Made by a program: the position numbers and the translations under genes
Part shown: positions 1 through 64,000 of the stretch, in pieces
Position numbering within the stretch: the stretch's first letter is position 1
Layout: every line of letters starts with the position of its first letter
Source: Terrimonas ginsenosidimutans
GTDB taxonomy: Bacteria > Bacteroidota > Bacteroidia > Chitinophagales > Chitinophagaceae
Assembly: GCF_022012415.1 (NCBI RefSeq)
Contig: NZ_JAKLTR010000004.1
Span: 62,001 to 126,000, forward strand
Direction: 5' to 3'
Length of the DNA: 64,000 bases
Notes under the pieces: generated by a model
What the model was told of the DNA's origin: nothing
Seen by the model: only the letters and a program-made list of their open reading frames with translations
Databases searched by the model: none

Positions 1-21
1 CTTGAAGCCATCCAACGGGAA

Positions 22-699
22 ATGAATAATTCCATAAGAGAGAATCTTTCTACGTATCATAAAATGCTGATCCTTGATATGGATGACACCATATTAACAA
101 AAAGATTCATCAACGAATGTGCAGACGCATTTGGCTTCAGACAAAAGTTAGACGACCTGAGAGCTAATGAAAAAGATTCGATCATTCTTACAAAAAGGAT
201 CGGTCTGTTGTTAAAAAACCGGACCATGGATGAATTGCTCCATGTGATCAGCAGTATGCAAATGGCTGACAACATCAAGGAGATGGTTTTGTATTATAAA
301 CAACGTGGATACCTGGTTGGGATCATCAGCCACAGCTACACATTGATCACTAATTATGTGAAACAACAGATCGGCGCTGATTTCTCTATGGCACACCAGT
401 TGGAGTTCTTTGAAGGAAAAGCTACAGGAGAAGTGAGCCTTCCCTCTTATTTCTTTGGTTCACCGGAAAGCATTTGCGGGCATTCATTCTGCAAAACGAA
501 CGTAATGCAGCATGTTTGCGAGAAGTATAATGTAAAGATGAAAAACTGCATCGCAGTGGGTGACAGTAAAGATGATCGGTGTATTATTACTTATGCAGGA
601 AAAGGCGTGGCCTTCTGCACAACCGATGAGATGCTGGAAAAGATCGCAGATAAGAATATCCGGGAAAGAGATTTCCAGCCTTTGCTGGAAATGGCCTGA
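22..699 (+). CDS. HAD-superfamily phosphatase (phosphoserine-phosphatase-like), possibly C-terminal part of a longer protein
   Basis: This is a haloacid-dehalogenase-fold phosphohydrolase. Motif I is visible as LDMDDTIL near residue 18, with the nucleophile Asp, and the metal-binding motif as VGDSKDDR near residue 178. The size and the HSFCKTN stretch resemble the phosphoserine phosphatase-like HAD-IB group, but the substrate cannot be read from sequence. The frame stays open to the left edge of the window: the seven codons before the ATG have no stop. The gene may therefore start outside, and this could be the C-terminal domain of a larger protein. A universal stress protein follows 48 bases downstream on the same strand, so the two may be cotranscribed. 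Confidence 0.7.
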   Translation: MNNSIRENLSTYHKMLILDMDDTILTKRFINECADAFGFRQKLDDLRANEKDSIILTKRIGLLLKNRTMDELLHVISSMQMADNIKEMVLYYKQRGYLVGIISHSYTLITNYVKQQIGADFSMAHQLEFFEGKATGEVSLPSYFFGSPESICGHSFCKTNVMQHVCEKYNVKMKNCIAVGDSKDDRCIITYAGKGVAFCTTDEMLEKIADKNIRERDFQPLLEMA

Positions 700-747
700 T
701 AAAGCAATTTTGAAACCGTCTTGTATCACAACTAAAAACTAGCGCCT

Positions 748-1581
748 ATGCCAAACAAATTGTATAACATCCTTGTACCGGTTGATTTCACCGCAAGAAA
801 TAAGTGGGCGATTGCAAAAGCACTGGAACTGTCGAACACATTCAACTGTAACGTCCATCTCGTTTACACAAACGGTAGTACAAAAAATTCAACCAGCGCA
901 ACAAGAAGCCAGGAAACGATCCTTCGCAAACTGGAACAACTTAAATCTCTTTACAGCCAGCAGATCTGTGGAGAAGGCAAGCTGGAGATCAGCTTACTGA
1001 ACGGCAACCGGCAGAAAGAGCTTTCAAATTATATTGAACAGTATGAAATGGATATTGTGGTAGTCGGACTGTCTAAGTTCAACCTGCTCCACCGCATCGC
1101 TTCATCGATCTCTATCAGCAGAATGGCAAAAAAAATGCAGATCCCGGTTTTAGGCGTTCGCTCAAGCGGCCTTGTATGCCACTATAAAAAGATCGTTCTG
1201 CCTGTATCCGGGGAATTGCCGATGCGACAGATCAGGCTTGCAGCATTGCTGGGAAGAGCCTTCAAATCGACGGTATATTTCGTTTCCCTGCGAAAGCACG
1301 CAGAAGAACAGAAAGACAATGTGGTGGATATGGCACTGGAATTTGTGCAGAGCATTTCAACAATACCTGTTCAGTGTTTTCTTCTTGAGGGCCAGAACCT
1401 GGCGAAAAGTACGCTGGAGTTTTCCAAAAAGATCAATGCAGATCTGATCGTGGTAAATCCGGTCAAAGACCTTCGTTTGCCCGGCTTGTGGAACAGAATG
1501 ACGAATAAGTTGCTTTCATACGGATCGAAGATCCCGGTGATGACAGTAGCTGCTCCCTCCGGAAAACAACATTCTAAGTAA
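748..1581 (+). CDS. Universal stress protein with two tandem Usp domains
   Basis: At 277 residues this is twice the length of a single Usp domain. Each half starts with the typical strand: NILVPVDF near residue 7 and KIVLPVSG near residue 149. Each half also has an acidic-hydrophobic strand of the type DIVVVGLSK or DLIVVNPVK. The first half lacks a clear GxxGS nucleotide-binding loop, reading GLSKFNLLHRIASS instead, so ATP binding is doubtful. Tandem Usp proteins are common in Bacteroidota and are linked to stress adaptation; the molecular role here is unknown. The gene probably shares a transcript with the upstream HAD phosphatase and ends just before an inverted repeat facing a convergent gene. 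Confidence 0.88.
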   Translation: MPNKLYNILVPVDFTARNKWAIAKALELSNTFNCNVHLVYTNGSTKNSTSATRSQETILRKLEQLKSLYSQQICGEGKLEISLLNGNRQKELSNYIEQYEMDIVVVGLSKFNLLHRIASSISISRMAKKMQIPVLGVRSSGLVCHYKKIVLPVSGELPMRQIRLAALLGRAFKSTVYFVSLRKHAEEQKDNVVDMALEFVQSISTIPVQCFLLEGQNLAKSTLEFSKKINADLIVVNPVKDLRLPGLWNRMTNKLLSYGSKIPVMTVAAPSGKQHSK

Positions 1582-1585
1582 TTAA

Positions 1586-1695
1586 TGGCGTAGAAGTATC
1601 GCAAAGGACGCTAAGTAAACGCAAAGAGCGCAAAGAATAAAACCTTTCCGCTCTTTGCGTTTACTTAGCGTCCTTTGTGATACAGAACTACGCCA
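1586..1695. repeat. Intergenic inverted repeat, class B (9-mer arms)
   Basis: Two arms of about 50 bases pair almost perfectly around a short loop near 1638-1643. The outer ends read TGGCGTAG and CTACGCCA. Next comes GTATCGC on the left and GTGATAC on the right. The arm is then built of CGCAAAGRR-type units in a 9-11-9-9 register. It fills the gap between the convergent usp and alpha-2-macroglobulin genes, where it could act as a bidirectional terminator. It lacks a clean T-tract, and close relatives lie in tandem and divergent gaps. It is nearly identical to the element at 18248-18356, with one compensatory base-pair change. Confidence 0.9.
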
Positions 1696-1701
1696 GCCGG
1701 T

Positions 1702-4700
1702 CTATTGAACGATCCTGATCACACCAGCACCATTGTAAGAATGGTACTCCCCGTTATACATCGCGTCTGCACTCACCGGCCCCATTTTGTACTGACCAGG
1801 CGAAACCGCTCTTACCGCATAATAATATGTCTGTTTATTATTATAGGCGTCCACGAACAAATGCAACCTATCATCTCTCACATCGATCGACGTTGGCGTT
1901 GACGCATCCTTGATCCAGTCCATTCCCGGAATCTCTTTTGTTCTTGGATTCTCGATCTCAAACCCTGCAGGCAGCAGATCTGTGATCACGATATTCTCCA
2001 CGCTACCCGAATAGGTTTTCTCCAGGGTAATGCCAATAATCACGAGGTCATTCTGCCTGAACGTATTTCCGCTGACCGGCGTTCCGAAACGATCAAAGAA
2101 GCGCTTTCTCACTTTCAGGAAATTATCCTCTTCCACATAGTCGCCCGTTGCACTGATCCCTTCCGCTTCCCAGAAGAAGTAAAGATTGCCGGTGCCTTTT
2201 GTAACGACCTGCACATTCGTCCCTTTCAGCGCCGCTTTATCTCCCCGCCATTGGCCTCCCTCTACTTTCGCTACCGTTTTGCCGTCTACCTTTATTTCCG
2301 CCGTCACTGTCGAGCTATTTGCGCTACGCGCCAGTTTACCCAGCGCAAGGAAAGAGAATGCTCTTTCCTGCGTGCTTAACCAGGAACGGCTTTTCAGTTG
2401 CTGACCGACATGTTTTGCCATTACCGGGATCTGCTTGTTCCCCGGATCAACATCTACCAATGCGTTCAGCGCGATCGCTTCATCCCGGACAGCTGAATAA
2501 TAGCTGCCGCCGGTTTGTGTAACCGACTCTTCTCCTGCAAATGAACCGGGAAGAATTGCCGTGAATGATTTCTTATCCCCCGCAGCTGCGTAAGCCGCAG
2601 AAAGCAGGTAGCGGCTATCCAATGCCAGTACCGCAGGGTTCGATTTGTAATAGTTCATTGCCGGGATATTCGTTCTGCCTGCAAGTGCCAGCACATACAA
2701 GCCGTAGGCAACTTCCTTCGGCGCTATCTTCTTCTGCTGATCGCGGTTATAGTAATAAGTGATCAGTTCCCTGTTCTTCAACCGGTGATTGATATAGTTC
2801 AGCATTGTTTCGATCAGGCTGTTATCTACATCAAACCCTGCCTTTCTCGCTTCCAGGAGGAAGTGCGCGGAATAAATGGTAGACCACCAGTCTTCCTTAC
2901 CGCCACCGTCCCACAATGTTACGGCACCGGTGTACAACTGACGCATCTTGATCTTCCGGATAGCTTCCAGGATATTTGAATTCGCATTGGTTTTCTCTTT
3001 TGCATTCAACTGCATCAGGTCAACCATATCTCCATAGTACAATTGCGGGAATGCAGCAGAAACCGTTTGCTCGGTACATCCGTAAGGATACTGAACAAGG
3101 TATCGCAATTGTTCGCCCAGTTCGAGTACCGGAGAGCGGCTTACTACAAAATTGTAATTGCTGCTGCCGGGAATAAAGTCTCTCATACCCACATTGACGG
3201 TCTGGGAACTTCCGCCAGCGATGACACCACTGCCGGTACGCTTCTGCAGTGTTGATGCAGGGCGGATGCTGATCTCCGTCTCATCTTCGAACTTCTCTCC
3301 TGCTCCATTCGCCAGGATCTTGACTTTACCGATCCCTATCACAGGATCTGCAATGATCCGGAATGACGCACGACCTTCTGATTTTGCGGATACGGGAATA
3401 GACTCTGTTGCACTGCCTACGACTTTGAGCCCTCCTTCTACTTTTATAGTAGCAGACACATTGGTCGACTTATCTGTGGTATTGCTCAGTGTAACCGGCA
3501 CGTTCACGGTATCTCCGGGGCTCAGGAATCTGGGCAATGCGGTGCTTAATACGATAGGATCAGCAACAGTCATGGTATTCTCTCCTGACCCAAAACGCTG
3601 TCCTTTGTAAGACACAGCCATCAATCTGATCTCGCCGCTGAATTGCGGGATATCGATCTCGAATTCAGCATTACCGCTGCCATCCGTCTTTTTGATACCG
3701 CTCCAGTAGCTGACAACCTTGATACGCTTCGCAGGCATCGGGTTCACCCTTCGATCCATGCTTAACTCACCGTCACCACCTGTGCTGCTTGATCTTGCCC
3801 GCACTTCAGCAAACAGCAGCGGATACAGGTCGTACGCGCTTACCTGCAAGGCTTTTTGCTGATAGAAGTAATTATAGGGATCGGGGGTTTTAAAATCACT
3901 TACCTGCAGTACGCCGTTATCGACTGCTGAAAGCGTAACATAACTACCCGGTGCGCCTTTGACTTTGATCTTCTGATGTGTTTTTGAACGAACTGTTTTC
4001 TGCGCATCGATCGTTACCGGGATTTCACGGCTTTTCTCCTCCACACTTACATTCTGGAATCCGTGGGCTACCGTTAACGGGATATCCGACATTTCATGGG
4101 GTTTGATCAATGTTGCCGTAATGTATACGTTCGGCACGTGTTCACCGGTGAGCTTCAGGTCAAGACTTGCAGAACGATCATTCACGGTCACATACTGATG
4201 AGATATCAGGTGGTCTGTTTCCATCGTCACCAGCATCCTTCCGCTGAACGGCGTTTTGAAAAGCGCTTTGACTGTTTCGCCTGATTCATATGATTTCTTA
4301 TCAAGCGTGATATCAACATTCCCTTCATTATTCACTTCGAACGAGTTATTATCACCACCCCAGCTTCCGTAGCTATAGAAACTGCGGCTCACATAGCTGT
4401 TCGCGCCGGGGATATAAACCCGCAGTTCATAGTCACCCGGAGAACGCGGGACATAGCTGAACGAAGTATTGTTACCTACATTCAGCTGCACCTCCGTCAT
4501 CATCTTATCCTGCTTCTGCGATTCATAACGGAAATAGCTGCCGCTTTTGCTCAGGACAGTTCTGTATTCGTGCTTGATCACCTGGACCTTTGCGGTAGAA
4601 TTCACTACGCTTCCTTCTTTATTTACCGACACGAGGTCAAACTTCGCGGTTTGATTCAGCGGGAAATAATACATCCAGTCATATTTGATACCATAGAAGA

Positions 4701-7098
4701 CATCCTGCGTATACACGTCTGCAGACACCATCCTGCTTACTGGTCTGCCGGTCTCATCAAAAACGGTTGTGTAAAAATTCGTCTGCAATGCCCCCATGTG
4801 CTGGTAAGTATCTGGTACCTCATAGGTTTCCACAGCATTTCCTTCCGCATCCGTTTTGCCTTCCTTTACCTGCTTATCAAAGAATGTATTCTGATTGGCG
4901 AGGCTGAAATTATAATTGCTGAATTTTTCCGGTGAGAAGCTTTTTTGTTTTACCTGGATCTCCGTTTCATAGTTGCGGTTAGCTGCCGGCGGACCGAAGA
5001 AGTTCATGGCATTGATAGAAAGCTGTGATGACTGTCCGGGTTTTAATGCCGTTGCACTCAGCTTCGCATTCACGCGGATACGATCCGGCACGAACTCTTC
5101 AATGGAGAAATTTTTGGAAGCCAGCAGTACATCATTCGACGTGTAAACTTCGAGTGTATAACTGCCGGTTATAGCCGAAGTGGCGATATCCACATTTCCT
5201 TCCACAGCACCTTCATCATTCAGGTTCTTACGGAAGGTTTTGAGTTCTTTTCCATTTGGCATCAGGAACTTCATTTTCAGCGGGATTTCTCCCGGAGAAT
5301 GCCATTCCCTGTCACGGATGATCACGGAGAAATTCACCCGCTCCCCTGGTCTGTAAATATCCCTTTCGGCATAGACAAATGCGTCCAGGCCGGAAGAGTT
5401 GTTACGTTTACCACCAACTGCAAATCTTGATGTATTGACCCTGGTATTATTGAAAGGCAGATAGTTGAAGTCGTCGGCCGTTTTAGCGATGATCATTGCC
5501 GGCTTGAAACCACTGAACTCTTTTTTGGAGTAAGCGATCGAGGCCACGCCATCTGCGTCCGTTGCACCGGTACCGATCAGTTGGTTATTGGCTGCGTATA
5601 CACTAATGGTCACGCCATTTACAGGATCCGCTGTTTTGATGGAATTCGCAAATACGACGATCTTATCCTCCCCCTGTTTGGCGATCAGACCAATATCTGA
5701 CAAAGAGATAAAGCGGCTGTCTCTCACCCAGTAATCTGTTTCGGAGCGGATCACCACGTGGTATACGCCATTGAAATCCGGTAAGCGATCTTCAAACTGC
5801 GAAAAGTTCAATAATCGTCCGCCGCCACTTTTGGGCAGCGATCTTGTGTCGATCACTTTTTCATAGATCACATCACCGAGGGACGCACTCGTATAGCTAT
5901 CACCGCCATACTCTCCTTCGTAATCATCATAGCCGGGATTGCCGGATTCCTGCGGGTAATAGCCGTAGCGTTGCGCCATCAGCAGGTTGTTCTCATAGAT
6001 CTTGGAGATCACGATCTTCACCTTCTCAACGCTGGTGATACGGACTTCCATATTCTTTGCGCCTTTTTTAGAAAGATAAACGGCTTTATTGTTGGTAAAG
6101 GTGATCCCCGGCTCCAGTTCGCCAAAGGCGATACTTCCATTGTATTCTTCTTTTAACACACCACCGATCTTACCACGCAGACCTTTTGAAATGATCAGGG
6201 TATAGCTTTTATCCACGCTGAACTGGCTGCTGCGGATCGTAAACCCTGATTCATTCGTGCTTACACTGAATGAAACTTCCGGATCGATCTTAATATGCGA
6301 TTTCAGGTTCTCTTCACTCAACTGCTGGCTCGTTACCACATGAACAAAGCCATCTGTCCCGTCATGCTCTGTTTCGAGATTCTGCACTATAAGAGAATAC
6401 GGTGAGGGGATCGTTACTGCAGAAGACAAAGCTTCCGCCGTTGAATTCTTACCGCCTTCGGGCTTTAAGCCTTTTCCAATGGTTATTTTGGAAGAGTAGT
6501 CATTGTCGGAAGACTTCACTCCGTTCAGCCGGACAGAGATCTTCGAGTCTGGAGAAACGGTGAGCAAACTGAATTCCTGCTTCTTTCCGTCGACATCTAT
6601 TTGTAATAGCTCCTTGAGATCAGCGGGGTTGATCTTGTAGTTAAAGAACAGATCCAGCTGAGGTGATGCAGTAGTGCTTGATTCCCCGATCCAGATCACC
6701 TGTGAGCTTTCCAGCTGTAATGCCGGTGTATGAAATTTGATGTCATCGCCGCCACTTACTTTATCGTATTTGCTGAACCGTAGTACAGATGACTTGATCC
6801 TGGCGGTGTAATCCGTTGCCGGATTGAGCGGTTCGGCCGGAGAAAAGACCAGTTGGTCGGGTGTTTCCCAACGATACTTTCCCCTGATCGCCGGCTCAAA
6901 GGAGATATAATCAGTAGAATCCCAAACATTCAGCAGGGAATCGGCAACCATTCCCTGATCGAACCGGAACTGCAGATTCCCAAGTTGGGGAACTTCATCT
7001 TTTGCGTTGGTATAACTAAGAACGGCGGCATTACGGTTGCAGGCCGTCACGACAAAGGCAATCGAGGCAAAAACTGCCAGGAATCTTTTGAAATACAT
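1702..7098 (-). CDS. Bacterial alpha-2-macroglobulin family lipoprotein (YfhM-like)
   Basis: This 1798-residue protein has the layout of bacterial alpha-2-macroglobulins: an N-terminal lipoprotein signal (VVTAC, Cys20), a long series of MG beta-sandwich domains, and a thioester motif YPYGCTEQ with Cys1341. A helical thiol-ester domain follows with a WWSTIYSAHFLLEA-like segment, and the C-terminus is a receptor-binding-like domain. Such proteins are thought to trap proteases in the periplasm by covalent thioester capture. The thioester Cys and Gln are both present, so the trap should work. The divergent neighbour encodes PBP1C, the usual partner of this family, which suggests protection or repair of the cell wall after envelope damage. 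The lipobox fixes the start. Confidence 0.93.
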   Translation of the reverse strand: MYFKRFLAVFASIAFVVTACNRNAAVLSYTNAKDEVPQLGNLQFRFDQGMVADSLLNVWDSTDYISFEPAIRGKYRWETPDQLVFSPAEPLNPATDYTARIKSSVLRFSKYDKVSGGDDIKFHTPALQLESSQVIWIGESSTTASPQLDLFFNYKINPADLKELLQIDVDGKKQEFSLLTVSPDSKISVRLNGVKSSDNDYSSKITIGKGLKPEGGKNSTAEALSSAVTIPSPYSLIVQNLETEHDGTDGFVHVVTSQQLSEENLKSHIKIDPEVSFSVSTNESGFTIRSSQFSVDKSYTLIISKGLRGKIGGVLKEEYNGSIAFGELEPGITFTNNKAVYLSKKGAKNMEVRITSVEKVKIVISKIYENNLLMAQRYGYYPQESGNPGYDDYEGEYGGDSYTSASLGDVIYEKVIDTRSLPKSGGGRLLNFSQFEDRLPDFNGVYHVVIRSETDYWVRDSRFISLSDIGLIAKQGEDKIVVFANSIKTADPVNGVTISVYAANNQLIGTGATDADGVASIAYSKKEFSGFKPAMIIAKTADDFNYLPFNNTRVNTSRFAVGGKRNNSSGLDAFVYAERDIYRPGERVNFSVIIRDREWHSPGEIPLKMKFLMPNGKELKTFRKNLNDEGAVEGNVDIATSAITGSYTLEVYTSNDVLLASKNFSIEEFVPDRIRVNAKLSATALKPGQSSQLSINAMNFFGPPAANRNYETEIQVKQKSFSPEKFSNYNFSLANQNTFFDKQVKEGKTDAEGNAVETYEVPDTYQHMGALQTNFYTTVFDETGRPVSRMVSADVYTQDVFYGIKYDWMYYFPLNQTAKFDLVSVNKEGSVVNSTAKVQVIKHEYRTVLSKSGSYFRYESQKQDKMMTEVQLNVGNNTSFSYVPRSPGDYELRVYIPGANSYVSRSFYSYGSWGGDNNSFEVNNEGNVDITLDKKSYESGETVKALFKTPFSGRMLVTMETDHLISHQYVTVNDRSASLDLKLTGEHVPNVYITATLIKPHEMSDIPLTVAHGFQNVSVEEKSREIPVTIDAQKTVRSKTHQKIKVKGAPGSYVTLSAVDNGVLQVSDFKTPDPYNYFYQQKALQVSAYDLYPLLFAEVRARSSSTGGDGELSMDRRVNPMPAKRIKVVSYWSGIKKTDGSGNAEFEIDIPQFSGEIRLMAVSYKGQRFGSGENTMTVADPIVLSTALPRFLSPGDTVNVPVTLSNTTDKSTNVSATIKVEGGLKVVGSATESIPVSAKSEGRASFRIIADPVIGIGKVKILANGAGEKFEDETEISIRPASTLQKRTGSGVIAGGSSQTVNVGMRDFIPGSSNYNFVVSRSPVLELGEQLRYLVQYPYGCTEQTVSAAFPQLYYGDMVDLMQLNAKEKTNANSNILEAIRKIKMRQLYTGAVTLWDGGGKEDWWSTIYSAHFLLEARKAGFDVDNSLIETMLNYINHRLKNRELITYYYNRDQQKKIAPKEVAYGLYVLALAGRTNIPAMNYYKSNPAVLALDSRYLLSAAYAAAGDKKSFTAILPGSFAGEESVTQTGGSYYSAVRDEAIALNALVDVDPGNKQIPVMAKHVGQQLKSRSWLSTQERAFSFLALGKLARSANSSTVTAEIKVDGKTVAKVEGGQWRGDKAALKGTNVQVVTKGTGNLYFFWEAEGISATGDYVEEDNFLKVRKRFFDRFGTPVSGNTFRQNDLVIIGITLEKTYSGSVENIVITDLLPAGFEIENPRTKEIPGMDWIKDASTPTSIDVRDDRLHLFVDAYNNKQTYYYAVRAVSPGQYKMGPVSADAMYNGEYHSYNGAGVIRIVQ

Positions 7099-7112
7099 AA
7101 GGTTTGGTTAGG

Positions 7113-7131
7113 TTCTCTTTTATAAAGAGAA
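7113..7131. promoter_or_regulatory. Perfect dyad next to the alpha-2-macroglobulin start
   Basis: TTCTCTTT and AAAGAGAA form a perfect 8-bp inverted repeat with a 3-base centre, 15 bases upstream of the alpha-2-macroglobulin ATG. On the minus strand a TACCTTCT box (7128-7135) overlaps its outer edge and resembles the Bacteroidota -7 element. The dyad could be an operator or a 5' UTR hairpin. The function is inferred. Confidence 0.35.
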
Positions 7132-7350
7132 GGTAAATAAAATCATTGAAACGGGGACTCATACCTACCCCTTTTTCCATAAAGCGTATCACAAGGATAA
7201 TAAAAAGTGTAAAACTCAGGTTAAGGAGGAATGCTTTTGTCTGCCAGCATGCACGAACCTGCAATCATGTGAGAGGAATTTGAAGCAAGATAAGATGCCG
7301 GTAACGCGGAATCCTAATATTTGCGGATAAATATTTGTTAAGGGGGGTGT

Positions 7351-7481
7351 TCGTTGTCCGTTGACTGTTCACCGTTGACCGTTGTCCGTTGACCGTTGTC
7401 CGGAAAGACTGTTACCAAATGCTGTTTATGGATCGTTTTCTTGCGGGCAACGGACAACGGTTAACGGTCAACGGACAACGG
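7351..7481. repeat. Intergenic inverted repeat, class A (CCGTTGW heptads)
   Basis: The left arm (7351-7402) is seven consecutive variants of the heptamer CCGTTGT/CCGTTGA. The right arm (7448-7481) is the complementary array of CGGACAA/CGGTCAA units. The spacer of about 45 bases contains CGTTTTCTTGCGG and resembles the spacer of the element at 61997-62108. The element lies in the 451-base gap 7099-7549 between two divergent genes, so it cannot be an ordinary terminator. Apart from this repeat, the dyad at 7113-7131 and a weak TACCTTTA box at 7519-7526 before pbpC, nothing else is visible in the gap. Confidence 0.9.
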
Positions 7482-7549
7482 CTGCTGAATTTTATCTAAA
7501 CATTTTCATCCGTATTTCTACCTTTACGCCATCCGCCGCCAGGCAATAT

Positions 7550-9871
7550 ATGAAACGACGATTTTCCAGGCAATATATCATCCGGTTATTAAAGCGCATT
7601 GCGATCGTAATGGCTGGGTTGGTCATTTTGTTCTTTCTGCTTAACTGGATTTTTCCGCTTCCTGATAAGATCGATTATTCCTCTATTCTGACAGATGGCA
7701 AGGGGGAAGTTATCAATGCAAGCCTCACGAATGATGATAAGTGGCGAATGAAAACCGAGCTGGATGAGATCTCACCGCTTTTAAGGAAAACGATCATCGC
7801 AAAAGAAGATAAGCATTTCTACAGCCATCCGGGCATCAACGTGGTAGCGATCGGCCGGGCATTCTTCAAAAACCTGTTCCGCTGGAAAAGAACTTCCGGC
7901 GCCAGTACCATCACCATGCAGGTGGCACGTGCACTGGAACACAGAAAGCGCACGTTGCCGAATAAGATCGCGGAAATGTTCCGTGCATTGCAATTGGAAT
8001 GGAAGTATGATAAGGATGAGATCCTTCAAATGTACCTGAACCTCGTTCCGTATGGTGGGAATATCGAAGGGGTGAAAGCAGCGGCATTACTGTATTTCAA
8101 TAAAAATCCCGACCACCTTTCGCTGGCCGAGATCACCGCATTAAGCATTATTCCCAATCGCCCCTCAAGTCTCGTTATTGGCAGGCATAATGGCCGCATT
8201 GTGGAAGAACGTAACCGTTGGCTCCAGAAGTTTGCCGATGATGATGTTTTCACAGATAAGGAGATCAGCGACGCACTGGCAGAGCCATTGACGGCGACAA
8301 GGAACACTGTTCCGCATTATGCCCCGCATCTTTTTTACAAGTTATCACGCCAGCAAAAGGGCGCGATCGAGTCGCATATCGATCTTAATATGCAGCTGAA
8401 AACGGAGAAGATCGTCCTGGATTATGTCCGGTCCCAGCGACTCAGAAATATCCGCAATGCTGCTGTGGTGATCATTGATAACAGAACAAATCGCGTGGTC
8501 AGCTATGTAGGGTCTTCCGATTTTACCGATACATTGGATGACGGGCAGGTAAATGGCGCCGCAGCGATCAGGCAACCAGGCAGCACGCTCAAACCTTTAC
8601 TCTACGCATTGTGTTTTGATGAAGGGCTGCTAACACCCAAATCAGTGATGACTGATGTGCCTGTTAACTATGAAGGTTATGCCCCGGAGAATTATGACCA
8701 GAAGTTCAACGGCTACGTCAGTATCCAATATGCACTTGAACATTCGTTGAATATACCGGCAGTAAAAAGCCTGAGCCTTCTTGGCCAGGAAAAAATGATC
8801 GATCAACTGATCAAATGCCGTTTCAAACAGATCGAAAAAGACCGAAAGAAACTCGGGCTCTCCCTGATACTCGGAGGGTGCGGTACTACGCTTGAAGAAC
8901 TCACCGCTCTTTTTGCCGCTTTTGCCAATGAAGGAAAATTCAGCAGGCCATCTTTTACAAATGCGGACAGCGTTAAAAATACGGTGCAACTGATCAGCCC
9001 GGCTGCCAGCTACATGATCAATAATATTCTTTCCAAAGTAAACCGCCCCGACTTTCCGCTTAACTGGACTGCTACGGAACGCATGCCGAAGATCGCATGG
9101 AAGACCGGCACCAGCTATGGACGAAGAGATGGCTGGAGTATCGGCTATAATAAAAATTATACTGTGGGTATCTGGACCGGCAATTTCTCCGGTGCAGGTG
9201 TCCCTGATCTGAGCGGCGCGAATATAGCCACACCTTTGCTGTTCCGCATTTTCAATACCATAGATTATAACAATGATAAGGAATGGTTCTCTCCGCCTGC
9301 TGATCTGGAGCTTCGCCAGGTATGCAGTGAGACCGGCCTACCGCCGGGAGACCACTGTACAAGTATCACTTCAGACTATTTTATACCGCTGATCTCCAGC
9401 ACGCGAACTTGCAGCAACTGGCAGGAGATCATGACAAGTCCGGATGAAAAGATCGCTTATTGCAAAAGCTGCGCGCCTGCTACCGGTTATAAAAAGAAAT
9501 GGTACAAAATGATCGAACCTGAAATGCAATTATGGTTTGCAGAAAACAGGATCGCATTTCAAAGCATTCCCCCGCATAATCCGGATTGCGAACTGATCTT
9601 TAAAGGCAGTGCTCCGGTGATACAGTTCCCGGTGAACAAGATGGAGTATCTGATCAATAAGAAAAATCCGGAACCCTTGCAGCTCATTTGCAAGACAGCG
9701 CCGGATGTGAGCAAGGTATACTGGTATATCAACAATAAATTCTACAAGGCATCGCCTTCCGGCGAGAAACAATTCTTCCTTCCGGAAGAAGGACCGGTAA
9801 AGATCTCCTGTACGGATGACAAAGGGCGTAACAGGAATATTACGATCTATGTAAAATTCGTCAATCTGTGA
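7550..9871 (+). CDS. pbpC: Penicillin-binding protein 1C (glycosyltransferase/transpeptidase)
   Basis: This is a class A penicillin-binding protein of the PBP1C type that polymerises and cross-links peptidoglycan. One membrane anchor lies near residues 14-38. The glycosyltransferase (GT51) domain follows with Glu86 in AKEDKHFYSHPG. The transpeptidase domain has the SxxK motif GSTLKP (Ser345, Lys348), an SLN motif in HSLNIPAV and a KTGTSYG box. A C-terminal domain of the PBP1C type closes the protein, with a cysteine-rich stretch (VCSETGLPPGDHC). The reading frame is open further upstream to 7382, but that part lies inside the inverted repeat and has no homology. The ATG at 7550 before the basic N-terminus and membrane segment is the sensible start, giving 773 residues. 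It is divergent from the alpha-2-macroglobulin gene, its usual partner. Confidence 0.93.
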   Translation: MKRRFSRQYIIRLLKRIAIVMAGLVILFFLLNWIFPLPDKIDYSSILTDGKGEVINASLTNDDKWRMKTELDEISPLLRKTIIAKEDKHFYSHPGINVVAIGRAFFKNLFRWKRTSGASTITMQVARALEHRKRTLPNKIAEMFRALQLEWKYDKDEILQMYLNLVPYGGNIEGVKAAALLYFNKNPDHLSLAEITALSIIPNRPSSLVIGRHNGRIVEERNRWLQKFADDDVFTDKEISDALAEPLTATRNTVPHYAPHLFYKLSRQQKGAIESHIDLNMQLKTEKIVLDYVRSQRLRNIRNAAVVIIDNRTNRVVSYVGSSDFTDTLDDGQVNGAAAIRQPGSTLKPLLYALCFDEGLLTPKSVMTDVPVNYEGYAPENYDQKFNGYVSIQYALEHSLNIPAVKSLSLLGQEKMIDQLIKCRFKQIEKDRKKLGLSLILGGCGTTLEELTALFAAFANEGKFSRPSFTNADSVKNTVQLISPAASYMINNILSKVNRPDFPLNWTATERMPKIAWKTGTSYGRRDGWSIGYNKNYTVGIWTGNFSGAGVPDLSGANIATPLLFRIFNTIDYNNDKEWFSPPADLELRQVCSETGLPPGDHCTSITSDYFIPLISSTRTCSNWQEIMTSPDEKIAYCKSCAPATGYKKKWYKMIEPEMQLWFAENRIAFQSIPPHNPDCELIFKGSAPVIQFPVNKMEYLINKKNPEPLQLICKTAPDVSKVYWYINNKFYKASPSGEKQFFLPEEGPVKISCTDDKGRNRNITIYVKFVNL

Positions 9872-9877
9872 CCAACA

Positions 9878-9985
9878 GACTGGCGTATTGGTATCGCGAA
9901 GCGCGCAAAAGATCCGCGAAGCATGCCAAGAACACTCAGCGTTCTTGGCGGATCCTTCATGCTTCGCGATACTGATACGCCAGTC
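9878..9985. repeat. Intergenic inverted repeat, class B
   Basis: The ends GACTGGCGTAT and ATACGCCAGTC are perfectly complementary. Inside follow GTATCGCGAAG on the left and CTTCGCGATAC on the right, then CGCGAAG-type units, closing on CCAAGAAC/GTTCTTGG. It lies 6 bases after the pbpC stop codon and before a co-directional gene. It shares the outer GGCGTA...GTATCGC frame with the other class B elements. Confidence 0.88.
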
Positions 9986-10084
9986 GAAACTCATAAGATA
10001 CGGGGCAATAACTTCATCCCGCTTACAACACGAAGAATACAGTTCAATGACATATTTCAACAGTTCATTCTTCACGTGACTGCA

Positions 10085-10124
10085 TTGCGCAACGAACAAA
10101 GCAACTTCATTGTCAATTGCGCAA
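10085..10124. promoter_or_regulatory. Pair of TTGCGCAA palindromes before the T9SS cargo gene
   Basis: The 8-bp palindrome TTGCGCAA occurs at 10085-10092 and again at 10117-10124. Both are part of a 9-base direct repeat ATTGCGCAA. The spacing of 32 bp is close to three helical turns, and the second copy ends 18 bases before the likely start at 10143. Paired, phased palindromes suggest a dimeric regulator; no candidate protein is identifiable. Confidence 0.35.
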
Positions 10125-10142
10125 AAACAAACCTGTCCGACC

Positions 10143-12653
10143 ATGATGTCCCGAATAACCGCTACGATGGTGTTAATGATCACCTATTGTTCTTCCATTG
10201 ATGCCCAGCAGGGATTCTATAAGGTGTTCCAGGAAAAGGACTATCATAACCTGGCCGATATGATCGTGGTCAATGAAAATCATTTTGCATTCATTACGTC
10301 TGATTTCTTTTACAGGATCGACGGAGCAAGCAATATTATTCTTAAAAAAGCGATCAAGCATGGCAGCTCATCTTCCTCCGAATCTGTGATCTGTGACGGC
10401 GAAGGGAATTTCTGGATCGCACTCATCGCATTTGACAGTCAGATCAGGCCAAGCAAAGTGTTGTACAAGCTTTCCCCTAATGGCCAGGTATTAAAGATCA
10501 TTGATTTTGGATTGTCGAATTCCGCCGAGAACCTCAAGCTGGTGAATTCATCCAACAATACCTTCTTCCTAACATACAAAGACCGCGGCCAGAGTGGCAA
10601 TGCGGCAGTGCGCGCCTTACTCCTGGACAAATCGGGAAACACAATATGGAATAAGCAGATAACGGACACCATTTACAATCGCTATACTGTCAAGAAGGGA
10701 GCCAATAATACGGTGGATGTTTATTACGAGCTGAAGAATGACCGTAAAGGGCAGATCGCAACGATCGATGCCACCGGAGATATCTCGGTAAAAAACATCG
10801 ATCTGATTGATCCGGTTGATTCAGATTATTACACGAGTGATTTCGTCCGGGCAAATGATGGTATTGTATTCTGTGGCCTCGATAACAAAGCCCACCCATT
10901 ATTACCGGATGGCCTTATTTATAAAACGGACAATAGCGGTAATGTTCTTTGGCAAAAAACGCTTAACATAAAGCTGTCTGACCATTTCTATAACATTGAA
11001 GCTGTTGCCGATGGATATATCATCCTCAGCATATCCGGATATCAGACTGTCGCAAGTGACTCGGAGGGAGATATTGTAATGATCAAAATAGACAAGCAGG
11101 GCAATCAGCTTTGGGCAAAAGCATTTGGCGGGGCTAAAATGGACTATGCGCGACAGCTTCGCATATATGGCCAACTTATTGCCTTCGCGGGCCAAAGCTC
11201 CTATCCCTCTTCAAGCGTTTCTGTCCCCTTTGTATGCAAAACAGATCTGAACGGCGACATTCCATCTGATCTTCCCTTTGAGCCGGTTCCGGTGGCAAAG
11301 ATGAAACCTATCGAAACACCGTCGCTGACATACGCTTCAACAATGTGCCAGTCGGCACCCGGCCCTAACGAATCTATCATAAGCGGCGGAAACTTTATTA
11401 AAACGGAAGATGACTTCACGTATCCGTTTGTTACCCGCAGTGACAACAATGCAAAACAGCTCTGGTATAAACAACTGGCAGACCATCCTGCCACACTGAA
11501 GGTATTAAAACAGGTCAGACCGAATGAATACATTGCTGTTACCGAGATGAAAGATATTTTCGCTAATCTTTACGATGTATACAAGTTTGATGAAACGGGA
11601 AAGATCGCATGGACAAAACAGGTTGGAGCGAGCGCGATCCGCGATGTGATCGCTACGCGTGACGGAGGCATCATTCTGACAGGCACACTGGATATTTCTT
11701 TTATCAACTTTGAAACAATACTCATTAAACTGGATGCGTCCGGTAACGAACAGTGGAATAAAAAGATCGGTGACCTGCGGGAATGGGAAGCTGGAAGAAA
11801 GATCATCGAAACGCCTGAACAGGATTTTCTTATCGTTGGAAGCTCACAACCGGAATTCAATATCGTTTCATCCGTGTATCTTCTCAAAATAGACCGACAG
11901 GGAAATAAACTATGGTCAAAAACATTTCCAGAAGGCATTTCAACAGACCATGGCTATGATGTGATCATCACATCAGACCAGGGATACCTGCTTGCAGGTT
12001 CATCTAACAAACAACCATTCACCAATAAGGATCTGCTATTGATACGGACCGATAAAAACGGAAATCAATTATGGCGTAAAGCATACGATCTCCATTTGAT
12101 GGATGAAGGTTTCCAGCTAATGAACAGTTCAGATGGCGGCTTTCTTGTGCTTGGCACAACCGCGGAACCGCAGGCCGGCCCATTGGAGAAGTACGTTTAC
12201 GTAATGAAGACTGATGCAAATGGACGCAACGAAGGCGTAAGACATTATGGCAAAAGGGGATCACAAACAATGAACCCTTCAATGACCGTTCTGTCTTCCG
12301 GAGATACCGTGATTACAGGCACAATGCAGGACGGCTATGGTGGGGAAAGACTGTTTATGACACCGCTGGAAGAATTTACACCCGGCAGTCAACCTGAAAG
12401 CATAGCTATAAACCTTTTTCCAAATCCGTCCGTCGGATCATCGTCCCTGGTGATCAACACGGTGGAAACGGGTGACATAACCATTGCCCTGTATGACCAG
12501 GAAGGACGATTGATCAAACAGATCAGCAGGAAGAAAACAGGACTGTTATTTAAAGAAGAGCTTAGCGCACCATCGCTTGCAACGGGAACTTATTTCGTCA
12601 GCGTTTGGTTCAACGGCAAACGGGAAAACATCAAATGGCTGATCATTAAATAA
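10143..12653 (+). CDS. Secreted repeat protein with type IX secretion C-terminal sorting domain
   Basis: The protein has an N-terminal signal peptide (residues 1-22, cleavage near IDAQQG). A long body of about 730 residues follows, with repeats of the type D-x-x-GNxLWxK, as in TDNSGNVLWQK and IDKQGNQLWAK. Such repeats are typical of a beta-propeller-like fold. The C-terminus has the type A sorting tail LFPNPSVGSS...GTYFVSV...IKWLIIK, so the protein should cross the outer membrane through the type IX system. The frame is open to 10110, but the two adjacent ATG codons at 10143/10146 directly before the signal peptide are the better start. No enzymatic motif is visible. It could be a surface adhesin or scaffold; the function is unknown. 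Confidence 0.85.
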   Translation: MMSRITATMVLMITYCSSIDAQQGFYKVFQEKDYHNLADMIVVNENHFAFITSDFFYRIDGASNIILKKAIKHGSSSSSESVICDGEGNFWIALIAFDSQIRPSKVLYKLSPNGQVLKIIDFGLSNSAENLKLVNSSNNTFFLTYKDRGQSGNAAVRALLLDKSGNTIWNKQITDTIYNRYTVKKGANNTVDVYYELKNDRKGQIATIDATGDISVKNIDLIDPVDSDYYTSDFVRANDGIVFCGLDNKAHPLLPDGLIYKTDNSGNVLWQKTLNIKLSDHFYNIEAVADGYIILSISGYQTVASDSEGDIVMIKIDKQGNQLWAKAFGGAKMDYARQLRIYGQLIAFAGQSSYPSSSVSVPFVCKTDLNGDIPSDLPFEPVPVAKMKPIETPSLTYASTMCQSAPGPNESIISGGNFIKTEDDFTYPFVTRSDNNAKQLWYKQLADHPATLKVLKQVRPNEYIAVTEMKDIFANLYDVYKFDETGKIAWTKQVGASAIRDVIATRDGGIILTGTLDISFINFETILIKLDASGNEQWNKKIGDLREWEAGRKIIETPEQDFLIVGSSQPEFNIVSSVYLLKIDRQGNKLWSKTFPEGISTDHGYDVIITSDQGYLLAGSSNKQPFTNKDLLLIRTDKNGNQLWRKAYDLHLMDEGFQLMNSSDGGFLVLGTTAEPQAGPLEKYVYVMKTDANGRNEGVRHYGKRGSQTMNPSMTVLSSGDTVITGTMQDGYGGERLFMTPLEEFTPGSQPESIAINLFPNPSVGSSSLVINTVETGDITIALYDQEGRLIKQISRKKTGLLFKEELSAPSLATGTYFVSVWFNGKRENIKWLIIK

Positions 12654-12688
12654 CGTGTGCATTTTGACATCATAGCGAAGGCCCCCAT

Positions 12689-12741
12689 AGTTCACCCTCC
12701 CGTGGCACCAAATTATCTTCGGCACTACGGGAGGGTGAACT
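12689..12741. repeat. Perfect 15-bp inverted repeat in convergent gap
   Basis: AGTTCACCCTCCCGT (12689-12703) and its exact complement (12727-12741) flank a 23-base loop. It sits between the convergent stop codons of the T9SS cargo gene and the amine oxidase. A terminator role is plausible, although no T-tract follows on either strand. The arms do not have the 7-9-base unit structure of the other repeats. Confidence 0.75.
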
Positions 12742-12802
12742 CCTGATCTAAAACTCTGCGACCATTATTAAAAGACTAGCTTTATTCCTTTAACGCAGCA
12801 CA

Positions 12803-14170
12803 TCAGCCGACAATTTTCTTTGCAGCGTCTTCCCCTGTATTGATCGCGCCTTCCATAAAACCCTGCCAGTCGGCCAGGTGCTCACCCGCAAAATGAGTAT
12901 GCAGATGCGGGCGTGAAAGTGTTGGGCGCAATCCGAACCATTGCCCTTTCCCATAGATCGCGTAAGCGCCTCTGGAATATTCATCACTCCCCCAGTAATA
13001 GTTCGTTTGCTTTTCCAGCATGGGTAATACATCTCCAAAAGCAGGATTCAGTGTTTGCCGGATCACCGCTGCCTTCCATTGCTCATCCTGTCCGGCTACA
13101 ACGGCAGCCTTATCACCGATCGTATAAGAAAGCAGAACACCTTTGGTCGATCGTTGATTCTTTGTGGCATGATAAAAGTAATGGGGCAACTGATCTGTAA
13201 CCATATCAAAGTCTTCCGCACCCCAGAACCGTTTATTGAACAGTAAAGGATTTTTGTTGATCCGCGCATATTGCAATTGATCCAGTGCCATGACCTGATC
13301 GGACGGCAAGGCAGGAAGCCAGTTGATCTTTCTCACCGCAAATGTGGGCGCGGTGCAGATCAGTTTATCTGCTTTGAAGATCCCGCCATTCGCACAATGT
13401 ACTTCCACGCCTCCTGAAGATTTCTGGATCACTTTGTTTACGGCATGCTGCAGTTTGATCTTATCCATCCCGATCGCTTCCGCCATTTTCTGTGCAAGCA
13501 AACTATTTCCGCCCCTGATCTTATAATCCATTTCATTCTTCTCACTGCTCTCCGCATACTCAGCAAGTGCGGCAAAGGCTGATACATGGCGAATGGATTC
13601 TCCGAAATCTGTACTGTCCAGCAACTCTCGTATATCCAGGTCCCGCCCATCGCAGCCGTTCTGAACAAGATAACGCCACCAGTCCGTTTTATCCAGTTTG
13701 ATCTTTTGCGCGGGTGTCATTTTCCCATATGCATCGATCAGTTTATTGAAGGTGACCTTCCAGTTATCGCTGTAATCCCAGTCTCCTTTTGCATGGTATT
13801 TTCCTTTATAGATCAGGTGTGAGTTGAACTGGTTATTATCCAGCGAAAGTCCGAATTCATTACACAGGTTTTGCACCCGGGTATGTGAAGCACCAACCCA
13901 TTCCGCACCAAGCTCCACGACCAGTTTTTCCTGTTCATCGATCGTATGCGAGAACACGCGGCCGCTGATCCTGTTCCGTGCTTCAAGTATTACGAAGTCG
14001 ATCTTTTTCTGATGCAGGTAATAAGCGGCCGACAAACCGGCGAACCCCGCACCGAGAATTACCACTTTGGGTTTATTCCCGATAAAAAAATTCCCCCAGG
14101 AGGAGGAAGCTATTAATATGCCGGCCGAAGCCAGTGAACTTTCTTTGATGAATTGCCTGCGGGATGACAT
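12803..14170 (-). CDS. Tat-exported flavin-containing amine oxidoreductase
   Basis: An FAD-dependent amine oxidase-family protein. The Rossmann FAD motif ILGAGFAGLSAAYYL lies near residue 36, followed by LEARNRISGRVFS and the C-terminal FAD-binding segment HFAGEHLADWQGFMEGAINTG. The N-terminus at 14170 reads MSSRRQFIKES, a clear twin-arginine signal, followed by a short hydrophobic stretch, so it should be exported folded with its cofactor. The frame is open up to 14242, which would add 24 residues without known features. The Tat motif favours 14170 (455 residues), but a TACATTCG promoter box just above 14242 keeps the longer start possible. The substrate, an amine or amino acid, is unknown. 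Confidence 0.85.
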   Translation of the reverse strand: MSSRRQFIKESSLASAGILIASSSWGNFFIGNKPKVVILGAGFAGLSAAYYLHQKKIDFVILEARNRISGRVFSHTIDEQEKLVVELGAEWVGASHTRVQNLCNEFGLSLDNNQFNSHLIYKGKYHAKGDWDYSDNWKVTFNKLIDAYGKMTPAQKIKLDKTDWWRYLVQNGCDGRDLDIRELLDSTDFGESIRHVSAFAALAEYAESSEKNEMDYKIRGGNSLLAQKMAEAIGMDKIKLQHAVNKVIQKSSGGVEVHCANGGIFKADKLICTAPTFAVRKINWLPALPSDQVMALDQLQYARINKNPLLFNKRFWGAEDFDMVTDQLPHYFYHATKNQRSTKGVLLSYTIGDKAAVVAGQDEQWKAAVIRQTLNPAFGDVLPMLEKQTNYYWGSDEYSRGAYAIYGKGQWFGLRPTLSRPHLHTHFAGEHLADWQGFMEGAINTGEDAAKKIVG

Positions 14171-14253
14171 GGATGAAGGTTTTGGTTTCGTTGTCGACTC
14201 CGGCCGGTCAGCTTCTGCGACAGAGGCTAACCGGCCGGACATTCATTATTGGT

Positions 14254-14301
14254 CGAATGTATAGCAATTCATCGAGCGGGAACTCACTCTGATGAGTGAG
14301 T
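14254..14301 (-). promoter_or_regulatory. Promoter box and dyad upstream of the amine oxidase gene
   Basis: On the minus strand TACATTCG (14254-14261) matches the Bacteroidota -7 consensus TAnnTTYG. A perfect 8-bp dyad ACTCACTC-TGAT-GAGTGAGT (14282-14301) covers the place expected for the -33 element. It could be an operator that blocks RNA polymerase. No TTG -33 sequence is obvious. Confidence 0.4.
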
Positions 14302-14340
14302 AGTGGGATTTCCGAGTGGAAAGCAGTTTTGGTTAAATTG

Positions 14341-14466
14341 ACTGGCGTAATTAGCAACGCAAAGAACGCAAAGGACCGCAAAGAACGCAACGAAATCTCA
14401 TAGTAAAGACTGATTCCTTTGCGCCCGTTGCGGTCCTTTGCGTTCTTTGTGTTACTCCTACGCAGT
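14341..14466. repeat. Intergenic inverted repeat, class B
   Basis: The arms are 14341-14392 and 14426-14466. The left arm starts ACTGGCGTAA and continues as CGCAAAGAA/CGCAAAGGA units. The right arm carries the complement (GGTCCTTTGCG, GTTCTTTG) and ends CTACGCAGT. It lies between two minus-strand genes, 9 bases after the stop of neither: the GIN-domain stop is at 14476 and the amine oxidase start is at 14170. Confidence 0.88.
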
Positions 14467-14475
14467 TCTGTGCTT

Positions 14476-15198
14476 TTAGTCTACCTTTTTCACACTTCCC
14501 GATCCGCTCACATGCTGCGAAACCGCGGCATTTCCTTTATAGCGGATACTTGAAGCGCCACTGGTGTTTGCATCAAGTTTTACACTGGCGAAAACATCAA
14601 CATCGCCGGCACCAGACAGCTCAACATCAGTATTTTCAGCAAGCAGATCGAATGCGCGTACGCTTGTGCTGCCTGATCCTTCGATAGAGAGATTTTTAGT
14701 TTCACCGCGTAAAGTGATCTCGCAGGCTCCACTCGCATCAACTTCCACATTCAACGCTTTGATATCAAGGTTGGCATTGCTGGCACCGCTTAATTCAATC
14801 TCCATTACCTCTTCTGTAGTTATTTTTCCTTCAGAAGTGACACTGCAGGCTCCGGATGCGCCGATATATTTCAATGTAGGGGCAGACACGTATACTTTAA
14901 TTTTCCCGGTCGGATCAAGGTTCGTACGATGAGCGGGGCGAACTTTTAATCTCGAGCCATCTTTTACTACTTCCACATGCTCCTGCAGGTTTTTATCCGT
15001 TTCAATTTTCACACTAAAATCCCCCTGGACGAGGTGAAGCTCGATGGCTCCGCTGACATCCACTCCGTCAAAACCGGTGATCCCACTGCGGGTTTCCGAT
15101 ACGATATTTCCGTCACCTTTTATTCTCTCCCCTTCAAAAGTATGACAGGAGGATAAGATGACTACCAGGCCGAATAATAATACCAATGTGCGTTTCAT
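14476..15198 (-). CDS. GIN-domain (DUF2807) lipoprotein, putative adhesin head
   Basis: A 240-residue lipoprotein: signal MKRTLVLLFGLVVI, lipobox LSSC. The rest is a right-handed beta-helix-like DUF2807/GIN domain with regularly spaced glycines and SGA repeats (DVSGAIELHL, LSGASNANLD, ELSGAGDVDV). It begins with FDGVDVSGA and ends with the usual SGSGSVKKVD-like tail. The family is very common in Bacteroidota envelopes and is annotated as a putative auto-transporter adhesin head; no enzymatic role is known. An upstream ATG at 15207 would add three residues, but 15198 fits the lipoprotein signal. It is transcribed away from guaA. Confidence 0.88.
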   Translation of the reverse strand: MKRTLVLLFGLVVILSSCHTFEGERIKGDGNIVSETRSGITGFDGVDVSGAIELHLVQGDFSVKIETDKNLQEHVEVVKDGSRLKVRPAHRTNLDPTGKIKVYVSAPTLKYIGASGACSVTSEGKITTEEVMEIELSGASNANLDIKALNVEVDASGACEITLRGETKNLSIEGSGSTSVRAFDLLAENTDVELSGAGDVDVFASVKLDANTSGASSIRYKGNAAVSQHVSGSGSVKKVD

Positions 15199-15303
15199 AA
15201 TGATCATAGTTTAGTTTGGCGTTCAAGAATTTCAAAAGTATAGTATTGTTTGATTTGACTACAGGTTTTTTGAAAAGGTTACATACCGGCGCTGCAGCTT
15301 CGG

Positions 15304-15416
15304 CGTTGACCGTTGACCGTTGTCCGATTATGACCATGCCCGAGCAAATTCGAGAGCCTGCCGTTCCCGGCCGGACAACGGTCAACGATGAACGGACTAC
15401 GATGAACGGTCAACGG
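15304..15416. repeat. Intergenic inverted repeat, class A (heptads)
   Basis: The left arm (15304-15326) holds three CGTTGAC/CGTTGTC heptads. The right arm (15372-15416) holds six in-register heptads of the complementary type (CGGACAA, CGGTCAA, CGATGAA). The spacer is unrelated to those of the other two class A copies. It lies in a divergent gap between the GIN-domain gene and guaA, and its right arm ends 8 bases before the guaA promoter box. Confidence 0.88.
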
Positions 15417-15423
15417 AATTTCC

Positions 15424-15431
15424 TACCTTCG
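15424..15431 (+). promoter_or_regulatory. Putative -7 promoter box of guaA
   Basis: TACCTTCG fits TAnnTTYG and lies only 7 bases before the guaA ATG. If it is used, the transcript would have almost no leader. No -33 TTG is seen at the usual distance, because that position falls in the class A repeat arm. Confidence 0.45.
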
Positions 15432-15438
15432 CAGCACC

Positions 15439-16977
15439 ATGACGGAAAAGATTCTTATTCTCGACTTTGGTTCCCAATATACCCAGTTGATTGCCAGGGC
15501 TGTACGGGAAGCAAACGTTTACTGCGAGATCATCCCCTACCATAAGACATTTGTAGTTGAGCCAGGATTGAAAGGTATCATCCTTTCGGGTTCGCCTTTC
15601 TCAGTAAATGAACCCGGCGCTCCTGATGTGGATATTCAGGATATGATCAGCAAAGTGCCTGTTCTGGGTGTTTGCTATGGTGCTCAGCTTACGGCCCGCC
15701 GTTTCGGTGGCCTTGTAGCGAAAAGTAACAAAAGGGAATATGGCCGCGCGCAACTGCAGCGCACCAATGACGATGTGATCTTCCAGGATATGGCGGCTCA
15801 GAGCCAGGTCTGGATGAGCCATAGCGATACCATCAAAGAATTGCCGGCAGGATTTGAACTGCTCGCAACCACGGAAAGCATTCCGGTGGCAGCATTCCGC
15901 AAAGCAGCGGCAGGTGCAGATCACCCGCTTTATGGCGTACAATTCCACCCGGAAGTGTATCATTCTTCCGAAGGAAAAAAACTGCTCAAAAACTTCCTTG
16001 TTAATATATGCGGCTGTGCACAGGACTGGACCTCTGCTCACTTCGTAACGGATACTGTTGAAGCCCTGAAAAAGCAGATCGGTGACCGTAAAGTGATCAT
16101 GGCACTGAGTGGCGGCGTTGACTCTACTGTTGCCGCAACCCTGATCCACCGGGCGATCGGTGACCGCCTCTTCGGCATTTTTGTAGACAACGGTGTATTG
16201 CGCAAGAATGAATTTGAGGAAGTACTGGCTACATACGACAAGATCGGTCTGAACGTAAAAGGGATCGATGCGAAGGACCGCTTTTACAGTGAACTGGCTG
16301 GCAAAACAGACCCTGAAGCAAAAAGAAAAACGATCGGCAAATTGTTTATCGACGTTTTCCAGGAAGAAGCGAATAAAGTGCAGGGCGTTGGATTGCTCGG
16401 CCAGGGTACGATTTATCCTGATGTGATCGAAAGCGTTTCTGTGCACGGGCCTTCTGTTACGATCAAATCTCACCATAACGTAGGCGGTTTACCAGAAAAA
16501 ATGCACCTAGAACTGGTGGAACCACTCCGTTACCTCTTCAAAGATGAAGTGCGCAGAGTTGGTCGCGAATTAGGCATCCCTTCGGAAATGCTGGACCGTC
16601 ATCCGTTCCCCGGACCAGGTTTGGCGATCCGTATACTCGGTGAGATCACCCCTGAAAAAGTACACCTGCTCCAGGAAGCTGATCATGTGTATATCAAGGG
16701 CTTAAAAGATAACAATTTGTATGCAACGGTTTGGCAGGCGGGTACTATCTTGTTACCGGTTAAAAGCGTGGGCGTGATGGGTGATGAACGGACTTATGAA
16801 TTCACCGTTGCTCTCAGAGCTGTTACCAGCGTAGATGGTATGACCGCAGACTGGGCTCATCTACCCTACGAGTTCTTAGCCAATATCTCCAGCGAGATCA
16901 TCAATAATGTGCGCGGTATTAACCGGGTAGTTTACGACATCAGCAGTAAACCTCCTGCCACCATCGAGTGGGAATAG
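15439..16977 (+). CDS. guaA: GMP synthase (glutamine-hydrolysing)
   Basis: GMP synthase converts XMP, ATP and glutamine to GMP. The N-terminal class I glutamine amidotransferase domain has the catalytic Cys79 in GVCYGAQL and the His/Glu pair in FHPEVYHS. The ATP-pyrophosphatase domain has the P-loop SGGVDST near residues 224-230. The C-terminal dimerisation domain ends with the family signature KPPATIEWE. The length of 512 residues is normal. The gene stands in a housekeeping context; the next gene starts 56 bases downstream on the same strand and may be cotranscribed. Confidence 0.98.
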
Positions 16978-17033
16978 TTATTGCCGGACACATAGAGATG
17001 ACCAGATCAACGCTGGCCGTTAAATAGAAACAA

Positions 17034-18212
17034 ATGAAAGTAGTCTTTTCGCTTGTACTGGCTTGCCTTGCCTGCTTACAAAGCATTCATGCGCAGGAAA
17101 GTGCGGCAGTTGCCAAACCTAAGATCGCCATTTTCGCCCCTTTGTATCTCGATTCGGCCTTTGATGCCACTAATGAGTACCGCTATTCAAAAACGGTATT
17201 CCCAAAGTTCATCAACCCGGGCCTTGAATTTTATGAAGGCGCACAACTTGCCCTTGACTCCCTCGCGCGGGAAGGCGCAGGAGTTGAAGTATTCGTGTAC
17301 GATACCCGCTCCTCCAAAGAATCACTGGAAGATCAGCTGAAACGACATGAACTGGATGATGTAAAACTGATCATTGCCCATTGCAGCAGCAGTGAGGTCA
17401 GACTTTTTGCAGAAGCGGCACAAAAAAGAAATATCCCTGTTATCAATACGACTGTCCCAAATGATGGCGGCGTCAGTGGCAACCCCTACTTCGTAGTGCT
17501 GAACCCCACGCTGCGCACACAGGTGGAAGGCATTTACAAATACGTTCAGAAATACCAGGCAACAAAACAGGCCGTTGTTTTCAGGAAAAAAGGTGCCATC
17601 GAAGACCAGATCAAAACCTTGCTGGATGAATACACAAAAACAACCAGCTCCGTTGCCCTGAAAATAAAATATGTTGACCTTGTAGACAGCTTTACCGTCA
17701 ACCAACTGAAAGCCCAGCTTGACAGTAACCGCAGCACGGTTGTTATCTCAGGAACGCTGGATGCCAACTTCGGGAAAAGACTTGCACAGCAGCTTGCGTC
17801 TATCAGCAAATCATACCCGCTTTCACTCATTGGTATGCCAACCTGGGATGGCGTTCGTGATTTTGCAAGGCCTGAGTTCAACGGATTGGAGATCATCTAT
17901 GCCAACCCTTTTTACAATCCGAAATCTGATAAGACCAGCCAGGATATCTCTGCATACTTTAATAATGTAATGTATGCACGTCCGAGCGATATGGTATTCC
18001 GCGGTTATGAAGTGACCTGGAAATTTGCAAAACTGCTCATCCGTTATGGAAATGATCTTGCATCAAACCTGGGTGATAAATCGAATAAAGTATTTACCGA
18101 CTTTGATATTCAGCCCGTGCTTGACAGAGGCAGTATGACCCTGCAGTATTTTGAGAACAAGAAACTGTATTTCCTGCGCTGGCAGGATGGGTTGATCAAG
18201 GGAGTGAATTGA
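17034..18212 (+). CDS. Periplasmic-binding-protein-like protein (receptor family ligand-binding fold)
   Basis: A 392-residue exported protein with signal peptide MKVVFSLVLACLACLQSIHAQ. It has a fold resembling type 1 periplasmic binding proteins (Leu/Ile/Val-binding family). Recognisable segments are KIAIFAPLYLDSAF, the ligand-side GAQLALDSLAREGAGVEVFVYD, LIIAHCSSSEVRLFAEAA, and VVISGTLDANFGKRLAQQL. In Bacteroidota related domains are often fused to LysM modules; none is seen here. No ABC transporter permease or ATPase lies nearby, so a transport role is not supported. It may sense or bind a cell-wall or amino-acid-like ligand. It follows guaA on the same strand. Confidence 0.72.
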   Translation: MKVVFSLVLACLACLQSIHAQESAAVAKPKIAIFAPLYLDSAFDATNEYRYSKTVFPKFINPGLEFYEGAQLALDSLAREGAGVEVFVYDTRSSKESLEDQLKRHELDDVKLIIAHCSSSEVRLFAEAAQKRNIPVINTTVPNDGGVSGNPYFVVLNPTLRTQVEGIYKYVQKYQATKQAVVFRKKGAIEDQIKTLLDEYTKTTSSVALKIKYVDLVDSFTVNQLKAQLDSNRSTVVISGTLDANFGKRLAQQLASISKSYPLSLIGMPTWDGVRDFARPEFNGLEIIYANPFYNPKSDKTSQDISAYFNNVMYARPSDMVFRGYEVTWKFAKLLIRYGNDLASNLGDKSNKVFTDFDIQPVLDRGSMTLQYFENKKLYFLRWQDGLIKGVN

Positions 18213-18247
18213 GAGAATACCCTTGGATCATGAGGTCAACATAGCAT

Positions 18248-18356
18248 CAGCGTAGTTGTATCGCAAAGGGCGCTAATTAAACGCAAAGAGCGCTAAGAAT
18301 AAAACCTTTGCGCTCTTTGCGTTTACTTAGCGCCCTTTGCGATACTCCTGCGCCAG
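18248..18356. repeat. Intergenic inverted repeat, class B
   Basis: It is almost the same as 1586-1695: the same GTATCGC start, the 9-11-9-9 unit register and the loop AAGAATAAAACCTTT. The third unit pair differs by a compensatory change (GGACGC/GCGTCC at 1586-1695 against GGGCGC/GCGCCC here). Each copy also carries a few unpaired differences. It lies between two co-directional genes. Confidence 0.9.
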
Positions 18357-18417
18357 TAAGATATGCAGGGCTTCAAAACAGGCATGAAAACTGTATTATT
18401 TCCCCAAATAGTCATCA

Positions 18418-19443
18418 TTGCCAACCCCTCTTATCCAGTTCACAGATCGTGGCCTTTACTGCCCTCCCGGGAAATTTCATATTGACCCCTGGAAGCCGGT
18501 AGATAAAGCCGTGATCACGCATGCGCATAGTGATCACGCCAGACCTGGCAGCAATTCATACCTCTCCCATACTTATTCAAAACCATTACTCGAATTAAGA
18601 CTTGGGCCGGGCATTTACGAAACCATCGGCTGGAATGAACCTGTCTGGATCAACGGGGTAAAATTATCCCTGCATCCCGCAGGTCATGTGATCGGCTCCT
18701 CACAGGTAAGACTGGAATATGAAGGCGAAGTTTGGGTGTTCAGTGGTGATTATAAAACAGAGAATGATGGGATCAGCGGTGCATTCGAACCCGTAAAATG
18801 CGATGTATTCATTACTGAATCAACTTTCGGATTACCCATCTACAACTGGAAACCACAGGAAGAGATCTTCCGGAATATACAAGACTGGATCATGCAGAAC
18901 CACAGCCAGGGAAAAACGTCTGTGCTAATGGCATACAGTCTTGGAAAAGCACAGCGATTGCTTCCCTGTGTTGAAGCAACAGGTTTACCCATCTTCCTGC
19001 ATGGAGCGGTTTACAACGTACATCAGGCGCTGGTCGCTGCGGGCCATAAACTCCCCGCAATACAACGTGTCCAACAGGATATGCCTAAAGACATCTTCAA
19101 AGGAAATGTCGTCATTGCTCCGGGAAGCGCTGACGGAACTCCATGGATGAAACGCTTCTCGCCTTACAGTGTTGGAGTATGCAGCGGCTGGATGCAGGTT
19201 AGAGGAAATCTCAGGAGAAGAAATGCGGATGCCGGCTTCGCTTTAAGCGACCATGCCGACTGGAATGGTTTACTACATACAATAAAAGCAACAGAAGCAA
19301 AAAAAGTTTTTGTAACGCATGGCTTTCAGTCAGCCTTCAGCCGCTATCTCAATGAGATCGGCATTGAAGCAGCAGAAGTAAAAACAGAATACGGGCAGGA
19401 AGAAACAGCGGAGGAGGTGGAGGAAAAGCGGGAAGAGGGTTGA
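18418..19443 (+). CDS. Ligase-associated DNA exonuclease (metallo-beta-lactamase fold)
   Basis: A metallo-beta-lactamase/beta-CASP-related nuclease of the ligase-associated exonuclease family. The metal-binding motif HAHSDHA lies at residues 35-41 (His35, His37, Asp39, His40). Further metal ligands are visible in HPAGHVIGS, SGDYKTE and SDHADW. The start must be the TTG at 18418: an in-frame TAG lies at 18409, and no ATG occurs before the metal site. The first residues PTPLIQFTDRGLYCP match the usual family beginning. The last 20 residues are Glu-rich and variable. It is the first gene of a DNA repair cassette with an ATP-dependent ligase, a helicase and a phosphoesterase. Confidence 0.9.
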   Translation: MPTPLIQFTDRGLYCPPGKFHIDPWKPVDKAVITHAHSDHARPGSNSYLSHTYSKPLLELRLGPGIYETIGWNEPVWINGVKLSLHPAGHVIGSSQVRLEYEGEVWVFSGDYKTENDGISGAFEPVKCDVFITESTFGLPIYNWKPQEEIFRNIQDWIMQNHSQGKTSVLMAYSLGKAQRLLPCVEATGLPIFLHGAVYNVHQALVAAGHKLPAIQRVQQDMPKDIFKGNVVIAPGSADGTPWMKRFSPYSVGVCSGWMQVRGNLRRRNADAGFALSDHADWNGLLHTIKATEAKKVFVTHGFQSAFSRYLNEIGIEAAEVKTEYGQEETAEEVEEKREEG

Positions 19444-19460
19444 GAGTTTGGGAAGCTTGA

Positions 19461-19605
19461 CAGGTTTAAGAGGTTCCATAAGTTCCATAGGTTTCATAGG
19501 TTCTCAGATACTTAAACCCCTATTCCCTAATAAAATACTCAAGCAATCGCACTAGTGAAGCTTGCTATTTATTGAACCTATGAAACCGCCCAGACCTTAG
19601 AAACC
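19461..19605. repeat. Intergenic inverted repeat with 9-mer arms (AGGTTYCAT)
   Basis: The left side is an array of AGGTTCCAT/AGGTTTCAT nonamers (about 19461-19503). A perfect 14-bp match pairs GGTTTCATAGGTTC (19490-19503) with 19574-19587, and a weaker match continues to about 19605. It fills the gap between the exonuclease and ligase genes and is related in style to the class C octamer repeats. Confidence 0.82.
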
Positions 19606-19612
19606 CAAACGC

Positions 19613-21217
19613 ATGAAACAATTCGCGGAACTCGTCAACATACTCGGTACATCCACAAAGACGAATGATAAGCTGGATGCTTTGTCTGCGTATTTCGCTG
19701 TGGCGAATGACCGCGATAAAGTATGGGTGATCGCCTTATTCAGCGGGCGCCGTCCGAGGCGCACGATCAATTCGACATTGATACAACAGTGGTGTTCGGA
19801 ACTAATTGGCCTGCCCTTGTGGCTATTTGCAGAATCCTATCATACCGTCGGAGATCTTTCGGAAACGATCGCATTGCTGATCCCTGATACACTGACAGAC
19901 CCCGAAGCCACGCCGCATCCGTTGCATTATTACATTGAAAAATTCCAGGAACTGGCAGCGGCGGGCGAAGAAGAGAAAAAAGCATTCATGATACAGTCGT
20001 GGCGCCAACTGGAAACACCTGCCGAGAAATTTGTGTTCAACAAACTTTTATCAGGTGCGTTCCGCATAGGCGTTTCTCAGAAAGTAATGGTAAATGCGCT
20101 GGCGCGAACAGTACAGCTAGACCCGAGCGTGATCGCGCACCGGATCAGTGGTAACTGGGATCCGGCCGTGATCACTTTCGATGAACTATTGAGCGAAACA
20201 AATATCAAAGCAGATTCATCCAAGCCTTACCCGTTCTATCTTGCTTATGCACTGGAAACTTCTCCGGAGGAATTAGGGGAGCCGGATGAATGGCAGGCTG
20301 AATGGAAATGGGACGGGATCCGCGGGCAACTCATCAAACGCAATAACGAACTGTTTGTCTGGAGCCGCGGTGAAGAATTGCTCACTGATAAATTTCCTGA
20401 ATACGCCATCTTCAAAGACATCTTACCTGATGGAATTGTATTGGATGGTGAGATCATACCCGCCGTAGACGGCAAACCGCTACCCTTCGCCATTCTCCAA
20501 ACGAGGATCGGACGCAAGAACGTGACGAAGAAACAACTGCAGGAAGCACCAATGAGCTTCTTTTGTTATGATCTGCTGGAATACGACTATGAAGACTGGC
20601 GCGGCGTAGCACTGAGCAAACGAAGAGAAAAACTGGAAGAAGTAGCCAATCAGGTCAGCCGGCCTGAGTTGCTCTTATCTCCCGTAATAGAATATGCAAG
20701 CTGGCAGGAGCTTGCTGCCTTACGCGATCAGTCCCGCGATATGGGATCAGAAGGATTGATGCTGAAAAGAAGATCTTCCGTATACCAGGTTGGCCGCAAG
20801 CGCGGCGACTGGTGGAAATGGAAGATCGATCCGTTAACGATCGATGCCGTCATGATCTATGCACAAAAAGGAAGCGGGCGAAGAAGTAACCTGTACACAG
20901 ACTATACATTTGCCGTTAAGGATGGCGACAAACTGGTCTCTTTTACCAAAGCCTACTCAGGCCTGACAGATAAAGAATTTAACGAAGTTGATTCTTTTGT
21001 AAAACGTAACTCCCTGGAAAAATTCGGCCCTGTCAGAACAGTCAAACCCGAACTCGTTTTTGAGATCGCTTTTGAGGGCATTGCTGCGAGCAACCGTCAC
21101 AAATCCGGCGTCGCCCTAAGATTTCCGCGCATCAGCCGCTGGAGAAAAGACAAGAAACCAGAAGAGATCAATACCTTAGAGGAATTGAAAAAAATGTTGG
21201 AAGTGTATGGGAAGTGA
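19613..21217 (+). CDS. ATP-dependent DNA ligase, repair-cassette type
   Basis: This ligase seals nicks in DNA through an enzyme-AMP intermediate. The order is an N-terminal DNA-binding domain (about residues 1-200), the adenylation domain with Lys232 in EWKWDGIRGQ, motif III FCYDLLEYDYEDWRG, motif IV SEGLMLKRRSSVYQ and motif V WWKWKIDPLTIDAVMIYAQ. An OB domain follows with RFPRISRWRKDKKPEE. At 534 residues it matches the bacterial ligases found with an exonuclease, an Lhr-type helicase and a phosphoesterase. These four are thought to act together in a DNA damage response separate from the essential NAD-dependent LigA. The start ATG at 19613 fits the family N-terminus. Confidence 0.95.
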   Translation: MKQFAELVNILGTSTKTNDKLDALSAYFAVANDRDKVWVIALFSGRRPRRTINSTLIQQWCSELIGLPLWLFAESYHTVGDLSETIALLIPDTLTDPEATPHPLHYYIEKFQELAAAGEEEKKAFMIQSWRQLETPAEKFVFNKLLSGAFRIGVSQKVMVNALARTVQLDPSVIAHRISGNWDPAVITFDELLSETNIKADSSKPYPFYLAYALETSPEELGEPDEWQAEWKWDGIRGQLIKRNNELFVWSRGEELLTDKFPEYAIFKDILPDGIVLDGEIIPAVDGKPLPFAILQTRIGRKNVTKKQLQEAPMSFFCYDLLEYDYEDWRGVALSKRREKLEEVANQVSRPELLLSPVIEYASWQELAALRDQSRDMGSEGLMLKRRSSVYQVGRKRGDWWKWKIDPLTIDAVMIYAQKGSGRRSNLYTDYTFAVKDGDKLVSFTKAYSGLTDKEFNEVDSFVKRNSLEKFGPVRTVKPELVFEIAFEGIAASNRHKSGVALRFPRISRWRKDKKPEEINTLEELKKMLEVYGK

Positions 21218-21224
21218 GGGACCG

Positions 21225-21323
21225 AAGTTTAATAGTTTAATAGTTTTCAAGTTTGATAGTTTGCTCCATAGAACCATTGAACCATTAAACTTTCAAGCTC
21301 TTAAACTATTAAACTTTCAAACC
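21225..21323. repeat. Intergenic inverted repeat, class C (AGTTTAAW octads)
   Basis: The left arm (about 21225-21263) is five octamers of the type AGTTTAAT. The right arm (about 21288-21323) carries the complement (AAACTTTC, AAACTATT). It lies in the ligase-helicase gap. The arms match only approximately in register. Confidence 0.85.
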
Positions 21324-21340
21324 AAACGTCCTCAGGAGAA

Positions 21341-23818
21341 ATGAAGAACAGTCCCGGGTATAACGTGATCATGAACTGGCTCGCAGGACGCGGAATGCAC
21401 CCTTTCAGCTTCCAGGAGGAAGCCTGGAAAAGTATCCTTGCGGGAGAAAGCGGGTTGGTGAATGCGCCAACTGGTTTTGGTAAAACTTACTCTGTGTTCC
21501 TTGGTGCATTGATAGATTTTATCAACAGGCATCCGGATAACTATCAAACAAAATCAAAGAACGGATTACAACTGCTGTGGATCACGCCCTTGCGGGCGCT
21601 GGCAAAAGATATTGGCCGCGCGATGGAAGAAGTAATTGTCGAACTGGGTATGAGCTGGAAAGTAGGGATCCGCAATGGTGATACAGACATCAACGAACGA
21701 GCACGTCAGAAAAGGCAGATGCCTGAAGTGCTGATCATCACTCCTGAAAGTTTGCACCTGCTGCTTGCTCAGAAAGGTTATCCTGAAACACTTGACTCCT
21801 TAAGGATACTGGCCATTGATGAATGGCATGAATTGCTGGGAAGCAAGCGGGGCGTACAGGTAGAACTGGCGATCAGCCGGATCGTTGGTGTAAAAAAACG
21901 ATCGCAAAAGAATGCCGGAGATCCCCTTCGTTTATGGGGCATCTCTGCAACCATCGGAAATCTTGAGCAGGCAAAAGAAGTATTGCTCTCCAACATTCAA
22001 CGGGAAGGCGTGATCGTTCGCGCGAACATGCACAAAAAGATCGAAGTAGAATCAGTGATCCCCGATGAAATTGAAAAATACCCGTGGGCAGGGCATCTTG
22101 GGATAAAACTCGTCGACAAAGTCATTCCGATCATACTGGAGAACAGGACCACCCTCATCTTTATCAATACAAGAGGCATGAGTGAGATGTGGTATCAATC
22201 ATTGCTCAATGCAGCGCCTGAATTAGCAGGCGCGATCGCCTTGCATCATGGAAGTATCGATCAGGAGCTGCGCCAATGGGTGGAAGAGAATCTCCATACA
22301 GGAAGATTGAAAGCCGTTGTATGTACAGCTTCCCTTGACCTCGGTGTCGACTTCCGGCCCGTTGAAACCGTTATTCAGGTCGGCTCTCCCAAAGGTGTTG
22401 CACGTTTCTTGCAGCGTGCGGGAAGAAGCGGCCACCAGCCAGATGCGGTCAGCAAGATCTATTTCCTTCCAACACATTCCCTGGAACTGGTAGAAGCGGC
22501 TGCCTTAAAGCAAGCTATCAGCGAGCAGCTGATCGAAAGCCGCGATCCCATGCTGCTCTGCTTCGATGTGCTGGTACAGTACCTCTGCACACTAGCGATC
22601 TCTGAAGGATTCACGCCTGATGAAGTATGGGAGGAGATCAAGCGAACCTATTGCTTCCGGGAGATCACACAAGATGAATGGCGACAATTACTGCACTATA
22701 TCACAGAAGGCGGCACGGCGCTTCAGCAATATGACGAGTACAAAAAAGTGGAGATCATTGATGGCATATTCCGGATCACCGGGCGAAGAGTGGCTATGCG
22801 CCACAGGCTGCATATCGGCACCATCGTAAGCGATGCAATGCTGAAAGTAAAATTCCTTAGCGGTGGTTTTATTGGTGTAATAGAAGAATACTTTATCTCC
22901 CGGCTTGAACCAGGCGATACATTTACGCTGGCGGGGCGAAACCTCGAACTGGTCATGATCAAAGACATGACCGTACTCGTCAGAAAATCAAACGCAAAAA
23001 AATCGGCAGTCCCAAGCTGGAATGGCGGCCGCATGCCCCTGTCTGCCAATCTTGGAAAAAAACTCCGCGAAACATTCAATCTTGCTTTTGAAAAGAAACA
23101 GCTCAAGGCAGTTGAACTGCAGGCATTGAAACCATTGTTCGACCGGCAGGAAAAACATTCGCACGTTCCCAAAGCAAATGAATTGCTCATAGAACAGATC
23201 GAAACAAAAGACGGTTATCATTTATTTGTCTATCCATTCGAGGGCCGGTTGGTCCATGAAGCAATGGCAGCCATCCTTGCGTACCGTATCAGCCGTATCC
23301 GGCCTATCACCTTTTCCTTCGCTATGAACGACTATGGATTCGAACTACTGAGTGATCAGCCGATTCCCGTCGATGATACCAATGTGTACGAATTATTTTC
23401 TCCCGATAATCTTTTTGAAGACATCCAGCGAAGTGTGAATTCCACTGAAATGGCGAAACGGAAATTCCGGGATATTGCGGTGATCGGCGGACTGATCTTC
23501 CAGGGCTACCCTGGCGAATATAAAAAAGCAAGACATCTTCAGTCGTCCGCCTCATTGCTATTCAAAGTATTTGCCGAATATGAACCCGATAACCTCTTGA
23601 TGCGACAAGCGTATTCGGAAGTTTTCGCACAACAAATGGAAGAAGCAAGATTGCGGGATATGTTGCAACGGATACAGGCGTCAGAGATCGTCATCACCTG
23701 GCCTGAAAAATTAACACCGTTCTGTTTCCCGATAAAAGTAGATAGCATGCGGGAAGACCTTTCTTCTGAAAAACTGGAAGACAGGGTGAAGAAAATGCAA
23801 TTGCTGCTGGAGAAATAA
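21341..23818 (+). CDS. Ligase-associated Lhr-type DEXH-box DNA helicase
   Basis: An 825-residue superfamily 2 helicase of the Lhr-core type. The Walker A motif APTGFGKT lies at residues 42-49, and the Walker B motif is IDEWHE around Asp160, a DEWH variant. Motif III is SATIGN, motif IV LIFINTRG, and motif VI reads FLQRAGRSGHQP. After the two RecA domains come the winged-helix and Lhr-specific regions, with typical GGRMPLSANLG and YPFEGRLVHEAMAAILAYR segments. Lhr-core proteins translocate 3'-5' on single-stranded DNA and unwind DNA or RNA-DNA hybrids. Together with the neighbouring ligase, exonuclease and phosphoesterase it forms a recognised repair cassette. Confidence 0.95.
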   Translation: MKNSPGYNVIMNWLAGRGMHPFSFQEEAWKSILAGESGLVNAPTGFGKTYSVFLGALIDFINRHPDNYQTKSKNGLQLLWITPLRALAKDIGRAMEEVIVELGMSWKVGIRNGDTDINERARQKRQMPEVLIITPESLHLLLAQKGYPETLDSLRILAIDEWHELLGSKRGVQVELAISRIVGVKKRSQKNAGDPLRLWGISATIGNLEQAKEVLLSNIQREGVIVRANMHKKIEVESVIPDEIEKYPWAGHLGIKLVDKVIPIILENRTTLIFINTRGMSEMWYQSLLNAAPELAGAIALHHGSIDQELRQWVEENLHTGRLKAVVCTASLDLGVDFRPVETVIQVGSPKGVARFLQRAGRSGHQPDAVSKIYFLPTHSLELVEAAALKQAISEQLIESRDPMLLCFDVLVQYLCTLAISEGFTPDEVWEEIKRTYCFREITQDEWRQLLHYITEGGTALQQYDEYKKVEIIDGIFRITGRRVAMRHRLHIGTIVSDAMLKVKFLSGGFIGVIEEYFISRLEPGDTFTLAGRNLELVMIKDMTVLVRKSNAKKSAVPSWNGGRMPLSANLGKKLRETFNLAFEKKQLKAVELQALKPLFDRQEKHSHVPKANELLIEQIETKDGYHLFVYPFEGRLVHEAMAAILAYRISRIRPITFSFAMNDYGFELLSDQPIPVDDTNVYELFSPDNLFEDIQRSVNSTEMAKRKFRDIAVIGGLIFQGYPGEYKKARHLQSSASLLFKVFAEYEPDNLLMRQAYSEVFAQQMEEARLRDMLQRIQASEIVITWPEKLTPFCFPIKVDSMREDLSSEKLEDRVKKMQLLLEK

Positions 23819-23839
23819 AGGGAAGGAGGCATCTACAGT

Positions 23840-23853
23840 ACAAATGCATTTGT
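23840..23853. promoter_or_regulatory. Perfect 14-bp palindrome before the GNAT-ankyrin gene
   Basis: ACAAATGCATTTGT is fully self-complementary and lies 44 bases before the ATG at 23898, in a 79-base gap. It could be an operator for separate control of the inserted gene. No regulator is identifiable. Confidence 0.35.
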
Positions 23854-23897
23854 TTGGCAGAGAGTATTTACAAATCCCACATCTCTAAACAATATTT

Positions 23898-25169
23898 ATG
23901 AGTAATGCACGTCATGACACCCTAACAGCAAATGAACTGGAGCAGGCTATTGCAGAAAATCATCGCCAGCTCTTTTCCCTTAATGCGATTAGTCTTGGAG
24001 GAAGAGCAGTAAGAGGAAACGACATTGAATGGACTTATATAAACGATAAAGAAGCCAGTGCAGTGATGTTTCCCTCCCTGACGGAAGAGAATGTTCGCCA
24101 GGAGTTGAACTTCCTGATGGAAAGTTACCGGCAATACACACCCGCAAGTGCCGGGTATTGGTCGCTCCTGCCCAAAAAGCCAGCAAATATCGGGCTTTAT
24201 CTTCTTGCCCGTGGATGGCAAACTGGCTGGCAGCCCTGCTGGATGGCATTGGACACCCTGACAGATCAATTTGACAATACACTTCCTGAAGGTTACCGGA
24301 TCACTGAAGAAAATGATGTTGATGCCAGCATGGTAAAAGACCTGCCCTACGCCGAAGACAACGCCTACTTTTCATCTACACTGATCAAGCAATATCCCGG
24401 AAAAGCCCGGCGGATCGTCGCCTGGCATAATGAAACGATCATCGGGCAATGCTGCCTGTTTTTCTCCGAAGCTCCGGCAAACGTCGTTGGCTTGTATAAT
24501 ATGGGCGTAATTCCACAGCAAAGAAAAAAAGGAATCGGGAAAGCATTATTACATACCGCAGCATTGGTTGCTCAAAAAAAGGGAATACCTTATGTAACGC
24601 TTAACGCTAATCATATCGGCCGGCCATTATATCAAAAAGTAGGTTTCAAATTGATCGGCTACGGAACTACCTGGTGGTTGATGAATAAAAACTACCTCCG
24701 TCAGTTGCCCGTTGAAATACAATTGGCGGAAGCCATCGGCCTGGGAAATATAAATGCATTGGATCAGCTTATACCGTCTGTGCCTAAAGAGATCCTTGCG
24801 CAGTCCATGTGCAATGACATGCGCTGGATCGAATTCGCCATTTATCAGGGACAGGAGGCCTCTGTAACCTGGCTGATGAACAATGGCGCTGCGCTCACCG
24901 CTCTTGATGCATGGGTGCTGGGATGGAAAGAAAAAGCCACTACATTACTTCGTAACGATCCGGAAGAGATCAACCGACGCTACTTTGACTGGCGTGGCAC
25001 TCTTTTGCATGTTGCTGCGGAGAAGAATGATCTGGCGCTGCTGCAGTTTGCATTGCAATACAATCCCGATCTTACTATTAAAGATCATCATCATAACGGC
25101 ACTCCTCTCGATTGGGCTGTATTCTTCAAAAGAGACGAGATGGTCAGATTACTGGAACAAGCTGAGTAA
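23898..25169 (+). CDS. GNAT acetyltransferase fused to C-terminal ankyrin repeats
   Basis: Residues 1 to about 275 form an N-acetyltransferase. The acetyl-CoA-binding motif is QQRKKGIGKALL, preceded by the strand VVGLYNMGVIP and followed by the VTLNANHIGRPLYQKVGFKLIGYGTTW segment. Residues from about 276 to 423 contain three to four degenerate ankyrin repeats, the clearest being GTLLHVAAEKNDLALLQFALQ and GTPLDWAVFFKRDEMVRLL. The ankyrin part may bind the protein to be acetylated; the substrate is unknown. The gene sits between the helicase and the phosphoesterase of the repair cassette, in the same orientation, where I would not expect it. That position suggests insertion into, or recruitment by, the repair operon. 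Confidence 0.82.
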   Translation: MSNARHDTLTANELEQAIAENHRQLFSLNAISLGGRAVRGNDIEWTYINDKEASAVMFPSLTEENVRQELNFLMESYRQYTPASAGYWSLLPKKPANIGLYLLARGWQTGWQPCWMALDTLTDQFDNTLPEGYRITEENDVDASMVKDLPYAEDNAYFSSTLIKQYPGKARRIVAWHNETIIGQCCLFFSEAPANVVGLYNMGVIPQQRKKGIGKALLHTAALVAQKKGIPYVTLNANHIGRPLYQKVGFKLIGYGTTWWLMNKNYLRQLPVEIQLAEAIGLGNINALDQLIPSVPKEILAQSMCNDMRWIEFAIYQGQEASVTWLMNNGAALTALDAWVLGWKEKATTLLRNDPEEINRRYFDWRGTLLHVAAEKNDLALLQFALQYNPDLTIKDHHHNGTPLDWAVFFKRDEMVRLLEQAE

Positions 25170-25264
25170 CTAATGTCATTAAAGTCAATTGCCAATCTGT
25201 GATCCCCCCGGAGCAAGTCCAATAATTGTTAGGTTAAGAAAATTTCTGACCGTCTTGATCTTAG

Positions 25265-25344
25265 CCAGCGTAGAGGAACGCGGCAGACGCAGCGAAAACA
25301 GCCATGAAGAATATTGCATTTCGCTGTGACTGCCGCATTCCCTA
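25265..25344. repeat. Intergenic inverted repeat, class B-like, degraded
   Basis: The left part CAGCGTAGAGGAACG...GCAGCGAAA and the right part TTTCGCTGTGACTGCCGCATTCCCTA are imperfectly complementary. The frame GCGTAG plus CGC-type units recalls class B. It lies in the 334-base gap 25170-25503. Besides this and the two dyads at 25423-25460, nothing else is visible there. Confidence 0.6.
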
Positions 25345-25422
25345 AACAAAATAAAACCTCAAGATTGTTCATAACTGGTTTCGAAATAACAAAGTTGAAT
25401 TTTCCCGGCGTTACTATTGAGA

Positions 25423-25460
25423 ACATCAATTTATTGATGTATTTTACTATTAGGTAAAAT
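25423..25460. promoter_or_regulatory. Two abutting palindromes upstream of pdeM
   Basis: ACATCAAT-TT-ATTGATGT (25423-25440) is a dyad with 8-bp arms. It is directly followed by ATTTTAC-TATTAG-GTAAAAT (25441-25460), with 7-bp arms. Both are perfect. They lie 43 to 81 bases before the ATG at 25504, with a TAGTTTTTG promoter-like box (25492-25500) in between. Their adjacency suggests one or two operators controlling the phosphoesterase gene. Confidence 0.45.
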
Positions 25461-25503
25461 CCCTTCCGGACAAAATCACGTTTATAGCTTTTAGTTTTTG
25501 GAT

Positions 25504-26181
25504 ATGACCCGATATTTATCACATATTATCGCCGGAGAACACCTTGTAATGAGTGGGGAGCGGGCGCTGTTCTGGGAAGGCCAGCAAACCCTGATCATTG
25601 CGGATCTGCATGTTGGTAAAACAGGCCATTTCCGGAAAGAAGGGATTGGCGTACCTGCGGCAATCTATAAAGATGATCTTCACCGCTTACTTTCCCAAAT
25701 ACTTTTCTTCAAGGCGGAACGGCTGATCATTGTCGGCGATCTTAGTCACAGTATTGCTAACAGGGAATTGGACCTGTTCCGCAAATGGCGAAAAGACTTC
25801 TCTTCCCTTGAGGTTCATCTTGCTAAAGGTAATCACGATATCCTCGACAACAGGTGGTATGAAGAAGCCGATATTATGGTTCATAATGAACCATTACCAC
25901 TATTCCCATTTCTATTTGCACATGACACGGATCAGATAGATGAAATCCCAGTTGATCATTTTCTATTCTCCGGGCATGTTCACCCAAGCGTAACGATCAG
26001 GGGCCGCGGAAAACAGGCGCTCAGCATGCCCTGTTTTTATTTTTCCAAAACGCACTGTATCCTGCCTGCATTCAGTAAGTTCACCGGTTCCTACCAGGTA
26101 CGACCAACCACAGATGACGAGGTATTTGGGATCGTAGGAAACGAAGTGGTTCAGCTGCAAAAAAAAACGATCAGTTCTTAA
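25504..26181 (+). CDS. pdeM: Ligase-associated DNA damage response endonuclease PdeM (metallophosphoesterase)
   Basis: A calcineurin-type binuclear metallophosphoesterase of the ligase-associated family. The metal-binding motifs are in order: IADLHVGKTGHF, IVGDLSHS, AKGNHD and FSGHVHPS. Family members characterised in Pseudomonas putida are manganese-dependent endonucleases. The frame is open from a TTG at 25498, but the ATG two codons later gives the usual N-terminus (225 residues). It belongs functionally with the exonuclease, ligase and helicase upstream but is separated from them by the GNAT-ankyrin gene and by operator-like palindromes, so it may be controlled separately. Its stop lies 3 bases from the stop of the convergent DUF5916 gene. 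Confidence 0.92.
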   Translation: MTRYLSHIIAGEHLVMSGERALFWEGQQTLIIADLHVGKTGHFRKEGIGVPAAIYKDDLHRLLSQILFFKAERLIIVGDLSHSIANRELDLFRKWRKDFSSLEVHLAKGNHDILDNRWYEEADIMVHNEPLPLFPFLFAHDTDQIDEIPVDHFLFSGHVHPSVTIRGRGKQALSMPCFYFSKTHCILPAFSKFTGSYQVRPTTDDEVFGIVGNEVVQLQKKTISS

Positions 26182-26184
26182 GCC

Positions 26185-28629
26185 TCACTTCCGCAGTTTA
26201 TTATAATCGAGGAAATAGATAAACCGGACGGTCAGTTCGTTGCCATGCCTGAGCGACAGGGCTTGTCCAAGATTTGGAATATATCTTTTATAGCGCATCC
26301 CATCAACGATCTCATCGGTACCAAGCCAGTTCTTATAACCAAGTATCAACCGGCTGCCATATTGAAAATCCCATGTAAGGAACGCGTCCGCATTAAAATA
26401 GTTGACATTATCGATTCCTGTATAGGCAACCTGGTTAACAGGGAGCCCTGCCCCGTCTACATATGCAACTCGTTTGATATCGACATTACTCCAGTAATGG
26501 CGCATACGTAATGTAAGGTTGATACGGGGTGTAAAATTATAAATACCGGAAAGTACGGACGACACATCTTTAAGATCCACAAAAGCGATCCTTGGCCTGT
26601 TCATTCCATCACGACCGGCAGAAATGATATAATCGGTTTCTGTTTCGTATCGATGTGAAAGTTCCATCGTCAGCTTATTACTGAAGCGATAACGCAAGCC
26701 GCCTTCTATTACATAATATTTCTTTTCGGGATTTTTAAAAAAATCGGCAACCAGCACATCGTAACTAAAGAACAAACGCTTCCGGCTATCTGTGCTTCCG
26801 CCCAGTCCCAGTGCCCCGTATTGTGGGCGGCGGGCATACTGATCCACTTCCCTGCCAAGGATAAAGTAATCGTGCTGATCCGGCAGATAAGAAGCTCTCA
26901 ACGTCACATCCCAGAAGTTCTTGAAATACCAGAAGGCACTGGCTTCAATGGTAAGATCCGTAAAGTTGCCGGGCTTGAAAAGGCTGCTTTGCGTTACAGA
27001 AAGGGAATATGTCTGGTTCAGAAAATGCTTTGTGGGATTGAACTGATTATAGCTGACGGATCCTGTATTGATCACCTGGTTCGGCGTTTGCAGGTAACCA
27101 AGATCTGTAGGATCATAATTTACAGACCGGATGATGTTCTGGGCAAAATAACGGATATGTCCGCTTACTTTTCCCGCGCGGAGCATTGTATTAAATCCAT
27201 CATAAGAGCCAGGTCCGAAGATCTTGCTGTAATGCGCATATCCCCGGAAATTGTAGTTGTTGTTCTTGTCATAGAGGCTCAGATCGAGTCCGCTTACGTT
27301 TGCGTCCCGTCCATGTCCATCCCGAAGCACATTTGTATTGGTGAATGTTACATAGGAACGGCCTTGAAGCGCCTGATCCAACACGAGGATATTATAGTTG
27401 GTAAGCGATTCCGTTTTGATCTCCGTTTCACTTCCCGATGTTTTATGTCTCACAACGGCATACATCGGCGCACCGATTGCATTCAGCATTCCGATACCGA
27501 GTTTGTTCTTCGTGCGGCCGGATACTTTGATCGCATTATAAAGCTGTGTCCTACCCGGGTTTTTCACCACTTCCAGGTCCTGGTTACCTGCAACAAGATC
27601 GTTCACATCATGGTAGCCGGTAGGCGCGGCACCGATCCTGCGGGAATAAAACAGCCCTGATTTATTGAAGATCTCTGTGCCTTCGGTAAAGAAGGGGCGG
27701 TAGTCATCAAACCTCACTTCATAAGGCGTCAGGTTATTGATCACATTATCAGAGATCACCTGTCCGAAATCCGGTATGAGCGTTGCGTCCAGCGTAAAGC
27801 TTTCGTTGATCCCGTATTTCACATCCATACCCCCGCTTTTCAGCCATTCGGATCGATAGCCATCGCGCTCAGGTGTATTCCTTATGCCTGTAGACAGGTA
27901 TGGCGAAAAGCTCAGGCGCAATGGCGGTTTGATCTCACGCAGATCATGTAACACGCCAAACTGGTTCACGAATCCATTTACCTGCGGATCTACAAAATTC
28001 CAGAAAGTTGTTTCGTTGTTTCGCCTGACGGAACGCAGAAATTGCAGTCCCCAACTCTGCACCTCGCTTTTACTGAACCGGAGTGAAAGGTAAGGGATCT
28101 TCATTTCCACTACCCAGCCATCCGATCTGATAGTGACTTTGCTTTCCCAAACTGCATCCCAGGTCTTATCGCCATATTCTCCAAAACCGGTGGTAATATT
28201 AGGAGCCAGCCGCGCATCTGTTTGCACATTGGATGAGGTAACGAGAAATTGAAAACCATTCTGCTGGTCTTTATACGTGTCAAAGAAAACGGAGAAATAG
28301 TCGAGATCTTTTTGCTGCTCTTCGTCACGGGCGGTGATCTGGCGGCGGATCATAGCGGAGTCGTCGTACAAATATGCGCCAACATAGATCGCTTCGTCGT
28401 CATAAACGATCCTGACTTCAGTATGCTGGGAGGCGGGCTTACCGACATTGGGAAAATTCTGTATGAAGCCTGTCGCAGGTATTACGCCCTGCCAGGCAGC
28501 ATCATTGAGCAGCCCGTCGATGACAGGCCCCTGGTTGATTTTGGTTGCTTGCAATGTTTTTCCCTGGGAAAATATAGTCACATGGCCCAACAGCAGCAGA
28601 CTCAAACAAAGAATTCTACTTCTTAACAT
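26185..28629 (-). CDS. DUF5916 protein with N-terminal CBM9-like domain and outer-membrane barrel
   Basis: An 814-residue exported protein with a signal peptide ending near TIFSQ. Residues from about 30 to 220 form a family 9 carbohydrate-binding-like domain (IDGLLNDAAWQG, IVYDDEAIYVGAYLYDD, VEMKIPYLSLRF). The remainder is a DUF5916 domain rich in alternating hydrophobic beta-strands (DVKYGINESFTLDATLIPDFGQV, FFTEGTEIFNKSGLFYSRRIG), ending LRFIYFLDYNKLRK. It is probably a beta-barrel in the outer membrane. The family is widespread in Bacteroidota and often called a hydrolase, but no catalytic site has been shown. It may take part in binding or passage of a carbohydrate or peptide. Confidence 0.82.
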   Translation of the reverse strand: MLRSRILCLSLLLLGHVTIFSQGKTLQATKINQGPVIDGLLNDAAWQGVIPATGFIQNFPNVGKPASQHTEVRIVYDDEAIYVGAYLYDDSAMIRRQITARDEEQQKDLDYFSVFFDTYKDQQNGFQFLVTSSNVQTDARLAPNITTGFGEYGDKTWDAVWESKVTIRSDGWVVEMKIPYLSLRFSKSEVQSWGLQFLRSVRRNNETTFWNFVDPQVNGFVNQFGVLHDLREIKPPLRLSFSPYLSTGIRNTPERDGYRSEWLKSGGMDVKYGINESFTLDATLIPDFGQVISDNVINNLTPYEVRFDDYRPFFTEGTEIFNKSGLFYSRRIGAAPTGYHDVNDLVAGNQDLEVVKNPGRTQLYNAIKVSGRTKNKLGIGMLNAIGAPMYAVVRHKTSGSETEIKTESLTNYNILVLDQALQGRSYVTFTNTNVLRDGHGRDANVSGLDLSLYDKNNNYNFRGYAHYSKIFGPGSYDGFNTMLRAGKVSGHIRYFAQNIIRSVNYDPTDLGYLQTPNQVINTGSVSYNQFNPTKHFLNQTYSLSVTQSSLFKPGNFTDLTIEASAFWYFKNFWDVTLRASYLPDQHDYFILGREVDQYARRPQYGALGLGGSTDSRKRLFFSYDVLVADFFKNPEKKYYVIEGGLRYRFSNKLTMELSHRYETETDYIISAGRDGMNRPRIAFVDLKDVSSVLSGIYNFTPRINLTLRMRHYWSNVDIKRVAYVDGAGLPVNQVAYTGIDNVNYFNADAFLTWDFQYGSRLILGYKNWLGTDEIVDGMRYKRYIPNLGQALSLRHGNELTVRFIYFLDYNKLRK

Positions 28630-28728
28630 ACAGTCAGTTCCCGGACAAATATATCATGTCTGTTCTGAACGGGAAAAACGGCTTGCAAAAAAACGCAGGA
28701 TTACTGGATTTTTTCTGGATTCTAAGGC

Positions 28729-29478
28729 TTAATTCATCTTTTTCTTAAGGGAAACTACTTGTTCCTGCAGGTCGCTGACGATATTTGCCAGTTGCCCCAT
28801 ATCCCAACGCTGCTGATTGGTTGCTTTGGAAATGATCATTTGGGCCTGCCACATTTCAAGAACATCGTCTGTATTGACGGTATAAGGGTGATAGATCGGG
28901 TTATCGCTGACCAGGGTCAGCTTGTTTTTAGCGCGTGTTGCTTTCTGAACGCGTTTATAAACGATCCCTTCATTACGGGAAACAACGATGCAGGGCACAT
29001 CATTCTTGATATCGTCCAAACTATCTACTTTCTCCCCGACGATCACCGATCCGCTGGGAGTGGGCAGCATTGAATCTCCGATGATCTCAAATGCCCGGTA
29101 ATTTCCGCCGGCGAGCATCGGGAGGGTAAACGTGTTCAGTTCATCCACGAATTCGGGATCCGCATAGCCGGCCAGATATCCCGCAGCAGCCTTCATGGGT
29201 ACGAATGGAATATCGGTACGGCCGGACGCAAGCTTTAATGCCCTGCGTTTCGCCAGATAATTGCTCTTATTGTCGCTCAGATCTTTTCTCAGCAGATCAT
29301 CCAGCGTTAATTTAAAAATATCGCATACCACTTCCAGCACATCAATACGCGGCTCTGCCCTCTCCTCTTCATAGGCACCAAGCAATGAACGTTTGATACG
29401 GAGCTTATTCGCAAATTCCTCCTGCGTCCATCCACGCAGCTTGCGCAGGTATTTGAGATTTTGGTTGGATATAGCCAT
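28729..29478 (-). CDS. XRE-family repressor with S24 (LexA-like) self-cleavage domain
   Basis: Residues 8-65 form a helix-turn-helix of the XRE/Cro type (LRGWTQEEFANKLRIKRSLLGAYE). Residues from about 95 to 215 form an S24 peptidase domain. The catalytic Ser is in IIGDSMLP and the Lys in GIVYKRV. An Ala-Gly pair in MKAAAGYLAG, ahead of the domain, resembles the LexA cleavage site. The C-terminus is a predicted coiled coil (QLANIVSDLQEQVVSLKKKM). The architecture is that of phage-type and SOS-linked repressors. No prophage genes lie nearby, so a chromosomal stress regulator is more likely. Its own promoter carries a repeat pair that it may bind (see 29484-29529). Confidence 0.88.
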   Translation of the reverse strand: MAISNQNLKYLRKLRGWTQEEFANKLRIKRSLLGAYEEERAEPRIDVLEVVCDIFKLTLDDLLRKDLSDNKSNYLAKRRALKLASGRTDIPFVPMKAAAGYLAGYADPEFVDELNTFTLPMLAGGNYRAFEIIGDSMLPTPSGSVIVGEKVDSLDDIKNDVPCIVVSRNEGIVYKRVQKATRAKNKLTLVSDNPIYHPYTVNTDDVLEMWQAQMIISKATNQQRWDMGQLANIVSDLQEQVVSLKKKMN

Positions 29479-29483
29479 ATTAA

Positions 29484-29529
29484 ACTAACTTATTTAGTGC
29501 AAAATACTAACTTTTTTAACACGAACAAA
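29484..29529 (-). promoter_or_regulatory. Promoter and probable autoregulatory operator of the XRE-S24 gene
   Basis: Read on the minus strand, TTTG (29526-29529) and TATTTTG (29500-29506) are separated by 19 bases, close to the Bacteroidota -33/-7 promoter. Two copies of AAGTTAGT lie on the same strand (29484-29491 and 29506-29513), 22 bp apart, two helical turns. A dyad TTAGT-N7-ACTAA (29494-29510) overlaps the -7 box. Repressor binding here would block transcription, as expected for autoregulation. Confidence 0.55.
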
Positions 29530-29546
29530 AAAAGACAGGGAGGAGA

Positions 29547-29640
29547 GACCGCAGGCCGCAGGATTAGCACGATTCATTGTAGCCCTTTACTTAAATAGGG
29601 TGAACAACCCATATGGTTGCTAATACTGCAGCCTTCGGTC
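29547..29640. repeat. Inverted repeat between XRE-S24 and surE
   Basis: The 23-base arms 29547-29569 and 29618-29640 match at 20 positions and close on GATTAGCA/TGCTAATA. The left arm contains the doubled unit GACCGCAG, GCCGCAGG. The spacer holds a further dyad CAACC-CATAT-GGTTG (about 29605-29619). It lies in a divergent gap of 235 bases and ends 73 bases before surE. It is not assigned to classes A-D. Confidence 0.72.
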
Positions 29641-29713
29641 CGTGGACCATCTGCCGTCTTTTTTCTCCTAAGCCCTTGACAGCTCGGAAAATATTGTCAA
29701 ATTTGTAACTTCT

Positions 29714-30538
29714 ATGGCAACAAAGAAAAAAACACCAGCTAAGAAAAAATCTGCAGCTCCGAAGGTAACCGGTAAGGGCAAACCCGTCATCCTGATCACC
29801 AATGATGATGGTGTTACAGCACCGGGGATCATGAATCTTGTGGAAGCAGTAAAAGACATGGGAAAGATCGTAGTGGTCGCCCCGGATAAGCCTCAGTCAG
29901 GAATGGGACACGCTATCACCATTGGTCATCCGCTCCGTTTACAGAAAGTAAATACGTTTGGAGATATCGAAGCTTATGCCTGCACCGGTACGCCGGTTGA
30001 CTGTGTGAAGCTTGCTGTTGATAAAGTGTTGCACCGTAAACCCGATCTATGCCTCAGCGGCGTTAACCATGGAGCAAACCACAGTATCAATGTGATCTAC
30101 TCCGGCACAATGTCTGCCGCGGTCGAAGCTGCTATAGAAAGCATTCCCTCTGCAGGATTTTCCCTGCTTGACTACAGCATCGATGCCGATTTCTCCGGCG
30201 CCCGTAAATATGCGAGAATGGTTGTCGAAAAAATGCTGACAACAAAGCTCGACAAGCATACCGTATTTAACGTGAATATCCCTGCTTTGCCTGCCGATCA
30301 TATCAAAGGATTGAAGATCTGCAAACAGGCTTATGCAAAGTATGAGGAAGACTTTATCACGCGCCAGGATCCGCACGGCCGTGTTTACTACTGGCTGACC
30401 GGCGAATTCGTAAATTTTGACAAAGGACGTGATACAGATGTCTGGGCTTTAGCGAATGGATATGTTAGTTTGGTGCCTGTACAATTTGATCTCACCAATT
30501 ACGTTCTAAAGTCCAAACTGGAAAAACTTTGGAAATGA
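29714..30538 (+). CDS. surE: 5'/3'-nucleotidase SurE
   Basis: SurE is a metal-dependent phosphatase of nucleoside monophosphates, involved in survival and stress. The metal site ILITNDDG lies near residues 26-33. Also visible are GMGHAITIGHPLR, the substrate loop CTGTPVDCVKLA, the metal-binding LSGVNHGAN, and YSGTMSAAVEA. The first 24 residues are an unusual Lys/Ala/Pro-rich extension (ATKKKTPAKKKSAAPK), reminiscent of nucleic-acid-binding tails. No later ATG in front of the catalytic core suggests a shorter protein. The next gene overlaps by ATGA, which implies translational coupling. Confidence 0.95.
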   Translation: MATKKKTPAKKKSAAPKVTGKGKPVILITNDDGVTAPGIMNLVEAVKDMGKIVVVAPDKPQSGMGHAITIGHPLRLQKVNTFGDIEAYACTGTPVDCVKLAVDKVLHRKPDLCLSGVNHGANHSINVIYSGTMSAAVEAAIESIPSAGFSLLDYSIDADFSGARKYARMVVEKMLTTKLDKHTVFNVNIPALPADHIKGLKICKQAYAKYEEDFITRQDPHGRVYYWLTGEFVNFDKGRDTDVWALANGYVSLVPVQFDLTNYVLKSKLEKLWK

Positions 30539-30831
30539 TATTTAAACGGGACAACCTTCAACTCGGATTGATTCTTGGCCTTCTTGGGCCGGTTCTTGGC
30601 CTGATGGTCATTTATCTTGCCAGCTATTCATCCGTTTCCCTCGGTATTTTCCTGGAAAGCTTTTTTAGCGATAAGCGCCTGCTGACGCCGATCGGCTCGC
30701 TTTCCCTACTGGCAAACGTCGCATTATTCACCATATTTGTCAATACCCGCCGGGATAAGACCGCTAAGGGCATCTTCGTTATGACGGTGATCTTTGGAAT
30801 CGCGATTCTGATCCTGAAAGTCACGAATTAA
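30535..30831 (+). CDS. Small multi-pass membrane protein of unknown function
   Basis: A 98-residue protein with three hydrophobic segments (about residues 8-30, 47-66 and 75-94), probably three transmembrane helices. The ATG overlaps the surE stop codon (ATGA), so translation is coupled. An in-frame TTG six bases upstream is less likely. I do not recognise the family; no catalytic motif is visible. It ends directly before a class D inverted repeat and is followed by lpxB. Confidence 0.75.
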   Translation: MIFKRDNLQLGLILGLLGPVLGLMVIYLASYSSVSLGIFLESFFSDKRLLTPIGSLSLLANVALFTIFVNTRRDKTAKGIFVMTVIFGIAILILKVTN

Positions 30832-30834
30832 GTG

Positions 30835-30981
30835 AAATAAAAAGTCAAAATTAAAAAGTAAAAAATAGCGTCTTTAGATTGTTTTTCCCAATACCCGGCG
30901 AGGTTTTCTCTACGGCGGTTGAAAGATCAAACTAATCAATTGAGGCTGGTTTTTAATTTTTACTTTTGACTTTTTAATTTC
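30835..30981. repeat. Intergenic inverted repeat, class D (AAGTNAA heptads)
   Basis: The left arm (30835-30866) is in-register heptads AAATAAA, AAGTCAA, AATTAAA and AAGTAAA. The right arm (30950-30981) is the complement. A stretch of 28 bases in the left arm is identical to the element at 60715-60834, although their spacers differ. The right arm contains the -7 box of the lpxB promoter. Confidence 0.88.
30940..30968 (+). promoter_or_regulatory. Putative lpxB promoter inside the repeat arm
   Basis: TTG (30940-30942), 18 bases, then TACTTTTG (30961-30968) fit the Bacteroidota promoter well. The -7 box is part of the class D repeat arm. The expected start of transcription lies about 10-12 bases before the lpxB ATG at 30986. 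Confidence 0.55.
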
Positions 30982-30985
30982 CCTC

Positions 30986-32101
30986 ATGAACTACTACATC
31001 ATCGCAGGCGAGGCCTCTGGCGATCTGCATGGCAGCAACCTGATCCGTGAAATCAAACAACTGGATGAAGCTGCCAGTATCCGCTGTTGGGGCGGCGATA
31101 AAATGCAGGCAGCAGGCGGTGAATTAGTGAAACATTACCGCGAGCTGGCCTTTATGGGTTTTACAGAAGTGCTGATGAATCTCCGCACCATTTTCCGGAA
31201 CCTGAAATTCTGCAAAGAAGATATCCTCGCAAATAAACCGGATACGCTGATCCTGATCGACTATCCCGGGTTTAATCTCCGTATTGCGAAATGGGCGCGT
31301 GCACAAGGCCTGAAAGTGATCTATTATATCAGCCCGCAGGTATGGGCGTGGAAAGAAGGCCGTGTAAAAATGATGAAAGAATGCATTGATAAAATGCTGG
31401 TAATACTTCCTTTTGAAAAAGACTACTTCAAAACAAAATGGAACTGGGATGTAGAGTACGTAGGACACCCGCTTGTGGAAGTGGTAGATGCCAAACAGGC
31501 TGAACCACCGCCCCCCTCGTTTGCCGAAAAACCGGTGATCGCCCTGCTTCCCGGAAGCCGCAAACAGGAAATATTAAAGAAATTGCCGATCATGCTGTCG
31601 GTAAGTCCGCGTTTCCCGGATTACCAGTTTGTTGTGGCCAAAGCCCCGGGGCTGGAGGAAAGCTTTTATGATGAGCTTATGAGAGGCTATGACAACGTTT
31701 CCTATGTATCCAACAGAACCTATGATCTGCTCCGCCAGTCGAAAGCCGCGTTGGTAACATCCGGCACTGCCACTCTGGAAACTGCTTTATTCGCGGTGCC
31801 TGAAGTGGTGTGCTACAAAGGCTCTCCCATCTCTTATGAGATCGCAAAGCGGGTGATCAAAGTGAAGTATATTTCACTGGTGAACCTGATCATGGATAAG
31901 CTGGTGGTGAATGAACTGATCCAGCATGATCTGACAGTGGAAAATCTCCATAAGGAGCTGAATGAACTGCTGAATGATGAAAAGCGCAAAGCGCAACTCA
32001 AAAAAGATTATGAAGATCTTCGTCAATTGCTCAGCGAAGGCGGAAATGCTTCGCATAAAGCGGCCGTTTCCATCGTAAACTGGCTTAGAGAAAAAAAGTG
32101 A
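30986..32101 (+). CDS. lpxB: Lipid-A-disaccharide synthase
   Basis: LpxB joins UDP-2,3-diacylglucosamine and lipid X to the lipid A disaccharide at the inner membrane. The N-terminus YYIIAGEASGDLHGSNLI is the family signature. ILIDYPGFNLRIAKWA, the motif YYISPQVWAWKEGRV, VGHPLVE, LLPGSRKQEI and the nucleotide-binding TSGTATLETALF follow in the right order. At 371 residues it has normal length. Its presence fits a Gram-negative envelope. It follows surE and a small membrane gene, a gene order that may be partly cotranscribed, but it seems to have its own promoter. Confidence 0.97.
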   Translation: MNYYIIAGEASGDLHGSNLIREIKQLDEAASIRCWGGDKMQAAGGELVKHYRELAFMGFTEVLMNLRTIFRNLKFCKEDILANKPDTLILIDYPGFNLRIAKWARAQGLKVIYYISPQVWAWKEGRVKMMKECIDKMLVILPFEKDYFKTKWNWDVEYVGHPLVEVVDAKQAEPPPPSFAEKPVIALLPGSRKQEILKKLPIMLSVSPRFPDYQFVVAKAPGLEESFYDELMRGYDNVSYVSNRTYDLLRQSKAALVTSGTATLETALFAVPEVVCYKGSPISYEIAKRVIKVKYISLVNLIMDKLVVNELIQHDLTVENLHKELNELLNDEKRKAQLKKDYEDLRQLLSEGGNASHKAAVSIVNWLREKK

Positions 32102-32104
32102 CCC

Positions 32105-32269
32105 TTATCTGCGAAGAAGTTTGACGGCAAGAATGATCATGCAGATGATAAAGACCAGCAGGCTGATCTTGTTTGTCCAGTGCATGAATCTGATCTCCCG
32201 GTTGCTCGGCTGGTCAGGATCTTTTTTGCGGAGATAAAAATATTCGCCCAATTGTTTGAATACGCCCAT
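32105..32269 (-). CDS. Small single-pass membrane protein (DUF6728-like), 54 aa
   Basis: This short reading frame encodes 54 residues: MGVFKQLGEYFYLRKKDP at the N-terminus, a basic linker, and one transmembrane helix near residues 34-50, ending KLLRR. The length and the QLGEYFYxRKKDP start recall a family of small proteins found in Chitinophagaceae (I believe DUF6728, from memory). It stands alone in opposite orientation to lpxB, three bases after the lpxB stop. A TACCTTTG promoter box lies only 4 bases before the ATG. The function is unknown. Confidence 0.78.
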   Translation of the reverse strand: MGVFKQLGEYFYLRKKDPDQPSNREIRFMHWTNKISLLVFIICMIILAVKLLRR

Positions 32270-32273
32270 GAGG

Positions 32274-32281
32274 CAAAGGTA
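32274..32281 (-). promoter_or_regulatory. -7 promoter box abutting a start codon
   Basis: On the minus strand TACCTTTG is a perfect TAnnTTTG match. It ends 4 bases before the ATG at 32269, so transcription would begin at or very near the start codon and give a leaderless message. Confidence 0.5.
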
Positions 32282-32313
32282 GGATTTTGACGGGAACAGG
32301 GAATAATTTGAAC

Positions 32314-32418
32314 GGCGTAAGAGTATCGCGGAGAATACAAAGAAGACGCAAAGAGCGCGAAGATCATCTTTTGCGTTCTCTGCGTCTTCTTTGCGCTCTC
32401 TGCGATACTTATACGCCA
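32314..32418. repeat. Intergenic inverted repeat, class B
   Basis: The ends are GGCGTAAGAGTATCGC and GCGATACTTATACGCC. Inside, both arms keep the 9-11-9 register (CGCAAAGAG-type units). A short loop lies around GATCATC. It is between two minus-strand genes: the small membrane protein start at 32269 and the kinase stop at 32437. Confidence 0.9.
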
Positions 32419-32436
32419 GTCAGTTATACGAAAACC

Positions 32437-33477
32437 TTAAATACTGAATACCTTTTCCTTTTCGATCATTCGCTGTAGTAATACGCATTGATTTCTCGCA
32501 CGCACCAGGTTATGTCCCGGATACGATGGCTGATAATACAGGTCATTCTGCAGGTAGTCCGTCAGAAAACGAAGTGCCTGCATATACGTCATAAAGATCC
32601 CAGAATAAAAGAAAGCACCTTTTTCCGCATCGGTCAGTTCGTCTTTCATCTCTTCTAAATATCCTTCCACGATCGCCTGGTAAAAATCATCCCGGACCAC
32701 AATATTGTCCGTATCCTTTTCTTCTTCACTGACAGGAGAGAGATAAGTACGCATCATATCGCCCAGATCGCTTATAAAATAACCGGGCATTAATGTATCC
32801 AGATCGATCACGCAAATCCCCTTGCCTGTTGCATCAAAAAGTACGTTGCTGATCTTTGTATCATGATGCGTGACACGAATGCGGAAGGCGGGATCATTTT
32901 TGATCTCCTTGAATCGTTCCACAATACTGCTTTTACTCAAAAGAAGATGCGCAAGCTCTCTTGATTCCCGGATCCTGGTGGAGGATCCCCTGTTTAATGC
33001 AGCGGTAAAATCACGGTAACGAAATTCCAGATCATGAAATGAAGGGATCGTGATCCGTAGCTGCTTTGCATCAAAACCAGAAAGCAACCTGGTAAACTTT
33101 CCGAATTGCCGTGCTGCTTCGTAAGCCTGACACGTTGTTTCAACCGTATTCTTCGAATGCGATCCGCTGACAAACGGGAACAGTCTGTAATAGCCCTCCC
33201 CTTCTTTATGTACAATTGAATTCCCCTGCTGAGATGCCACAGGCGCAACAAAATTATAAGCGGGATGAGATCGTTTCAGATAATCCGCAACAAGACTAAG
33301 GTTATAAGCAATATCGTCAGGGGAAGAAAATACTTCCTCATTGATCTTTTGCAGGATAAACACCTGGTCTTCCAAAAAGACTTTCCAGGTATGGTTGATC
33401 AGACCTGTACCTATCCTTTCCAGGCTTACCTGCTTTGGTTGAAAACCATAAGCAGACAGAACGGACTCATTCATCAC
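32437..33477 (-). CDS. NahK-like sugar kinase (aminoglycoside phosphotransferase fold)
   Basis: A 346-residue kinase of the choline/aminoglycoside kinase fold, closest in pattern to N-acetylhexosamine 1-kinase (NahK). The N-terminal lobe reads RIGTGLINHTWKVF and FILQKINEEVF. The catalytic loop is VTHHDTKISNVLFD, followed by the metal-binding ICVIDLDTLMPGYFISDLGDMMR, which is very close to NahK enzymes. The predicted reaction is phosphorylation of GalNAc/GlcNAc at C1. The neighbouring upstream gene encodes a GH109 alpha-N-acetylgalactosaminidase on the same strand (gap 71 bases), which supports GalNAc as substrate. The kinase may also use other hexosamines. Confidence 0.82.
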   Translation of the reverse strand: MMNESVLSAYGFQPKQVSLERIGTGLINHTWKVFLEDQVFILQKINEEVFSSPDDIAYNLSLVADYLKRSHPAYNFVAPVASQQGNSIVHKEGEGYYRLFPFVSGSHSKNTVETTCQAYEAARQFGKFTRLLSGFDAKQLRITIPSFHDLEFRYRDFTAALNRGSSTRIRESRELAHLLLSKSSIVERFKEIKNDPAFRIRVTHHDTKISNVLFDATGKGICVIDLDTLMPGYFISDLGDMMRTYLSPVSEEEKDTDNIVVRDDFYQAIVEGYLEEMKDELTDAEKGAFFYSGIFMTYMQALRFLTDYLQNDLYYQPSYPGHNLVRARNQCVLLQRMIEKEKVFSI

Positions 33478-33548
33478 ATTTCAGCGTTTGTATGTATGTG
33501 TGGTAGCACAGGGAACCATTATCCCTTTTGCCAATACTTCAGTTGACC

Positions 33549-34901
33549 CTAATACTCGTCGTTCAAAGCAAAAACCGGTTTGCGATACATCCATTGTCCA
33601 CCTGTAAAATCAGGAAACTCTACGGTTTGATTCCCCAGGGAAATTGATTGTTCACTCAGCGGTGTGATCGCACTCCAGGCAGCAGCATCATATACATCCA
33701 TGGGTGTAGCCACGTTTCGTTTGATCGATTCAATAAAGGAATGCACTACAAAAAAATCCATTCCGCCATGCGCTGCGCCAGCTGTTTCCTTACTCCAGCG
33801 TTGCCAGAGCGGATGGTCATACTTCGTGAGCCAGTCAGCCGCCGGATCCCATTGGTGAGCTTTGGCTGATTTATCCTGTATGTAAACACTTTTATTCAGA
33901 TCCATCCATAAACCTTCCGTCCCCTGTACACGGAAGCCAAGCGAATATGGCCTGGGTAAGTTTGTATCATGCTGCAACAGGATCGTTTCGCCATTTGCAC
34001 AGGCAAGCTGTGTGGTTACGATATCACCGAGCTTGAACTCAACCTTTGCGTTCGGATGGTCCACACCACCTTTCCTGACGATGTATTGATGCAGGCCTCG
34101 TCCTTTTGTGGCAAATGAATTGAGACTTACAAAACGATTGCCTCTATTGATATTTATATAATGTGCGATCGGCCCAATACCATGTGTTGGATAAAGATCA
34201 CCATTACGATGAACAGAATGCTCCGTTCTCCAATGCGCTTCAGAAAAACCTTTCTCCCCAAATTCTACTCCATATCCGTAAGGATGAACACCATCATTGA
34301 ACTTTACTTCACGGAGATCATGCTGATAACCTCCCTGCAGATGCAGTATTTCACCAAATAATCCCTGACGCACCATATTCAACACAGCCATTACATCACG
34401 GCGATAACAAACATTCTCCATCATCATCACGTGGCCCTGGTAACGCTCAGCGGCTTTTACCACATCCCAGTGATCCTGCAAAGTGATCCCTAATACCACT
34501 TCAGTACCCACATAACGGATGCCTGATTCCAGCGCACCAATGATCATCGGCTTATGCCATTCCCATGGAGTAGCGATGATCACTGCATCAAGACCTTTCG
34601 CCGACAGCATCTTTTTCCAGGCTTCTGTACTGCCTGTATAAACCTGCGGCATTTTCTTTCCGCTTTTGGTGATCATTTCTTTGGCGGTTTTCAGCATTCT
34701 GTCATCCACGTCACAAATAGCCACCAGTTCTGTATCTGCGCGGCGAAGCACGAGATCAAGATGATTTTGACCACGAAGACCGACGCCGATGATTCCGATC
34801 TTTACTTTGGCATCAGGCTGTTCTTCGTTCCAGATGGATGGCAGCACAGCAATGGATGCGGCCGCGAGGCCCCCGTTTTTGACAAATTCTTTACGATTCA
34901 T
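33549..34901 (-). CDS. GH109 family alpha-N-acetylgalactosaminidase (Gfo/Idh/MocA fold)
   Basis: The Rossmann motif KIGIIGVGLRGQNH lies near residue 34. The C-terminal half follows the NAD-dependent glycosidase family GH109, with ENVCYRRDVMA, GGYQHDLREV, VEFGEKGFSEAHWRT, NGDLYPTHGIGPI and HPNAKVEFKLGDIVTTQ. These match from memory the Elizabethkingia alpha-N-acetylgalactosaminidase, which removes terminal GalNAc by an NAD-assisted mechanism. The frame is open to 34961, but the ATG at 34901 starts the export-like leader MNRKEFVKNGG, a Tat-less or weak signal typical of this family. It forms an operon with the NahK-like kinase and is preceded by a paired LacI-type operator. Confidence 0.87.
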   Translation of the reverse strand: MNRKEFVKNGGLAAASIAVLPSIWNEEQPDAKVKIGIIGVGLRGQNHLDLVLRRADTELVAICDVDDRMLKTAKEMITKSGKKMPQVYTGSTEAWKKMLSAKGLDAVIIATPWEWHKPMIIGALESGIRYVGTEVVLGITLQDHWDVVKAAERYQGHVMMMENVCYRRDVMAVLNMVRQGLFGEILHLQGGYQHDLREVKFNDGVHPYGYGVEFGEKGFSEAHWRTEHSVHRNGDLYPTHGIGPIAHYININRGNRFVSLNSFATKGRGLHQYIVRKGGVDHPNAKVEFKLGDIVTTQLACANGETILLQHDTNLPRPYSLGFRVQGTEGLWMDLNKSVYIQDKSAKAHQWDPAADWLTKYDHPLWQRWSKETAGAAHGGMDFFVVHSFIESIKRNVATPMDVYDAAAWSAITPLSEQSISLGNQTVEFPDFTGGQWMYRKPVFALNDEY

Positions 34902-34958
34902 TAGTTGATTTTTGTCCTTCACAGTGAAAATAACAGATAAATAGATAGGAAAACCGCG

Positions 34959-34990
34959 CAAACGTTTGAGCGAAAAGGGGCAAACGTTTG
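34959..34990. promoter_or_regulatory. Paired LacI-type operator upstream of GH109
   Basis: The perfect palindrome CAAACGTTTG occurs at 34959-34968 and again at 34981-34990, with 22 bp between centres (two helical turns). The central CG within an AAACGTTT core is the hallmark of LacI-family operators. It lies 58-89 bases upstream of the GH109 start. No LacI-family gene is in the window, so the regulator must be encoded elsewhere. Confidence 0.7.
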
Positions 34991-35034
34991 TTCTAGGGAC
35001 ATACTTTCAGGTTAAAGGACCGGGAGATATAGCA

Positions 35035-35132
35035 GGCAGAGTATCGCAAGGACGCAGAGGCTGCGCGAAGTACGCCAAAAAATACTTAGCGTACCTTGCG
35101 GCTTCTTTGCGTCCTTCGCGATATTCCCGCCC
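35035..35132. repeat. Intergenic inverted repeat, class B
   Basis: The left side starts GTATCGCAAGGACGC and the right side ends GCGTCCTTCGCGATA. The units keep an 8/9-11-9 register, and the apex is GTACGCC/GCGTACC. The outer GGCGTA part is decayed to GGCAGA/CCCGCC. It lies in the 320-base divergent gap 34902-35221, with the LacI-type operators on one side and a TATATTCG box (35195-35202) on the other. Nothing else is visible in that gap. Confidence 0.85.
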
Positions 35133-35194
35133 GTTTAAAAACAGGATCTACCTTCCCCTTTAATCGAATAATCACCTACCACCTTAATAAATCT

Positions 35195-35202
35195 TATATT
35201 CG
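35195..35202 (+). promoter_or_regulatory. Putative -7 box before the HAD gene
   Basis: TATATTCG fits TAnnTTYG and lies 19 bases before the GTG start at 35222. No -33 TTG is clear. Confidence 0.4.
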
Positions 35203-35221
35203 AACCTATAAAAATTCACCT

Positions 35222-35860
35222 GTGAAATACAAGGCTTTCCTGTTTGACATGAATGGTACGATGATCGATGACATGCCCTATCATATTCAGGCCTGGCACC
35301 GGATACTGAACGAGCTTGGGGCCGGGATATCGATTGAGAGAATGAAAGAAGAATGTTATGGCAAAAACGACGAACTGCTGGAAAGGATCTTCCCGGGACG
35401 GTTCTCACCGGAAGAAAAGAAAAAGATGAGCTGGGAAAAGGAGAAGCAATACCAGGACTCCTTCCGTCCTCACCTGAGGCTTCTGGATGGCCTGGCAGAA
35501 GTGCTGGCAAAAGCAAAAAAGGACGGCATAAAAATGGCCATCGGCTCTGCCGCGATCATGTTCAATATAGATTTCGTGGTAGATGAATTACAGATCCGCA
35601 AATACTTCGACGCATTGATCAGCGCTGACGAAGTGCGCATCAGCAAACCCGATCCTGAAACATTTCTTGTTTGCGCAGAAAAACTCGGGGTAGCACCGGA
35701 AAATTGCCTGGTTTTTGAAGATTCCCCGAAAGGAGTGGAAGCTGCAGCCCGAGCCGGGATGGACTGCGCTGTGATCACCAGTTTACATGAGAAGGAAGAT
35801 TTTGACGGCATCAGCAATATCGTTAGGTTTATGAAAGACTATACCGCGTTCAGCTGGTAG
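35222..35860 (+). CDS. HAD-family hydrolase, beta-phosphoglucomutase-like
   Basis: A 212-residue HAD protein with a C1-type helical cap. Motif I reads FDMNGTMIDD: the nucleophile Asp is present, but the second Asp, the usual acid/base, is Asn. Motif II is IGSAAI, motif III the Lys in RISKPDPETF, and motif IV FEDSPKGVEAA. The start is the GTG at 35222, because it directly precedes KYKAFLFDM. Upstream the frame runs open through the inverted repeat region without homology. The Asn change is known in a Bacteroidota subgroup and leaves the exact reaction uncertain; sugar-phosphate phosphatase is a reasonable guess. A small GC hairpin (35888-35905) follows before the next gene. Confidence 0.8.
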   Translation: MKYKAFLFDMNGTMIDDMPYHIQAWHRILNELGAGISIERMKEECYGKNDELLERIFPGRFSPEEKKKMSWEKEKQYQDSFRPHLRLLDGLAEVLAKAKKDGIKMAIGSAAIMFNIDFVVDELQIRKYFDALISADEVRISKPDPETFLVCAEKLGVAPENCLVFEDSPKGVEAAARAGMDCAVITSLHEKEDFDGISNIVRFMKDYTAFSW

Positions 35861-35914
35861 CCAAATATTCATCAAAACGCAATCACAGCGGGGGCTTTCA
35901 CCCGCAGCCTGCAT

Positions 35915-36616
35915 ATGACAAAATACCAACACCAAACAAGATTACTTGCTGCTATCGACTGTATCATCTTCGGGTTTGATGGCACCACACTAAAACTATT
36001 ACTTGTACAGCGGGCCATTCAACCGGAAAAAGGGCGCTGGAGCCTTATGGGCGGTTTCATTCAGCCAGATGAAAGCGCAGATATTGCAGCAGTACGCGTA
36101 CTAAAAAAACTGACAGGTCTCGAAGGCGTATACCTGGAGCAGCTTCATACTTTCTCCGACCCCAAACGTGATCCGATCGAACGGACCTTATCTGTGACAT
36201 ACTTCGCACTGATCGATATTCACCGGTATGAACAACAATTAAGTGATGAATACCACGCTGAATGGTTTACACTCACCGAAATACCACAACTTATTTTCGA
36301 CCACCCGGAAATGATGTATATGGCCCAGGAAAAATTGCGGTACAAAGCAGCCCTGCACCCTTTGCTCTTTGAACTTTTGCCAAAGAAATTCACACTTCCC
36401 CAACTTCAAAGCCTGTACGAATGCGTTTATGACATGCCCTTTGATAAACGTAATTTCACCAGGAAAGTGTTATCCACTAAACTGCTGGTAAAACAGAAGG
36501 ATAAAGACAAGGGGAATTCTAAAAAAGGGGCATTCTTTTATAAACTGGATAACAAACAATACAAAGCGAACCTGCACGCGTTCCTAAACATTATTCCTAA
36601 CCCACCGATCGGTTAG
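35915..36616 (+). CDS. Nudix-fold transcriptional regulator (NrtR/AraR-like), catalytically degenerate
   Basis: Residues from about 10 to 145 form a Nudix domain, and residues from about 150 to 230 a winged helix (KKFTLPQLQSLYECVYDMPFDKRNFTRKVL) of the NrtR type. The Nudix box reads GGFIQPDESADIAAVRVLKKLTGL. The catalytic REXXEE core is replaced by RVLKKL, so hydrolysis is unlikely and the domain should act as a ligand sensor. This is the architecture of the Bacteroides arabinose regulator AraR and related sugar regulators. The gene stands next to an aldose-1-epimerase gene, consistent with a role in pentose or hexose use. The ligand is unknown. Confidence 0.83.
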   Translation: MTKYQHQTRLLAAIDCIIFGFDGTTLKLLLVQRAIQPEKGRWSLMGGFIQPDESADIAAVRVLKKLTGLEGVYLEQLHTFSDPKRDPIERTLSVTYFALIDIHRYEQQLSDEYHAEWFTLTEIPQLIFDHPEMMYMAQEKLRYKAALHPLLFELLPKKFTLPQLQSLYECVYDMPFDKRNFTRKVLSTKLLVKQKDKDKGNSKKGAFFYKLDNKQYKANLHAFLNIIPNPPIG

Positions 36617-36703
36617 TATTATTTTTTTATCCGGACTATAAGTGTTACTTTGACACGAATTGTCGCTGTATGAATTATCTCCGGTCTGAGCTCAGCGTCT
36701 TCA

Positions 36704-36726
36704 TAACCTTCCCGGTTATATCTTTG
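36704..36726 (+). promoter_or_regulatory. Promoter box and overlapping dyad before the epimerase gene
   Basis: TATCTTTG (36719-36726) is a perfect TAnnTTTG box, 75 bases before the start. A dyad ATAACC-TTCCC-GGTTAT (36704-36720) overlaps it and could be the operator of the Nudix-type regulator encoded just upstream. No clear -33 TTG is present. Confidence 0.5.
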
Positions 36727-36801
36727 CGTAAACCAGGCCTTATCGTCCTTCATATTGCGGCTGCAACAGATTAATCACTGCAAACATTGCAAAACAGTTA
36801 T

Positions 36802-37953
36802 ATGAAAAAACAATTAGGCCTTTTCCTTGCAGGAGCCGCTATGACAATGGCCGCCTGCAATAACGAATCCAATACTGACAACAGTACAGTATCAAAAAAA
36901 GACACCATGCAGTTCTCCATTTCAGAAAAGCCTTATGGCCAGTTCAATAACGAACCAGTTACACAATACACCCTTACCAATCCTTCAGGAATGCAGGTCA
37001 GCATCATCAATTATGGAGGAACTGTCACAGACATTATAACCCCTGATAAAGATGGCAATAAAGGAAATGTAATTCTTGGATACAGCTCGCTCGAAGGATA
37101 TATCCAAAAAGGCAATCCTTATTTCAATGCATTGATCGGCCGTTATGGCAACAGGATCGCAAACGGGAAATTCAAACTGGACGGAAAAGAATATACGCTT
37201 GCCGGCAATAACAATGGCAACTCTCTTCACGGTGGAAACAAAGGCTATGATAAAGTGCTTTGGCAGGCAAGCAAACCTGCTGGTGACAGCAGCATTGAAC
37301 TGACTTATATCAGCAAAGATGGCGAAGAAGGATATCCAGGCACACTGACTGTAAAAGTAACCTATACACTTACGGCGGCAAATGAATTAAAGATCGATTA
37401 TACTGCCACTACCGATAAACCTACACCAGTAAACCTCACCAATCATTGCTACTTTAATCTTTCCGGCGGAAAAGATTCAACCATACTTGGACACGAACTG
37501 CAGATCCTTGCAGACCGCTTCACTGAAGTAAACGACAACCTGATCCCTACCGGGAAATTGCCGGATGTTAAAGGAGGGCCGATGGACTTCACCTCCTTCA
37601 AAGCAGTCGGCAAAGAAATTGCCAACGTAAAAGGTGGCTATGATCACAACTGGGTGCTGAACAAGAAAGAAGGCAGCTTTGAGAAGATCGCCGTACTCAA
37701 AGACAATACAAGTGGCCGTCAGATGGAAGTATGGACAGATGAACCCGGCGTACAATTCTATTCCGGAAATTTCCTCGATGGAACATTGACCAATACACGC
37801 GACGGACAGAAATATGTGAAACATGCCGGGCTTTGCCTGGAGACGCAGCATTTTCCTGACTCGCCAAACCAACCGTCATTCCCTAATACGATCCTGAAAC
37901 CAGGAGAGACATACAAGCAATCAACGGTATACAAATTTGATGTAGTGAAGTAA
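36802..37953 (+). CDS. galM: Aldose 1-epimerase (galactose mutarotase) lipoprotein
   Basis: Aldose-1-epimerase interconverts alpha and beta anomers of hexoses such as galactose or glucose. The first 18 residues are a lipoprotein signal (MAAC lipobox), so it is a periplasmic membrane-anchored form. Family motifs are IINYGGTVTDI, NPYFNALIGRYGNRIANGKF, NNNGNSLHGGNKGYDKVLW, the catalytic-His segment LTNHCYFNLSG, DHNWVL, and the catalytic Glu in LCLETQHFPDSPN. An in-frame TTG at 36787 is less likely than the ATG at 36802 before the signal. It follows the Nudix-type regulator and ends in a strong terminator facing the PUL. Confidence 0.95.
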   Translation: MKKQLGLFLAGAAMTMAACNNESNTDNSTVSKKDTMQFSISEKPYGQFNNEPVTQYTLTNPSGMQVSIINYGGTVTDIITPDKDGNKGNVILGYSSLEGYIQKGNPYFNALIGRYGNRIANGKFKLDGKEYTLAGNNNGNSLHGGNKGYDKVLWQASKPAGDSSIELTYISKDGEEGYPGTLTVKVTYTLTAANELKIDYTATTDKPTPVNLTNHCYFNLSGGKDSTILGHELQILADRFTEVNDNLIPTGKLPDVKGGPMDFTSFKAVGKEIANVKGGYDHNWVLNKKEGSFEKIAVLKDNTSGRQMEVWTDEPGVQFYSGNFLDGTLTNTRDGQKYVKHAGLCLETQHFPDSPNQPSFPNTILKPGETYKQSTVYKFDVVK

Positions 37954-37970
37954 GAACACATCGAATTGAA

Positions 37971-38018
37971 AATCCCGTCTTCCCGGCACAGTCAATCCGG
38001 AAAGACGGGATTTTTTTT
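37971..38018 (+). terminator. Rho-independent terminator of galM
   Basis: The 16-bp stem AATCCCGTCTTCCCGG / CCGGAAAGACGGGATT has one mismatch and is followed by eight Ts (38011-38018). A shorter dyad GATAACG...CGTTATC (38037-38070) lies behind it and may serve the convergent GH31 transcript. Confidence 0.9.
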
Positions 38019-38109
38019 AGGCAGAGGTCAGTATCGGATAACGGCGGTAAAAAAGGAACGCGGCGTTATCTTGCAACAATCCTCCTCTGATGAATAGGGA
38101 AACATTGAT

Positions 38110-40506
38110 TCAAAATTTAATGGTGAGTGTGATGTTATTTAAATTACCTGTTGCAGATTCGATTGTAACGAGCCTCGCCGCCTCATCATACCGCCACTGA
38201 TCTTTGTTCAGCAACTGGCCATTCTCCCTAACAGATTGCGGCTTTGCAACTGCATTCACACGCACGAGATAAATATGCTTCTCCGGTTTAAAAGAACCGG
38301 CAGGTTTTGCAATCGCTATCTCTCCCCCGGTAGCAGAAAATGAACTGGTGATCTTAGTGATCGCGAATTCATTCTGCTGATACTTCAGACTGGTTCCATC
38401 GTCTTCGTATAAGTTAAAGGTTGATGAGCCGCCCGGGTAAACGTTCACCGTAACTGTATCCACCTTCTTCTCTCCTGTGTAACTCATTGCAGGCTGCATG
38501 GGAATGACTCCTCCCGCTTTCACAAATATGGGCAGCGTATCCAATGGACAAACGATATTGAAATATTTCTTCCCTGAATATTGCTTGCCTGTCCAGAAAT
38601 CAAACCACTCCCCTTCGGGCAGATAAACCGTTCTTGTTTGCGCTCCTTTGGCAGTAACAGGACAGATCATCAAATTATCTCCGAACAGGTACTGATCACC
38701 GATCTGATAAACATTTTCATCATCCTGGTAATCGAATACAAGCGCCCGCATAAGTGGCGTTCCTTCTTTATACAGTTTATATGCATGACTGTAGATGTAT
38801 GGCAACAGGCGATACCGGAGTGAGTCATACTTTCTGAAATTGCGCAAGCCCTCTTCTCCATAATTCCAGGGCTCTTTGTAGCCGGGATGATCCATACCAA
38901 ATACCATTGCCAGTGGGCTGAACATGCCAAACTGGACCCAACGAATATATAATTCCGGATCAGCCACGTGTTCAAAACCTCCCATGCAATGGGTCCAGTG
39001 ACCAACACCAGAGAGGCCGATATTCAAACCGGCTTTGATCACCGGTTCAAAGTACTGCCATTCGCTTGGCCAGTCGCCTGCAAAGATGAATGGATATCGT
39101 TGAATACCCGCATAACCTTCCCGGGTCTGATTCAAGCCTCTTACACCATTAAGCTGCTGAAATTTTTCATAAGGCGCTTTCGCGTATGCCAAAGGGAAAA
39201 GGTTATGCAGCTTCGCGATATCTTTCCCCTGAGGACCTTTCTTATCGCTTTCGTTGGCTAATGCGCCGAAAGCACTTCCTTCATCCGTTTTAAGAAATTT
39301 TGCACCGATGGATGCAACGCGCATCACACCATGATCCCACCACCAGCTGGCTGATGCCGTATCAAAATAGTTAACAAACTCTCCCGCGTAATTTCCTTCC
39401 GGATAGGTGTGTTTCAGCTTTTGAGCAGTATCAAGCAGTTTGATCGAATTCCCGTTATCAAATCTTGGACGAAGATGAAGCCCGACCATTTTATAGTTCA
39501 TCGCATACAAGCTATCAAACATTCCTTTAGGATCTTTGAAGGTATCTCTCCACTCGAAGGAAGTAGCACCCTTGCCTCCAACTTTTCCAAAGATCCGCCA
39601 GGTAGAATCCAGCCATAAAATATCCACCGGGATCCCCATTGCCCGAAGCTTTTTCGCCAGCTCAATTACATATTTATCGGAGGTAAATTGCTCATAGCCC
39701 CAGGTGCCGCCGGAATAAGTTCCCACGTGCAACCCATAACCATACAATGGTAACATCGGCGATTTACCTGTAATGCTTGTATACTGTTGTATGATCGATT
39801 GAAACTTTGGCCCGTAAATGAAGTAGTAATCCAGCCCGCCACCAGCCGCCGCAAAGCGATAGGTTTGATCTGACGAACTGCCCATATCCCATTCTGTGGG
39901 AAAAGCATTATGAAAGAATATCCCATATCCGCGTGTACTCATGAAGAATGGAATGGGAGAATAATTCGCTTCAAGAATATTGTATGCACCGATAATGTGC
40001 GGGCGGCCTTTACCCCGGCCAACATCGAGGTTGACCTTCTTACGACGGCGATCTAAAAAATCCATTCGTTCACCAAAACCAAAAAAATGCTCGCCGGGAA
40101 ATAATTGCTTTACACAACCGACTGTATCCTGTTTCTTGAAATTACCGCCATTCGTGATCTTTTCAGAAGAGATGATCTTTCCGTCTTTAGAGACCACATC
40201 GATCCTTAAGGGCGATGAGTATATTTTTACCGATAATGAAGAGGTTTGTAACTGCAGATGATCCTTCTGCCTGGTCACATTAACCGTAACCGGTGCCCAA
40301 TCATATTTTATCACCATCCAGGTCTCATCAGGTTCATTCCATGCAGATCTTACGCGGAACATGCCGGGGGTGCACCAATCTATTCTAAGTTCACTGGTCT
40401 TGTCTGCCAAAACATACTCGTTTCCTCTCCTGCTTTTTAATTCAGGTTGAGCAAAACCAGCGAAAGCAAAACTGCAGCTGATCAGTATTAAAAGTAACCT
40501 GCGCAT
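38110..40506 (-). CDS. GH31 family glycoside hydrolase (alpha-glucosidase/xylosidase type)
   Basis: A 798-residue exported enzyme with signal peptide ending FAFAGFAQ. The GH31 barrel starts with PLYGYGLHVGTYSGG and DILWLDSTWRIFG. The nucleophile Asp lies in GAKFLKTDEGSAFG and the acid/base Asp in FAGDWPSEW. The C-terminal part holds the beta-sandwich domains (MRALVFDYQDDENVYQIGDQYLFGDNLMICPV). GH31 enzymes cleave alpha-glucosides, alpha-xylosides or alpha-galactosides; the exact one cannot be read here. It is the last gene of the PUL, 31 bases behind the GH105 gene, and should act in the periplasm. Confidence 0.9.
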   Translation of the reverse strand: MRRLLLILISCSFAFAGFAQPELKSRRGNEYVLADKTSELRIDWCTPGMFRVRSAWNEPDETWMVIKYDWAPVTVNVTRQKDHLQLQTSSLSVKIYSSPLRIDVVSKDGKIISSEKITNGGNFKKQDTVGCVKQLFPGEHFFGFGERMDFLDRRRKKVNLDVGRGKGRPHIIGAYNILEANYSPIPFFMSTRGYGIFFHNAFPTEWDMGSSSDQTYRFAAAGGGLDYYFIYGPKFQSIIQQYTSITGKSPMLPLYGYGLHVGTYSGGTWGYEQFTSDKYVIELAKKLRAMGIPVDILWLDSTWRIFGKVGGKGATSFEWRDTFKDPKGMFDSLYAMNYKMVGLHLRPRFDNGNSIKLLDTAQKLKHTYPEGNYAGEFVNYFDTASASWWWDHGVMRVASIGAKFLKTDEGSAFGALANESDKKGPQGKDIAKLHNLFPLAYAKAPYEKFQQLNGVRGLNQTREGYAGIQRYPFIFAGDWPSEWQYFEPVIKAGLNIGLSGVGHWTHCMGGFEHVADPELYIRWVQFGMFSPLAMVFGMDHPGYKEPWNYGEEGLRNFRKYDSLRYRLLPYIYSHAYKLYKEGTPLMRALVFDYQDDENVYQIGDQYLFGDNLMICPVTAKGAQTRTVYLPEGEWFDFWTGKQYSGKKYFNIVCPLDTLPIFVKAGGVIPMQPAMSYTGEKKVDTVTVNVYPGGSSTFNLYEDDGTSLKYQQNEFAITKITSSFSATGGEIAIAKPAGSFKPEKHIYLVRVNAVAKPQSVRENGQLLNKDQWRYDEAARLVTIESATGNLNNITLTIKF

Positions 40507-40537
40507 TAGTATCTGTTTCTTCAGTAAGTGATAATGA

Positions 40538-41668
40538 TCATTTTTTCAATTTCAGCACTTCCGTGCCTGCGAGCAGAAAACATCCCAGGCCATAGTCTTC
40601 AAAATCGGGCGTACTATCATACCCAACAGGCTGGCCATCTTTTGGTTCTTTACCGGTACCCTGAACGAATCCAAGCTTTCCTGTCGGGTGAACGCATTCA
40701 TCAACCATCGCATTCCAGGCTTTTAACAAGACCGGGAGATATGTTTGCCTGTCGATCACTTTATTATTGATCCCCCAGGCCATTCCATAAACGAATAGTG
40801 CCGTTCCGGAAAGCTCTTTGCCGCCAAAATGAGTCGAATCATGCAGGCTTACATTCCAGTAACCGTCAGCCCGCTGGATCTGCAACAGCGCGGTCAGCAT
40901 GTCTTTATAATCCTTCAGGTACTCGGCATAGTGCTGATCAGTCTTTGGAAGTCCTTCCAGTGTTTTCGCCAGCGCGGCAACCACCCAACCATTTCCCCTG
41001 CTCCAGTAGCAATCTTCTCCATTCGGTTCTTTATAAGGGGGAACGAAGTCCTTGTCACGCCACCATAATTTTTCCGCAGCATTGTATAATCCATTTCCTC
41101 CATGCTTGTATTTTGTAAAGGCATACATCTCGTACATGCGATTTGAATAAGCCGTATCGCCGGTAAGATTCCCAAGCTTTACAAATACAGGCATTGCCAT
41201 TTGTAATGCGTCGATCCAGTTCCAGTCGTCCACTTTAGGCGTTGTCATCATCAGATCTATCGCCCCCTTGATCTCTTTGATACGTTCAGGATTTCTCTTT
41301 TTATCGATCAGGTACATATCAATATAAGTCTGCCCGCAGCATTGATTGTCTGCGTTACGCGTCTTCACACCTTCACGCAACCCCCATTTGTGCTTTTCAC
41401 CCCATTGCAAAGCATAGTCATAGTATGCTTTCTTTTTATCAACAGCATACAAGGCCATCAGGCCTTCATAATATACCGCACGGGTCCAGATATTACTTGG
41501 GCGTTCACGGTTTGTAATAATGGATTTTCCGGCATCGGGCCATTTATCCATAAAGTACTGATTGGTGAGCCGCATTACCGCAAGCGTCTTTTTTTTATCA
41601 GGCAGTTTCTGAGAAAGGGCGGAAACTGAAATAATAAGTGAAGCGAGTAAAAATATTTTCCTGTTCAT
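40538..41668 (-). CDS. GH105 unsaturated rhamnogalacturonyl (glucuronyl) hydrolase
   Basis: A 376-residue exported (alpha/alpha)6-barrel enzyme with an N-terminal signal peptide. It carries GH88/GH105 motifs: IDMYLID, the catalytic Asp in DDWNWIDALQMAMPVF, WWRDKDF, CYWSRGNGWVVAALAK and KELSGTALFVYGMAWG. Such enzymes remove the 4,5-unsaturated uronic acid that polysaccharide lyases leave at the end of rhamnogalacturonan, ulvan or gum arabic fragments. No lyase gene is found in the window, so the substrate fragments must come from lyases encoded elsewhere or by other organisms. It lies between the six-hairpin protein and the GH31 gene in one operon. Confidence 0.92.
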   Translation of the reverse strand: MNRKIFLLASLIISVSALSQKLPDKKKTLAVMRLTNQYFMDKWPDAGKSIITNRERPSNIWTRAVYYEGLMALYAVDKKKAYYDYALQWGEKHKWGLREGVKTRNADNQCCGQTYIDMYLIDKKRNPERIKEIKGAIDLMMTTPKVDDWNWIDALQMAMPVFVKLGNLTGDTAYSNRMYEMYAFTKYKHGGNGLYNAAEKLWWRDKDFVPPYKEPNGEDCYWSRGNGWVVAALAKTLEGLPKTDQHYAEYLKDYKDMLTALLQIQRADGYWNVSLHDSTHFGGKELSGTALFVYGMAWGINNKVIDRQTYLPVLLKAWNAMVDECVHPTGKLGFVQGTGKEPKDGQPVGYDSTPDFEDYGLGCFLLAGTEVLKLKK

Positions 41669-41745
41669 ATAGCTAAATGAAAGATGAGCAAATATGTGTC
41701 AATGATAATTCAATAAATACCAGCATGTATCCTGTGGTTTCCTGA

Positions 41746-43872
41746 TCACGGCATAGGTTGTAATCCTTCCCATTTCACGTTCCATTTTCCGTCCTTCGGG
41801 ATGCCCGGATCTTTGATCCTGGAACCATCAAAGCCTGCGCACATCAGTGCAGCTGCGGCCAGCAGGCCGCCATTGCCGGGAAGATACATTCGCAAACGAT
41901 CATCCTGGTAATTATGCCCGTTAGGCAGGTAGCGGTTGGTTTGAATATTCATCAGCAACGCATCAATATTTTTTGACGGAAGATTCAGTCTTGTTGCCGT
42001 CATAGCCGTCAGGGGAAAATCCCAGCCCCACGTATCATGCCATGCCCAGTTCTTCCAGATCCAGTTGAACGTATTTTGCATGACGGATTCTTTCACCTGG
42101 CCGGTATACGGCAGTACTCCAAGCGAGCCAAGAACCGCCGGATGATCTGTACGATAAACAGGATTGGTATAGGAATCAACAGCATTTTCAGCGAACAGAT
42201 ATTTGCCCTCCTGCACGGGCAATGGTGACAGTTGACCCAACACTTTATCCCATTTCTCATCGCGGGGCAGACCCAGCCGTTCACGCCATTGTTGTGCCAT
42301 TGATAATCCCCAGTGCCAATACACTAATTCAAATGCAGGATTGTAAGTATCCTCTGCTTTGAACCTCTCCTGTGCAGGGATCAAGCCTTTCCCAAGTATG
42401 TATCGTTTACTCGCCGAATCATAAAAAGGAAAAGAAGCCATAAAATCGGCTGTACCAAAAACAAGGTCTTTATATTTTTCGAGAACCGTTTTATCCTTTC
42501 CATTCCGATAGATCAATTCGGCGAAGTAGATAAAATGTGGCTGTTGCCAGATCAGAAAGGCCCCAACGGAAGAGGGCGTCTCCTCTCCGCTATGATCCGT
42601 CATCTTCTGCCAGCGGATGCCATCGAAACCCTGACGTTTAGCGATCGCCTTTGCTTTATCTGCCACCTGCGCATACCAGCCCATGCTTCTCTCCAGTAAC
42701 TGTGGCCTTCCCCATAACGCATATTGCGCGGAATGCCACCAATGCATTTCAAGATGCGGCTTGCCAAACCAGCTATTATAGGTAAGTCCCGTCTCCTGTG
42801 GAGGGAATGCACCCGCCTCCTGCACACGCAGTTGATATTGCGATAAGATGATCCTTCGCTCCAGTTCATTTGCCCGCTTATCCTTGCTTCCGGAAAAATC
42901 GATTGCTCCTCCCGACTTCCAGAACGACTTCCATTCCCCCTCGCTGCTAAGCTTTGCTTCTGCGTAAGACGGAAGAGAATTGAAATCCCGCTCGCTGTTA
43001 AACTTTGCACTGAACGAGAAACTATCGCTGGTAGCTGCTGGTATGATCTCAAACTGATGCGGCTTGCGCTCTCTTACTCCTGCTTCACCACTCCATCCGA
43101 ACCCCACATAATATTTTGTAGTATCTAGCTTATGCAACAAAACAGCTCCGTTGGAGTGAGAAAGCAATACGGCAGAATGATGCTTGTTTTCATCAGTCCA
43201 TTTTGTCCCTGCATCCGTCCACTGGCCGGTAGGAAAAGGAAACAGGATCTGCACTTTCAACCTGCCCTCACGGATCAATGCTGATCGAATTCCTGATGCA
43301 ACGACATCTTCGGTACCATGACAGACTGTTGATACGTCAACAGCCATTCCTTCCAGTGTAAAATGACTTTTAATTTCGCCTGTCCATAAGTTAAGTTCCT
43401 GCCTGATATTTTTCAGATCGGCAAGCTGAGCTTCACTGCCATCTTTTTTTAGTAAAACAAACCCGAGATTGCCAAGTTGCAATCTGTGCGGATTCTGCCG
43501 GAACCATTCAGAAACGGCCTTATTACGTGCGGGAGAATTGATCTGGACTGTGTAACCGATCTGTCTGCCGTTCAGTGTATAATTCCTGATCGCTTCTTCA
43601 CGTTTGTACCCAGCAGTATCAATAAAATTATGCCAGCCCCATTCGCTTTGCGTTCCAAGAGAGATCCCCCGTTCATATTCTTTTGGGAATGTCTGAAGCC
43701 CGGTTACATCCACGGTATAAGCAAAGGAGCCATTACCAACGGTGAGGGAGGCGAGCGTATCTGCCGATCTCACGACCGGATTATGCCGCCGGACAAGCTT
43801 CTCCCGGTCGATCGGTTGCGAATACAAAGATGAACTCAACAGCAGAAGTGATATAGTTAAACGTATGCTCAT
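41746..43872 (-). CDS. Six-hairpin glycosidase-like exported protein, family not assigned
   Basis: A 708-residue protein with a signal peptide (MSIRLTISLLLLSSSLYSQ). An N-terminal beta-sandwich (about residues 20-290) is followed by an (alpha/alpha)6-like domain with LTYNSWFGKPHLEMHWWHSAQYAL and, near the C-terminus, LPGNGGLLAAAALMC. This arrangement recalls GH65/GH95-type enzymes. Conserved-looking acidic residues are the Glu in HLEMHWW and the Asp in RTDHPAVLG. I cannot place it in a known family. The frame is open to 43911, but 43872 starts a signal peptide and leaves 25 bases after the GH2 stop. It sits between GH2 and GH105 in the PUL, so it probably cleaves or modifies the same glycan. 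Confidence 0.75.
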   Translation of the reverse strand: MSIRLTISLLLLSSSLYSQPIDREKLVRRHNPVVRSADTLASLTVGNGSFAYTVDVTGLQTFPKEYERGISLGTQSEWGWHNFIDTAGYKREEAIRNYTLNGRQIGYTVQINSPARNKAVSEWFRQNPHRLQLGNLGFVLLKKDGSEAQLADLKNIRQELNLWTGEIKSHFTLEGMAVDVSTVCHGTEDVVASGIRSALIREGRLKVQILFPFPTGQWTDAGTKWTDENKHHSAVLLSHSNGAVLLHKLDTTKYYVGFGWSGEAGVRERKPHQFEIIPAATSDSFSFSAKFNSERDFNSLPSYAEAKLSSEGEWKSFWKSGGAIDFSGSKDKRANELERRIILSQYQLRVQEAGAFPPQETGLTYNSWFGKPHLEMHWWHSAQYALWGRPQLLERSMGWYAQVADKAKAIAKRQGFDGIRWQKMTDHSGEETPSSVGAFLIWQQPHFIYFAELIYRNGKDKTVLEKYKDLVFGTADFMASFPFYDSASKRYILGKGLIPAQERFKAEDTYNPAFELVYWHWGLSMAQQWRERLGLPRDEKWDKVLGQLSPLPVQEGKYLFAENAVDSYTNPVYRTDHPAVLGSLGVLPYTGQVKESVMQNTFNWIWKNWAWHDTWGWDFPLTAMTATRLNLPSKNIDALLMNIQTNRYLPNGHNYQDDRLRMYLPGNGGLLAAAALMCAGFDGSRIKDPGIPKDGKWNVKWEGLQPMP

Positions 43873-43897
43873 TATTAACGTTTCATCGGTTTTATTA

Positions 43898-46735
43898 TCA
43901 GAACAATTCATTTACGGCAGGCATGGTAAACTGCTTTTTCATATCGCCAGGTTTTGGCAATCCGAAATAAAAGTACAATGTGCGTTTTGTGATCCCACTG
44001 ATCTTATTTGGTTCGCTTTGCGGGCCTAGCTGAGACGTATTTGCGCTGATGTTCAGGGCCAGCTTTGTTCCTATTGGCGGAATCGCATCAAGGAAAGAAA
44101 GGTTTCCAACAGGCAACTCCGGATGCGGTTGTTTCCCTGACAAGGCATAGAAATCAAACAGGCGAACATACAGACCGTTATCCGGTGTCGCTACAGTAAA
44201 CTTTCCTTCGACCGTATTAAACTCCATCCAGGTGATATCGGCAAAATATCCTTTGAACTCCGGAAAGATCCAGGGAGAAGAACCTGCCTGCGTGTTATTA
44301 TAAGCGTTATTCCATACATTATTCGTCACACCCTGCAATCTGTTCTTCCAAACCCGATACGGCCCTTTCCCTAACCACTTCGCTCCTAAAACAAAGTTTT
44401 CAGGATAGGAAAAACTGATCCCCGCAAATGGATAGGAACCATTCAACTCATAGGAATATTCGAGGCTTACCCAACCAGTCGGAAAGATCTTCCATTTTGC
44501 ATATTTCAGATCGCCGGAATAACTAACTTCCGCGACCACCGCATTTTCTTCTTTTGATAATTTCACGCTGGTACTTACAGCATTTCCGCTCACCATGACC
44601 GGCCCCTTTGCAAACGATATCGGATCACTCGCCATATTACGAACTCCGGTAAGTTGTCCATTGAGTTTACTCAACGTGATGGAAACCTGTCCGCCCTTTA
44701 ATACAACCGTCGAATCTGTTTCCTGGTATGATACGGCAGCAGTATCCTCTTTGACAACGATCCCGCTAAGCAGCTGGCCATTTGTTTTGACATTCCATGT
44801 CCATTTATAGAGAAGGCTACTGAACGGATCTGTTACTGAAAGAACCAAGGCATCATAATTCCGCCAGTCATCTGGAAGTGAAAGTTTCAGCTCTCCCTGC
44901 TTTCCACCCGGCAAAATGTCCGGGCTAACCGCTTCACCTTTCTTCAACACATCGTATCCTGCAAACACGTCTCCGGGTTTCCTGTAGTTCACCAGGGCCC
45001 AGTAAAATTTACACTGGTTAATATTGGTAAAATGATAGCGATTCTCTACGGGTATCGTTCCATTAAAAGAGGGAGGAAGTGACCTCAGTTGTATTTTTAC
45101 AGGTGAATATATCTCTCTGATCGCATTAAAACTTCCCTCTTTTTCGCGATGAGGGCCAACAATTCCATCAGGCGCATTCACACCATTCACATCGATGATG
45201 TTGTTCAGATCTGTTCTGACAAGTCCTTCGTCTGCCAGGTCCCAGATAAAACCACCGGCTCCAAGCTTTTCATTCCAGTGCAGTTCCCAAAACTCATTAA
45301 GTGCAGCGGCGGCCCCGCCATCGTCCTGCGCATGAAGAAACTCGGTGGGCATATAAATACTGGAGTCTGCCAAAATTTTCTTTGTGCTATAATAGTCTTC
45401 ATAGTGATTACAATCGATCCCGTTGAAGACGTTTCCCGGTCTGTGATGCGCATGGATCACAGGTCTATTACTGAGATCATATATCCCGTAGTCATCATCG
45501 AGCTCTTTGTTATGACCACCCTCATTACCATTACTCCAGAAAATGATGGAAGGATGGTTAGCATCCCTGATCACCATTTCTTTAACCAGAGGCGCACCTG
45601 CCTTTGTACTGTAGGCCTTCTGCCATCCGGCAAGCTCGTCCAACACGTATAAACCGAGTGAATCACAAATATTGAGAAAGCTTTTATCGGGAGGGTAATG
45701 CGAACATCGAACGGCATTCATGTTCATTTCCCTGATCAGCTTCACGTCCATCAGGTCGATCTTTGCATTCACCGATCTTCCTGTTTCCGGCCACCAAACA
45801 TGCCGGTTCACTCCCTTCATTTTTATCTTAACGCCATTCAGATAGATCCCATCCTGTTTGCGGATCTCAATGGTACGAAATCCAAATTTCTCTGATGTCT
45901 TATAAACCTGCTTACTCCCCTGCCTTAACGAAACAATGACTTTATAAAGATTAGGAGTTTCAGCCGTCCACAAAAGTGGATTCTTTAACATCGTATTCAG
46001 TTTCACGATCGTGTCTTTCACTACGGCACTGGCAGAAGCAACGACCCGATCCTGTGCATCCCGGACCTCCGCTGTAACGATCTGCCCTGGCTTTGCCGCA
46101 TTCAAAAAAGCATTCATCGCAAAACTTCCGTCCGCTTTTGCATCTATAGCAATATGATCGATAAAGTCAACCGGAACTGCTTCAAGAAGAACCGGTCTGA
46201 ATATTCCTCCCAACACCCAGTAATCCGCAAGACGTTCCGCATTGTTCACAGATTCATCGGAAGACATCTTGCTTACAGTAACTTCCAGCAGATTCTGCTT
46301 ACTCGCAATCAGCTTATCTGTAATGTCGTATTTGAACCGGTAAAAAGCCCCCTGGTGTTTCGCGCCAGCGGACTTGCCGTTGATCTTTACTTCCGTGTCC
46401 GTCATCGATCCCTCAAATACAATGAAAATTCTTTTTCCTTTCCATGAAATTGGAACAGTAAAAGAATGCTTGTAAAATCCCTGTTCATCTGCAAAACGAA
46501 AATTCTTTCCATAGGTCTTATAATCTCGCCCATAGTTATAAGAACCAAAACCCTGCTGTTCCCAATGAGAAGGAACCTGAATTTTAGTCCAGACGCCACT
46601 ATTGCGGCCACCGGTGCAAAAGAAATCCCATCCAACTGTATTTTCGTTATCAATGCCAGACAGATACTTCACTTCCTTTATTTGCGCTTCGCTTAAAACA
46701 GGAACCAGTATTAATAACAGGAAAAAATATCTCAT
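43898..46735 (-). CDS. GH2 family glycoside hydrolase (beta-galactosidase type)
   Basis: A 945-residue exported enzyme with signal peptide (MRYFFLLLILVPVLSEAQ). The sugar-binding domain has VPSHWEQQGFGSYNY. An immunoglobulin-like domain and the TIM barrel follow, with MKGVNRHVWWPETGRSV. The acid/base Glu is in FWSNGNEGGH, and the probable nucleophile Glu in PTEFLHAQ. The C-terminus holds the small-chain beta-sandwich of LacZ-like enzymes (WLGKGPYRVWKNRLQGV). The sequence variants at the active site mean that beta-galactosidase is likely but beta-glucuronidase or mannosidase activity is not excluded. It lies 5 bases after the GH106 gene, so it is translated from the same message. Confidence 0.92.
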   Translation of the reverse strand: MRYFFLLLILVPVLSEAQIKEVKYLSGIDNENTVGWDFFCTGGRNSGVWTKIQVPSHWEQQGFGSYNYGRDYKTYGKNFRFADEQGFYKHSFTVPISWKGKRIFIVFEGSMTDTEVKINGKSAGAKHQGAFYRFKYDITDKLIASKQNLLEVTVSKMSSDESVNNAERLADYWVLGGIFRPVLLEAVPVDFIDHIAIDAKADGSFAMNAFLNAAKPGQIVTAEVRDAQDRVVASASAVVKDTIVKLNTMLKNPLLWTAETPNLYKVIVSLRQGSKQVYKTSEKFGFRTIEIRKQDGIYLNGVKIKMKGVNRHVWWPETGRSVNAKIDLMDVKLIREMNMNAVRCSHYPPDKSFLNICDSLGLYVLDELAGWQKAYSTKAGAPLVKEMVIRDANHPSIIFWSNGNEGGHNKELDDDYGIYDLSNRPVIHAHHRPGNVFNGIDCNHYEDYYSTKKILADSSIYMPTEFLHAQDDGGAAAALNEFWELHWNEKLGAGGFIWDLADEGLVRTDLNNIIDVNGVNAPDGIVGPHREKEGSFNAIREIYSPVKIQLRSLPPSFNGTIPVENRYHFTNINQCKFYWALVNYRKPGDVFAGYDVLKKGEAVSPDILPGGKQGELKLSLPDDWRNYDALVLSVTDPFSSLLYKWTWNVKTNGQLLSGIVVKEDTAAVSYQETDSTVVLKGGQVSITLSKLNGQLTGVRNMASDPISFAKGPVMVSGNAVSTSVKLSKEENAVVAEVSYSGDLKYAKWKIFPTGWVSLEYSYELNGSYPFAGISFSYPENFVLGAKWLGKGPYRVWKNRLQGVTNNVWNNAYNNTQAGSSPWIFPEFKGYFADITWMEFNTVEGKFTVATPDNGLYVRLFDFYALSGKQPHPELPVGNLSFLDAIPPIGTKLALNISANTSQLGPQSEPNKISGITKRTLYFYFGLPKPGDMKKQFTMPAVNELF

Positions 46736-46740
46736 TCAAA

Positions 46741-49584
46741 TTATTTAGTAGTTGTGACAGTTAATGGCTCCGCAGGTGTAAGAGTCACGGGTCCAAGCAG
46801 TCCCGACGGCAATGGTTTCCATTCGGCTGCTGTAAAAATCCCATCCTTTGCATTCTCCTTTTTACGGGCGGGCATGTTGGTATTATAAAATATTTTCCAG
46901 GGTTGATTTGTCTGATCCATATGAATGATCCGGTTCGCCATCAGGTTGGCGACAATTATTTCAAGATGATTGGATGGATTTAGCAACGAAACGGGAATAG
47001 TAACTTTATAATCCGGGCCTATCAATGTTGCAACGGCTTTACCATTTAGTTTGACTTCTGCAGTTTCGTGTACTTTTCCAAGATCCAGTACAAAATGACT
47101 GGCGTTGACATTAGGACGATCAAACGTTGTAGTGTAACTCGCTGTCCCGGAAAAATGTTTTCCGTGCTCGCCGGTGAGCGCTGTCCATGATTGAAGTTTT
47201 TCGGGTTTCACAGGATCGGGCAGTACCGGGCCTCCATCCAGAAAACGAAGTCGCCATTGGTTCTGCAATGCAACAGGCTCACCTGTCAGATCCATGAAAG
47301 GATAGAGACCTCCATTCTTTGCTGTCGTATAAGTTTGGATGATCAGGCTTTCGTATATTTTCAATTCGATCCATGCTTCTGTTTGTCCGTCTTTCAGGCG
47401 CCGGGTTTTGGCAAGGCCTGTCTCCCCTGTCATCGGATTAAACACAGCAACGGATGCAGCAGGTGTTTGCAAAGTGATCCAATCCGCGAATGACTTTTCA
47501 TTTCTGTTCGAGATGAAGTAAAAGGTGCCGTTTGCATTTCGTCTTCTGACCATTGACAGTTTTTTATCCGCAAGGCTTTCTTTACGTACTCGCGCAGCCT
47601 GTAAAAGCTGATCAACATCATCTCCAAGCATCACGACTCCGGCTCCTATTTGTGCTGTGCTAAGACCATCTTTCTTTTCAAACTTCAATCTATCTACGAG
47701 TTGCTGATACTTATTCTGACGTTCTTCCAGGTTAAATAAACCCGGAACAGAATCAGGAAGATGTTTGTATGCAAGAATGGTTGCTCCGCGTTTAGCGAGG
47801 TCCATCAATTTTTCAAAAGTCTTTTCGTCAATGAGCTTATTTGCCGGGAGAAGAATTGTCTGATAGGCATTTCCACCTGTTTGTATTTTTTTCCCCGCCA
47901 TTGTGAATTGCTTCAATTGACGGTCGGAAAAGAAGTCAAACCCATACCCTTTCTCCAGCATAGTCTTTGATAATTCCTCAAAAGCAGTGTGCTCGAAGTT
48001 TTTTTCCATCCCATCAAAATGCTGCAGCAAAGCATTGCCCGGTTGAGAATACCGGTCAATGATCGGGTAATACAACAACACGTCATTGTCCGGCTTGCCG
48101 CCTTGAAGAAAGGATTGGACCCGTGTGATATAGGTGTTCAATGCATGAAAATCCTTCCACTGGGGATTTGTGGGCTGAAAGTGAACCGCGGCATAAAACA
48201 ACCAACCTGGCCATGGCGCCTCTTTTGGAGAATAGGCTGTGCCATGATAAAAAATATGGTTCACTCCTCCGAGGAAAAACAGATCGACGATCTTCTTCAC
48301 ATCGGCCCATGAAGAAAGAAAATGCTCATTCAGCCATGTTGCCGATTCTGATGATACCAGCTTTTTACCGGTAACATTCGCAGCCGAAGTGGCAAATTTG
48401 AACCGAAGGATATCATTCCCTTCCGTTTCCGGAATATCTACAACACTGTAGAGGTCCAGTGTATTGGCTGGCGATCCGTGGGATTGATTACGGACCATTT
48501 TATTTTTACCCGCAGCCCAGGTTTTCCATGTTTTAGTAAAATGCTCCAGCAACAGATCATCGATCACAGAACGATAATCATAGATCACTCTGGCATTGCC
48601 TGCCGAAGTTCCTTTTCCAAATAACGCTGGAAGATGATGGCGCAGATCGTAGCCTTTTCTTTTTTTGAATTCATCTAATAACAATGGTGTCCAGTTCGCC
48701 TGCCCTTTTGCATCATCCACTTCATAAGAATCATTGAAGAATGAGCGGAGATAACTAAGATCGTATCCTTTAAATGCCTGGTCAAATCTCTTAAAGTAAT
48801 TGTTTGCTGCAGCCAGTGAGAAGTGATCGATCGCATATCCTTCACCTCCGGGCGCCGCGCGCTCCACCATCTTTCCATGCAGGCCTTCAAACAACGCATA
48901 AAGCGTCCATTTCCCTGAAGGTGCTTTCCAGTCCAATTGGCCATCTGCAGCAACATATTTTGTGATATCGATAGCCTGACCATTTTCACTGTAGGCCATT
49001 AACAATTGCAGTGGAAGATTTCCTGCGTACTGCAATTGATCCAAGGCAAGCGACTGAAGATCTTTGTTACGCGTGACCGGCTGTAATAACGTATCCGCGC
49101 TGACAGTTTTGTTATTGGCTGTCCTTACAAGTACTTCTCTGGTATAAATAATTTTTTCAGGCAGCGATTGTCCTTCGCTTAATGGATACATCTTGTAATA
49201 GATACTTTTACTGGCGTCCTGGTCTTTCACCCAGGGACCACCGAATGGCCAGCCTGTTCCGTTAGCCAGATCAACCCCCATTCCAAGCTTCCTGGCCCCT
49301 CTCAGTGTATACACAAAATGCTCCATCCATTTTGGCGAAAGAAAATCAATAAACTCCTTTTCATGACCATAAACGCCGTAAATCGGCGTCAACTCCACGC
49401 CTCCGATACCCGCCTTCTGGTACTGTTCCAGATTCCAGGTAATATCCGGCTTGTTCACCGCACTCCCTTCCCACCACCAACGCGTCCACGGCTTATTTGT
49501 ATTCGTAACAGCAGGCCATTGCATCTGCGCATTTCCCGCAAGCGCAATCATTCCAAAACAAAACCCCAGCAATCCTTTTTTCAT
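46741..49584 (-). CDS. GH106 family alpha-L-rhamnosidase
   Basis: A 947-residue exported enzyme with a signal peptide ending ALAGNAQ. The N-terminal barrel opens with WTRWWWEGSAVNKPDITWNL and GIGGVELTPIYGVYG, typical of GH106. Further motifs are GVDLANGTGWPFGGPWV, SFFNDSYEVDDAKGQANWT and VSSESATWLNEHFLSS. The C-terminus is a beta-sandwich carbohydrate-binding-like domain (LDLGKVHETAEVKLNGKAVATL). GH106 enzymes release terminal alpha-L-rhamnose from pectic side chains or gum arabic. This gene links the PUL directly to the rhamnose catabolic operon upstream. It is the first enzyme gene after susCD. Confidence 0.92.
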   Translation of the reverse strand: MKKGLLGFCFGMIALAGNAQMQWPAVTNTNKPWTRWWWEGSAVNKPDITWNLEQYQKAGIGGVELTPIYGVYGHEKEFIDFLSPKWMEHFVYTLRGARKLGMGVDLANGTGWPFGGPWVKDQDASKSIYYKMYPLSEGQSLPEKIIYTREVLVRTANNKTVSADTLLQPVTRNKDLQSLALDQLQYAGNLPLQLLMAYSENGQAIDITKYVAADGQLDWKAPSGKWTLYALFEGLHGKMVERAAPGGEGYAIDHFSLAAANNYFKRFDQAFKGYDLSYLRSFFNDSYEVDDAKGQANWTPLLLDEFKKRKGYDLRHHLPALFGKGTSAGNARVIYDYRSVIDDLLLEHFTKTWKTWAAGKNKMVRNQSHGSPANTLDLYSVVDIPETEGNDILRFKFATSAANVTGKKLVSSESATWLNEHFLSSWADVKKIVDLFFLGGVNHIFYHGTAYSPKEAPWPGWLFYAAVHFQPTNPQWKDFHALNTYITRVQSFLQGGKPDNDVLLYYPIIDRYSQPGNALLQHFDGMEKNFEHTAFEELSKTMLEKGYGFDFFSDRQLKQFTMAGKKIQTGGNAYQTILLPANKLIDEKTFEKLMDLAKRGATILAYKHLPDSVPGLFNLEERQNKYQQLVDRLKFEKKDGLSTAQIGAGVVMLGDDVDQLLQAARVRKESLADKKLSMVRRRNANGTFYFISNRNEKSFADWITLQTPAASVAVFNPMTGETGLAKTRRLKDGQTEAWIELKIYESLIIQTYTTAKNGGLYPFMDLTGEPVALQNQWRLRFLDGGPVLPDPVKPEKLQSWTALTGEHGKHFSGTASYTTTFDRPNVNASHFVLDLGKVHETAEVKLNGKAVATLIGPDYKVTIPVSLLNPSNHLEIIVANLMANRIIHMDQTNQPWKIFYNTNMPARKKENAKDGIFTAAEWKPLPSGLLGPVTLTPAEPLTVTTTK

Positions 49585-49681
49585 AAGTATTTTATTGCTC
49601 CGCGCAAACTACGTTTAAAAAGCGTCTCCCTGACATTTAATCCTCTTTTTCCTCCTTCATCTCCTTCTCCTTTTTGTATAG

Positions 49682-49709
49682 AAGGGCAGAGATAAATATC
49701 CCCGCCCTT
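49682..49709. promoter_or_regulatory. Hairpin between susD and GH106
   Basis: A 13-bp stem with two mismatches (AAGGGCAGAGATA / TATCCCCGCCCTT) lies in the 150-base gap between the susD stop and the GH106 start. No T-tract follows on the minus strand. It may lower expression of the enzymes relative to SusCD or stabilise the upstream message. Confidence 0.45.
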
Positions 49710-49734
49710 AACTCAACGATTGCTTAGCGAAACT

Positions 49735-51792
49735 TTAATAACCCGGGTTCTGATACGCCTTTTTCTGATCAGGCGTCAACGTTGCCCCGTTAATGGTGGT
49801 AAGATCTATTTCCCGCTGCGGTACAGGCCGCAGCTTATGATAATCCTGGATACCTAATGCGGCATCAGTATTAAATTGCCGTGTCCTCGAAATAAGTGTT
49901 TCAGTTCGTGCAAGGTCTTCCCACCGGTACAATTCTCCACAAAGCTCACGGGCTCTTTCATTCAAAATAAAATGAATGAAACGCTGCTGACTGGTTGTTG
50001 CCGTCGCCGGATACATTTCACTGGCGGCATTGGTTGTCCACAAGGCATCTGTTGCCTGCATCAGTGTTGTTGTACTACCAACCTCTGTCGGTAACACGCC
50101 CTCGAACATAACGGCCTCAGGTCTTCTTTCATTTGCCTTATAGGCAGCCCTGGTACGAAGCGCATTGATGTAAGTAAGCGCTTTTACAAAATCAGGAGTC
50201 GTCTTTCTTCCATTTGCTTCCGCTGCGATCAGGTAGGTCTCTCCCAGTCTGGCAAGAATGCCGTCTTTAAAGCCGGCCTGATCATTAAATGCTGCCCGGA
50301 AAGGGTCCTGGTATTTTACGAGTGTAAGGTATTTCCCCTGAGAGCTGGTTGTCGAATTTGCACCGGATGGAACAACTCCTCCAAAGCCAAATCCCTTTTT
50401 GAGATTTCCGCCAGCGTCTCTCCAGTAACGTGCGTAAACCTTGTACCGGTAGCGGCTACCGGCGGCAAAATCAAGATCAGCAATACTTAAAGGATTCTCT
50501 GGCTTGTTCATTATGAAAAGGATTGCCGTATCGCCAATTCCAAACCTCGTTTTTCCTACCAGTGACGGATCAGGAGCATTAGCTGCAGTAAATCTTGCCG
50601 AGGTCTGGTTCACATTTGAATAATGTACAACACGGAATTCCTTATAAAAACGGGAATCATTCTTCCTGTCGTAAATATCCATCGCATAATCAGTAGGCTG
50701 AAGGCGCCTGAATGGACGACCGCCATGTACATCACGCGTAACACCAACCTCTGACGGACTGTTCTCGTAGGCACATCCAAAATACATATGTGTTTGATTT
50801 CCGAAACGACCGGTTAGTGCGGGTTTGTTATTCCATTGCGCGGAGAACAGGATCTCTTTGTTTTTTTGAGCATTGATGCTTGTAGTATACGCAGAAGTAT
50901 TAGGTGCTACAGGTGCAACACCCGAATTACCCAATGTCGGAAGGATCCAGGTCGGATTATCTTCCGCATAAACACCTTTCCAAAGATCTTTATAGTCTGC
51001 GGCCAGCGTATATCCGCCGCCGGCTACACCGGTGATCACCTGCTCCGCATAATACGCTGCTGAATCCATATCAGTCGTTTTCTGCCCTCTCTGTTCCGTC
51101 GTGGCACTGCCACGCGTTAGGTAAGCTTTCGCAAGGAAGTGCATCGCGGCGGCTTTTGTAGCGCGTCCAAACTCAGTAGTTGTCGGACTCAAACTATCCG
51201 CCGCCATCTTCAGATCACCGATGATCTGGAGATAGGTTTCAGCTACTGTAGACCTCGGGAATTCTGTGCGTATGCCTTCGCTGGAGACCGTTGTAACAGG
51301 AAGTCCGCCGAATTGCTGCACCAGCTGGAAGTAGTAATATCCTCTTAAAAACCGAAGCTCCGCCATGCGTTGCTTACGCTGATCAGATGTGGCAAGCAAA
51401 CGAACGCCAGGCACAATTGGTATTCTTTCGAGCGCAAGATTGCAACGGTTGATGCCATCATAGTTAGAGCTCCACAGATCAGAAAGATAGGTTTCCCCTG
51501 TTCCACCCGCAGGATTCAGGCGGCTGTCGTACTTGTTAAACCATTCAAAGTTGAACTGATCACCTACTGTAAATTCATCTACACCAAAATTCCAGAGTGC
51601 ATACGCCTGTTCATATTCAAACTTAAAACGGGTTCTTTCATATGCAGACTTCACCAGGTCTTCAACGCCCTGTTCTGTATTGTAATAATCATTTGTCAGG
51701 ATCGATACCTGTTTCTCCTCGATAAATTTCTTACACGATGTGGTTAAGATAAGCGCCAGTATCGTGATATATATTCCTGTATAATTTTTCAT
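49735..51792 (-). CDS. SusD/RagB family nutrient-binding outer-membrane lipoprotein
   Basis: A 685-residue lipoprotein (LTTSCKK lipobox), longer than most SusD proteins. It has the N-terminal SusD-like region (YYNTEQGVEDLVKSAYERTRF), TPR-like helices (ELRFLRGYYYFQLVQQFGGLPVTT, AAMHFLAKAYLTRG) and the RagB C-terminal region (LGETYLIAAEA, FILNERARELCGELYRWEDLART). It caps the SusC barrel at the cell surface and binds the oligosaccharide. It is translated 26 bases after susC. The expected ligand, from its neighbours, is a rhamnose-rich pectic-type oligosaccharide. Confidence 0.96.
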   Translation of the reverse strand: MKNYTGIYITILALILTTSCKKFIEEKQVSILTNDYYNTEQGVEDLVKSAYERTRFKFEYEQAYALWNFGVDEFTVGDQFNFEWFNKYDSRLNPAGGTGETYLSDLWSSNYDGINRCNLALERIPIVPGVRLLATSDQRKQRMAELRFLRGYYYFQLVQQFGGLPVTTVSSEGIRTEFPRSTVAETYLQIIGDLKMAADSLSPTTTEFGRATKAAAMHFLAKAYLTRGSATTEQRGQKTTDMDSAAYYAEQVITGVAGGGYTLAADYKDLWKGVYAEDNPTWILPTLGNSGVAPVAPNTSAYTTSINAQKNKEILFSAQWNNKPALTGRFGNQTHMYFGCAYENSPSEVGVTRDVHGGRPFRRLQPTDYAMDIYDRKNDSRFYKEFRVVHYSNVNQTSARFTAANAPDPSLVGKTRFGIGDTAILFIMNKPENPLSIADLDFAAGSRYRYKVYARYWRDAGGNLKKGFGFGGVVPSGANSTTSSQGKYLTLVKYQDPFRAAFNDQAGFKDGILARLGETYLIAAEANGRKTTPDFVKALTYINALRTRAAYKANERRPEAVMFEGVLPTEVGSTTTLMQATDALWTTNAASEMYPATATTSQQRFIHFILNERARELCGELYRWEDLARTETLISRTRQFNTDAALGIQDYHKLRPVPQREIDLTTINGATLTPDQKKAYQNPGY

Positions 51793-51818
51793 TTCCTTTG
51801 ATTTAAAGTTTTACTGAA

Positions 51819-54800
51819 TTACAACCCGAGTTTTAACCCAAAAACAAAGCTCTTGGTACTGAAGAATACCGATGTACCGACTGTAGATGTCGTCCCTGCA
51901 TTCACCACTTCAGGATCAAGGATCTTGAACTTGCTGAAGAGGAACGGATTTACCGCATTCACATACACACTCAGGTTATTTGCCCGGAGATACTTCGAGA
52001 TAAAGCTTTTCGGAAAATTATATTGCAGGGAAATACTGCGGATCCTCACAAAGGAGGCGTCCTGGTATTGCAATGCTGCGCCGAACAAAGGGATATCATT
52101 ATTCAGAATCGGTTTTGGATATTCATTGCTTTTGTTCTCTGCTGTCCAGTAAGGAACATCCAGTTGCTGATAACGTCCACCCATACTGATCCTCGAACGG
52201 ATACTGTTCAGCATTCCTCCCCAGCTGATATAGGCATAAACAGAAAGGTCGAAGTTGCGATACGTAAAGGTGTTATTGAATCCGCTCGTCCATGATGGCA
52301 TGGGAGATCCCAACACAGTAAGATCATTCTGGTTGATCAGCGAATCGCCATTAATATCCCGAACCTTAATAATGCCGGGACTCAAGGCATTGAACCCTGT
52401 CCCAAGTGAAGGGGTTTTTGTGATCAGTCCTTTTATCTTATCAAGATCTTCTTTCGTATCCTGATAAATACCGTCAAACTGGTAGTCATACCAGACAGCG
52501 ATCGGTTTACCAATAAACCAGCGGTTGCCAAGGTTATCGGTCTTCGTTCCATCGATATCCAGCACCTGTTCTTTATTACGTGAGAAAGTGATATCTGTAG
52601 TCCACTTGAAACTTCTCGATTGTATGTTTACAGTGGACAACGAAACTTCCACGCCGCTGTTCCTTACATGCCCTACATTATAAAGGATCGATGTGAAACC
52701 CGATGTTCCGGGAATCGCACGTGTCTGAACCTGGTTCTTCGTATCCTGGCGATAAACTTCGATACTACCAGAGATCCGCCCTTTCAGGAAACCGAAATCA
52801 ACTCCAATGTTTGCGGTTGTGGTAACAGGCCAGGTTGCCTGTGGCGCCGAGAGACCCGGACTGAACCCATAAACGACCGCTTCATCCCATGAATAAGGCC
52901 TTGTTGCAAGCGGGCCCGCTACAGAGTAGGCGCCGATGCCGGGCTGTCCAACAGAACCATAACCGATCCTTAACTTCAATTGATCAACCGCCGTGACATT
53001 CTTCATAAAATCTTCCTGGTCGATCTTCCAGGCAATTGCTGCTGACGGGAAGAATGTCCATTTATTGCCGGGAGCGAGCTGGGAGGCACCGTCCCAACGC
53101 CCCGTTAGTGTAAGCAGGTAGCGGTTCTTAAAGCCATAGTTCACACGTGTCATATACGACTGCAACTGCGTTTGGGCAAAGCTGCTGCTGAAGCCGGTTA
53201 CAGTTGCTTCTGTATTTGTCTGCAGACTATACCATAAAGAGGCTTCATTGATCAGGTTTCGCGCACTCATGGAAGAACCTTCTGTTCTCTCTTTCTGCAA
53301 ACTTTGCAACAATGTTATTCCGATATTATGATCGTCCCCGATCTGCTTATCATAAAACACCAGGTTCTCCAGGACCCAGTTGAAGTAGTTGTTATAGTTA
53401 TAACTCGCATCAGCCAATGCATTTCCCTGTTTGCTGGAAGAAGCACTTCCGTTAAATGTACCTCTTCTCACGTTGCTGATATCAGGACCGAAGTTGACGC
53501 GGAAGCGAAGGCCTTTAAGCGGCGACAGTTCCGCATAGAAGCTTCCAAAGAATCGATTGATCCTTCTTTCATCAAAGATGCTGGTAGGATCACGTAAAGG
53601 GTTTACGATGTTGATATCCTCACCAGGCCGATAGATGAACACGCCATTGGTATCAGGTAATGCGATCGGTAACTGACCGGATACACCGCCGTATATTTCG
53701 GGCCCGTAGTTTTGAATAACGGTACTTGCATTCATCACAGCACCCATTCCAAATAATTTACTCGGCTTAAAATCGAGATTCAAAGCGCCGGAATAGCGCG
53801 TATAATCAGAGCCTAACTGAACGCCTTTCTGTTTATAATAATCACCCGAAAATGACCCGCGCATTTTTTCCGTACCACCGCTTACCCGCACCTGGTAGTT
53901 CTGCGTGATGCCGGTCTGTAATCCCAGCTTCTGCCAGTCAGTGTTTCGGACACCGGAAGGATCAAAGACAGGTACACTGTCAACACCCCAGGCCGACTTT
54001 TCATCTGCAGTGGTGACGCGCATTACCGGGATCAGGTTTGCACGATCACGCCATTGATATCCCATCAATACTGACTCTCTTGTAATTGGCTCGGGAAAGA
54101 TAGAGAGATCTGACGCAGGTGTGGCATATCTCGGGAATGTTGCGTTCACATTTCTGTTAGCCTGCCTGCGCAGCTCAGCAAATTCGCCGGCATTCAATAC
54201 ATCCAGGTCACGAAGCGGACTATCGAATGACATATAGCTATGTACATCAACGCTGAGTTTACCCGCCTTTCCTTTTTTAGTAGTAACGATGATCACACCA
54301 TTGGCGCCACGTGCTCCATAGATGGCTGTTGCGGACGCATCTTTCAGTACATCCACTGATTCGATATCGAGCGGATTGAAATCACTCAAACTATATGGAG
54401 TGATGATCCCATCAACAACCACTACCGGATTATCAACAGAGTTAAAACCGCCACCAGTGGCGAAAGAACGGTTACCGCGAATGCGGATGAATGGCGTTTC
54501 ACCAGGCCTGAAGTTCGTCGTATTTACTACCACACCAGGCAAACGCCCTTGCAATGCCTGCGTAAGGTTGGTAGTAGGAACCTGTTCGATCTGTTTCGCA
54601 CTGATCGATGATACCGCACCGGTCACATCACTGCGCTTGCGTGTACCATAACCGATCACGACTACATCTTCCATTGAATTGATCAGTGGCTTTAATAAGA
54701 ATGCGATCTCAGAACGTTTGGCAATTGCAACTTCCTGGATCTCGTAGCCGACATAAGATACGATGAGGGTTGCAGTGCCCGAATTAGCATTGATACGAAA

Positions 54801-54998
54801 GAACCCTTGCGCATCACTGGTGGCATTCCGGTCAGTCCCTTTCACTTTGATGGTGGCGCCAACCAGAGGGGCGCCAAGCTCATCAGTGACTTTACCGGTT
54901 ACAGGAAAATTTTCTTGAGCAATTGAGTTGAGGCTTAAAAAAATAAGCAGGCATAAGGAGGCAAGTATGCCCCCGGTGAAGGAAGTAATTTTCATCAT
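51819..54998 (-). CDS. SusC/RagA family TonB-dependent outer-membrane transporter
   Basis: A 1059-residue TonB-dependent transporter. After the signal peptide comes a carboxypeptidase-regulatory-like domain ([22 protein letters not shown]). The SusC-type TonB box DVVVIGYGT and the plug domain follow ([47 protein letters not shown]). The C-terminal barrel ends in FGLKLGL. It transports oligosaccharides using TonB energy and forms a complex with the SusD protein encoded next. No N-terminal STN domain is present, so it is not itself linked to an anti-sigma factor. The start may be at either of two adjacent ATGs (54998/54995). A TACTTTTT box lies about 20 bases upstream. Confidence 0.96.
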   Translation of the reverse strand: [1059 protein letters not shown]

Positions 54999-55224
54999 AT
55001 AACAAGCAATTAAAAAGTAAAACCGAACCTAAGCTATTTTAACTTTTTTTATAGATCATCCTGTGCCATCCTGTGGCTAAGAGGTTAAAGAGATGAAACT
55101 CCTCTTACGCTAAAGCCCGCGCGGCCCGTCGAAGAGAAAGAGAGGAGATGAAAAGAGTGAGGGTGAATTATTCTGATCATTAAATGATACTATTAGAACA
55201 GCGAAGGCTAAAATAGTATCAATA

Positions 55225-55249
55225 TAAAAGCCTTCATTGAATGAAGGCT
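55225..55249 (-). terminator. Hairpin terminator after the rhamnose operon
   Basis: AGCCTTCAT (55229-55237) and ATGAAGGCT (55241-55249) form a perfect 9-bp stem with a 3-base loop. On the minus strand it is followed by TTTATATT. It lies 20 bases after the kinase stop codon and 227 bases before susC, so it separates the rha operon from the PUL. The remaining 200 bases of the gap hold nothing else recognisable. Confidence 0.7.
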
Positions 55250-55269
55250 GCTCTGTCAGTTGATTAAAC

Positions 55270-56658
55270 TCAGATTGCTGATATCACATCTATCTGTGGT
55301 GAATAATACATCAGCTCAATGATATTATTGGGAATATTCTTTTTGTTCCATGATTGATGGATGGCAAGCGCCGCGCCTAATGAAGTTGCCTGAGCAATAG
55401 TTGCTGCGTAGATCTCAATGCCGGGGAATGCTGCAGCCAGAAGGTTCATGTAAATTCCGTTCTTGCTGAAACCGCCGTCAACGAAGATGCGTTTTACCGG
55501 AGACCCGCTGAGAACCAGTTGGGTCGATTGCACCTGCTGCACAACAAGATCGGCTATTAACTGGTGATATGCCTGTATGTCACTGGTAAATGCAGAAAGA
55601 TCTCTTTGTTCAAATGAAATTCCCTGCGGATATTGCGCCCTGAGGTTGCGCACTGTCACCGCATCAAAGACAACGTTCCTGTACCGGACAGGGTCTTGCT
55701 GAAAATGATCAGCAATACGCTTTACCTGCTCGTCATGCATGTAGCCGGCGAACAGACGTGAAGCCTTTACAGGATTTCCTTTAAAGTCAAGATAGCACAA
55801 ACAATCCTGGCGAAGTTCTTCTGGTGTTAGCGGTGTATTATTAAAAGGGTTCAGGCTGATGCACCAGGTACCACTTGATATCAATGCAAACGGCTCGCGG
55901 AAATTAAGCAGGTAAGGGATCAAAGCCGCTGAGCTATCATGCAAGCCAGCGCCAACTTTATAGGCATCCGGAGGAAATACAGAAGGCACGGTTTCGTGAT
56001 AAGGAACTATCGGCGCAAATACTTTATCGAAGCCTTCTTTATTTACCCAGTTGTGGTAAGCAGCTTTTTTGAAATCCCACAGGTTAGTATGACAGCCTAT
56101 GCTCGTAATATCCGAACATGCCCGTCCGGATACGAGATAACTAAGATATTGTGGTAAATGGAGTGCATATTTCAATCGTTTGAATATGTCGGCCTTTTCA
56201 TGTTTCAGGCGATAAACCTGCATACCGGAATTAAGACTACCGAGTACAGGTGATGCCGTTTGAACAGAAAACAGTTCTTCACCACCATACTGGCTATAAA
56301 AGTCTTCTTTTAACTGAGGCGGATATTGTTTAAGATAATTGTACAACGGCGTCAGCGGGGCTCCTTCCTCATCTATATAAACAAAGCTGGCTCCATATGC
56401 TGAAAAGTTGATCGCTTTTACATCAAACTTATTCTGTGATGAAACAAACCGTAATGAATCGAATACAGACAAGCGAAGGCTTTCGAGGTTTTCACACGGA
56501 TCACCATCTTCATCGGTTGTTTCCGTAAAGCGGGCGGAACGTTCATGCACGATATTATAATCTTCGTCGAACAGGAAGAGCTTCTTGTTGGTCTTTCCAA
56601 CATCTATGATGGCTATGACAGGAATTGACGCCAATGCGTTTAATTTAATGTTAGTCAT
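55270..56658 (-). CDS. rhaB: Rhamnulokinase (FGGY family)
   Basis: A 462-residue FGGY carbohydrate kinase. The N-terminal phosphate-binding motif reads AIIDVGKTNKKLFLFDED. The second domain shows PYLLNFREPFALISSGTWCISLN and the adenosine-binding IFVDGGFSKNGIYMNLLAAAFP. Its place next to rhamnose isomerase, mutarotase and the aldolase fusion implies phosphorylation of L-rhamnulose to L-rhamnulose 1-phosphate. Sequence detail alone would allow another ketose such as fuculose. It is the last gene of the rha operon, separated from rhaI by a class B repeat and followed by a terminator. Confidence 0.88.
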   Translation of the reverse strand: MTNIKLNALASIPVIAIIDVGKTNKKLFLFDEDYNIVHERSARFTETTDEDGDPCENLESLRLSVFDSLRFVSSQNKFDVKAINFSAYGASFVYIDEEGAPLTPLYNYLKQYPPQLKEDFYSQYGGEELFSVQTASPVLGSLNSGMQVYRLKHEKADIFKRLKYALHLPQYLSYLVSGRACSDITSIGCHTNLWDFKKAAYHNWVNKEGFDKVFAPIVPYHETVPSVFPPDAYKVGAGLHDSSAALIPYLLNFREPFALISSGTWCISLNPFNNTPLTPEELRQDCLCYLDFKGNPVKASRLFAGYMHDEQVKRIADHFQQDPVRYRNVVFDAVTVRNLRAQYPQGISFEQRDLSAFTSDIQAYHQLIADLVVQQVQSTQLVLSGSPVKRIFVDGGFSKNGIYMNLLAAAFPGIEIYAATIAQATSLGAALAIHQSWNKKNIPNNIIELMYYSPQIDVISAI

Positions 56659-56663
56659 TTAAT

Positions 56664-56782
56664 GCTGCCAGGCGCGGCCTTCCGCAAATCAAGCGCAGAT
56701 TCGCAGAGATCCATCTGTTATTATTAGTTGATCCGCGGATCTGCGCCTGATCTGCGTCATCTGCGGGAACCTACGCCAGGCA
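56664..56782. repeat. Inverted repeat between rhaI and rhaB, class B-like
   Basis: The left arm starts TGCCAGGCG and carries CGCAGATT/CGCAGAGAT units. The right arm carries ATCTGCGTC/ATCTGCGGG units and ends TACGCCAGGCA. The outer GGCG...CGCC frame and the units of about 9 bases resemble class B, with AGAT in place of AAAG. It lies inside the rha operon, so it should be transcribed and may act at RNA level. Confidence 0.82.
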
Positions 56783-56807
56783 CACGGAAAGATTTATCGA
56801 AGATCTT

Positions 56808-58082
56808 TTACAAGCCTGTCGCCACGGTCACCAGTCCTCTTTCTTTGATCAGGTTCTCACGTACTTTCAGTGAGCGATACAGGCCGATCGGGTTTAATGC
56901 GCCACCAGCCCTCAACCTTGCTTCAGCCACCAGCGGGCGAACATCTGTACGATATGCATCCTGCAGTAATTCCTGCGCTTTTACTGTATCATTTTCCTGC
57001 CGCGCCTGATCCAATGCTTTTGCATCAACCAGCAAAGCCTGTGCATAGGCGAGCTGGATCGCTTCAACAGACTGCAGCAGGTCTTCCAGCGGATCTTTTA
57101 CGTTGTGTGAAGCGTCGATCATCCAGCCAAGATCAGTTGCATGATTCATCCCTTTCGCATCCATTCCTTCCACCAGTTCCTGGAAGATTAGGAATAATTG
57201 ATAAGGATTGATACTGCCAACAGTCAGATCGTCATCGCCATACTTGGAATCGTTGAAATGGAAACCACCCAGCTTACCTTCCATCAGCAATAACGAAACG
57301 ATCTGCTCGATATTCGCGTTCGGCAGATGATGCCCAAGATCAACAAGTGTGTATGCCTTTGGCCCCAGCTTGCTTGCATATAATAACGATTGGCCCCAAT
57401 CGCCTACCGTAGTTGAATAAAAGTTTGGTTCAAATGCTTTGTACTCCACAAAGACCTTCCAGTTATCAGGCAATGCAGCATAGATCTCCTTCAGGCTTTC
57501 TAATGTGTTCTGGAATGCTTTCCTGAAATTCAGCTGCCCGGGAAAACAGGAGCCGTCAGCCAGCCAAACAGTCAATGATTCGGAACCGAGTGCAACACCC
57601 TGCCTGATCACTTCAATATTATGTTCGATCGCCTGTTTGCGTACCGCTTTATCGACGTGCTGCAAAGAGCCAAACTTATAGCTATGCTGTTGTCCTTTCT
57701 GATCCTGGAATGTATTGGAATTAACTGCGTCAAAACGAAGACCGTGTTGCGCAGCGAGTGCTTTTATAGACGTTGCATTTTCTGGTATATCCCATGGGAT
57801 GTGTAAGGAGATCGCGCCACTGGATTGGTTGAGGGCCTGCAATAACCCAACATCTTCGATCTTCTCTTCAAGGTTGCGGGGTTCACCCCCTATGGAGAAC
57901 CTTCCGAATCTTGTGCCGCCTGCGCCAAGTGCCCAACTTGGGATGGCCACCTGAAATGCTATAAGTTTCTCGATGACCGAAGCTGTATTTGCAATCGAGC
58001 CAGTCAACCCGGAAAGCTTTGCTTTATGTGTGGATAACTGACTATCGTTTAACTCCTGTATCCTATATTTTTCAATCAGCAT
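56808..58082 (-). CDS. rhaI: L-rhamnose isomerase
   Basis: A 424-residue TIM-barrel sugar isomerase that converts L-rhamnose to L-rhamnulose. It resembles the Pseudomonas stutzeri-type L-rhamnose isomerase rather than the E. coli RhaA. Metal-ligand segments are FVEYKAFEPNFYST, TLVDLGHHLPNANIEQI and LGGFHFNDSKYGDDDL. The N-terminal stretch WALGAGGTRFGRF is typical of this subfamily. It is translated 14 bases after rhaM. The long C-terminal helical extension has normal length for the family. Confidence 0.92.
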   Translation of the reverse strand: MLIEKYRIQELNDSQLSTHKAKLSGLTGSIANTASVIEKLIAFQVAIPSWALGAGGTRFGRFSIGGEPRNLEEKIEDVGLLQALNQSSGAISLHIPWDIPENATSIKALAAQHGLRFDAVNSNTFQDQKGQQHSYKFGSLQHVDKAVRKQAIEHNIEVIRQGVALGSESLTVWLADGSCFPGQLNFRKAFQNTLESLKEIYAALPDNWKVFVEYKAFEPNFYSTTVGDWGQSLLYASKLGPKAYTLVDLGHHLPNANIEQIVSLLLMEGKLGGFHFNDSKYGDDDLTVGSINPYQLFLIFQELVEGMDAKGMNHATDLGWMIDASHNVKDPLEDLLQSVEAIQLAYAQALLVDAKALDQARQENDTVKAQELLQDAYRTDVRPLVAEARLRAGGALNPIGLYRSLKVRENLIKERGLVTVATGL

Positions 58083-58096
58083 AGCAATAGACGTTT

Positions 58097-58411
58097 TTAA
58101 AGTAAATAGAAAACTTCATCAAGCGGGATACTTACGGGCGATTTATCTGCATTCGTCTCCATAATATCCGCCATGTGCACCCACCATTTTTTCATGATCG
58201 GCTCCTCCGGCAATTTAGCCATTACCGCCGGATCTTCGATCTGCAATACTCCAAAAAGAGTGTTATCGTTTTTATCTAAGAAGATGGAATAATCGCTGAT
58301 ACCGCTTCCTTTCAACAAAGATTGCAGTTCGGGCCAGAGTTCATCGTGGCGGCGTTTGTATTCTTCTTCATAGCCTTTGAAGAGTTTCATTTTGAAAGCG
58401 AGCCGTGTCAA
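58097..58411 (-). CDS. rhaM: L-rhamnose mutarotase
   Basis: A 104-residue protein of the RhaM family that converts alpha- and beta-L-rhamnose, feeding the isomerase. The family pattern is visible: RLAFKMKLFKGYEEEYKRRH, ELWPEL, the NTLFGVLQIED strand and the WWVHMADIM helix. The start is a TTG at 58411. The next ATG (58390) would remove the conserved RxAFxM strand, so the TTG is preferred. It lies between the aldolase fusion and rhaI. Confidence 0.9.
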   Translation of the reverse strand: MTRLAFKMKLFKGYEEEYKRRHDELWPELQSLLKGSGISDYSIFLDKNDNTLFGVLQIEDPAVMAKLPEEPIMKKWWVHMADIMETNADKSPVSIPLDEVFYLL

Positions 58412-58419
58412 AAGGGAAG

Positions 58420-58549
58420 AGTTTAAAAGTTTGTTAGTTAAAAAGTTTAATAGTTTAAAGGTTTGATAGTTTAACGTTACTCCAGCCAGGGACGTTTCAG
58501 TAATAGCTTAAGGCATTAAAAACTATTAAACCTTTAAACTGTTAAACTC
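58420..58549. repeat. Inverted repeat inside the rha operon, class C (AGTTTAAW octads)
   Basis: The left arm (58430-58485) consists of seven in-register octamers such as AGTTTAAA and AGTTTAAT. The right arm (about 58517-58549) carries the complement and ends TTAAACTC, pairing with GAGTTTAA at 58429-58436. It fills the gap between the rhaEW stop (58557) and the rhaM start (58411) within a transcription unit. Confidence 0.88.
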
Positions 58550-58556
58550 TCTTTCT

Positions 58557-60680
58557 CTACCTCACGAATCCTGCAGCAACTCCCCCGTCAATGTTCAGCA
58601 CATTCCCGGTTGATTTGCTCAGCAATCCATTCACGAATGCATAACATCCGTTGGCGATATCTTCAGGAAGAATGATCTCATTCAGTAAAGTCCTTTTTGC
58701 ATAGAATGCCGGCAGATCTTCCACGGCAACACCATATGCTTTCGCACGGCCCTGCGCCCAGGCGCCTTCCCAGATCTTACTGTCACTGATCACCGCATCA
58801 GGGTTCACCGTATTCACACGGATATGATCTTTACCCAATTCTGCCGCGTTCAGGCGGCTGAGATGAAGCTGTGCAGCTTTTGCTGAACCATACCCTGCGT
58901 TATTCGGACCAGATACCAATGCATTCTTGCTAACGATATTCAAGACATCTCCACCGAGATCCTGCTTACGCATCAGGTTCACGCCCGCCTGTGTTACCAG
59001 GAACTGGCCTTTTACCAATACGTCATACAACAGATCCCAGTCTTTTTCAGTATGCTCTTCCAGTGGCTTTGAGATGGACAAACCAGCGCAATTCACTACG
59101 ATATCCACGCCACCGAACTGCAACGCCGCTTTATCAAACGCAGCTTCGATAGCAGCTTTATCTGTTACGTCCAGCACAGCTGAACCGAAATTATCTTTAT
59201 TGAATTTTTTGGAGAAATCCTCGAGTGAAGTATTCAGTCTTGACTCATCATTATCATTGATCACAATACAAGCTCCTTCTTCGATGAATTTCTTCGCGAT
59301 AGCTTTACCAATTCCACCCGCGCTTCCTGTTACCAGTGCGATTTTACCTGATAAGGCTTTTGGCTTTGGCAAACGCTGCAGCTTTGCTTCTTCCAGCAAC
59401 CAGTATTCGATATCAAATGCTTCCTGGCGCGGCAGTGAAGTGTATTCAGAGATTGCTTCCGCTCCACGCATGACATTGATCGCATTCACATAGAACTCCG
59501 CTGCAATACGCGCGGTAGATTTATCTTTCGCAAAAGTGAACATCCCTACTCCGGGGTATAGGATCACCACCGGATTTGCATCACGGATGGCCGGGCTGTT
59601 CGGATGTTTGCAGGTTTCATAATATTCAGTATACATCTTCCTGTATGCCTCAAACTGCGGAGCCAGTGCTGTTTTCAATGCAGCCGGATCAGTAAGATCA
59701 GCATCAGGAGCAAGCTCCAGCACAAGCGGACTGATCTTCGTACGCAGGAAGTGATCGGGGCAACTGGTACCCATTGGCGCCAGTTTAGCAAGATTTTTGG
59801 AATTGATGTATTGCAATACAACATCGGTATGTACAAAGTGACCAATCATATTTACCGCGGAAGAGCAGAAGCCTCTCAATACCGGCGACAACAATGTAGC
59901 CTGGGAGATGCGTTGTGCTTCTGGCAATGCTTTTACTTTTTCACCACCAAAAACAGCGGGCTGCTTTGCAATAGCAGACTCAATATAGGATGCGCATTTA
60001 TCGATCACTTCCAGTGAATTGATATAGCACTCATAAGCGGTATCGCCCCAGGTGAACAGGCCATGCGAACCCAGCATGATGCCACGGATACCCGGGTTCT
60101 CGTCGAGGCACTGTTTCAATTTCAGACCAAGATCAAATCCCGGACGCTGCCATTCTACCCAACCGATCGTTCCGCCAAACAATTCCTGCGTGATCTTCTT
60201 ACCATCTTTCGCGGCAGCGATCGCAATAGCCGCATCAGGATGCAGGTGGTCAATATGTTTGAAAGGTAAAAATCCATGTAGCGGTGTATCGATCGACGGG
60301 GCTTTTGATGCAAGATCATAAATGCAATGGTTGAACAACTCTACCATTTCATCCTCATGCGCCAGGCCACGATACACTTTTGTCAGGCTGCGCAGGCGAT
60401 CAACATACAGACCGGCCAGACCGCTACGGGTCAATGTACCAATATCTCCGCCCGATCCTTTGATCCACATCACCTCTGTTTCCTCACCTGTCAATGGATC
60501 TTTCTCGATCGTTTTACAGGATGTATTGCCTCCACCATAATTGGTCAAACGGAGGTCCGCTCCCAGCATATTGGAACGATAGATCAGCAGGGCCACTTCA
60601 TCGCCCGCCAGGGAAGCTGCTTTTGCTTCATCCCACAAATAACTCACGTGTTTGAACTGCTTGATAGCTACAGTCGACAT
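58557..60680 (-). CDS. rhaEW: Bifunctional L-rhamnulose-1-phosphate aldolase / L-lactaldehyde dehydrogenase
   Basis: A fusion of 707 residues. Residues 1 to about 430 are a class II aldolase: the phosphate-binding segment GGNTSCKTIEKDP and WIKGSGGDIGTL, and zinc ligands in GFLPFKHIDHLHPDA and MLGSHGLFTWGDT. Residues from about 440 to 707 are a short-chain dehydrogenase with the NAD motif VTGSAGGIGKAIA, NCAGLS, and the catalytic Tyr/Lys in GYGSAKAAQL. The first part splits rhamnulose 1-phosphate into dihydroxyacetone phosphate and L-lactaldehyde. The second oxidises the aldehyde to L-lactate. The same fusion is known as YuxG/RhaEW in other bacteria. It avoids release of reactive lactaldehyde. 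Confidence 0.93.
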   Translation of the reverse strand: MSTVAIKQFKHVSYLWDEAKAASLAGDEVALLIYRSNMLGADLRLTNYGGGNTSCKTIEKDPLTGEETEVMWIKGSGGDIGTLTRSGLAGLYVDRLRSLTKVYRGLAHEDEMVELFNHCIYDLASKAPSIDTPLHGFLPFKHIDHLHPDAAIAIAAAKDGKKITQELFGGTIGWVEWQRPGFDLGLKLKQCLDENPGIRGIMLGSHGLFTWGDTAYECYINSLEVIDKCASYIESAIAKQPAVFGGEKVKALPEAQRISQATLLSPVLRGFCSSAVNMIGHFVHTDVVLQYINSKNLAKLAPMGTSCPDHFLRTKISPLVLELAPDADLTDPAALKTALAPQFEAYRKMYTEYYETCKHPNSPAIRDANPVVILYPGVGMFTFAKDKSTARIAAEFYVNAINVMRGAEAISEYTSLPRQEAFDIEYWLLEEAKLQRLPKPKALSGKIALVTGSAGGIGKAIAKKFIEEGACIVINDNDESRLNTSLEDFSKKFNKDNFGSAVLDVTDKAAIEAAFDKAALQFGGVDIVVNCAGLSISKPLEEHTEKDWDLLYDVLVKGQFLVTQAGVNLMRKQDLGGDVLNIVSKNALVSGPNNAGYGSAKAAQLHLSRLNAAELGKDHIRVNTVNPDAVISDSKIWEGAWAQGRAKAYGVAVEDLPAFYAKRTLLNEIILPEDIANGCYAFVNGLLSKSTGNVLNIDGGVAAGFVR

Positions 60681-60714
60681 AGTTGCTTTTTTATTGTTAT
60701 TGTCTTATCGAAGC

Positions 60715-60834
60715 AAGTGAAAAGTGAAAAGTAAAAAGTCAAAATTAAAAAGTAAAAAAATATTCATTTAGCAGAAAGTATCTAACAAATTTTGACTTTT
60801 GATTTTTCACTTTTTACTTTTCACTTTTTACTTT
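60715..60834. repeat. Inverted repeat inside the rha operon, class D (AAGTNAA heptads)
   Basis: The left arm (60716-60761) is six in-register heptads (AAGTGAA twice, AAGTAAA, AAGTCAA, AATTAAA, AAGTAAA). The right arm (60787-60834) is the complementary array and extends over the last two codons and stop of rhaT. The left arm shares 28 identical bases with the element at 30835-30981. Confidence 0.9.
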
Positions 60835-61916
60835 AACGAATTACCCTTTCCAACGATCAGTACGGAAATGATAATGGTAATAATTCCGGTTATGATCGTT
60901 CTTGTTGTATTCTTTGAAACTCCTTTCCATTCTTTCAACACCAGGCCCCACATATTTGCGATCAGGATAATGAAGGCCATGTGCAGGATCCACGAACTGG
61001 GTCCGTTGCCCATCTTACTTTCCCCCATGCCATAAAAGAAGAACTGGAGAAACCATGTTGTGCCTGCGAGTGCAGCAAAAAAGTAGTTTGACTTTAACGG
61101 CGTTTTCTTATTGGTATAGTCACCGAATGTTTTATTTTTTGCATTCAGCATCATACACCAGATAAAATTGGTAGTAAGTCCGCCCCAAAGTATCACCACA
61201 TACACAACATTATTCTGGTATAGGAACTCTCCCTGATTGGGGTTTGCAAGTTTCCAGGTTTCGTTGGCGATATCTGCCATTGGTTTACCGGCTTCAAGAC
61301 CGAAGTTGAAGCAGGCGCTCAACACGCCGGAGATCACAGAAACCAGCATTCCCAGTCCGAATTTATATTCTGTTTTCACAACTGCCCCGTGTGGATCAGT
61401 AGCAGAAGAGCTCAATTCTTTTTCCTTCATCATTCCTGCCCGTCCGCAAATGATAATCCCCAGTACGCAAACCGCCAGTCCCGCGAGAACAGTCAGCCCC
61501 CAGTTGGTACCGATGAGCATCGTAAAGGTATCTTTCCCTTCTTTCGGGAAAATATCATAGTAGACAGACGGGATCAGCGCTCCGAAGACCATGCACAACC
61601 CAAGAATGATACTGCTGCCTAATGAAACTCCCAGATACCTGACGCCTAACCCATAGGTCAGTCCGCCGACGCCCCATAGCACACCAAACAACAATGTGTA
61701 CCAGAAAATGCTGGATGAAGCTCCGCGGATAATATCCGCAAACCCGGGAATGGTTAGCCATGCTGCCAGAGGGGGAACGATCAACCAGGAAAAAAGGCCA
61801 CCCACGATCCAGTAACTTTCCCAATTCCAGCCTTTTACCTTTTTATAAGGCATGTAAAAACTGCCGGATGCGAATCCACCTATAAAGTGGAAGATAACTC
61901 CAAGGATTACTTGCAT
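60828..61916 (-). CDS. rhaT: L-rhamnose:H+ symporter
   Basis: A 362-residue inner-membrane transporter with about ten transmembrane helices, of the RhaT family of the drug/metabolite superfamily. Family segments are GFASGSFYMPYKKVKGWNWESYW, GALIPSVYYDIFPKEGKD and WGLTVLAGLAVCVLGIIICGRAG. It brings free L-rhamnose from the periplasm into the cell. It is the first gene of the rha operon and divergent from the GntR-type regulator. The last codons lie in a class D inverted repeat. Confidence 0.95.
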   Translation of the reverse strand: MQVILGVIFHFIGGFASGSFYMPYKKVKGWNWESYWIVGGLFSWLIVPPLAAWLTIPGFADIIRGASSSIFWYTLLFGVLWGVGGLTYGLGVRYLGVSLGSSIILGLCMVFGALIPSVYYDIFPKEGKDTFTMLIGTNWGLTVLAGLAVCVLGIIICGRAGMMKEKELSSSATDPHGAVVKTEYKFGLGMLVSVISGVLSACFNFGLEAGKPMADIANETWKLANPNQGEFLYQNNVVYVVILWGGLTTNFIWCMMLNAKNKTFGDYTNKKTPLKSNYFFAALAGTTWFLQFFFYGMGESKMGNGPSSWILHMAFIILIANMWGLVLKEWKGVSKNTTRTIITGIITIIISVLIVGKGNSLK

Positions 61917-61922
61917 AATTTT

Positions 61923-61948
61923 CTATATAGCAATACAATATAGCGCTA
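61923..61948. promoter_or_regulatory. Dyad upstream of rhaT, candidate operator
   Basis: CTATAT (61923-61928) and ATATAG (61938-61943) form an inverted repeat, directly continued by the palindrome TAGCGCTA (61941-61948). It lies 7-32 bases before the rhaT start. It may be the site of the GntR-type regulator encoded divergently. This is a weak sequence signal. Confidence 0.3.
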
Positions 61949-61996
61949 AAAATAAAAGATCGGTATTGGCTGCCCATCATGGACTATCATGTAATT

Positions 61997-62108
61997 TCGT
62001 TGACCGTTGTCCGTTGTCTGTTGACCGGAAAACAGTGATACTAAGCATATTTTGCGGTTTACAGACCGTTTTCTTCCGGACAACGGTCAACCGGGAACGG
62101 TCAACGAA
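61997..62108. repeat. Intergenic inverted repeat, class A (heptads)
   Basis: The left arm (61997-62033) carries heptads TCGTTGA, CCGTTGT, CCGTTGT and CTGTTGA, then CCGGAAA. The right arm (62068-62108) carries the complement. The spacer contains CGTTTTCTTCCGG and resembles that of the copy at 7351-7481. It lies in the divergent gap between rhaT and the regulator, 31 bases before the regulator start; a TACATTTT box (62119-62126) stands between. Confidence 0.9.
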
Positions 62109-62139
62109 CCTAACTCAATACATTTTCTAATCCAGGATC

Positions 62140-63171
62140 ATGAAGTCTTCACCCGTATACAAACTGATCTACTTCGACGATTTTTCCGCTACACCGAAAT
62201 ACCAGCAACTGGCCAATTCGATCGTAAAGGCGATTGAAGATGGTAAACTGCAGGTGGATGATGTGCTGCCCTCGATTAATGAACTGAGCTTTCAATTCGA
62301 GATCTGCCGGGATACAGCCGAAAAGGGTTATAAATTCCTGAAAAACCAGGGTATCATCGGATCCGTACCGGGAAAAGGCTACTTTATTAAAAGTGTAGAT
62401 GTGAACCGGACGACGAAGATCTTCCTCATGTTCAACAAACTCAGCCCGCACAAAAAGATCATCTATGATTCGCTGGTGAGTACGCTGGGCGATAGTGCCA
62501 CGATCGATTTCTATATATATAATAACGATCTGGCTTTGTTCAAAAAGTTATTGCAGAACAGCAAGAATGATTATAACTATTACGTAATACTGCCGCATTT
62601 TATAGAAGGTGAAGAGACGGCACACAAAATATTGAACACGATCCCAAAGGAAAAGCTGATCCTGCTCGATAAGATCATTCCGGGCGTAACAGGACAGTTC
62701 GGGGCCGTGTATGAAAATTTCGAGAAGGACATTTACAGTTCACTGGAGCAGGCACTCCCCTTGCTGGAAAAATATCATACCGTTAAGATCATCTTCCCGG
62801 AGAACAGCTATTATCCGGAAGAGATCATTAAAGGATTTGAATCGTTCTGCCAGAACTATACATTCAACTACAAAGTAGTGCATGATATCGAAAAAGAGTC
62901 GATCAATAAAGGTGAAGTATTCATCAACCTGATGGACAATGATCTTGTAGTACTGATCGAAAGGATCATCGAATCAAAACTGAAAGTAGCCAAAGATGTT
63001 GGTGTGATCTCTTACAACGAAACACCATTAAAAAAAATCATCCTTGACGGCATCACTACCATCTCAACAGACTTCGAAGCAATGGGGATAGAAACTGCCA
63101 GAATCATCCAGGGAAACACACTGAAGCATGTGCAGATACCGTTCTCTTTGAATGTGAGGGCATCGCTGTAA
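62140..63171 (+). CDS. GntR-family transcriptional regulator with sugar-binding (LacI-like) effector domain
   Basis: Residues from about 10 to 82 form a GntR winged helix (PKYQQLANSIVKAIEDGKL, DVLPSINELSFQF, GIIGSVPGKGYFI). Residues from about 90 to 343 resemble the periplasmic-binding-like effector domain of LacI regulators (IFLMFNKL, YYVILPHFIEGE, VGVISYNETPLKKIILDGITTISTDFEAMG). This GntR-PBP combination is common for sugar regulators in Bacteroidota. Its divergent place next to the rha operon makes it the likely rhamnose-responsive regulator, perhaps also of the PUL. Experimentally known rhamnose regulators in Bacteroides are of AraC type, so this would be a different solution. Confidence 0.87.
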   Translation: MKSSPVYKLIYFDDFSATPKYQQLANSIVKAIEDGKLQVDDVLPSINELSFQFEICRDTAEKGYKFLKNQGIIGSVPGKGYFIKSVDVNRTTKIFLMFNKLSPHKKIIYDSLVSTLGDSATIDFYIYNNDLALFKKLLQNSKNDYNYYVILPHFIEGEETAHKILNTIPKEKLILLDKIIPGVTGQFGAVYENFEKDIYSSLEQALPLLEKYHTVKIIFPENSYYPEEIIKGFESFCQNYTFNYKVVHDIEKESINKGEVFINLMDNDLVVLIERIIESKLKVAKDVGVISYNETPLKKIILDGITTISTDFEAMGIETARIIQGNTLKHVQIPFSLNVRASL

Positions 63172-63270
63172 AGTTCAAAAATTTAAAGGTTTAATAGTTT
63201 AAAGGTTCTAACACCCTTCACAGGGTAAACTTCTAAACTATTAAACCTTTAAACTTTTAAACCTTAGAAC
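63172..63270. repeat. Intergenic inverted repeat, class C (octads)
   Basis: The left arm (63172-63212) is five in-register octamers (AGTTCAAA, AATTTAAA, GGTTTAAT, AGTTTAAA, GGTTCTAA). The right arm (63228-63270) is their complement and reaches into the stop codon of the convergent outer-membrane protein gene. An inner hairpin ACCCT-TCAC-AGGGT (63213-63226) forms the loop. Confidence 0.9.
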
Positions 63271-63905
63271 CTATACCCCACATACACCTGCACCAGTCCG
63301 TTCTTCAATTTCTTTCCGTCTTTAGGAATAAACGATGGCATGCCCGTTGTACCGGCAGAAGCCTGTTCATTTAAACTTCCGAAGAACGCATTGTAGCGGC
63401 CGCCGATCACCAGTCCCGCAATTGGCTTGATCTCCACACCACCCGCAACGCCATAGTTGATCTTGTTGTAGTAGTCCATCGCCTTGTTCAGTGTGGAAGG
63501 CTGTGAACTTGAAGACACACTATCTGCTTTTGCATTGATCAGGATCCCCATCTGGCCGCCTATCTGCAATTGAACATATTTAGTAAAGCTGAAGGTCATC
63601 AATTGAGGCAACAGAATATAATCCATCATTACGTCACCGGTAGCAGTAGTCGTTTTAAAGTCATATCCCTGACGTGAGAAGAGAATTTCCGAGCGATATC
63701 CGAGCAGGCCTGATGTTTTTGGAGCAAAGAAGATACCTGCATGAAACCCGGTCTTGCTACCCGAGTTTGCATCGCTGATCGATTTTACATTCTTTACGTT
63801 TACAAAGTTCAATCCCGCTTTTAATCCTAATCCTTTAGACTGGGAAAAAGCAACAGTGGAAGACAGCAGTGCAGACAGGCACGCAATTGTGGCAATACAT
63901 TTCAT
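63264..63905 (-). CDS. Outer-membrane beta-barrel protein (porin/OmpA-barrel type)
   Basis: A protein of about 213 residues with signal peptide MKCIATIACLSALLSSTVAFSQ. It has alternating strands of a small eight-stranded barrel: LGLKAGLNFVNV, TGFHAGIFFAP, YRSEILFSRQGYDF, YILLPQLMTFSF, LQIGGQMGILI, AGGVEIKPIAGLVIGGRYNAFFG. The end VQVYVGYRF has the terminal Phe of outer-membrane proteins. It belongs to the porin family/PorT-like outer-membrane proteins common in Bacteroidota; its function is unknown. Starts at 63920 (five residues longer) and 63974 are also open; 63905 best fits the signal peptide. Confidence 0.82.
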   Translation of the reverse strand: MKCIATIACLSALLSSTVAFSQSKGLGLKAGLNFVNVKNVKSISDANSGSKTGFHAGIFFAPKTSGLLGYRSEILFSRQGYDFKTTTATGDVMMDYILLPQLMTFSFTKYVQLQIGGQMGILINAKADSVSSSSQPSTLNKAMDYYNKINYGVAGGVEIKPIAGLVIGGRYNAFFGSLNEQASAGTTGMPSFIPKDGKKLKNGLVQVYVGYRF

Positions 63906-64000
63906 GGCTATAATTTTCATGCAAACTACATCACCACAACAGCAGTGAAAATCGGTTATGTATTGAAATGCCAAAAACCAGGACTTAACTGCTTCAAATG

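Follow-up and report, generated by a model that had tools for sequence, protein, structure and literature searches.

REP and REPIN elements with their RAYT transposases are short, dispersed, intergenic and present in many copies, lie mostly in co-directional and convergent gaps, pair in inverted orientation into larger hairpins and form tandem clusters of whole elements (PMC3733652, PMC3116915), and the hairpins analyzed here resemble them in each of these respects. Unlike REPs, which are single palindromes of 20–40 nt, our hairpins have arms of tandem 7–11 nt words; moreover, the tandem-arm families share, by eye, no GTAG/CGTC head and do not adjoin the full-length Y1 gene. In the P6b region of the Nostoc trnL (UAA) intron, a stem is likewise built of degenerate heptamers, whose two classes (class I TDNGATT, class II NNTGAGT) repeatedly replace each other and whose units are gained and lost on both stem sides; that case (PMC4476775) concerns one intron locus, whereas here many intergenic loci and unit families are involved. 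Arrays of the heptamer TAACTGA are also intergenic and known from five Bacteroidetes, but they are direct repeats mostly just upstream of starts, with a single inverted case (PMC4679880), whereas our hairpins are convergent pairs mostly near stops. In the Galileo transposons of Drosophila, the inverted arms contain direct repeats in tandem, whose expansion in one arm is independent of the other, and the arms recruit adjacent sequence and have been proposed to attract recombination and conversion (PMC3573991). Unlike Foldback and Galileo elements, the hairpins here are bacterial, measure ~100–200 bp and not kilobases, have units of 7–11 nt, and could be linked to no transposase in a Y1 family search. 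The Foldback transposons of Drosophila group with Galileo as an analogue, and our elements do have the foldback-type structure, in which each inverted arm is a run of direct repeats in tandem. Classical MITEs are matched by the CGATGG kind only, with its 18-bp terminal inverted repeats (TIRs), ~9-bp target duplication and conserved core.

The preliminary description of this DNA knew of no account of such a system; close analogues were, however, already in print. Among the matches listed by the literature queries, several of them truncated (for one, the best 12 of 807), no title or abstract opening described hairpins of the tandem-arm type from Chitinophagaceae. The origin and spread of small bacterial palindromes is an open question in the literature consulted, which is centred on RAYT-linked REPINs. 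The present case offers many unit families in one genome, unit differences at orthologous hairpins between close species and two in-place loop inversions, three features that make arm-to-arm template switching and hairpin replacement directly testable in close relatives, and it bears on how bacterial 3'-end hairpins arise. We conclude that the hairpins of this bacterium and some relatives are, in all likelihood short of certainty, small palindromes that are mobile and in which DNA replication copies one arm from the other.

Within the window (the whole 64,000-nt stretch analyzed), inverted repeats are present at all 15 loci for which the preliminary description, which counted at least seventeen gaps, gave coordinates. 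Self-alignment at a score of at least 28 returned 13 inverted repeats (scores 35–72), all of them previously listed, vs. 0 in five dinucleotide shuffles, and the fold-energy z-scores of the 15 loci range from −4.4 to −19.4 (100 shuffles per locus). A sample of 858 kb, or 12% of the genome, contained 138 inverted repeats, 101 of which fall into seven arm families, vs. 0 in one shuffle, and the end TGGCGTAGNAGTATCGC has 149 copies at one mismatch or fewer vs. 0 in its reversed control. Since 106/112 clustered repeats avoid every ORF of 100 aa or more, these are, as REPINs are, dispersed high-copy intergenic palindromes. Chance low-complexity intergenic sequence could produce some of this signal: on a laxer scale the shuffle of 458 kb also gave 15 repeats (vs. 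98), the 15304 repeat scores 23 where each window shuffle gives 1–5 repeats at 20 or more, and the 19461 repeat, with arms matching over 14 nt, does not rise above shuffles by self-alignment score alone. For the set as a whole, however, chance is refuted by the shuffles, in which the check proposed at the outset found no similar frequency, and we give it practically no credence. At gathering scores, no Rfam family matched the window. The observation of hairpins with tandem-repeat arms is confirmed as real.

CGC-type elements lie at 1586..1695 (CGCAAAGRR units, terminus TGGCGTAG; z −19.4), in a convergent gap, separated by 4 and 6 bp from the stops on its two sides; at 9878..9985 (ends GACTGGCGTA...TACGCCAGTC), in a co-directional gap and 6 bp past a stop codon; at 14353..14456 (CGCAAAGAA units), in a co-directional gap with a stop 19 bp away; and at 18250..18353, 32309..32422 and 35039..35126, in a co-directional, a convergent and a divergent gap, respectively. 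Arms of the heptamer CCGTTGW flank a loop at 7352..7480 (divergent gap; z −8.1) and recur at 15304..15415 (divergent gap upstream of a GMP synthase gene; z −5.4) and 61996..62108 (divergent gap), while heptameric AAGTNAA arms occupy the whole gap before an lpxB gene at 30831..30984 and are found again at 60715..60833 (lag-7 and lag-14 identity 0.71). The 8-mer AGTTTAAW makes up the arms at 21225..21316, 7 bp past a stop codon (lag-8 identity 0.68 and 0.74), at 58415..58560, in a co-directional gap (self-alignment repeat 58444–58548), and at 63149..63286, where the repeat overlaps both ORF ends in a convergent gap; imperfect arms of the 9-mer AGGTTYCAT at 19461..19600, in a co-directional gap, form the weakest of the 15 (z −4.4). 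The four divergent gaps reported as occupied (7352, 15304, 35039 and 61996) are consistent with the ORFs, and the gaps of 18250, 19461 and 21225, first described as inside one operon, lie within one co-directional run of ORFs. No CGATGG-arm element was seen among these 15 loci.

These hairpins had been taken for a single system, a reading that is unsupported because the set comprises elements of three kinds or more. The CGATGG kind, so called from the arms that most of its members have, is a MITE: its ends are 18 bp long, its target duplications measure ~9 bp and its core is conserved, and 38/66 of its genome matches span at least 80 of 131 bases, core included. Elements with CAATGTCGTTTAGTTAAG ends had a flank direct-repeat score of at least 7 in 6/9 end pairs vs. 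3/72 mismatched pairs (four of the six with a CGATGG interior); they alone combine a TIR with target-site duplication, which in the CGATGG kind lies outside the true TIR and not at the arm edges. The CGC families of 9–11-mers have in common the terminus GGCGTA, without target duplication, and in the AT-rich 7/8-mer families the arms are the sole shared part. The suggestion of MITE-like elements is thus supported for the CGATGG kind. At arm edges, no target duplication was found in 13 of 14 family tests (among them CGCAAAG p=0.995, AGTAAAA p=0.34, AGTTTAA p=0.24, CGTTGTC p=0.59, CGCGGCG p=0.67, CGCAGAT p=0.71, and also TTGAAAA), whereas CTGATTT gave p=0.014; of the tests in relatives, 6/7 were above 0.05; the mobility of these families is therefore something that we infer.

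The TGGCGTAGNAGTATCGC end has an inverted partner (at most four mismatches, 76–183 bp off) at 21/30 inspected loci, some overlapping, and one locus (L088) holds three whole-element copies 118 bp apart. Among 92 CAATGTCG-type ends (at most two mismatches) in the draft of 64 contigs, no convergent pair that could mark an autonomous partner lay 0.65–10 kb apart, and among 91 solo arm-like matches in the sample of this genome (G000), a single convergent pair, itself weak, was separated by 2.4 kb (L187). An exact AATTTGAA 24-mer, too strict a criterion, had 0 matches over 296 genomes of the phylum. Reversed as a control, the 24-mer reads as AGTTTAAA arrays and had matches, and the reversed control of a further search reads as a AATTTGAA-like array and matched a few genomes, so neither control is clean.

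Mobilization as REPINs by a genome-encoded RAYT (Y1 transposase) would suit elements that are palindromic, intergenic and mainly in convergent and co-directional gaps, as REPs are (PMC3733652); Y1 matches were found in 33/44 genomes searched, and GTAG-headed REP-like hairpins occupy the same niche in three relatives (A, B and C, below). However, the Y1/REP link that the preliminary description proposed to look for did not emerge: within 1.5 kb on each side, the sole full-length Y1 gene of G000 has its own, classical GCCCACG palindromes (GCCCACGATTTCAATCGTGGGC) on its 5' side and no tandem-arm hairpins, and a second, partial Y1 match has no adjoining repeat scoring above 26. Two genomes without a Y1 match (G007 and G009) nevertheless have one tandem-arm hairpin each (60 kb, a thin sample at low density). 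Judged by eye from arm starts, the tandem-arm families have no common GTAG/CGTC head tetranucleotide; GTAG occurs inside the CGC terminus. We regard mobilization by a RAYT as very unlikely.

That one unit is common to both arms of a locus, with other units at other loci, holds genome-wide. The further claim of a fixed unit length stood in 8/14 window elements, in which both arms had the same best lag (7, 8 or 9), while the lags differed by a factor of two (7 vs. 14) in 3/14 and disagreed in 3/14; both arms reached at least 0.55 at one shared lag in 7/98 repeats. The CGC family is loosely periodic (lag-9 identity mostly 0.35–0.6), which matches the 9–11 bases first given for it, and autocorrelation is too weak as its main test because unit spacing varies. 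When arrays were located by unit and not by complementarity, convergent neighbouring pairs numbered 88 in G000, vs. 3 divergent pairs and 3 pointing in the same direction (67, 4 and 3 in three relatives pooled). Arms were more similar within a locus than between loci in G000 for AGTTTAA (p=0.0002), AAAAGTA (p=0.0008) and CGCAAAG (p=0.0002); this mirroring failed for CCGATG (p=0.69), was marginal for CCGTTG (p=0.058) and gave p under 0.05 in 2/10 tests in relatives (4–8 loci each). With arms fixed at 42 nt, loops were unrelated in most AT-rich families (related pairs 0/21 for AGTTTAA and 0/15 for AGTAAAA), which is unlike the result of recent whole-element transposition.

Fixed convergent polarity and unrelated loops would also be expected of a dedicated telomerase- or reverse-transcriptase-like array writer that puts the same word on either side of a break or loop. 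The 88:3:3 polarity, the unrelated loops of most AT-rich families, the joint change of both arms between species and a unit vocabulary that varies by genus all agree with such a writer, but degenerate positions mirrored between arms in three families are not expected from independent writing, and the CGATGG kind is a MITE. The Y1 family search of the genome returned neither the dedicated enzyme first suggested nor a mobilizing one, and we hold a writer of this sort to be extremely unlikely.

When orthologous gaps were compared, as had been called for, hairpins were often retained and the unit was sometimes changed in both arms. Among three congeneric relatives (A, B and C) compared with one another, most mapped elements keep a hairpin at the orthologous gap, and a hairpin of a different family was found there for 6/34 (A to B), 4/32 (A to C) and 4/32 (B to C) mapped, classified elements. 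The loop is inverted, with flanks in the original orientation, at 2 loci, which make up the 4 inversions among 42 same-family orthologous pairs. In 65 non-independent orthologous pairs, with the structure taken from one member of each, 41 double changes keep pairing vs. 21 that break it, the remaining cells being 328 single changes and 1867 unchanged. Double changes that keep pairing could also stem from selection for RNA pairing. An A/B indel listing for empty sites held mostly replacements and alignment noise, with few clean insertions, and unit vocabulary is not alike between genera. In genome G001, the gap orthologous to 15304 holds a hairpin of the 9-mer ACCAAGACN instead, that of 1586 has, by eye, a terminator-like stem in place of the hairpin, the short gap of 18250 is without one, and that of 32309 is too short for any.

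We consider it rather probable that the hairpins are non-autonomous REPIN/MITE-like palindromes with slippage-grown arms, arm copying by template switching, and tolerance or use at gene 3' ends. Small palindromic repeats belonging to several non-autonomous families would have spread through the intergenic DNA of this lineage, those without target duplications included. Their arms of short words would lengthen and shorten by slippage, and one arm would serve repeatedly as template for the other through replication template switching (quasipalindrome correction), which would sometimes invert the loop and would hold both arms to one version of the unit, peculiar to the locus, even as the loop decays. 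Slippage and template switching were both raised in the preliminary description, and signs of each were found: dozens of heptamers arrayed on one side at locus L364 for the former, mirrored arms in three families and the two loop inversions for the latter. Homogenization of inverted-repeat arms and inversion of spacers by template switching have been described (PMC8604942; PMC8794818). Copies would build up where they are least harmful, or as 3'-end hairpins, behind stops and chiefly between convergent genes, and one hairpin kind could supplant another at the same site.

The median distance from an element edge to the stop codon is 11 bp in G000 (n=115) and 1 bp in the three relatives (n=119), vs. 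65 and 61 bp to the start, and in co-directional gaps 36/47 and 66/73 elements are closer to the stop than to the start, a location behind stop codons like that of intrinsic terminators. Inverted repeats were found in 9/11, 8/14, 7/14 and 32/96 convergent gaps vs. 2/11, 3/13, 1/13 and 17/89 divergent gaps (A, B, C and G000, respectively). The assertion that these are not simply terminators is thus sound insofar as divergent gaps are also occupied, but is weakened by the strong 3' bias. It is possible, though we think it unlikely, that the hairpins are kept for function as putative bidirectional transcription terminators or mRNA 3'-end stabilizers, and that selection sees nothing of the stem but its existence and length, which would leave the sequence free to change. 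The closeness to stops, the fuller convergent gaps, the different hairpin kinds that one orthologous gap can hold and the terminator-like G001 stem at 1586 would all follow; yet purifying selection against promoter insertions predicts an equal bias, divergent gaps are occupied, several orthologous G001 gaps have no hairpin (the convergent 32309 gap among them), most sampled genomes of the family do without (occupancy 0.03–0.07, 39 stretches), and those CCGTTG-family ends that face a gene start have a promoter-like motif nearby in 5/14. We judge it decidedly improbable that in this lineage a self-templating, transposase-independent, replication-based process installs and periodically rewrites the words of both arms at once while the place of the hairpin behind genes stays conserved; if so, the hairpin would persist from species to species although its words of 7, 8 or 9 bases differ. 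The GTAGAGAC elements of the relatives are a family apart from the tandem-arm hairpins.

We found an inverted repeat at all 15 window loci to which the preliminary description, which listed long inverted repeats in at least 17 intergenic gaps, most of them with tandem-array arms, had assigned positions; 13 of them scored ≥28, a level reached by 0 repeats in five dinucleotide shuffles of the window, and fold z-scores across the 15 ranged from -4.4 to -19.4. The other two, at 15304 (score 23) and 19461 (14-nt arms), are inverted repeats that do not stand above the shuffles by score. Within 858 kb of the Terrimonas ginsenosidimutans draft assembly (7.14 Mb, 64 contigs; 41 stretches, 12% of the genome), we counted 138 inverted repeats (score ≥30, span ≥60) vs. 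0 in one shuffle, a density that may be slightly too high because some stretches were picked near known matches to CGC-type arm units. Clustering by arm took in 112 of the 138, not all with tandem arms; the seven largest clusters held 101 (CGCAAAG, 36; AGTAAAA, 18; AGTTTAA, 13; CGTTGTC, 11; CGCGGCG, 10; CGATGGC, 7; CGCAGAT, 6), the remaining five held 2–3 each, and 6/112 clustered repeats lay in ORFs of ≥100 aa. The terminus TGGCGTAGNAGTATCGC occurred in 149 copies at ≤1 mismatch (0 in a reversed control), with an inverted partner end (≤4 mismatches) 76–183 bp away at 21 of the 30 loci read; it is common, with variation, to the CGCAAAG and CGCGGCG families, and the CGCAGAT family has part of it (GGCGTA). 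In one stretch (L088:1501–1859), three CGC-type elements stand in tandem at 118-bp spacing.

When arrays were searched by unit alone, to avoid selecting for complementarity, neighbours within 250 bp were overwhelmingly convergent, both in five T. ginsenosidimutans families (88 convergent, 3 divergent, 3 same-direction) and in three relatives of one genus, here called Pinibacter A, B and C (67, 4 and 3, respectively). In T. ginsenosidimutans, arms of the same locus resembled each other more than arms of different loci for AGTTTAA, AAAAGTA and CGCAAAG (p 0.0002–0.0008), marginally for CCGTTG (p=0.058) and not for CCGATG (p=0.69); in the relatives, p was <0.05 in 2 of 10 such tests, each with 4–8 loci. 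Once 42-nt arms had been cut off, related loops were rare (AGTTTAA, 0/21 pairs; AGTAAAA, 0/15; CGTTGTC, 1/36; CGATGGC, 3/21; TTGAAAA in Pinibacter A, 1/55), so that for most families identity resides in the arms and whole-element copies are few. CCGTTG arms at L187:7786, L018:8707 and L011:5620 flank a common, itself palindromic core (ACAAATTAAAAGNGAGGGGCTATCG or near) and are whole-element copies, the loops of this family being otherwise mostly unrelated.

Orthologous gaps, which the preliminary description had proposed comparing for presence, absence and unit change, were examined in Pinibacter. In aligned blocks, identity to A is 90.1% for B and 85.4% for C. Among mappable elements outside ORFs and in clusters of two or more, the family was kept in 22/34 (A to B), 20/32 (A to C) and 20/32 (B to C), differed in 6/34, 4/32 and 4/32, and the gap lacked an element in 5/34, 8/32 and 8/32, with one unclassified repeat (A to B); a gap-based recount with stricter placement gave fewer replacements (2, 4 and 2). 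At A56229, a GTAGAGAC palindrome in A corresponds to a TCATGATT hairpin in B and a CAGATTTG hairpin in C; at A60522, TTGAAAR in A is TTGAGAG in both arms in B; and TTAGGAA in A and B is AATTAATAATTAATA in C (C37748). Loops of replaced loci were unrelated (21 comparisons including reciprocal ones, best score 12). In 42 same-family orthologous pairs with sufficiently long loops, 25 loops scored ≥18 forward, 8 as reverse complement and 1 shuffled; the inverted alignment was clearly better in four pairs, representing two loci whose flanks were not inverted (A13463 vs. B38361 and C24224; A32139, 43 vs. 18, and B57024 vs. C42952). Double changes kept pairing in 41 cases vs. 21 that did not, which is compatible with template switching and also with selection on RNA.

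Our best reading is that the elements are non-autonomous palindromes, the arms of which would lengthen by slippage while template switching would rewrite each arm from the other. The proposed process would account for the two inversions and for the way in which each locus has one unit in both arms, degenerate positions that mirror each other and a loop of its own. Template switching has been reported to homogenise inverted-repeat arms and to invert spacers (PMC8604942; PMC8794818). REPINs, MITEs, Foldback/Galileo and the trnL P6b stem each match part of the anatomy; the portions of the literature on these analogues that we consulted describe no many-family tandem-arm hairpins in one genome with unit replacement at orthologous gaps.

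Template switching alone does not explain dispersal, which for the CGATGG kind is transposition and which we infer to be transposition for the others. The suggestion that the elements are MITE-like holds for the CGATGG kind, with its ends, core and target duplication of ~9 bp. At the arm edges of the CGC and AT-rich families, 13 of 14 tests gave no duplication; CTGATTT, in the relatives, was the exception (p=0.014). A CGATGG query had 66 matches in T. ginsenosidimutans, 38 of which spanned ≥80 of the 131 query bases, the core among them. Outer ends like CAATGTCGTTTAGTTAAG were present in five of the six copies retrieved and in three further stretches, which carry heptamer arrays of two to dozens of units and usually the core. 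Pairs of such ends (≤4 mismatches per end) had a flank direct repeat of about 9 bp (score ≥7) in 6/9 vs. 3/72 mismatched pairs, and four of the six enclose a CGATGG interior; at L365, with more diverged ends, TTTACAATT lies on either side by eye. Across 92 ends (≤2 mismatches), no convergent pair lay 0.65–10 kb apart, and hence no autonomous copy was seen in the draft assembly. CAATGTCGTTTAGTTAAG-type ends also bound CGCGGCG hairpins (L025 and L363, the latter a mosaic). The two subterminal stretches of L364 share a single type, the likeness that arm-to-arm copying would produce. The same stretch (L364:269–700) has dozens of CGATGRC heptamers on one side of the MITE core vs. about five on the other, a strong one-sided expansion.

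A link to a Y1 (RAYT) transposase, for which a search had been advised, did not emerge: the full-length Y1 gene in T. ginsenosidimutans (144 aa; L009, C2:20963–21307) is accompanied 5' by GCCCACG palindromes of its own (GCCCACGATTTCAATCGTGGGC). At L024:14252–14666 there are inverted pairs that are nearly identical, and gene and palindromes look like an ordinary RAYT/REPIN system alongside the tandem-arm hairpins.

Elements lay close behind genes. Median distances to the stop codon were 11 bp in T. ginsenosidimutans (n=115) and 1 bp in Pinibacter (n=119), and those to the start 65 and 61 bp, the start distances being rough because ORFs were called mechanically; in co-directional gaps they were nearer the upstream stop in 36/47 and 66/73, respectively. 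Inverted repeats of the set occupied 32/96 convergent and 17/89 divergent gaps in T. ginsenosidimutans, and 9/11, 8/14 and 7/14 convergent and 2/11, 3/13 and 1/13 divergent gaps in A, B and C. The ligase protein of the congener G001 is at 87% to that of T. ginsenosidimutans, and other named matches to this protein come mostly from Chitinophagaceae. That the elements are required terminators is argued against by G001, whose gaps corresponding to 18250, 19461, 21225 and 32309 are short and hairpin-free by eye, and by an occupancy of 0.03–0.07 in 39 other stretches from Chitinophagaceae. Of 14 element ends of the CCGTTG family that face a gene start in T. ginsenosidimutans, 5 have TAnnTTYG within 20 bp, where shuffles predict 0.03 within 40 bp, and this family may therefore sit at promoters.

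Stretches of 12–20 kb from 40 family genomes yielded 29 repeats at score ≥34 vs. 1 in shuffles; by eye, about nine of these genomes have tandem arms built from further units (TGAATAAC, TTGAAAR, AATTTGAA, GTATAAAA, GTGAAAR and more). CGC arrays (≤2 mismatches) occurred in 19/117 family genomes, counting T. ginsenosidimutans and G001, and exceeded two matches only in T. ginsenosidimutans (25), Pinibacter C (5) and genomes G384 (13), G052 (8), G043 (3) and G388 (3); the reversed control gave one match in each of three genomes. AGTTTAAW arrays (≤1 mismatch), for which the control was not clean, appeared in 9/296 phylum genomes, T. ginsenosidimutans having 327 matches and the other eight genomes all coming from a single different family in the class. 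In genomes of another family within this class, AGTTTAAA arrays at L335, L337, L356 and L358 keep a constant orientation directly upstream of promoter-like TAnnTTTG motifs (the Bacteroidota -7 element) and frequently lack an inverted partner; at L333, L336 and L360 the arrays do form hairpins.
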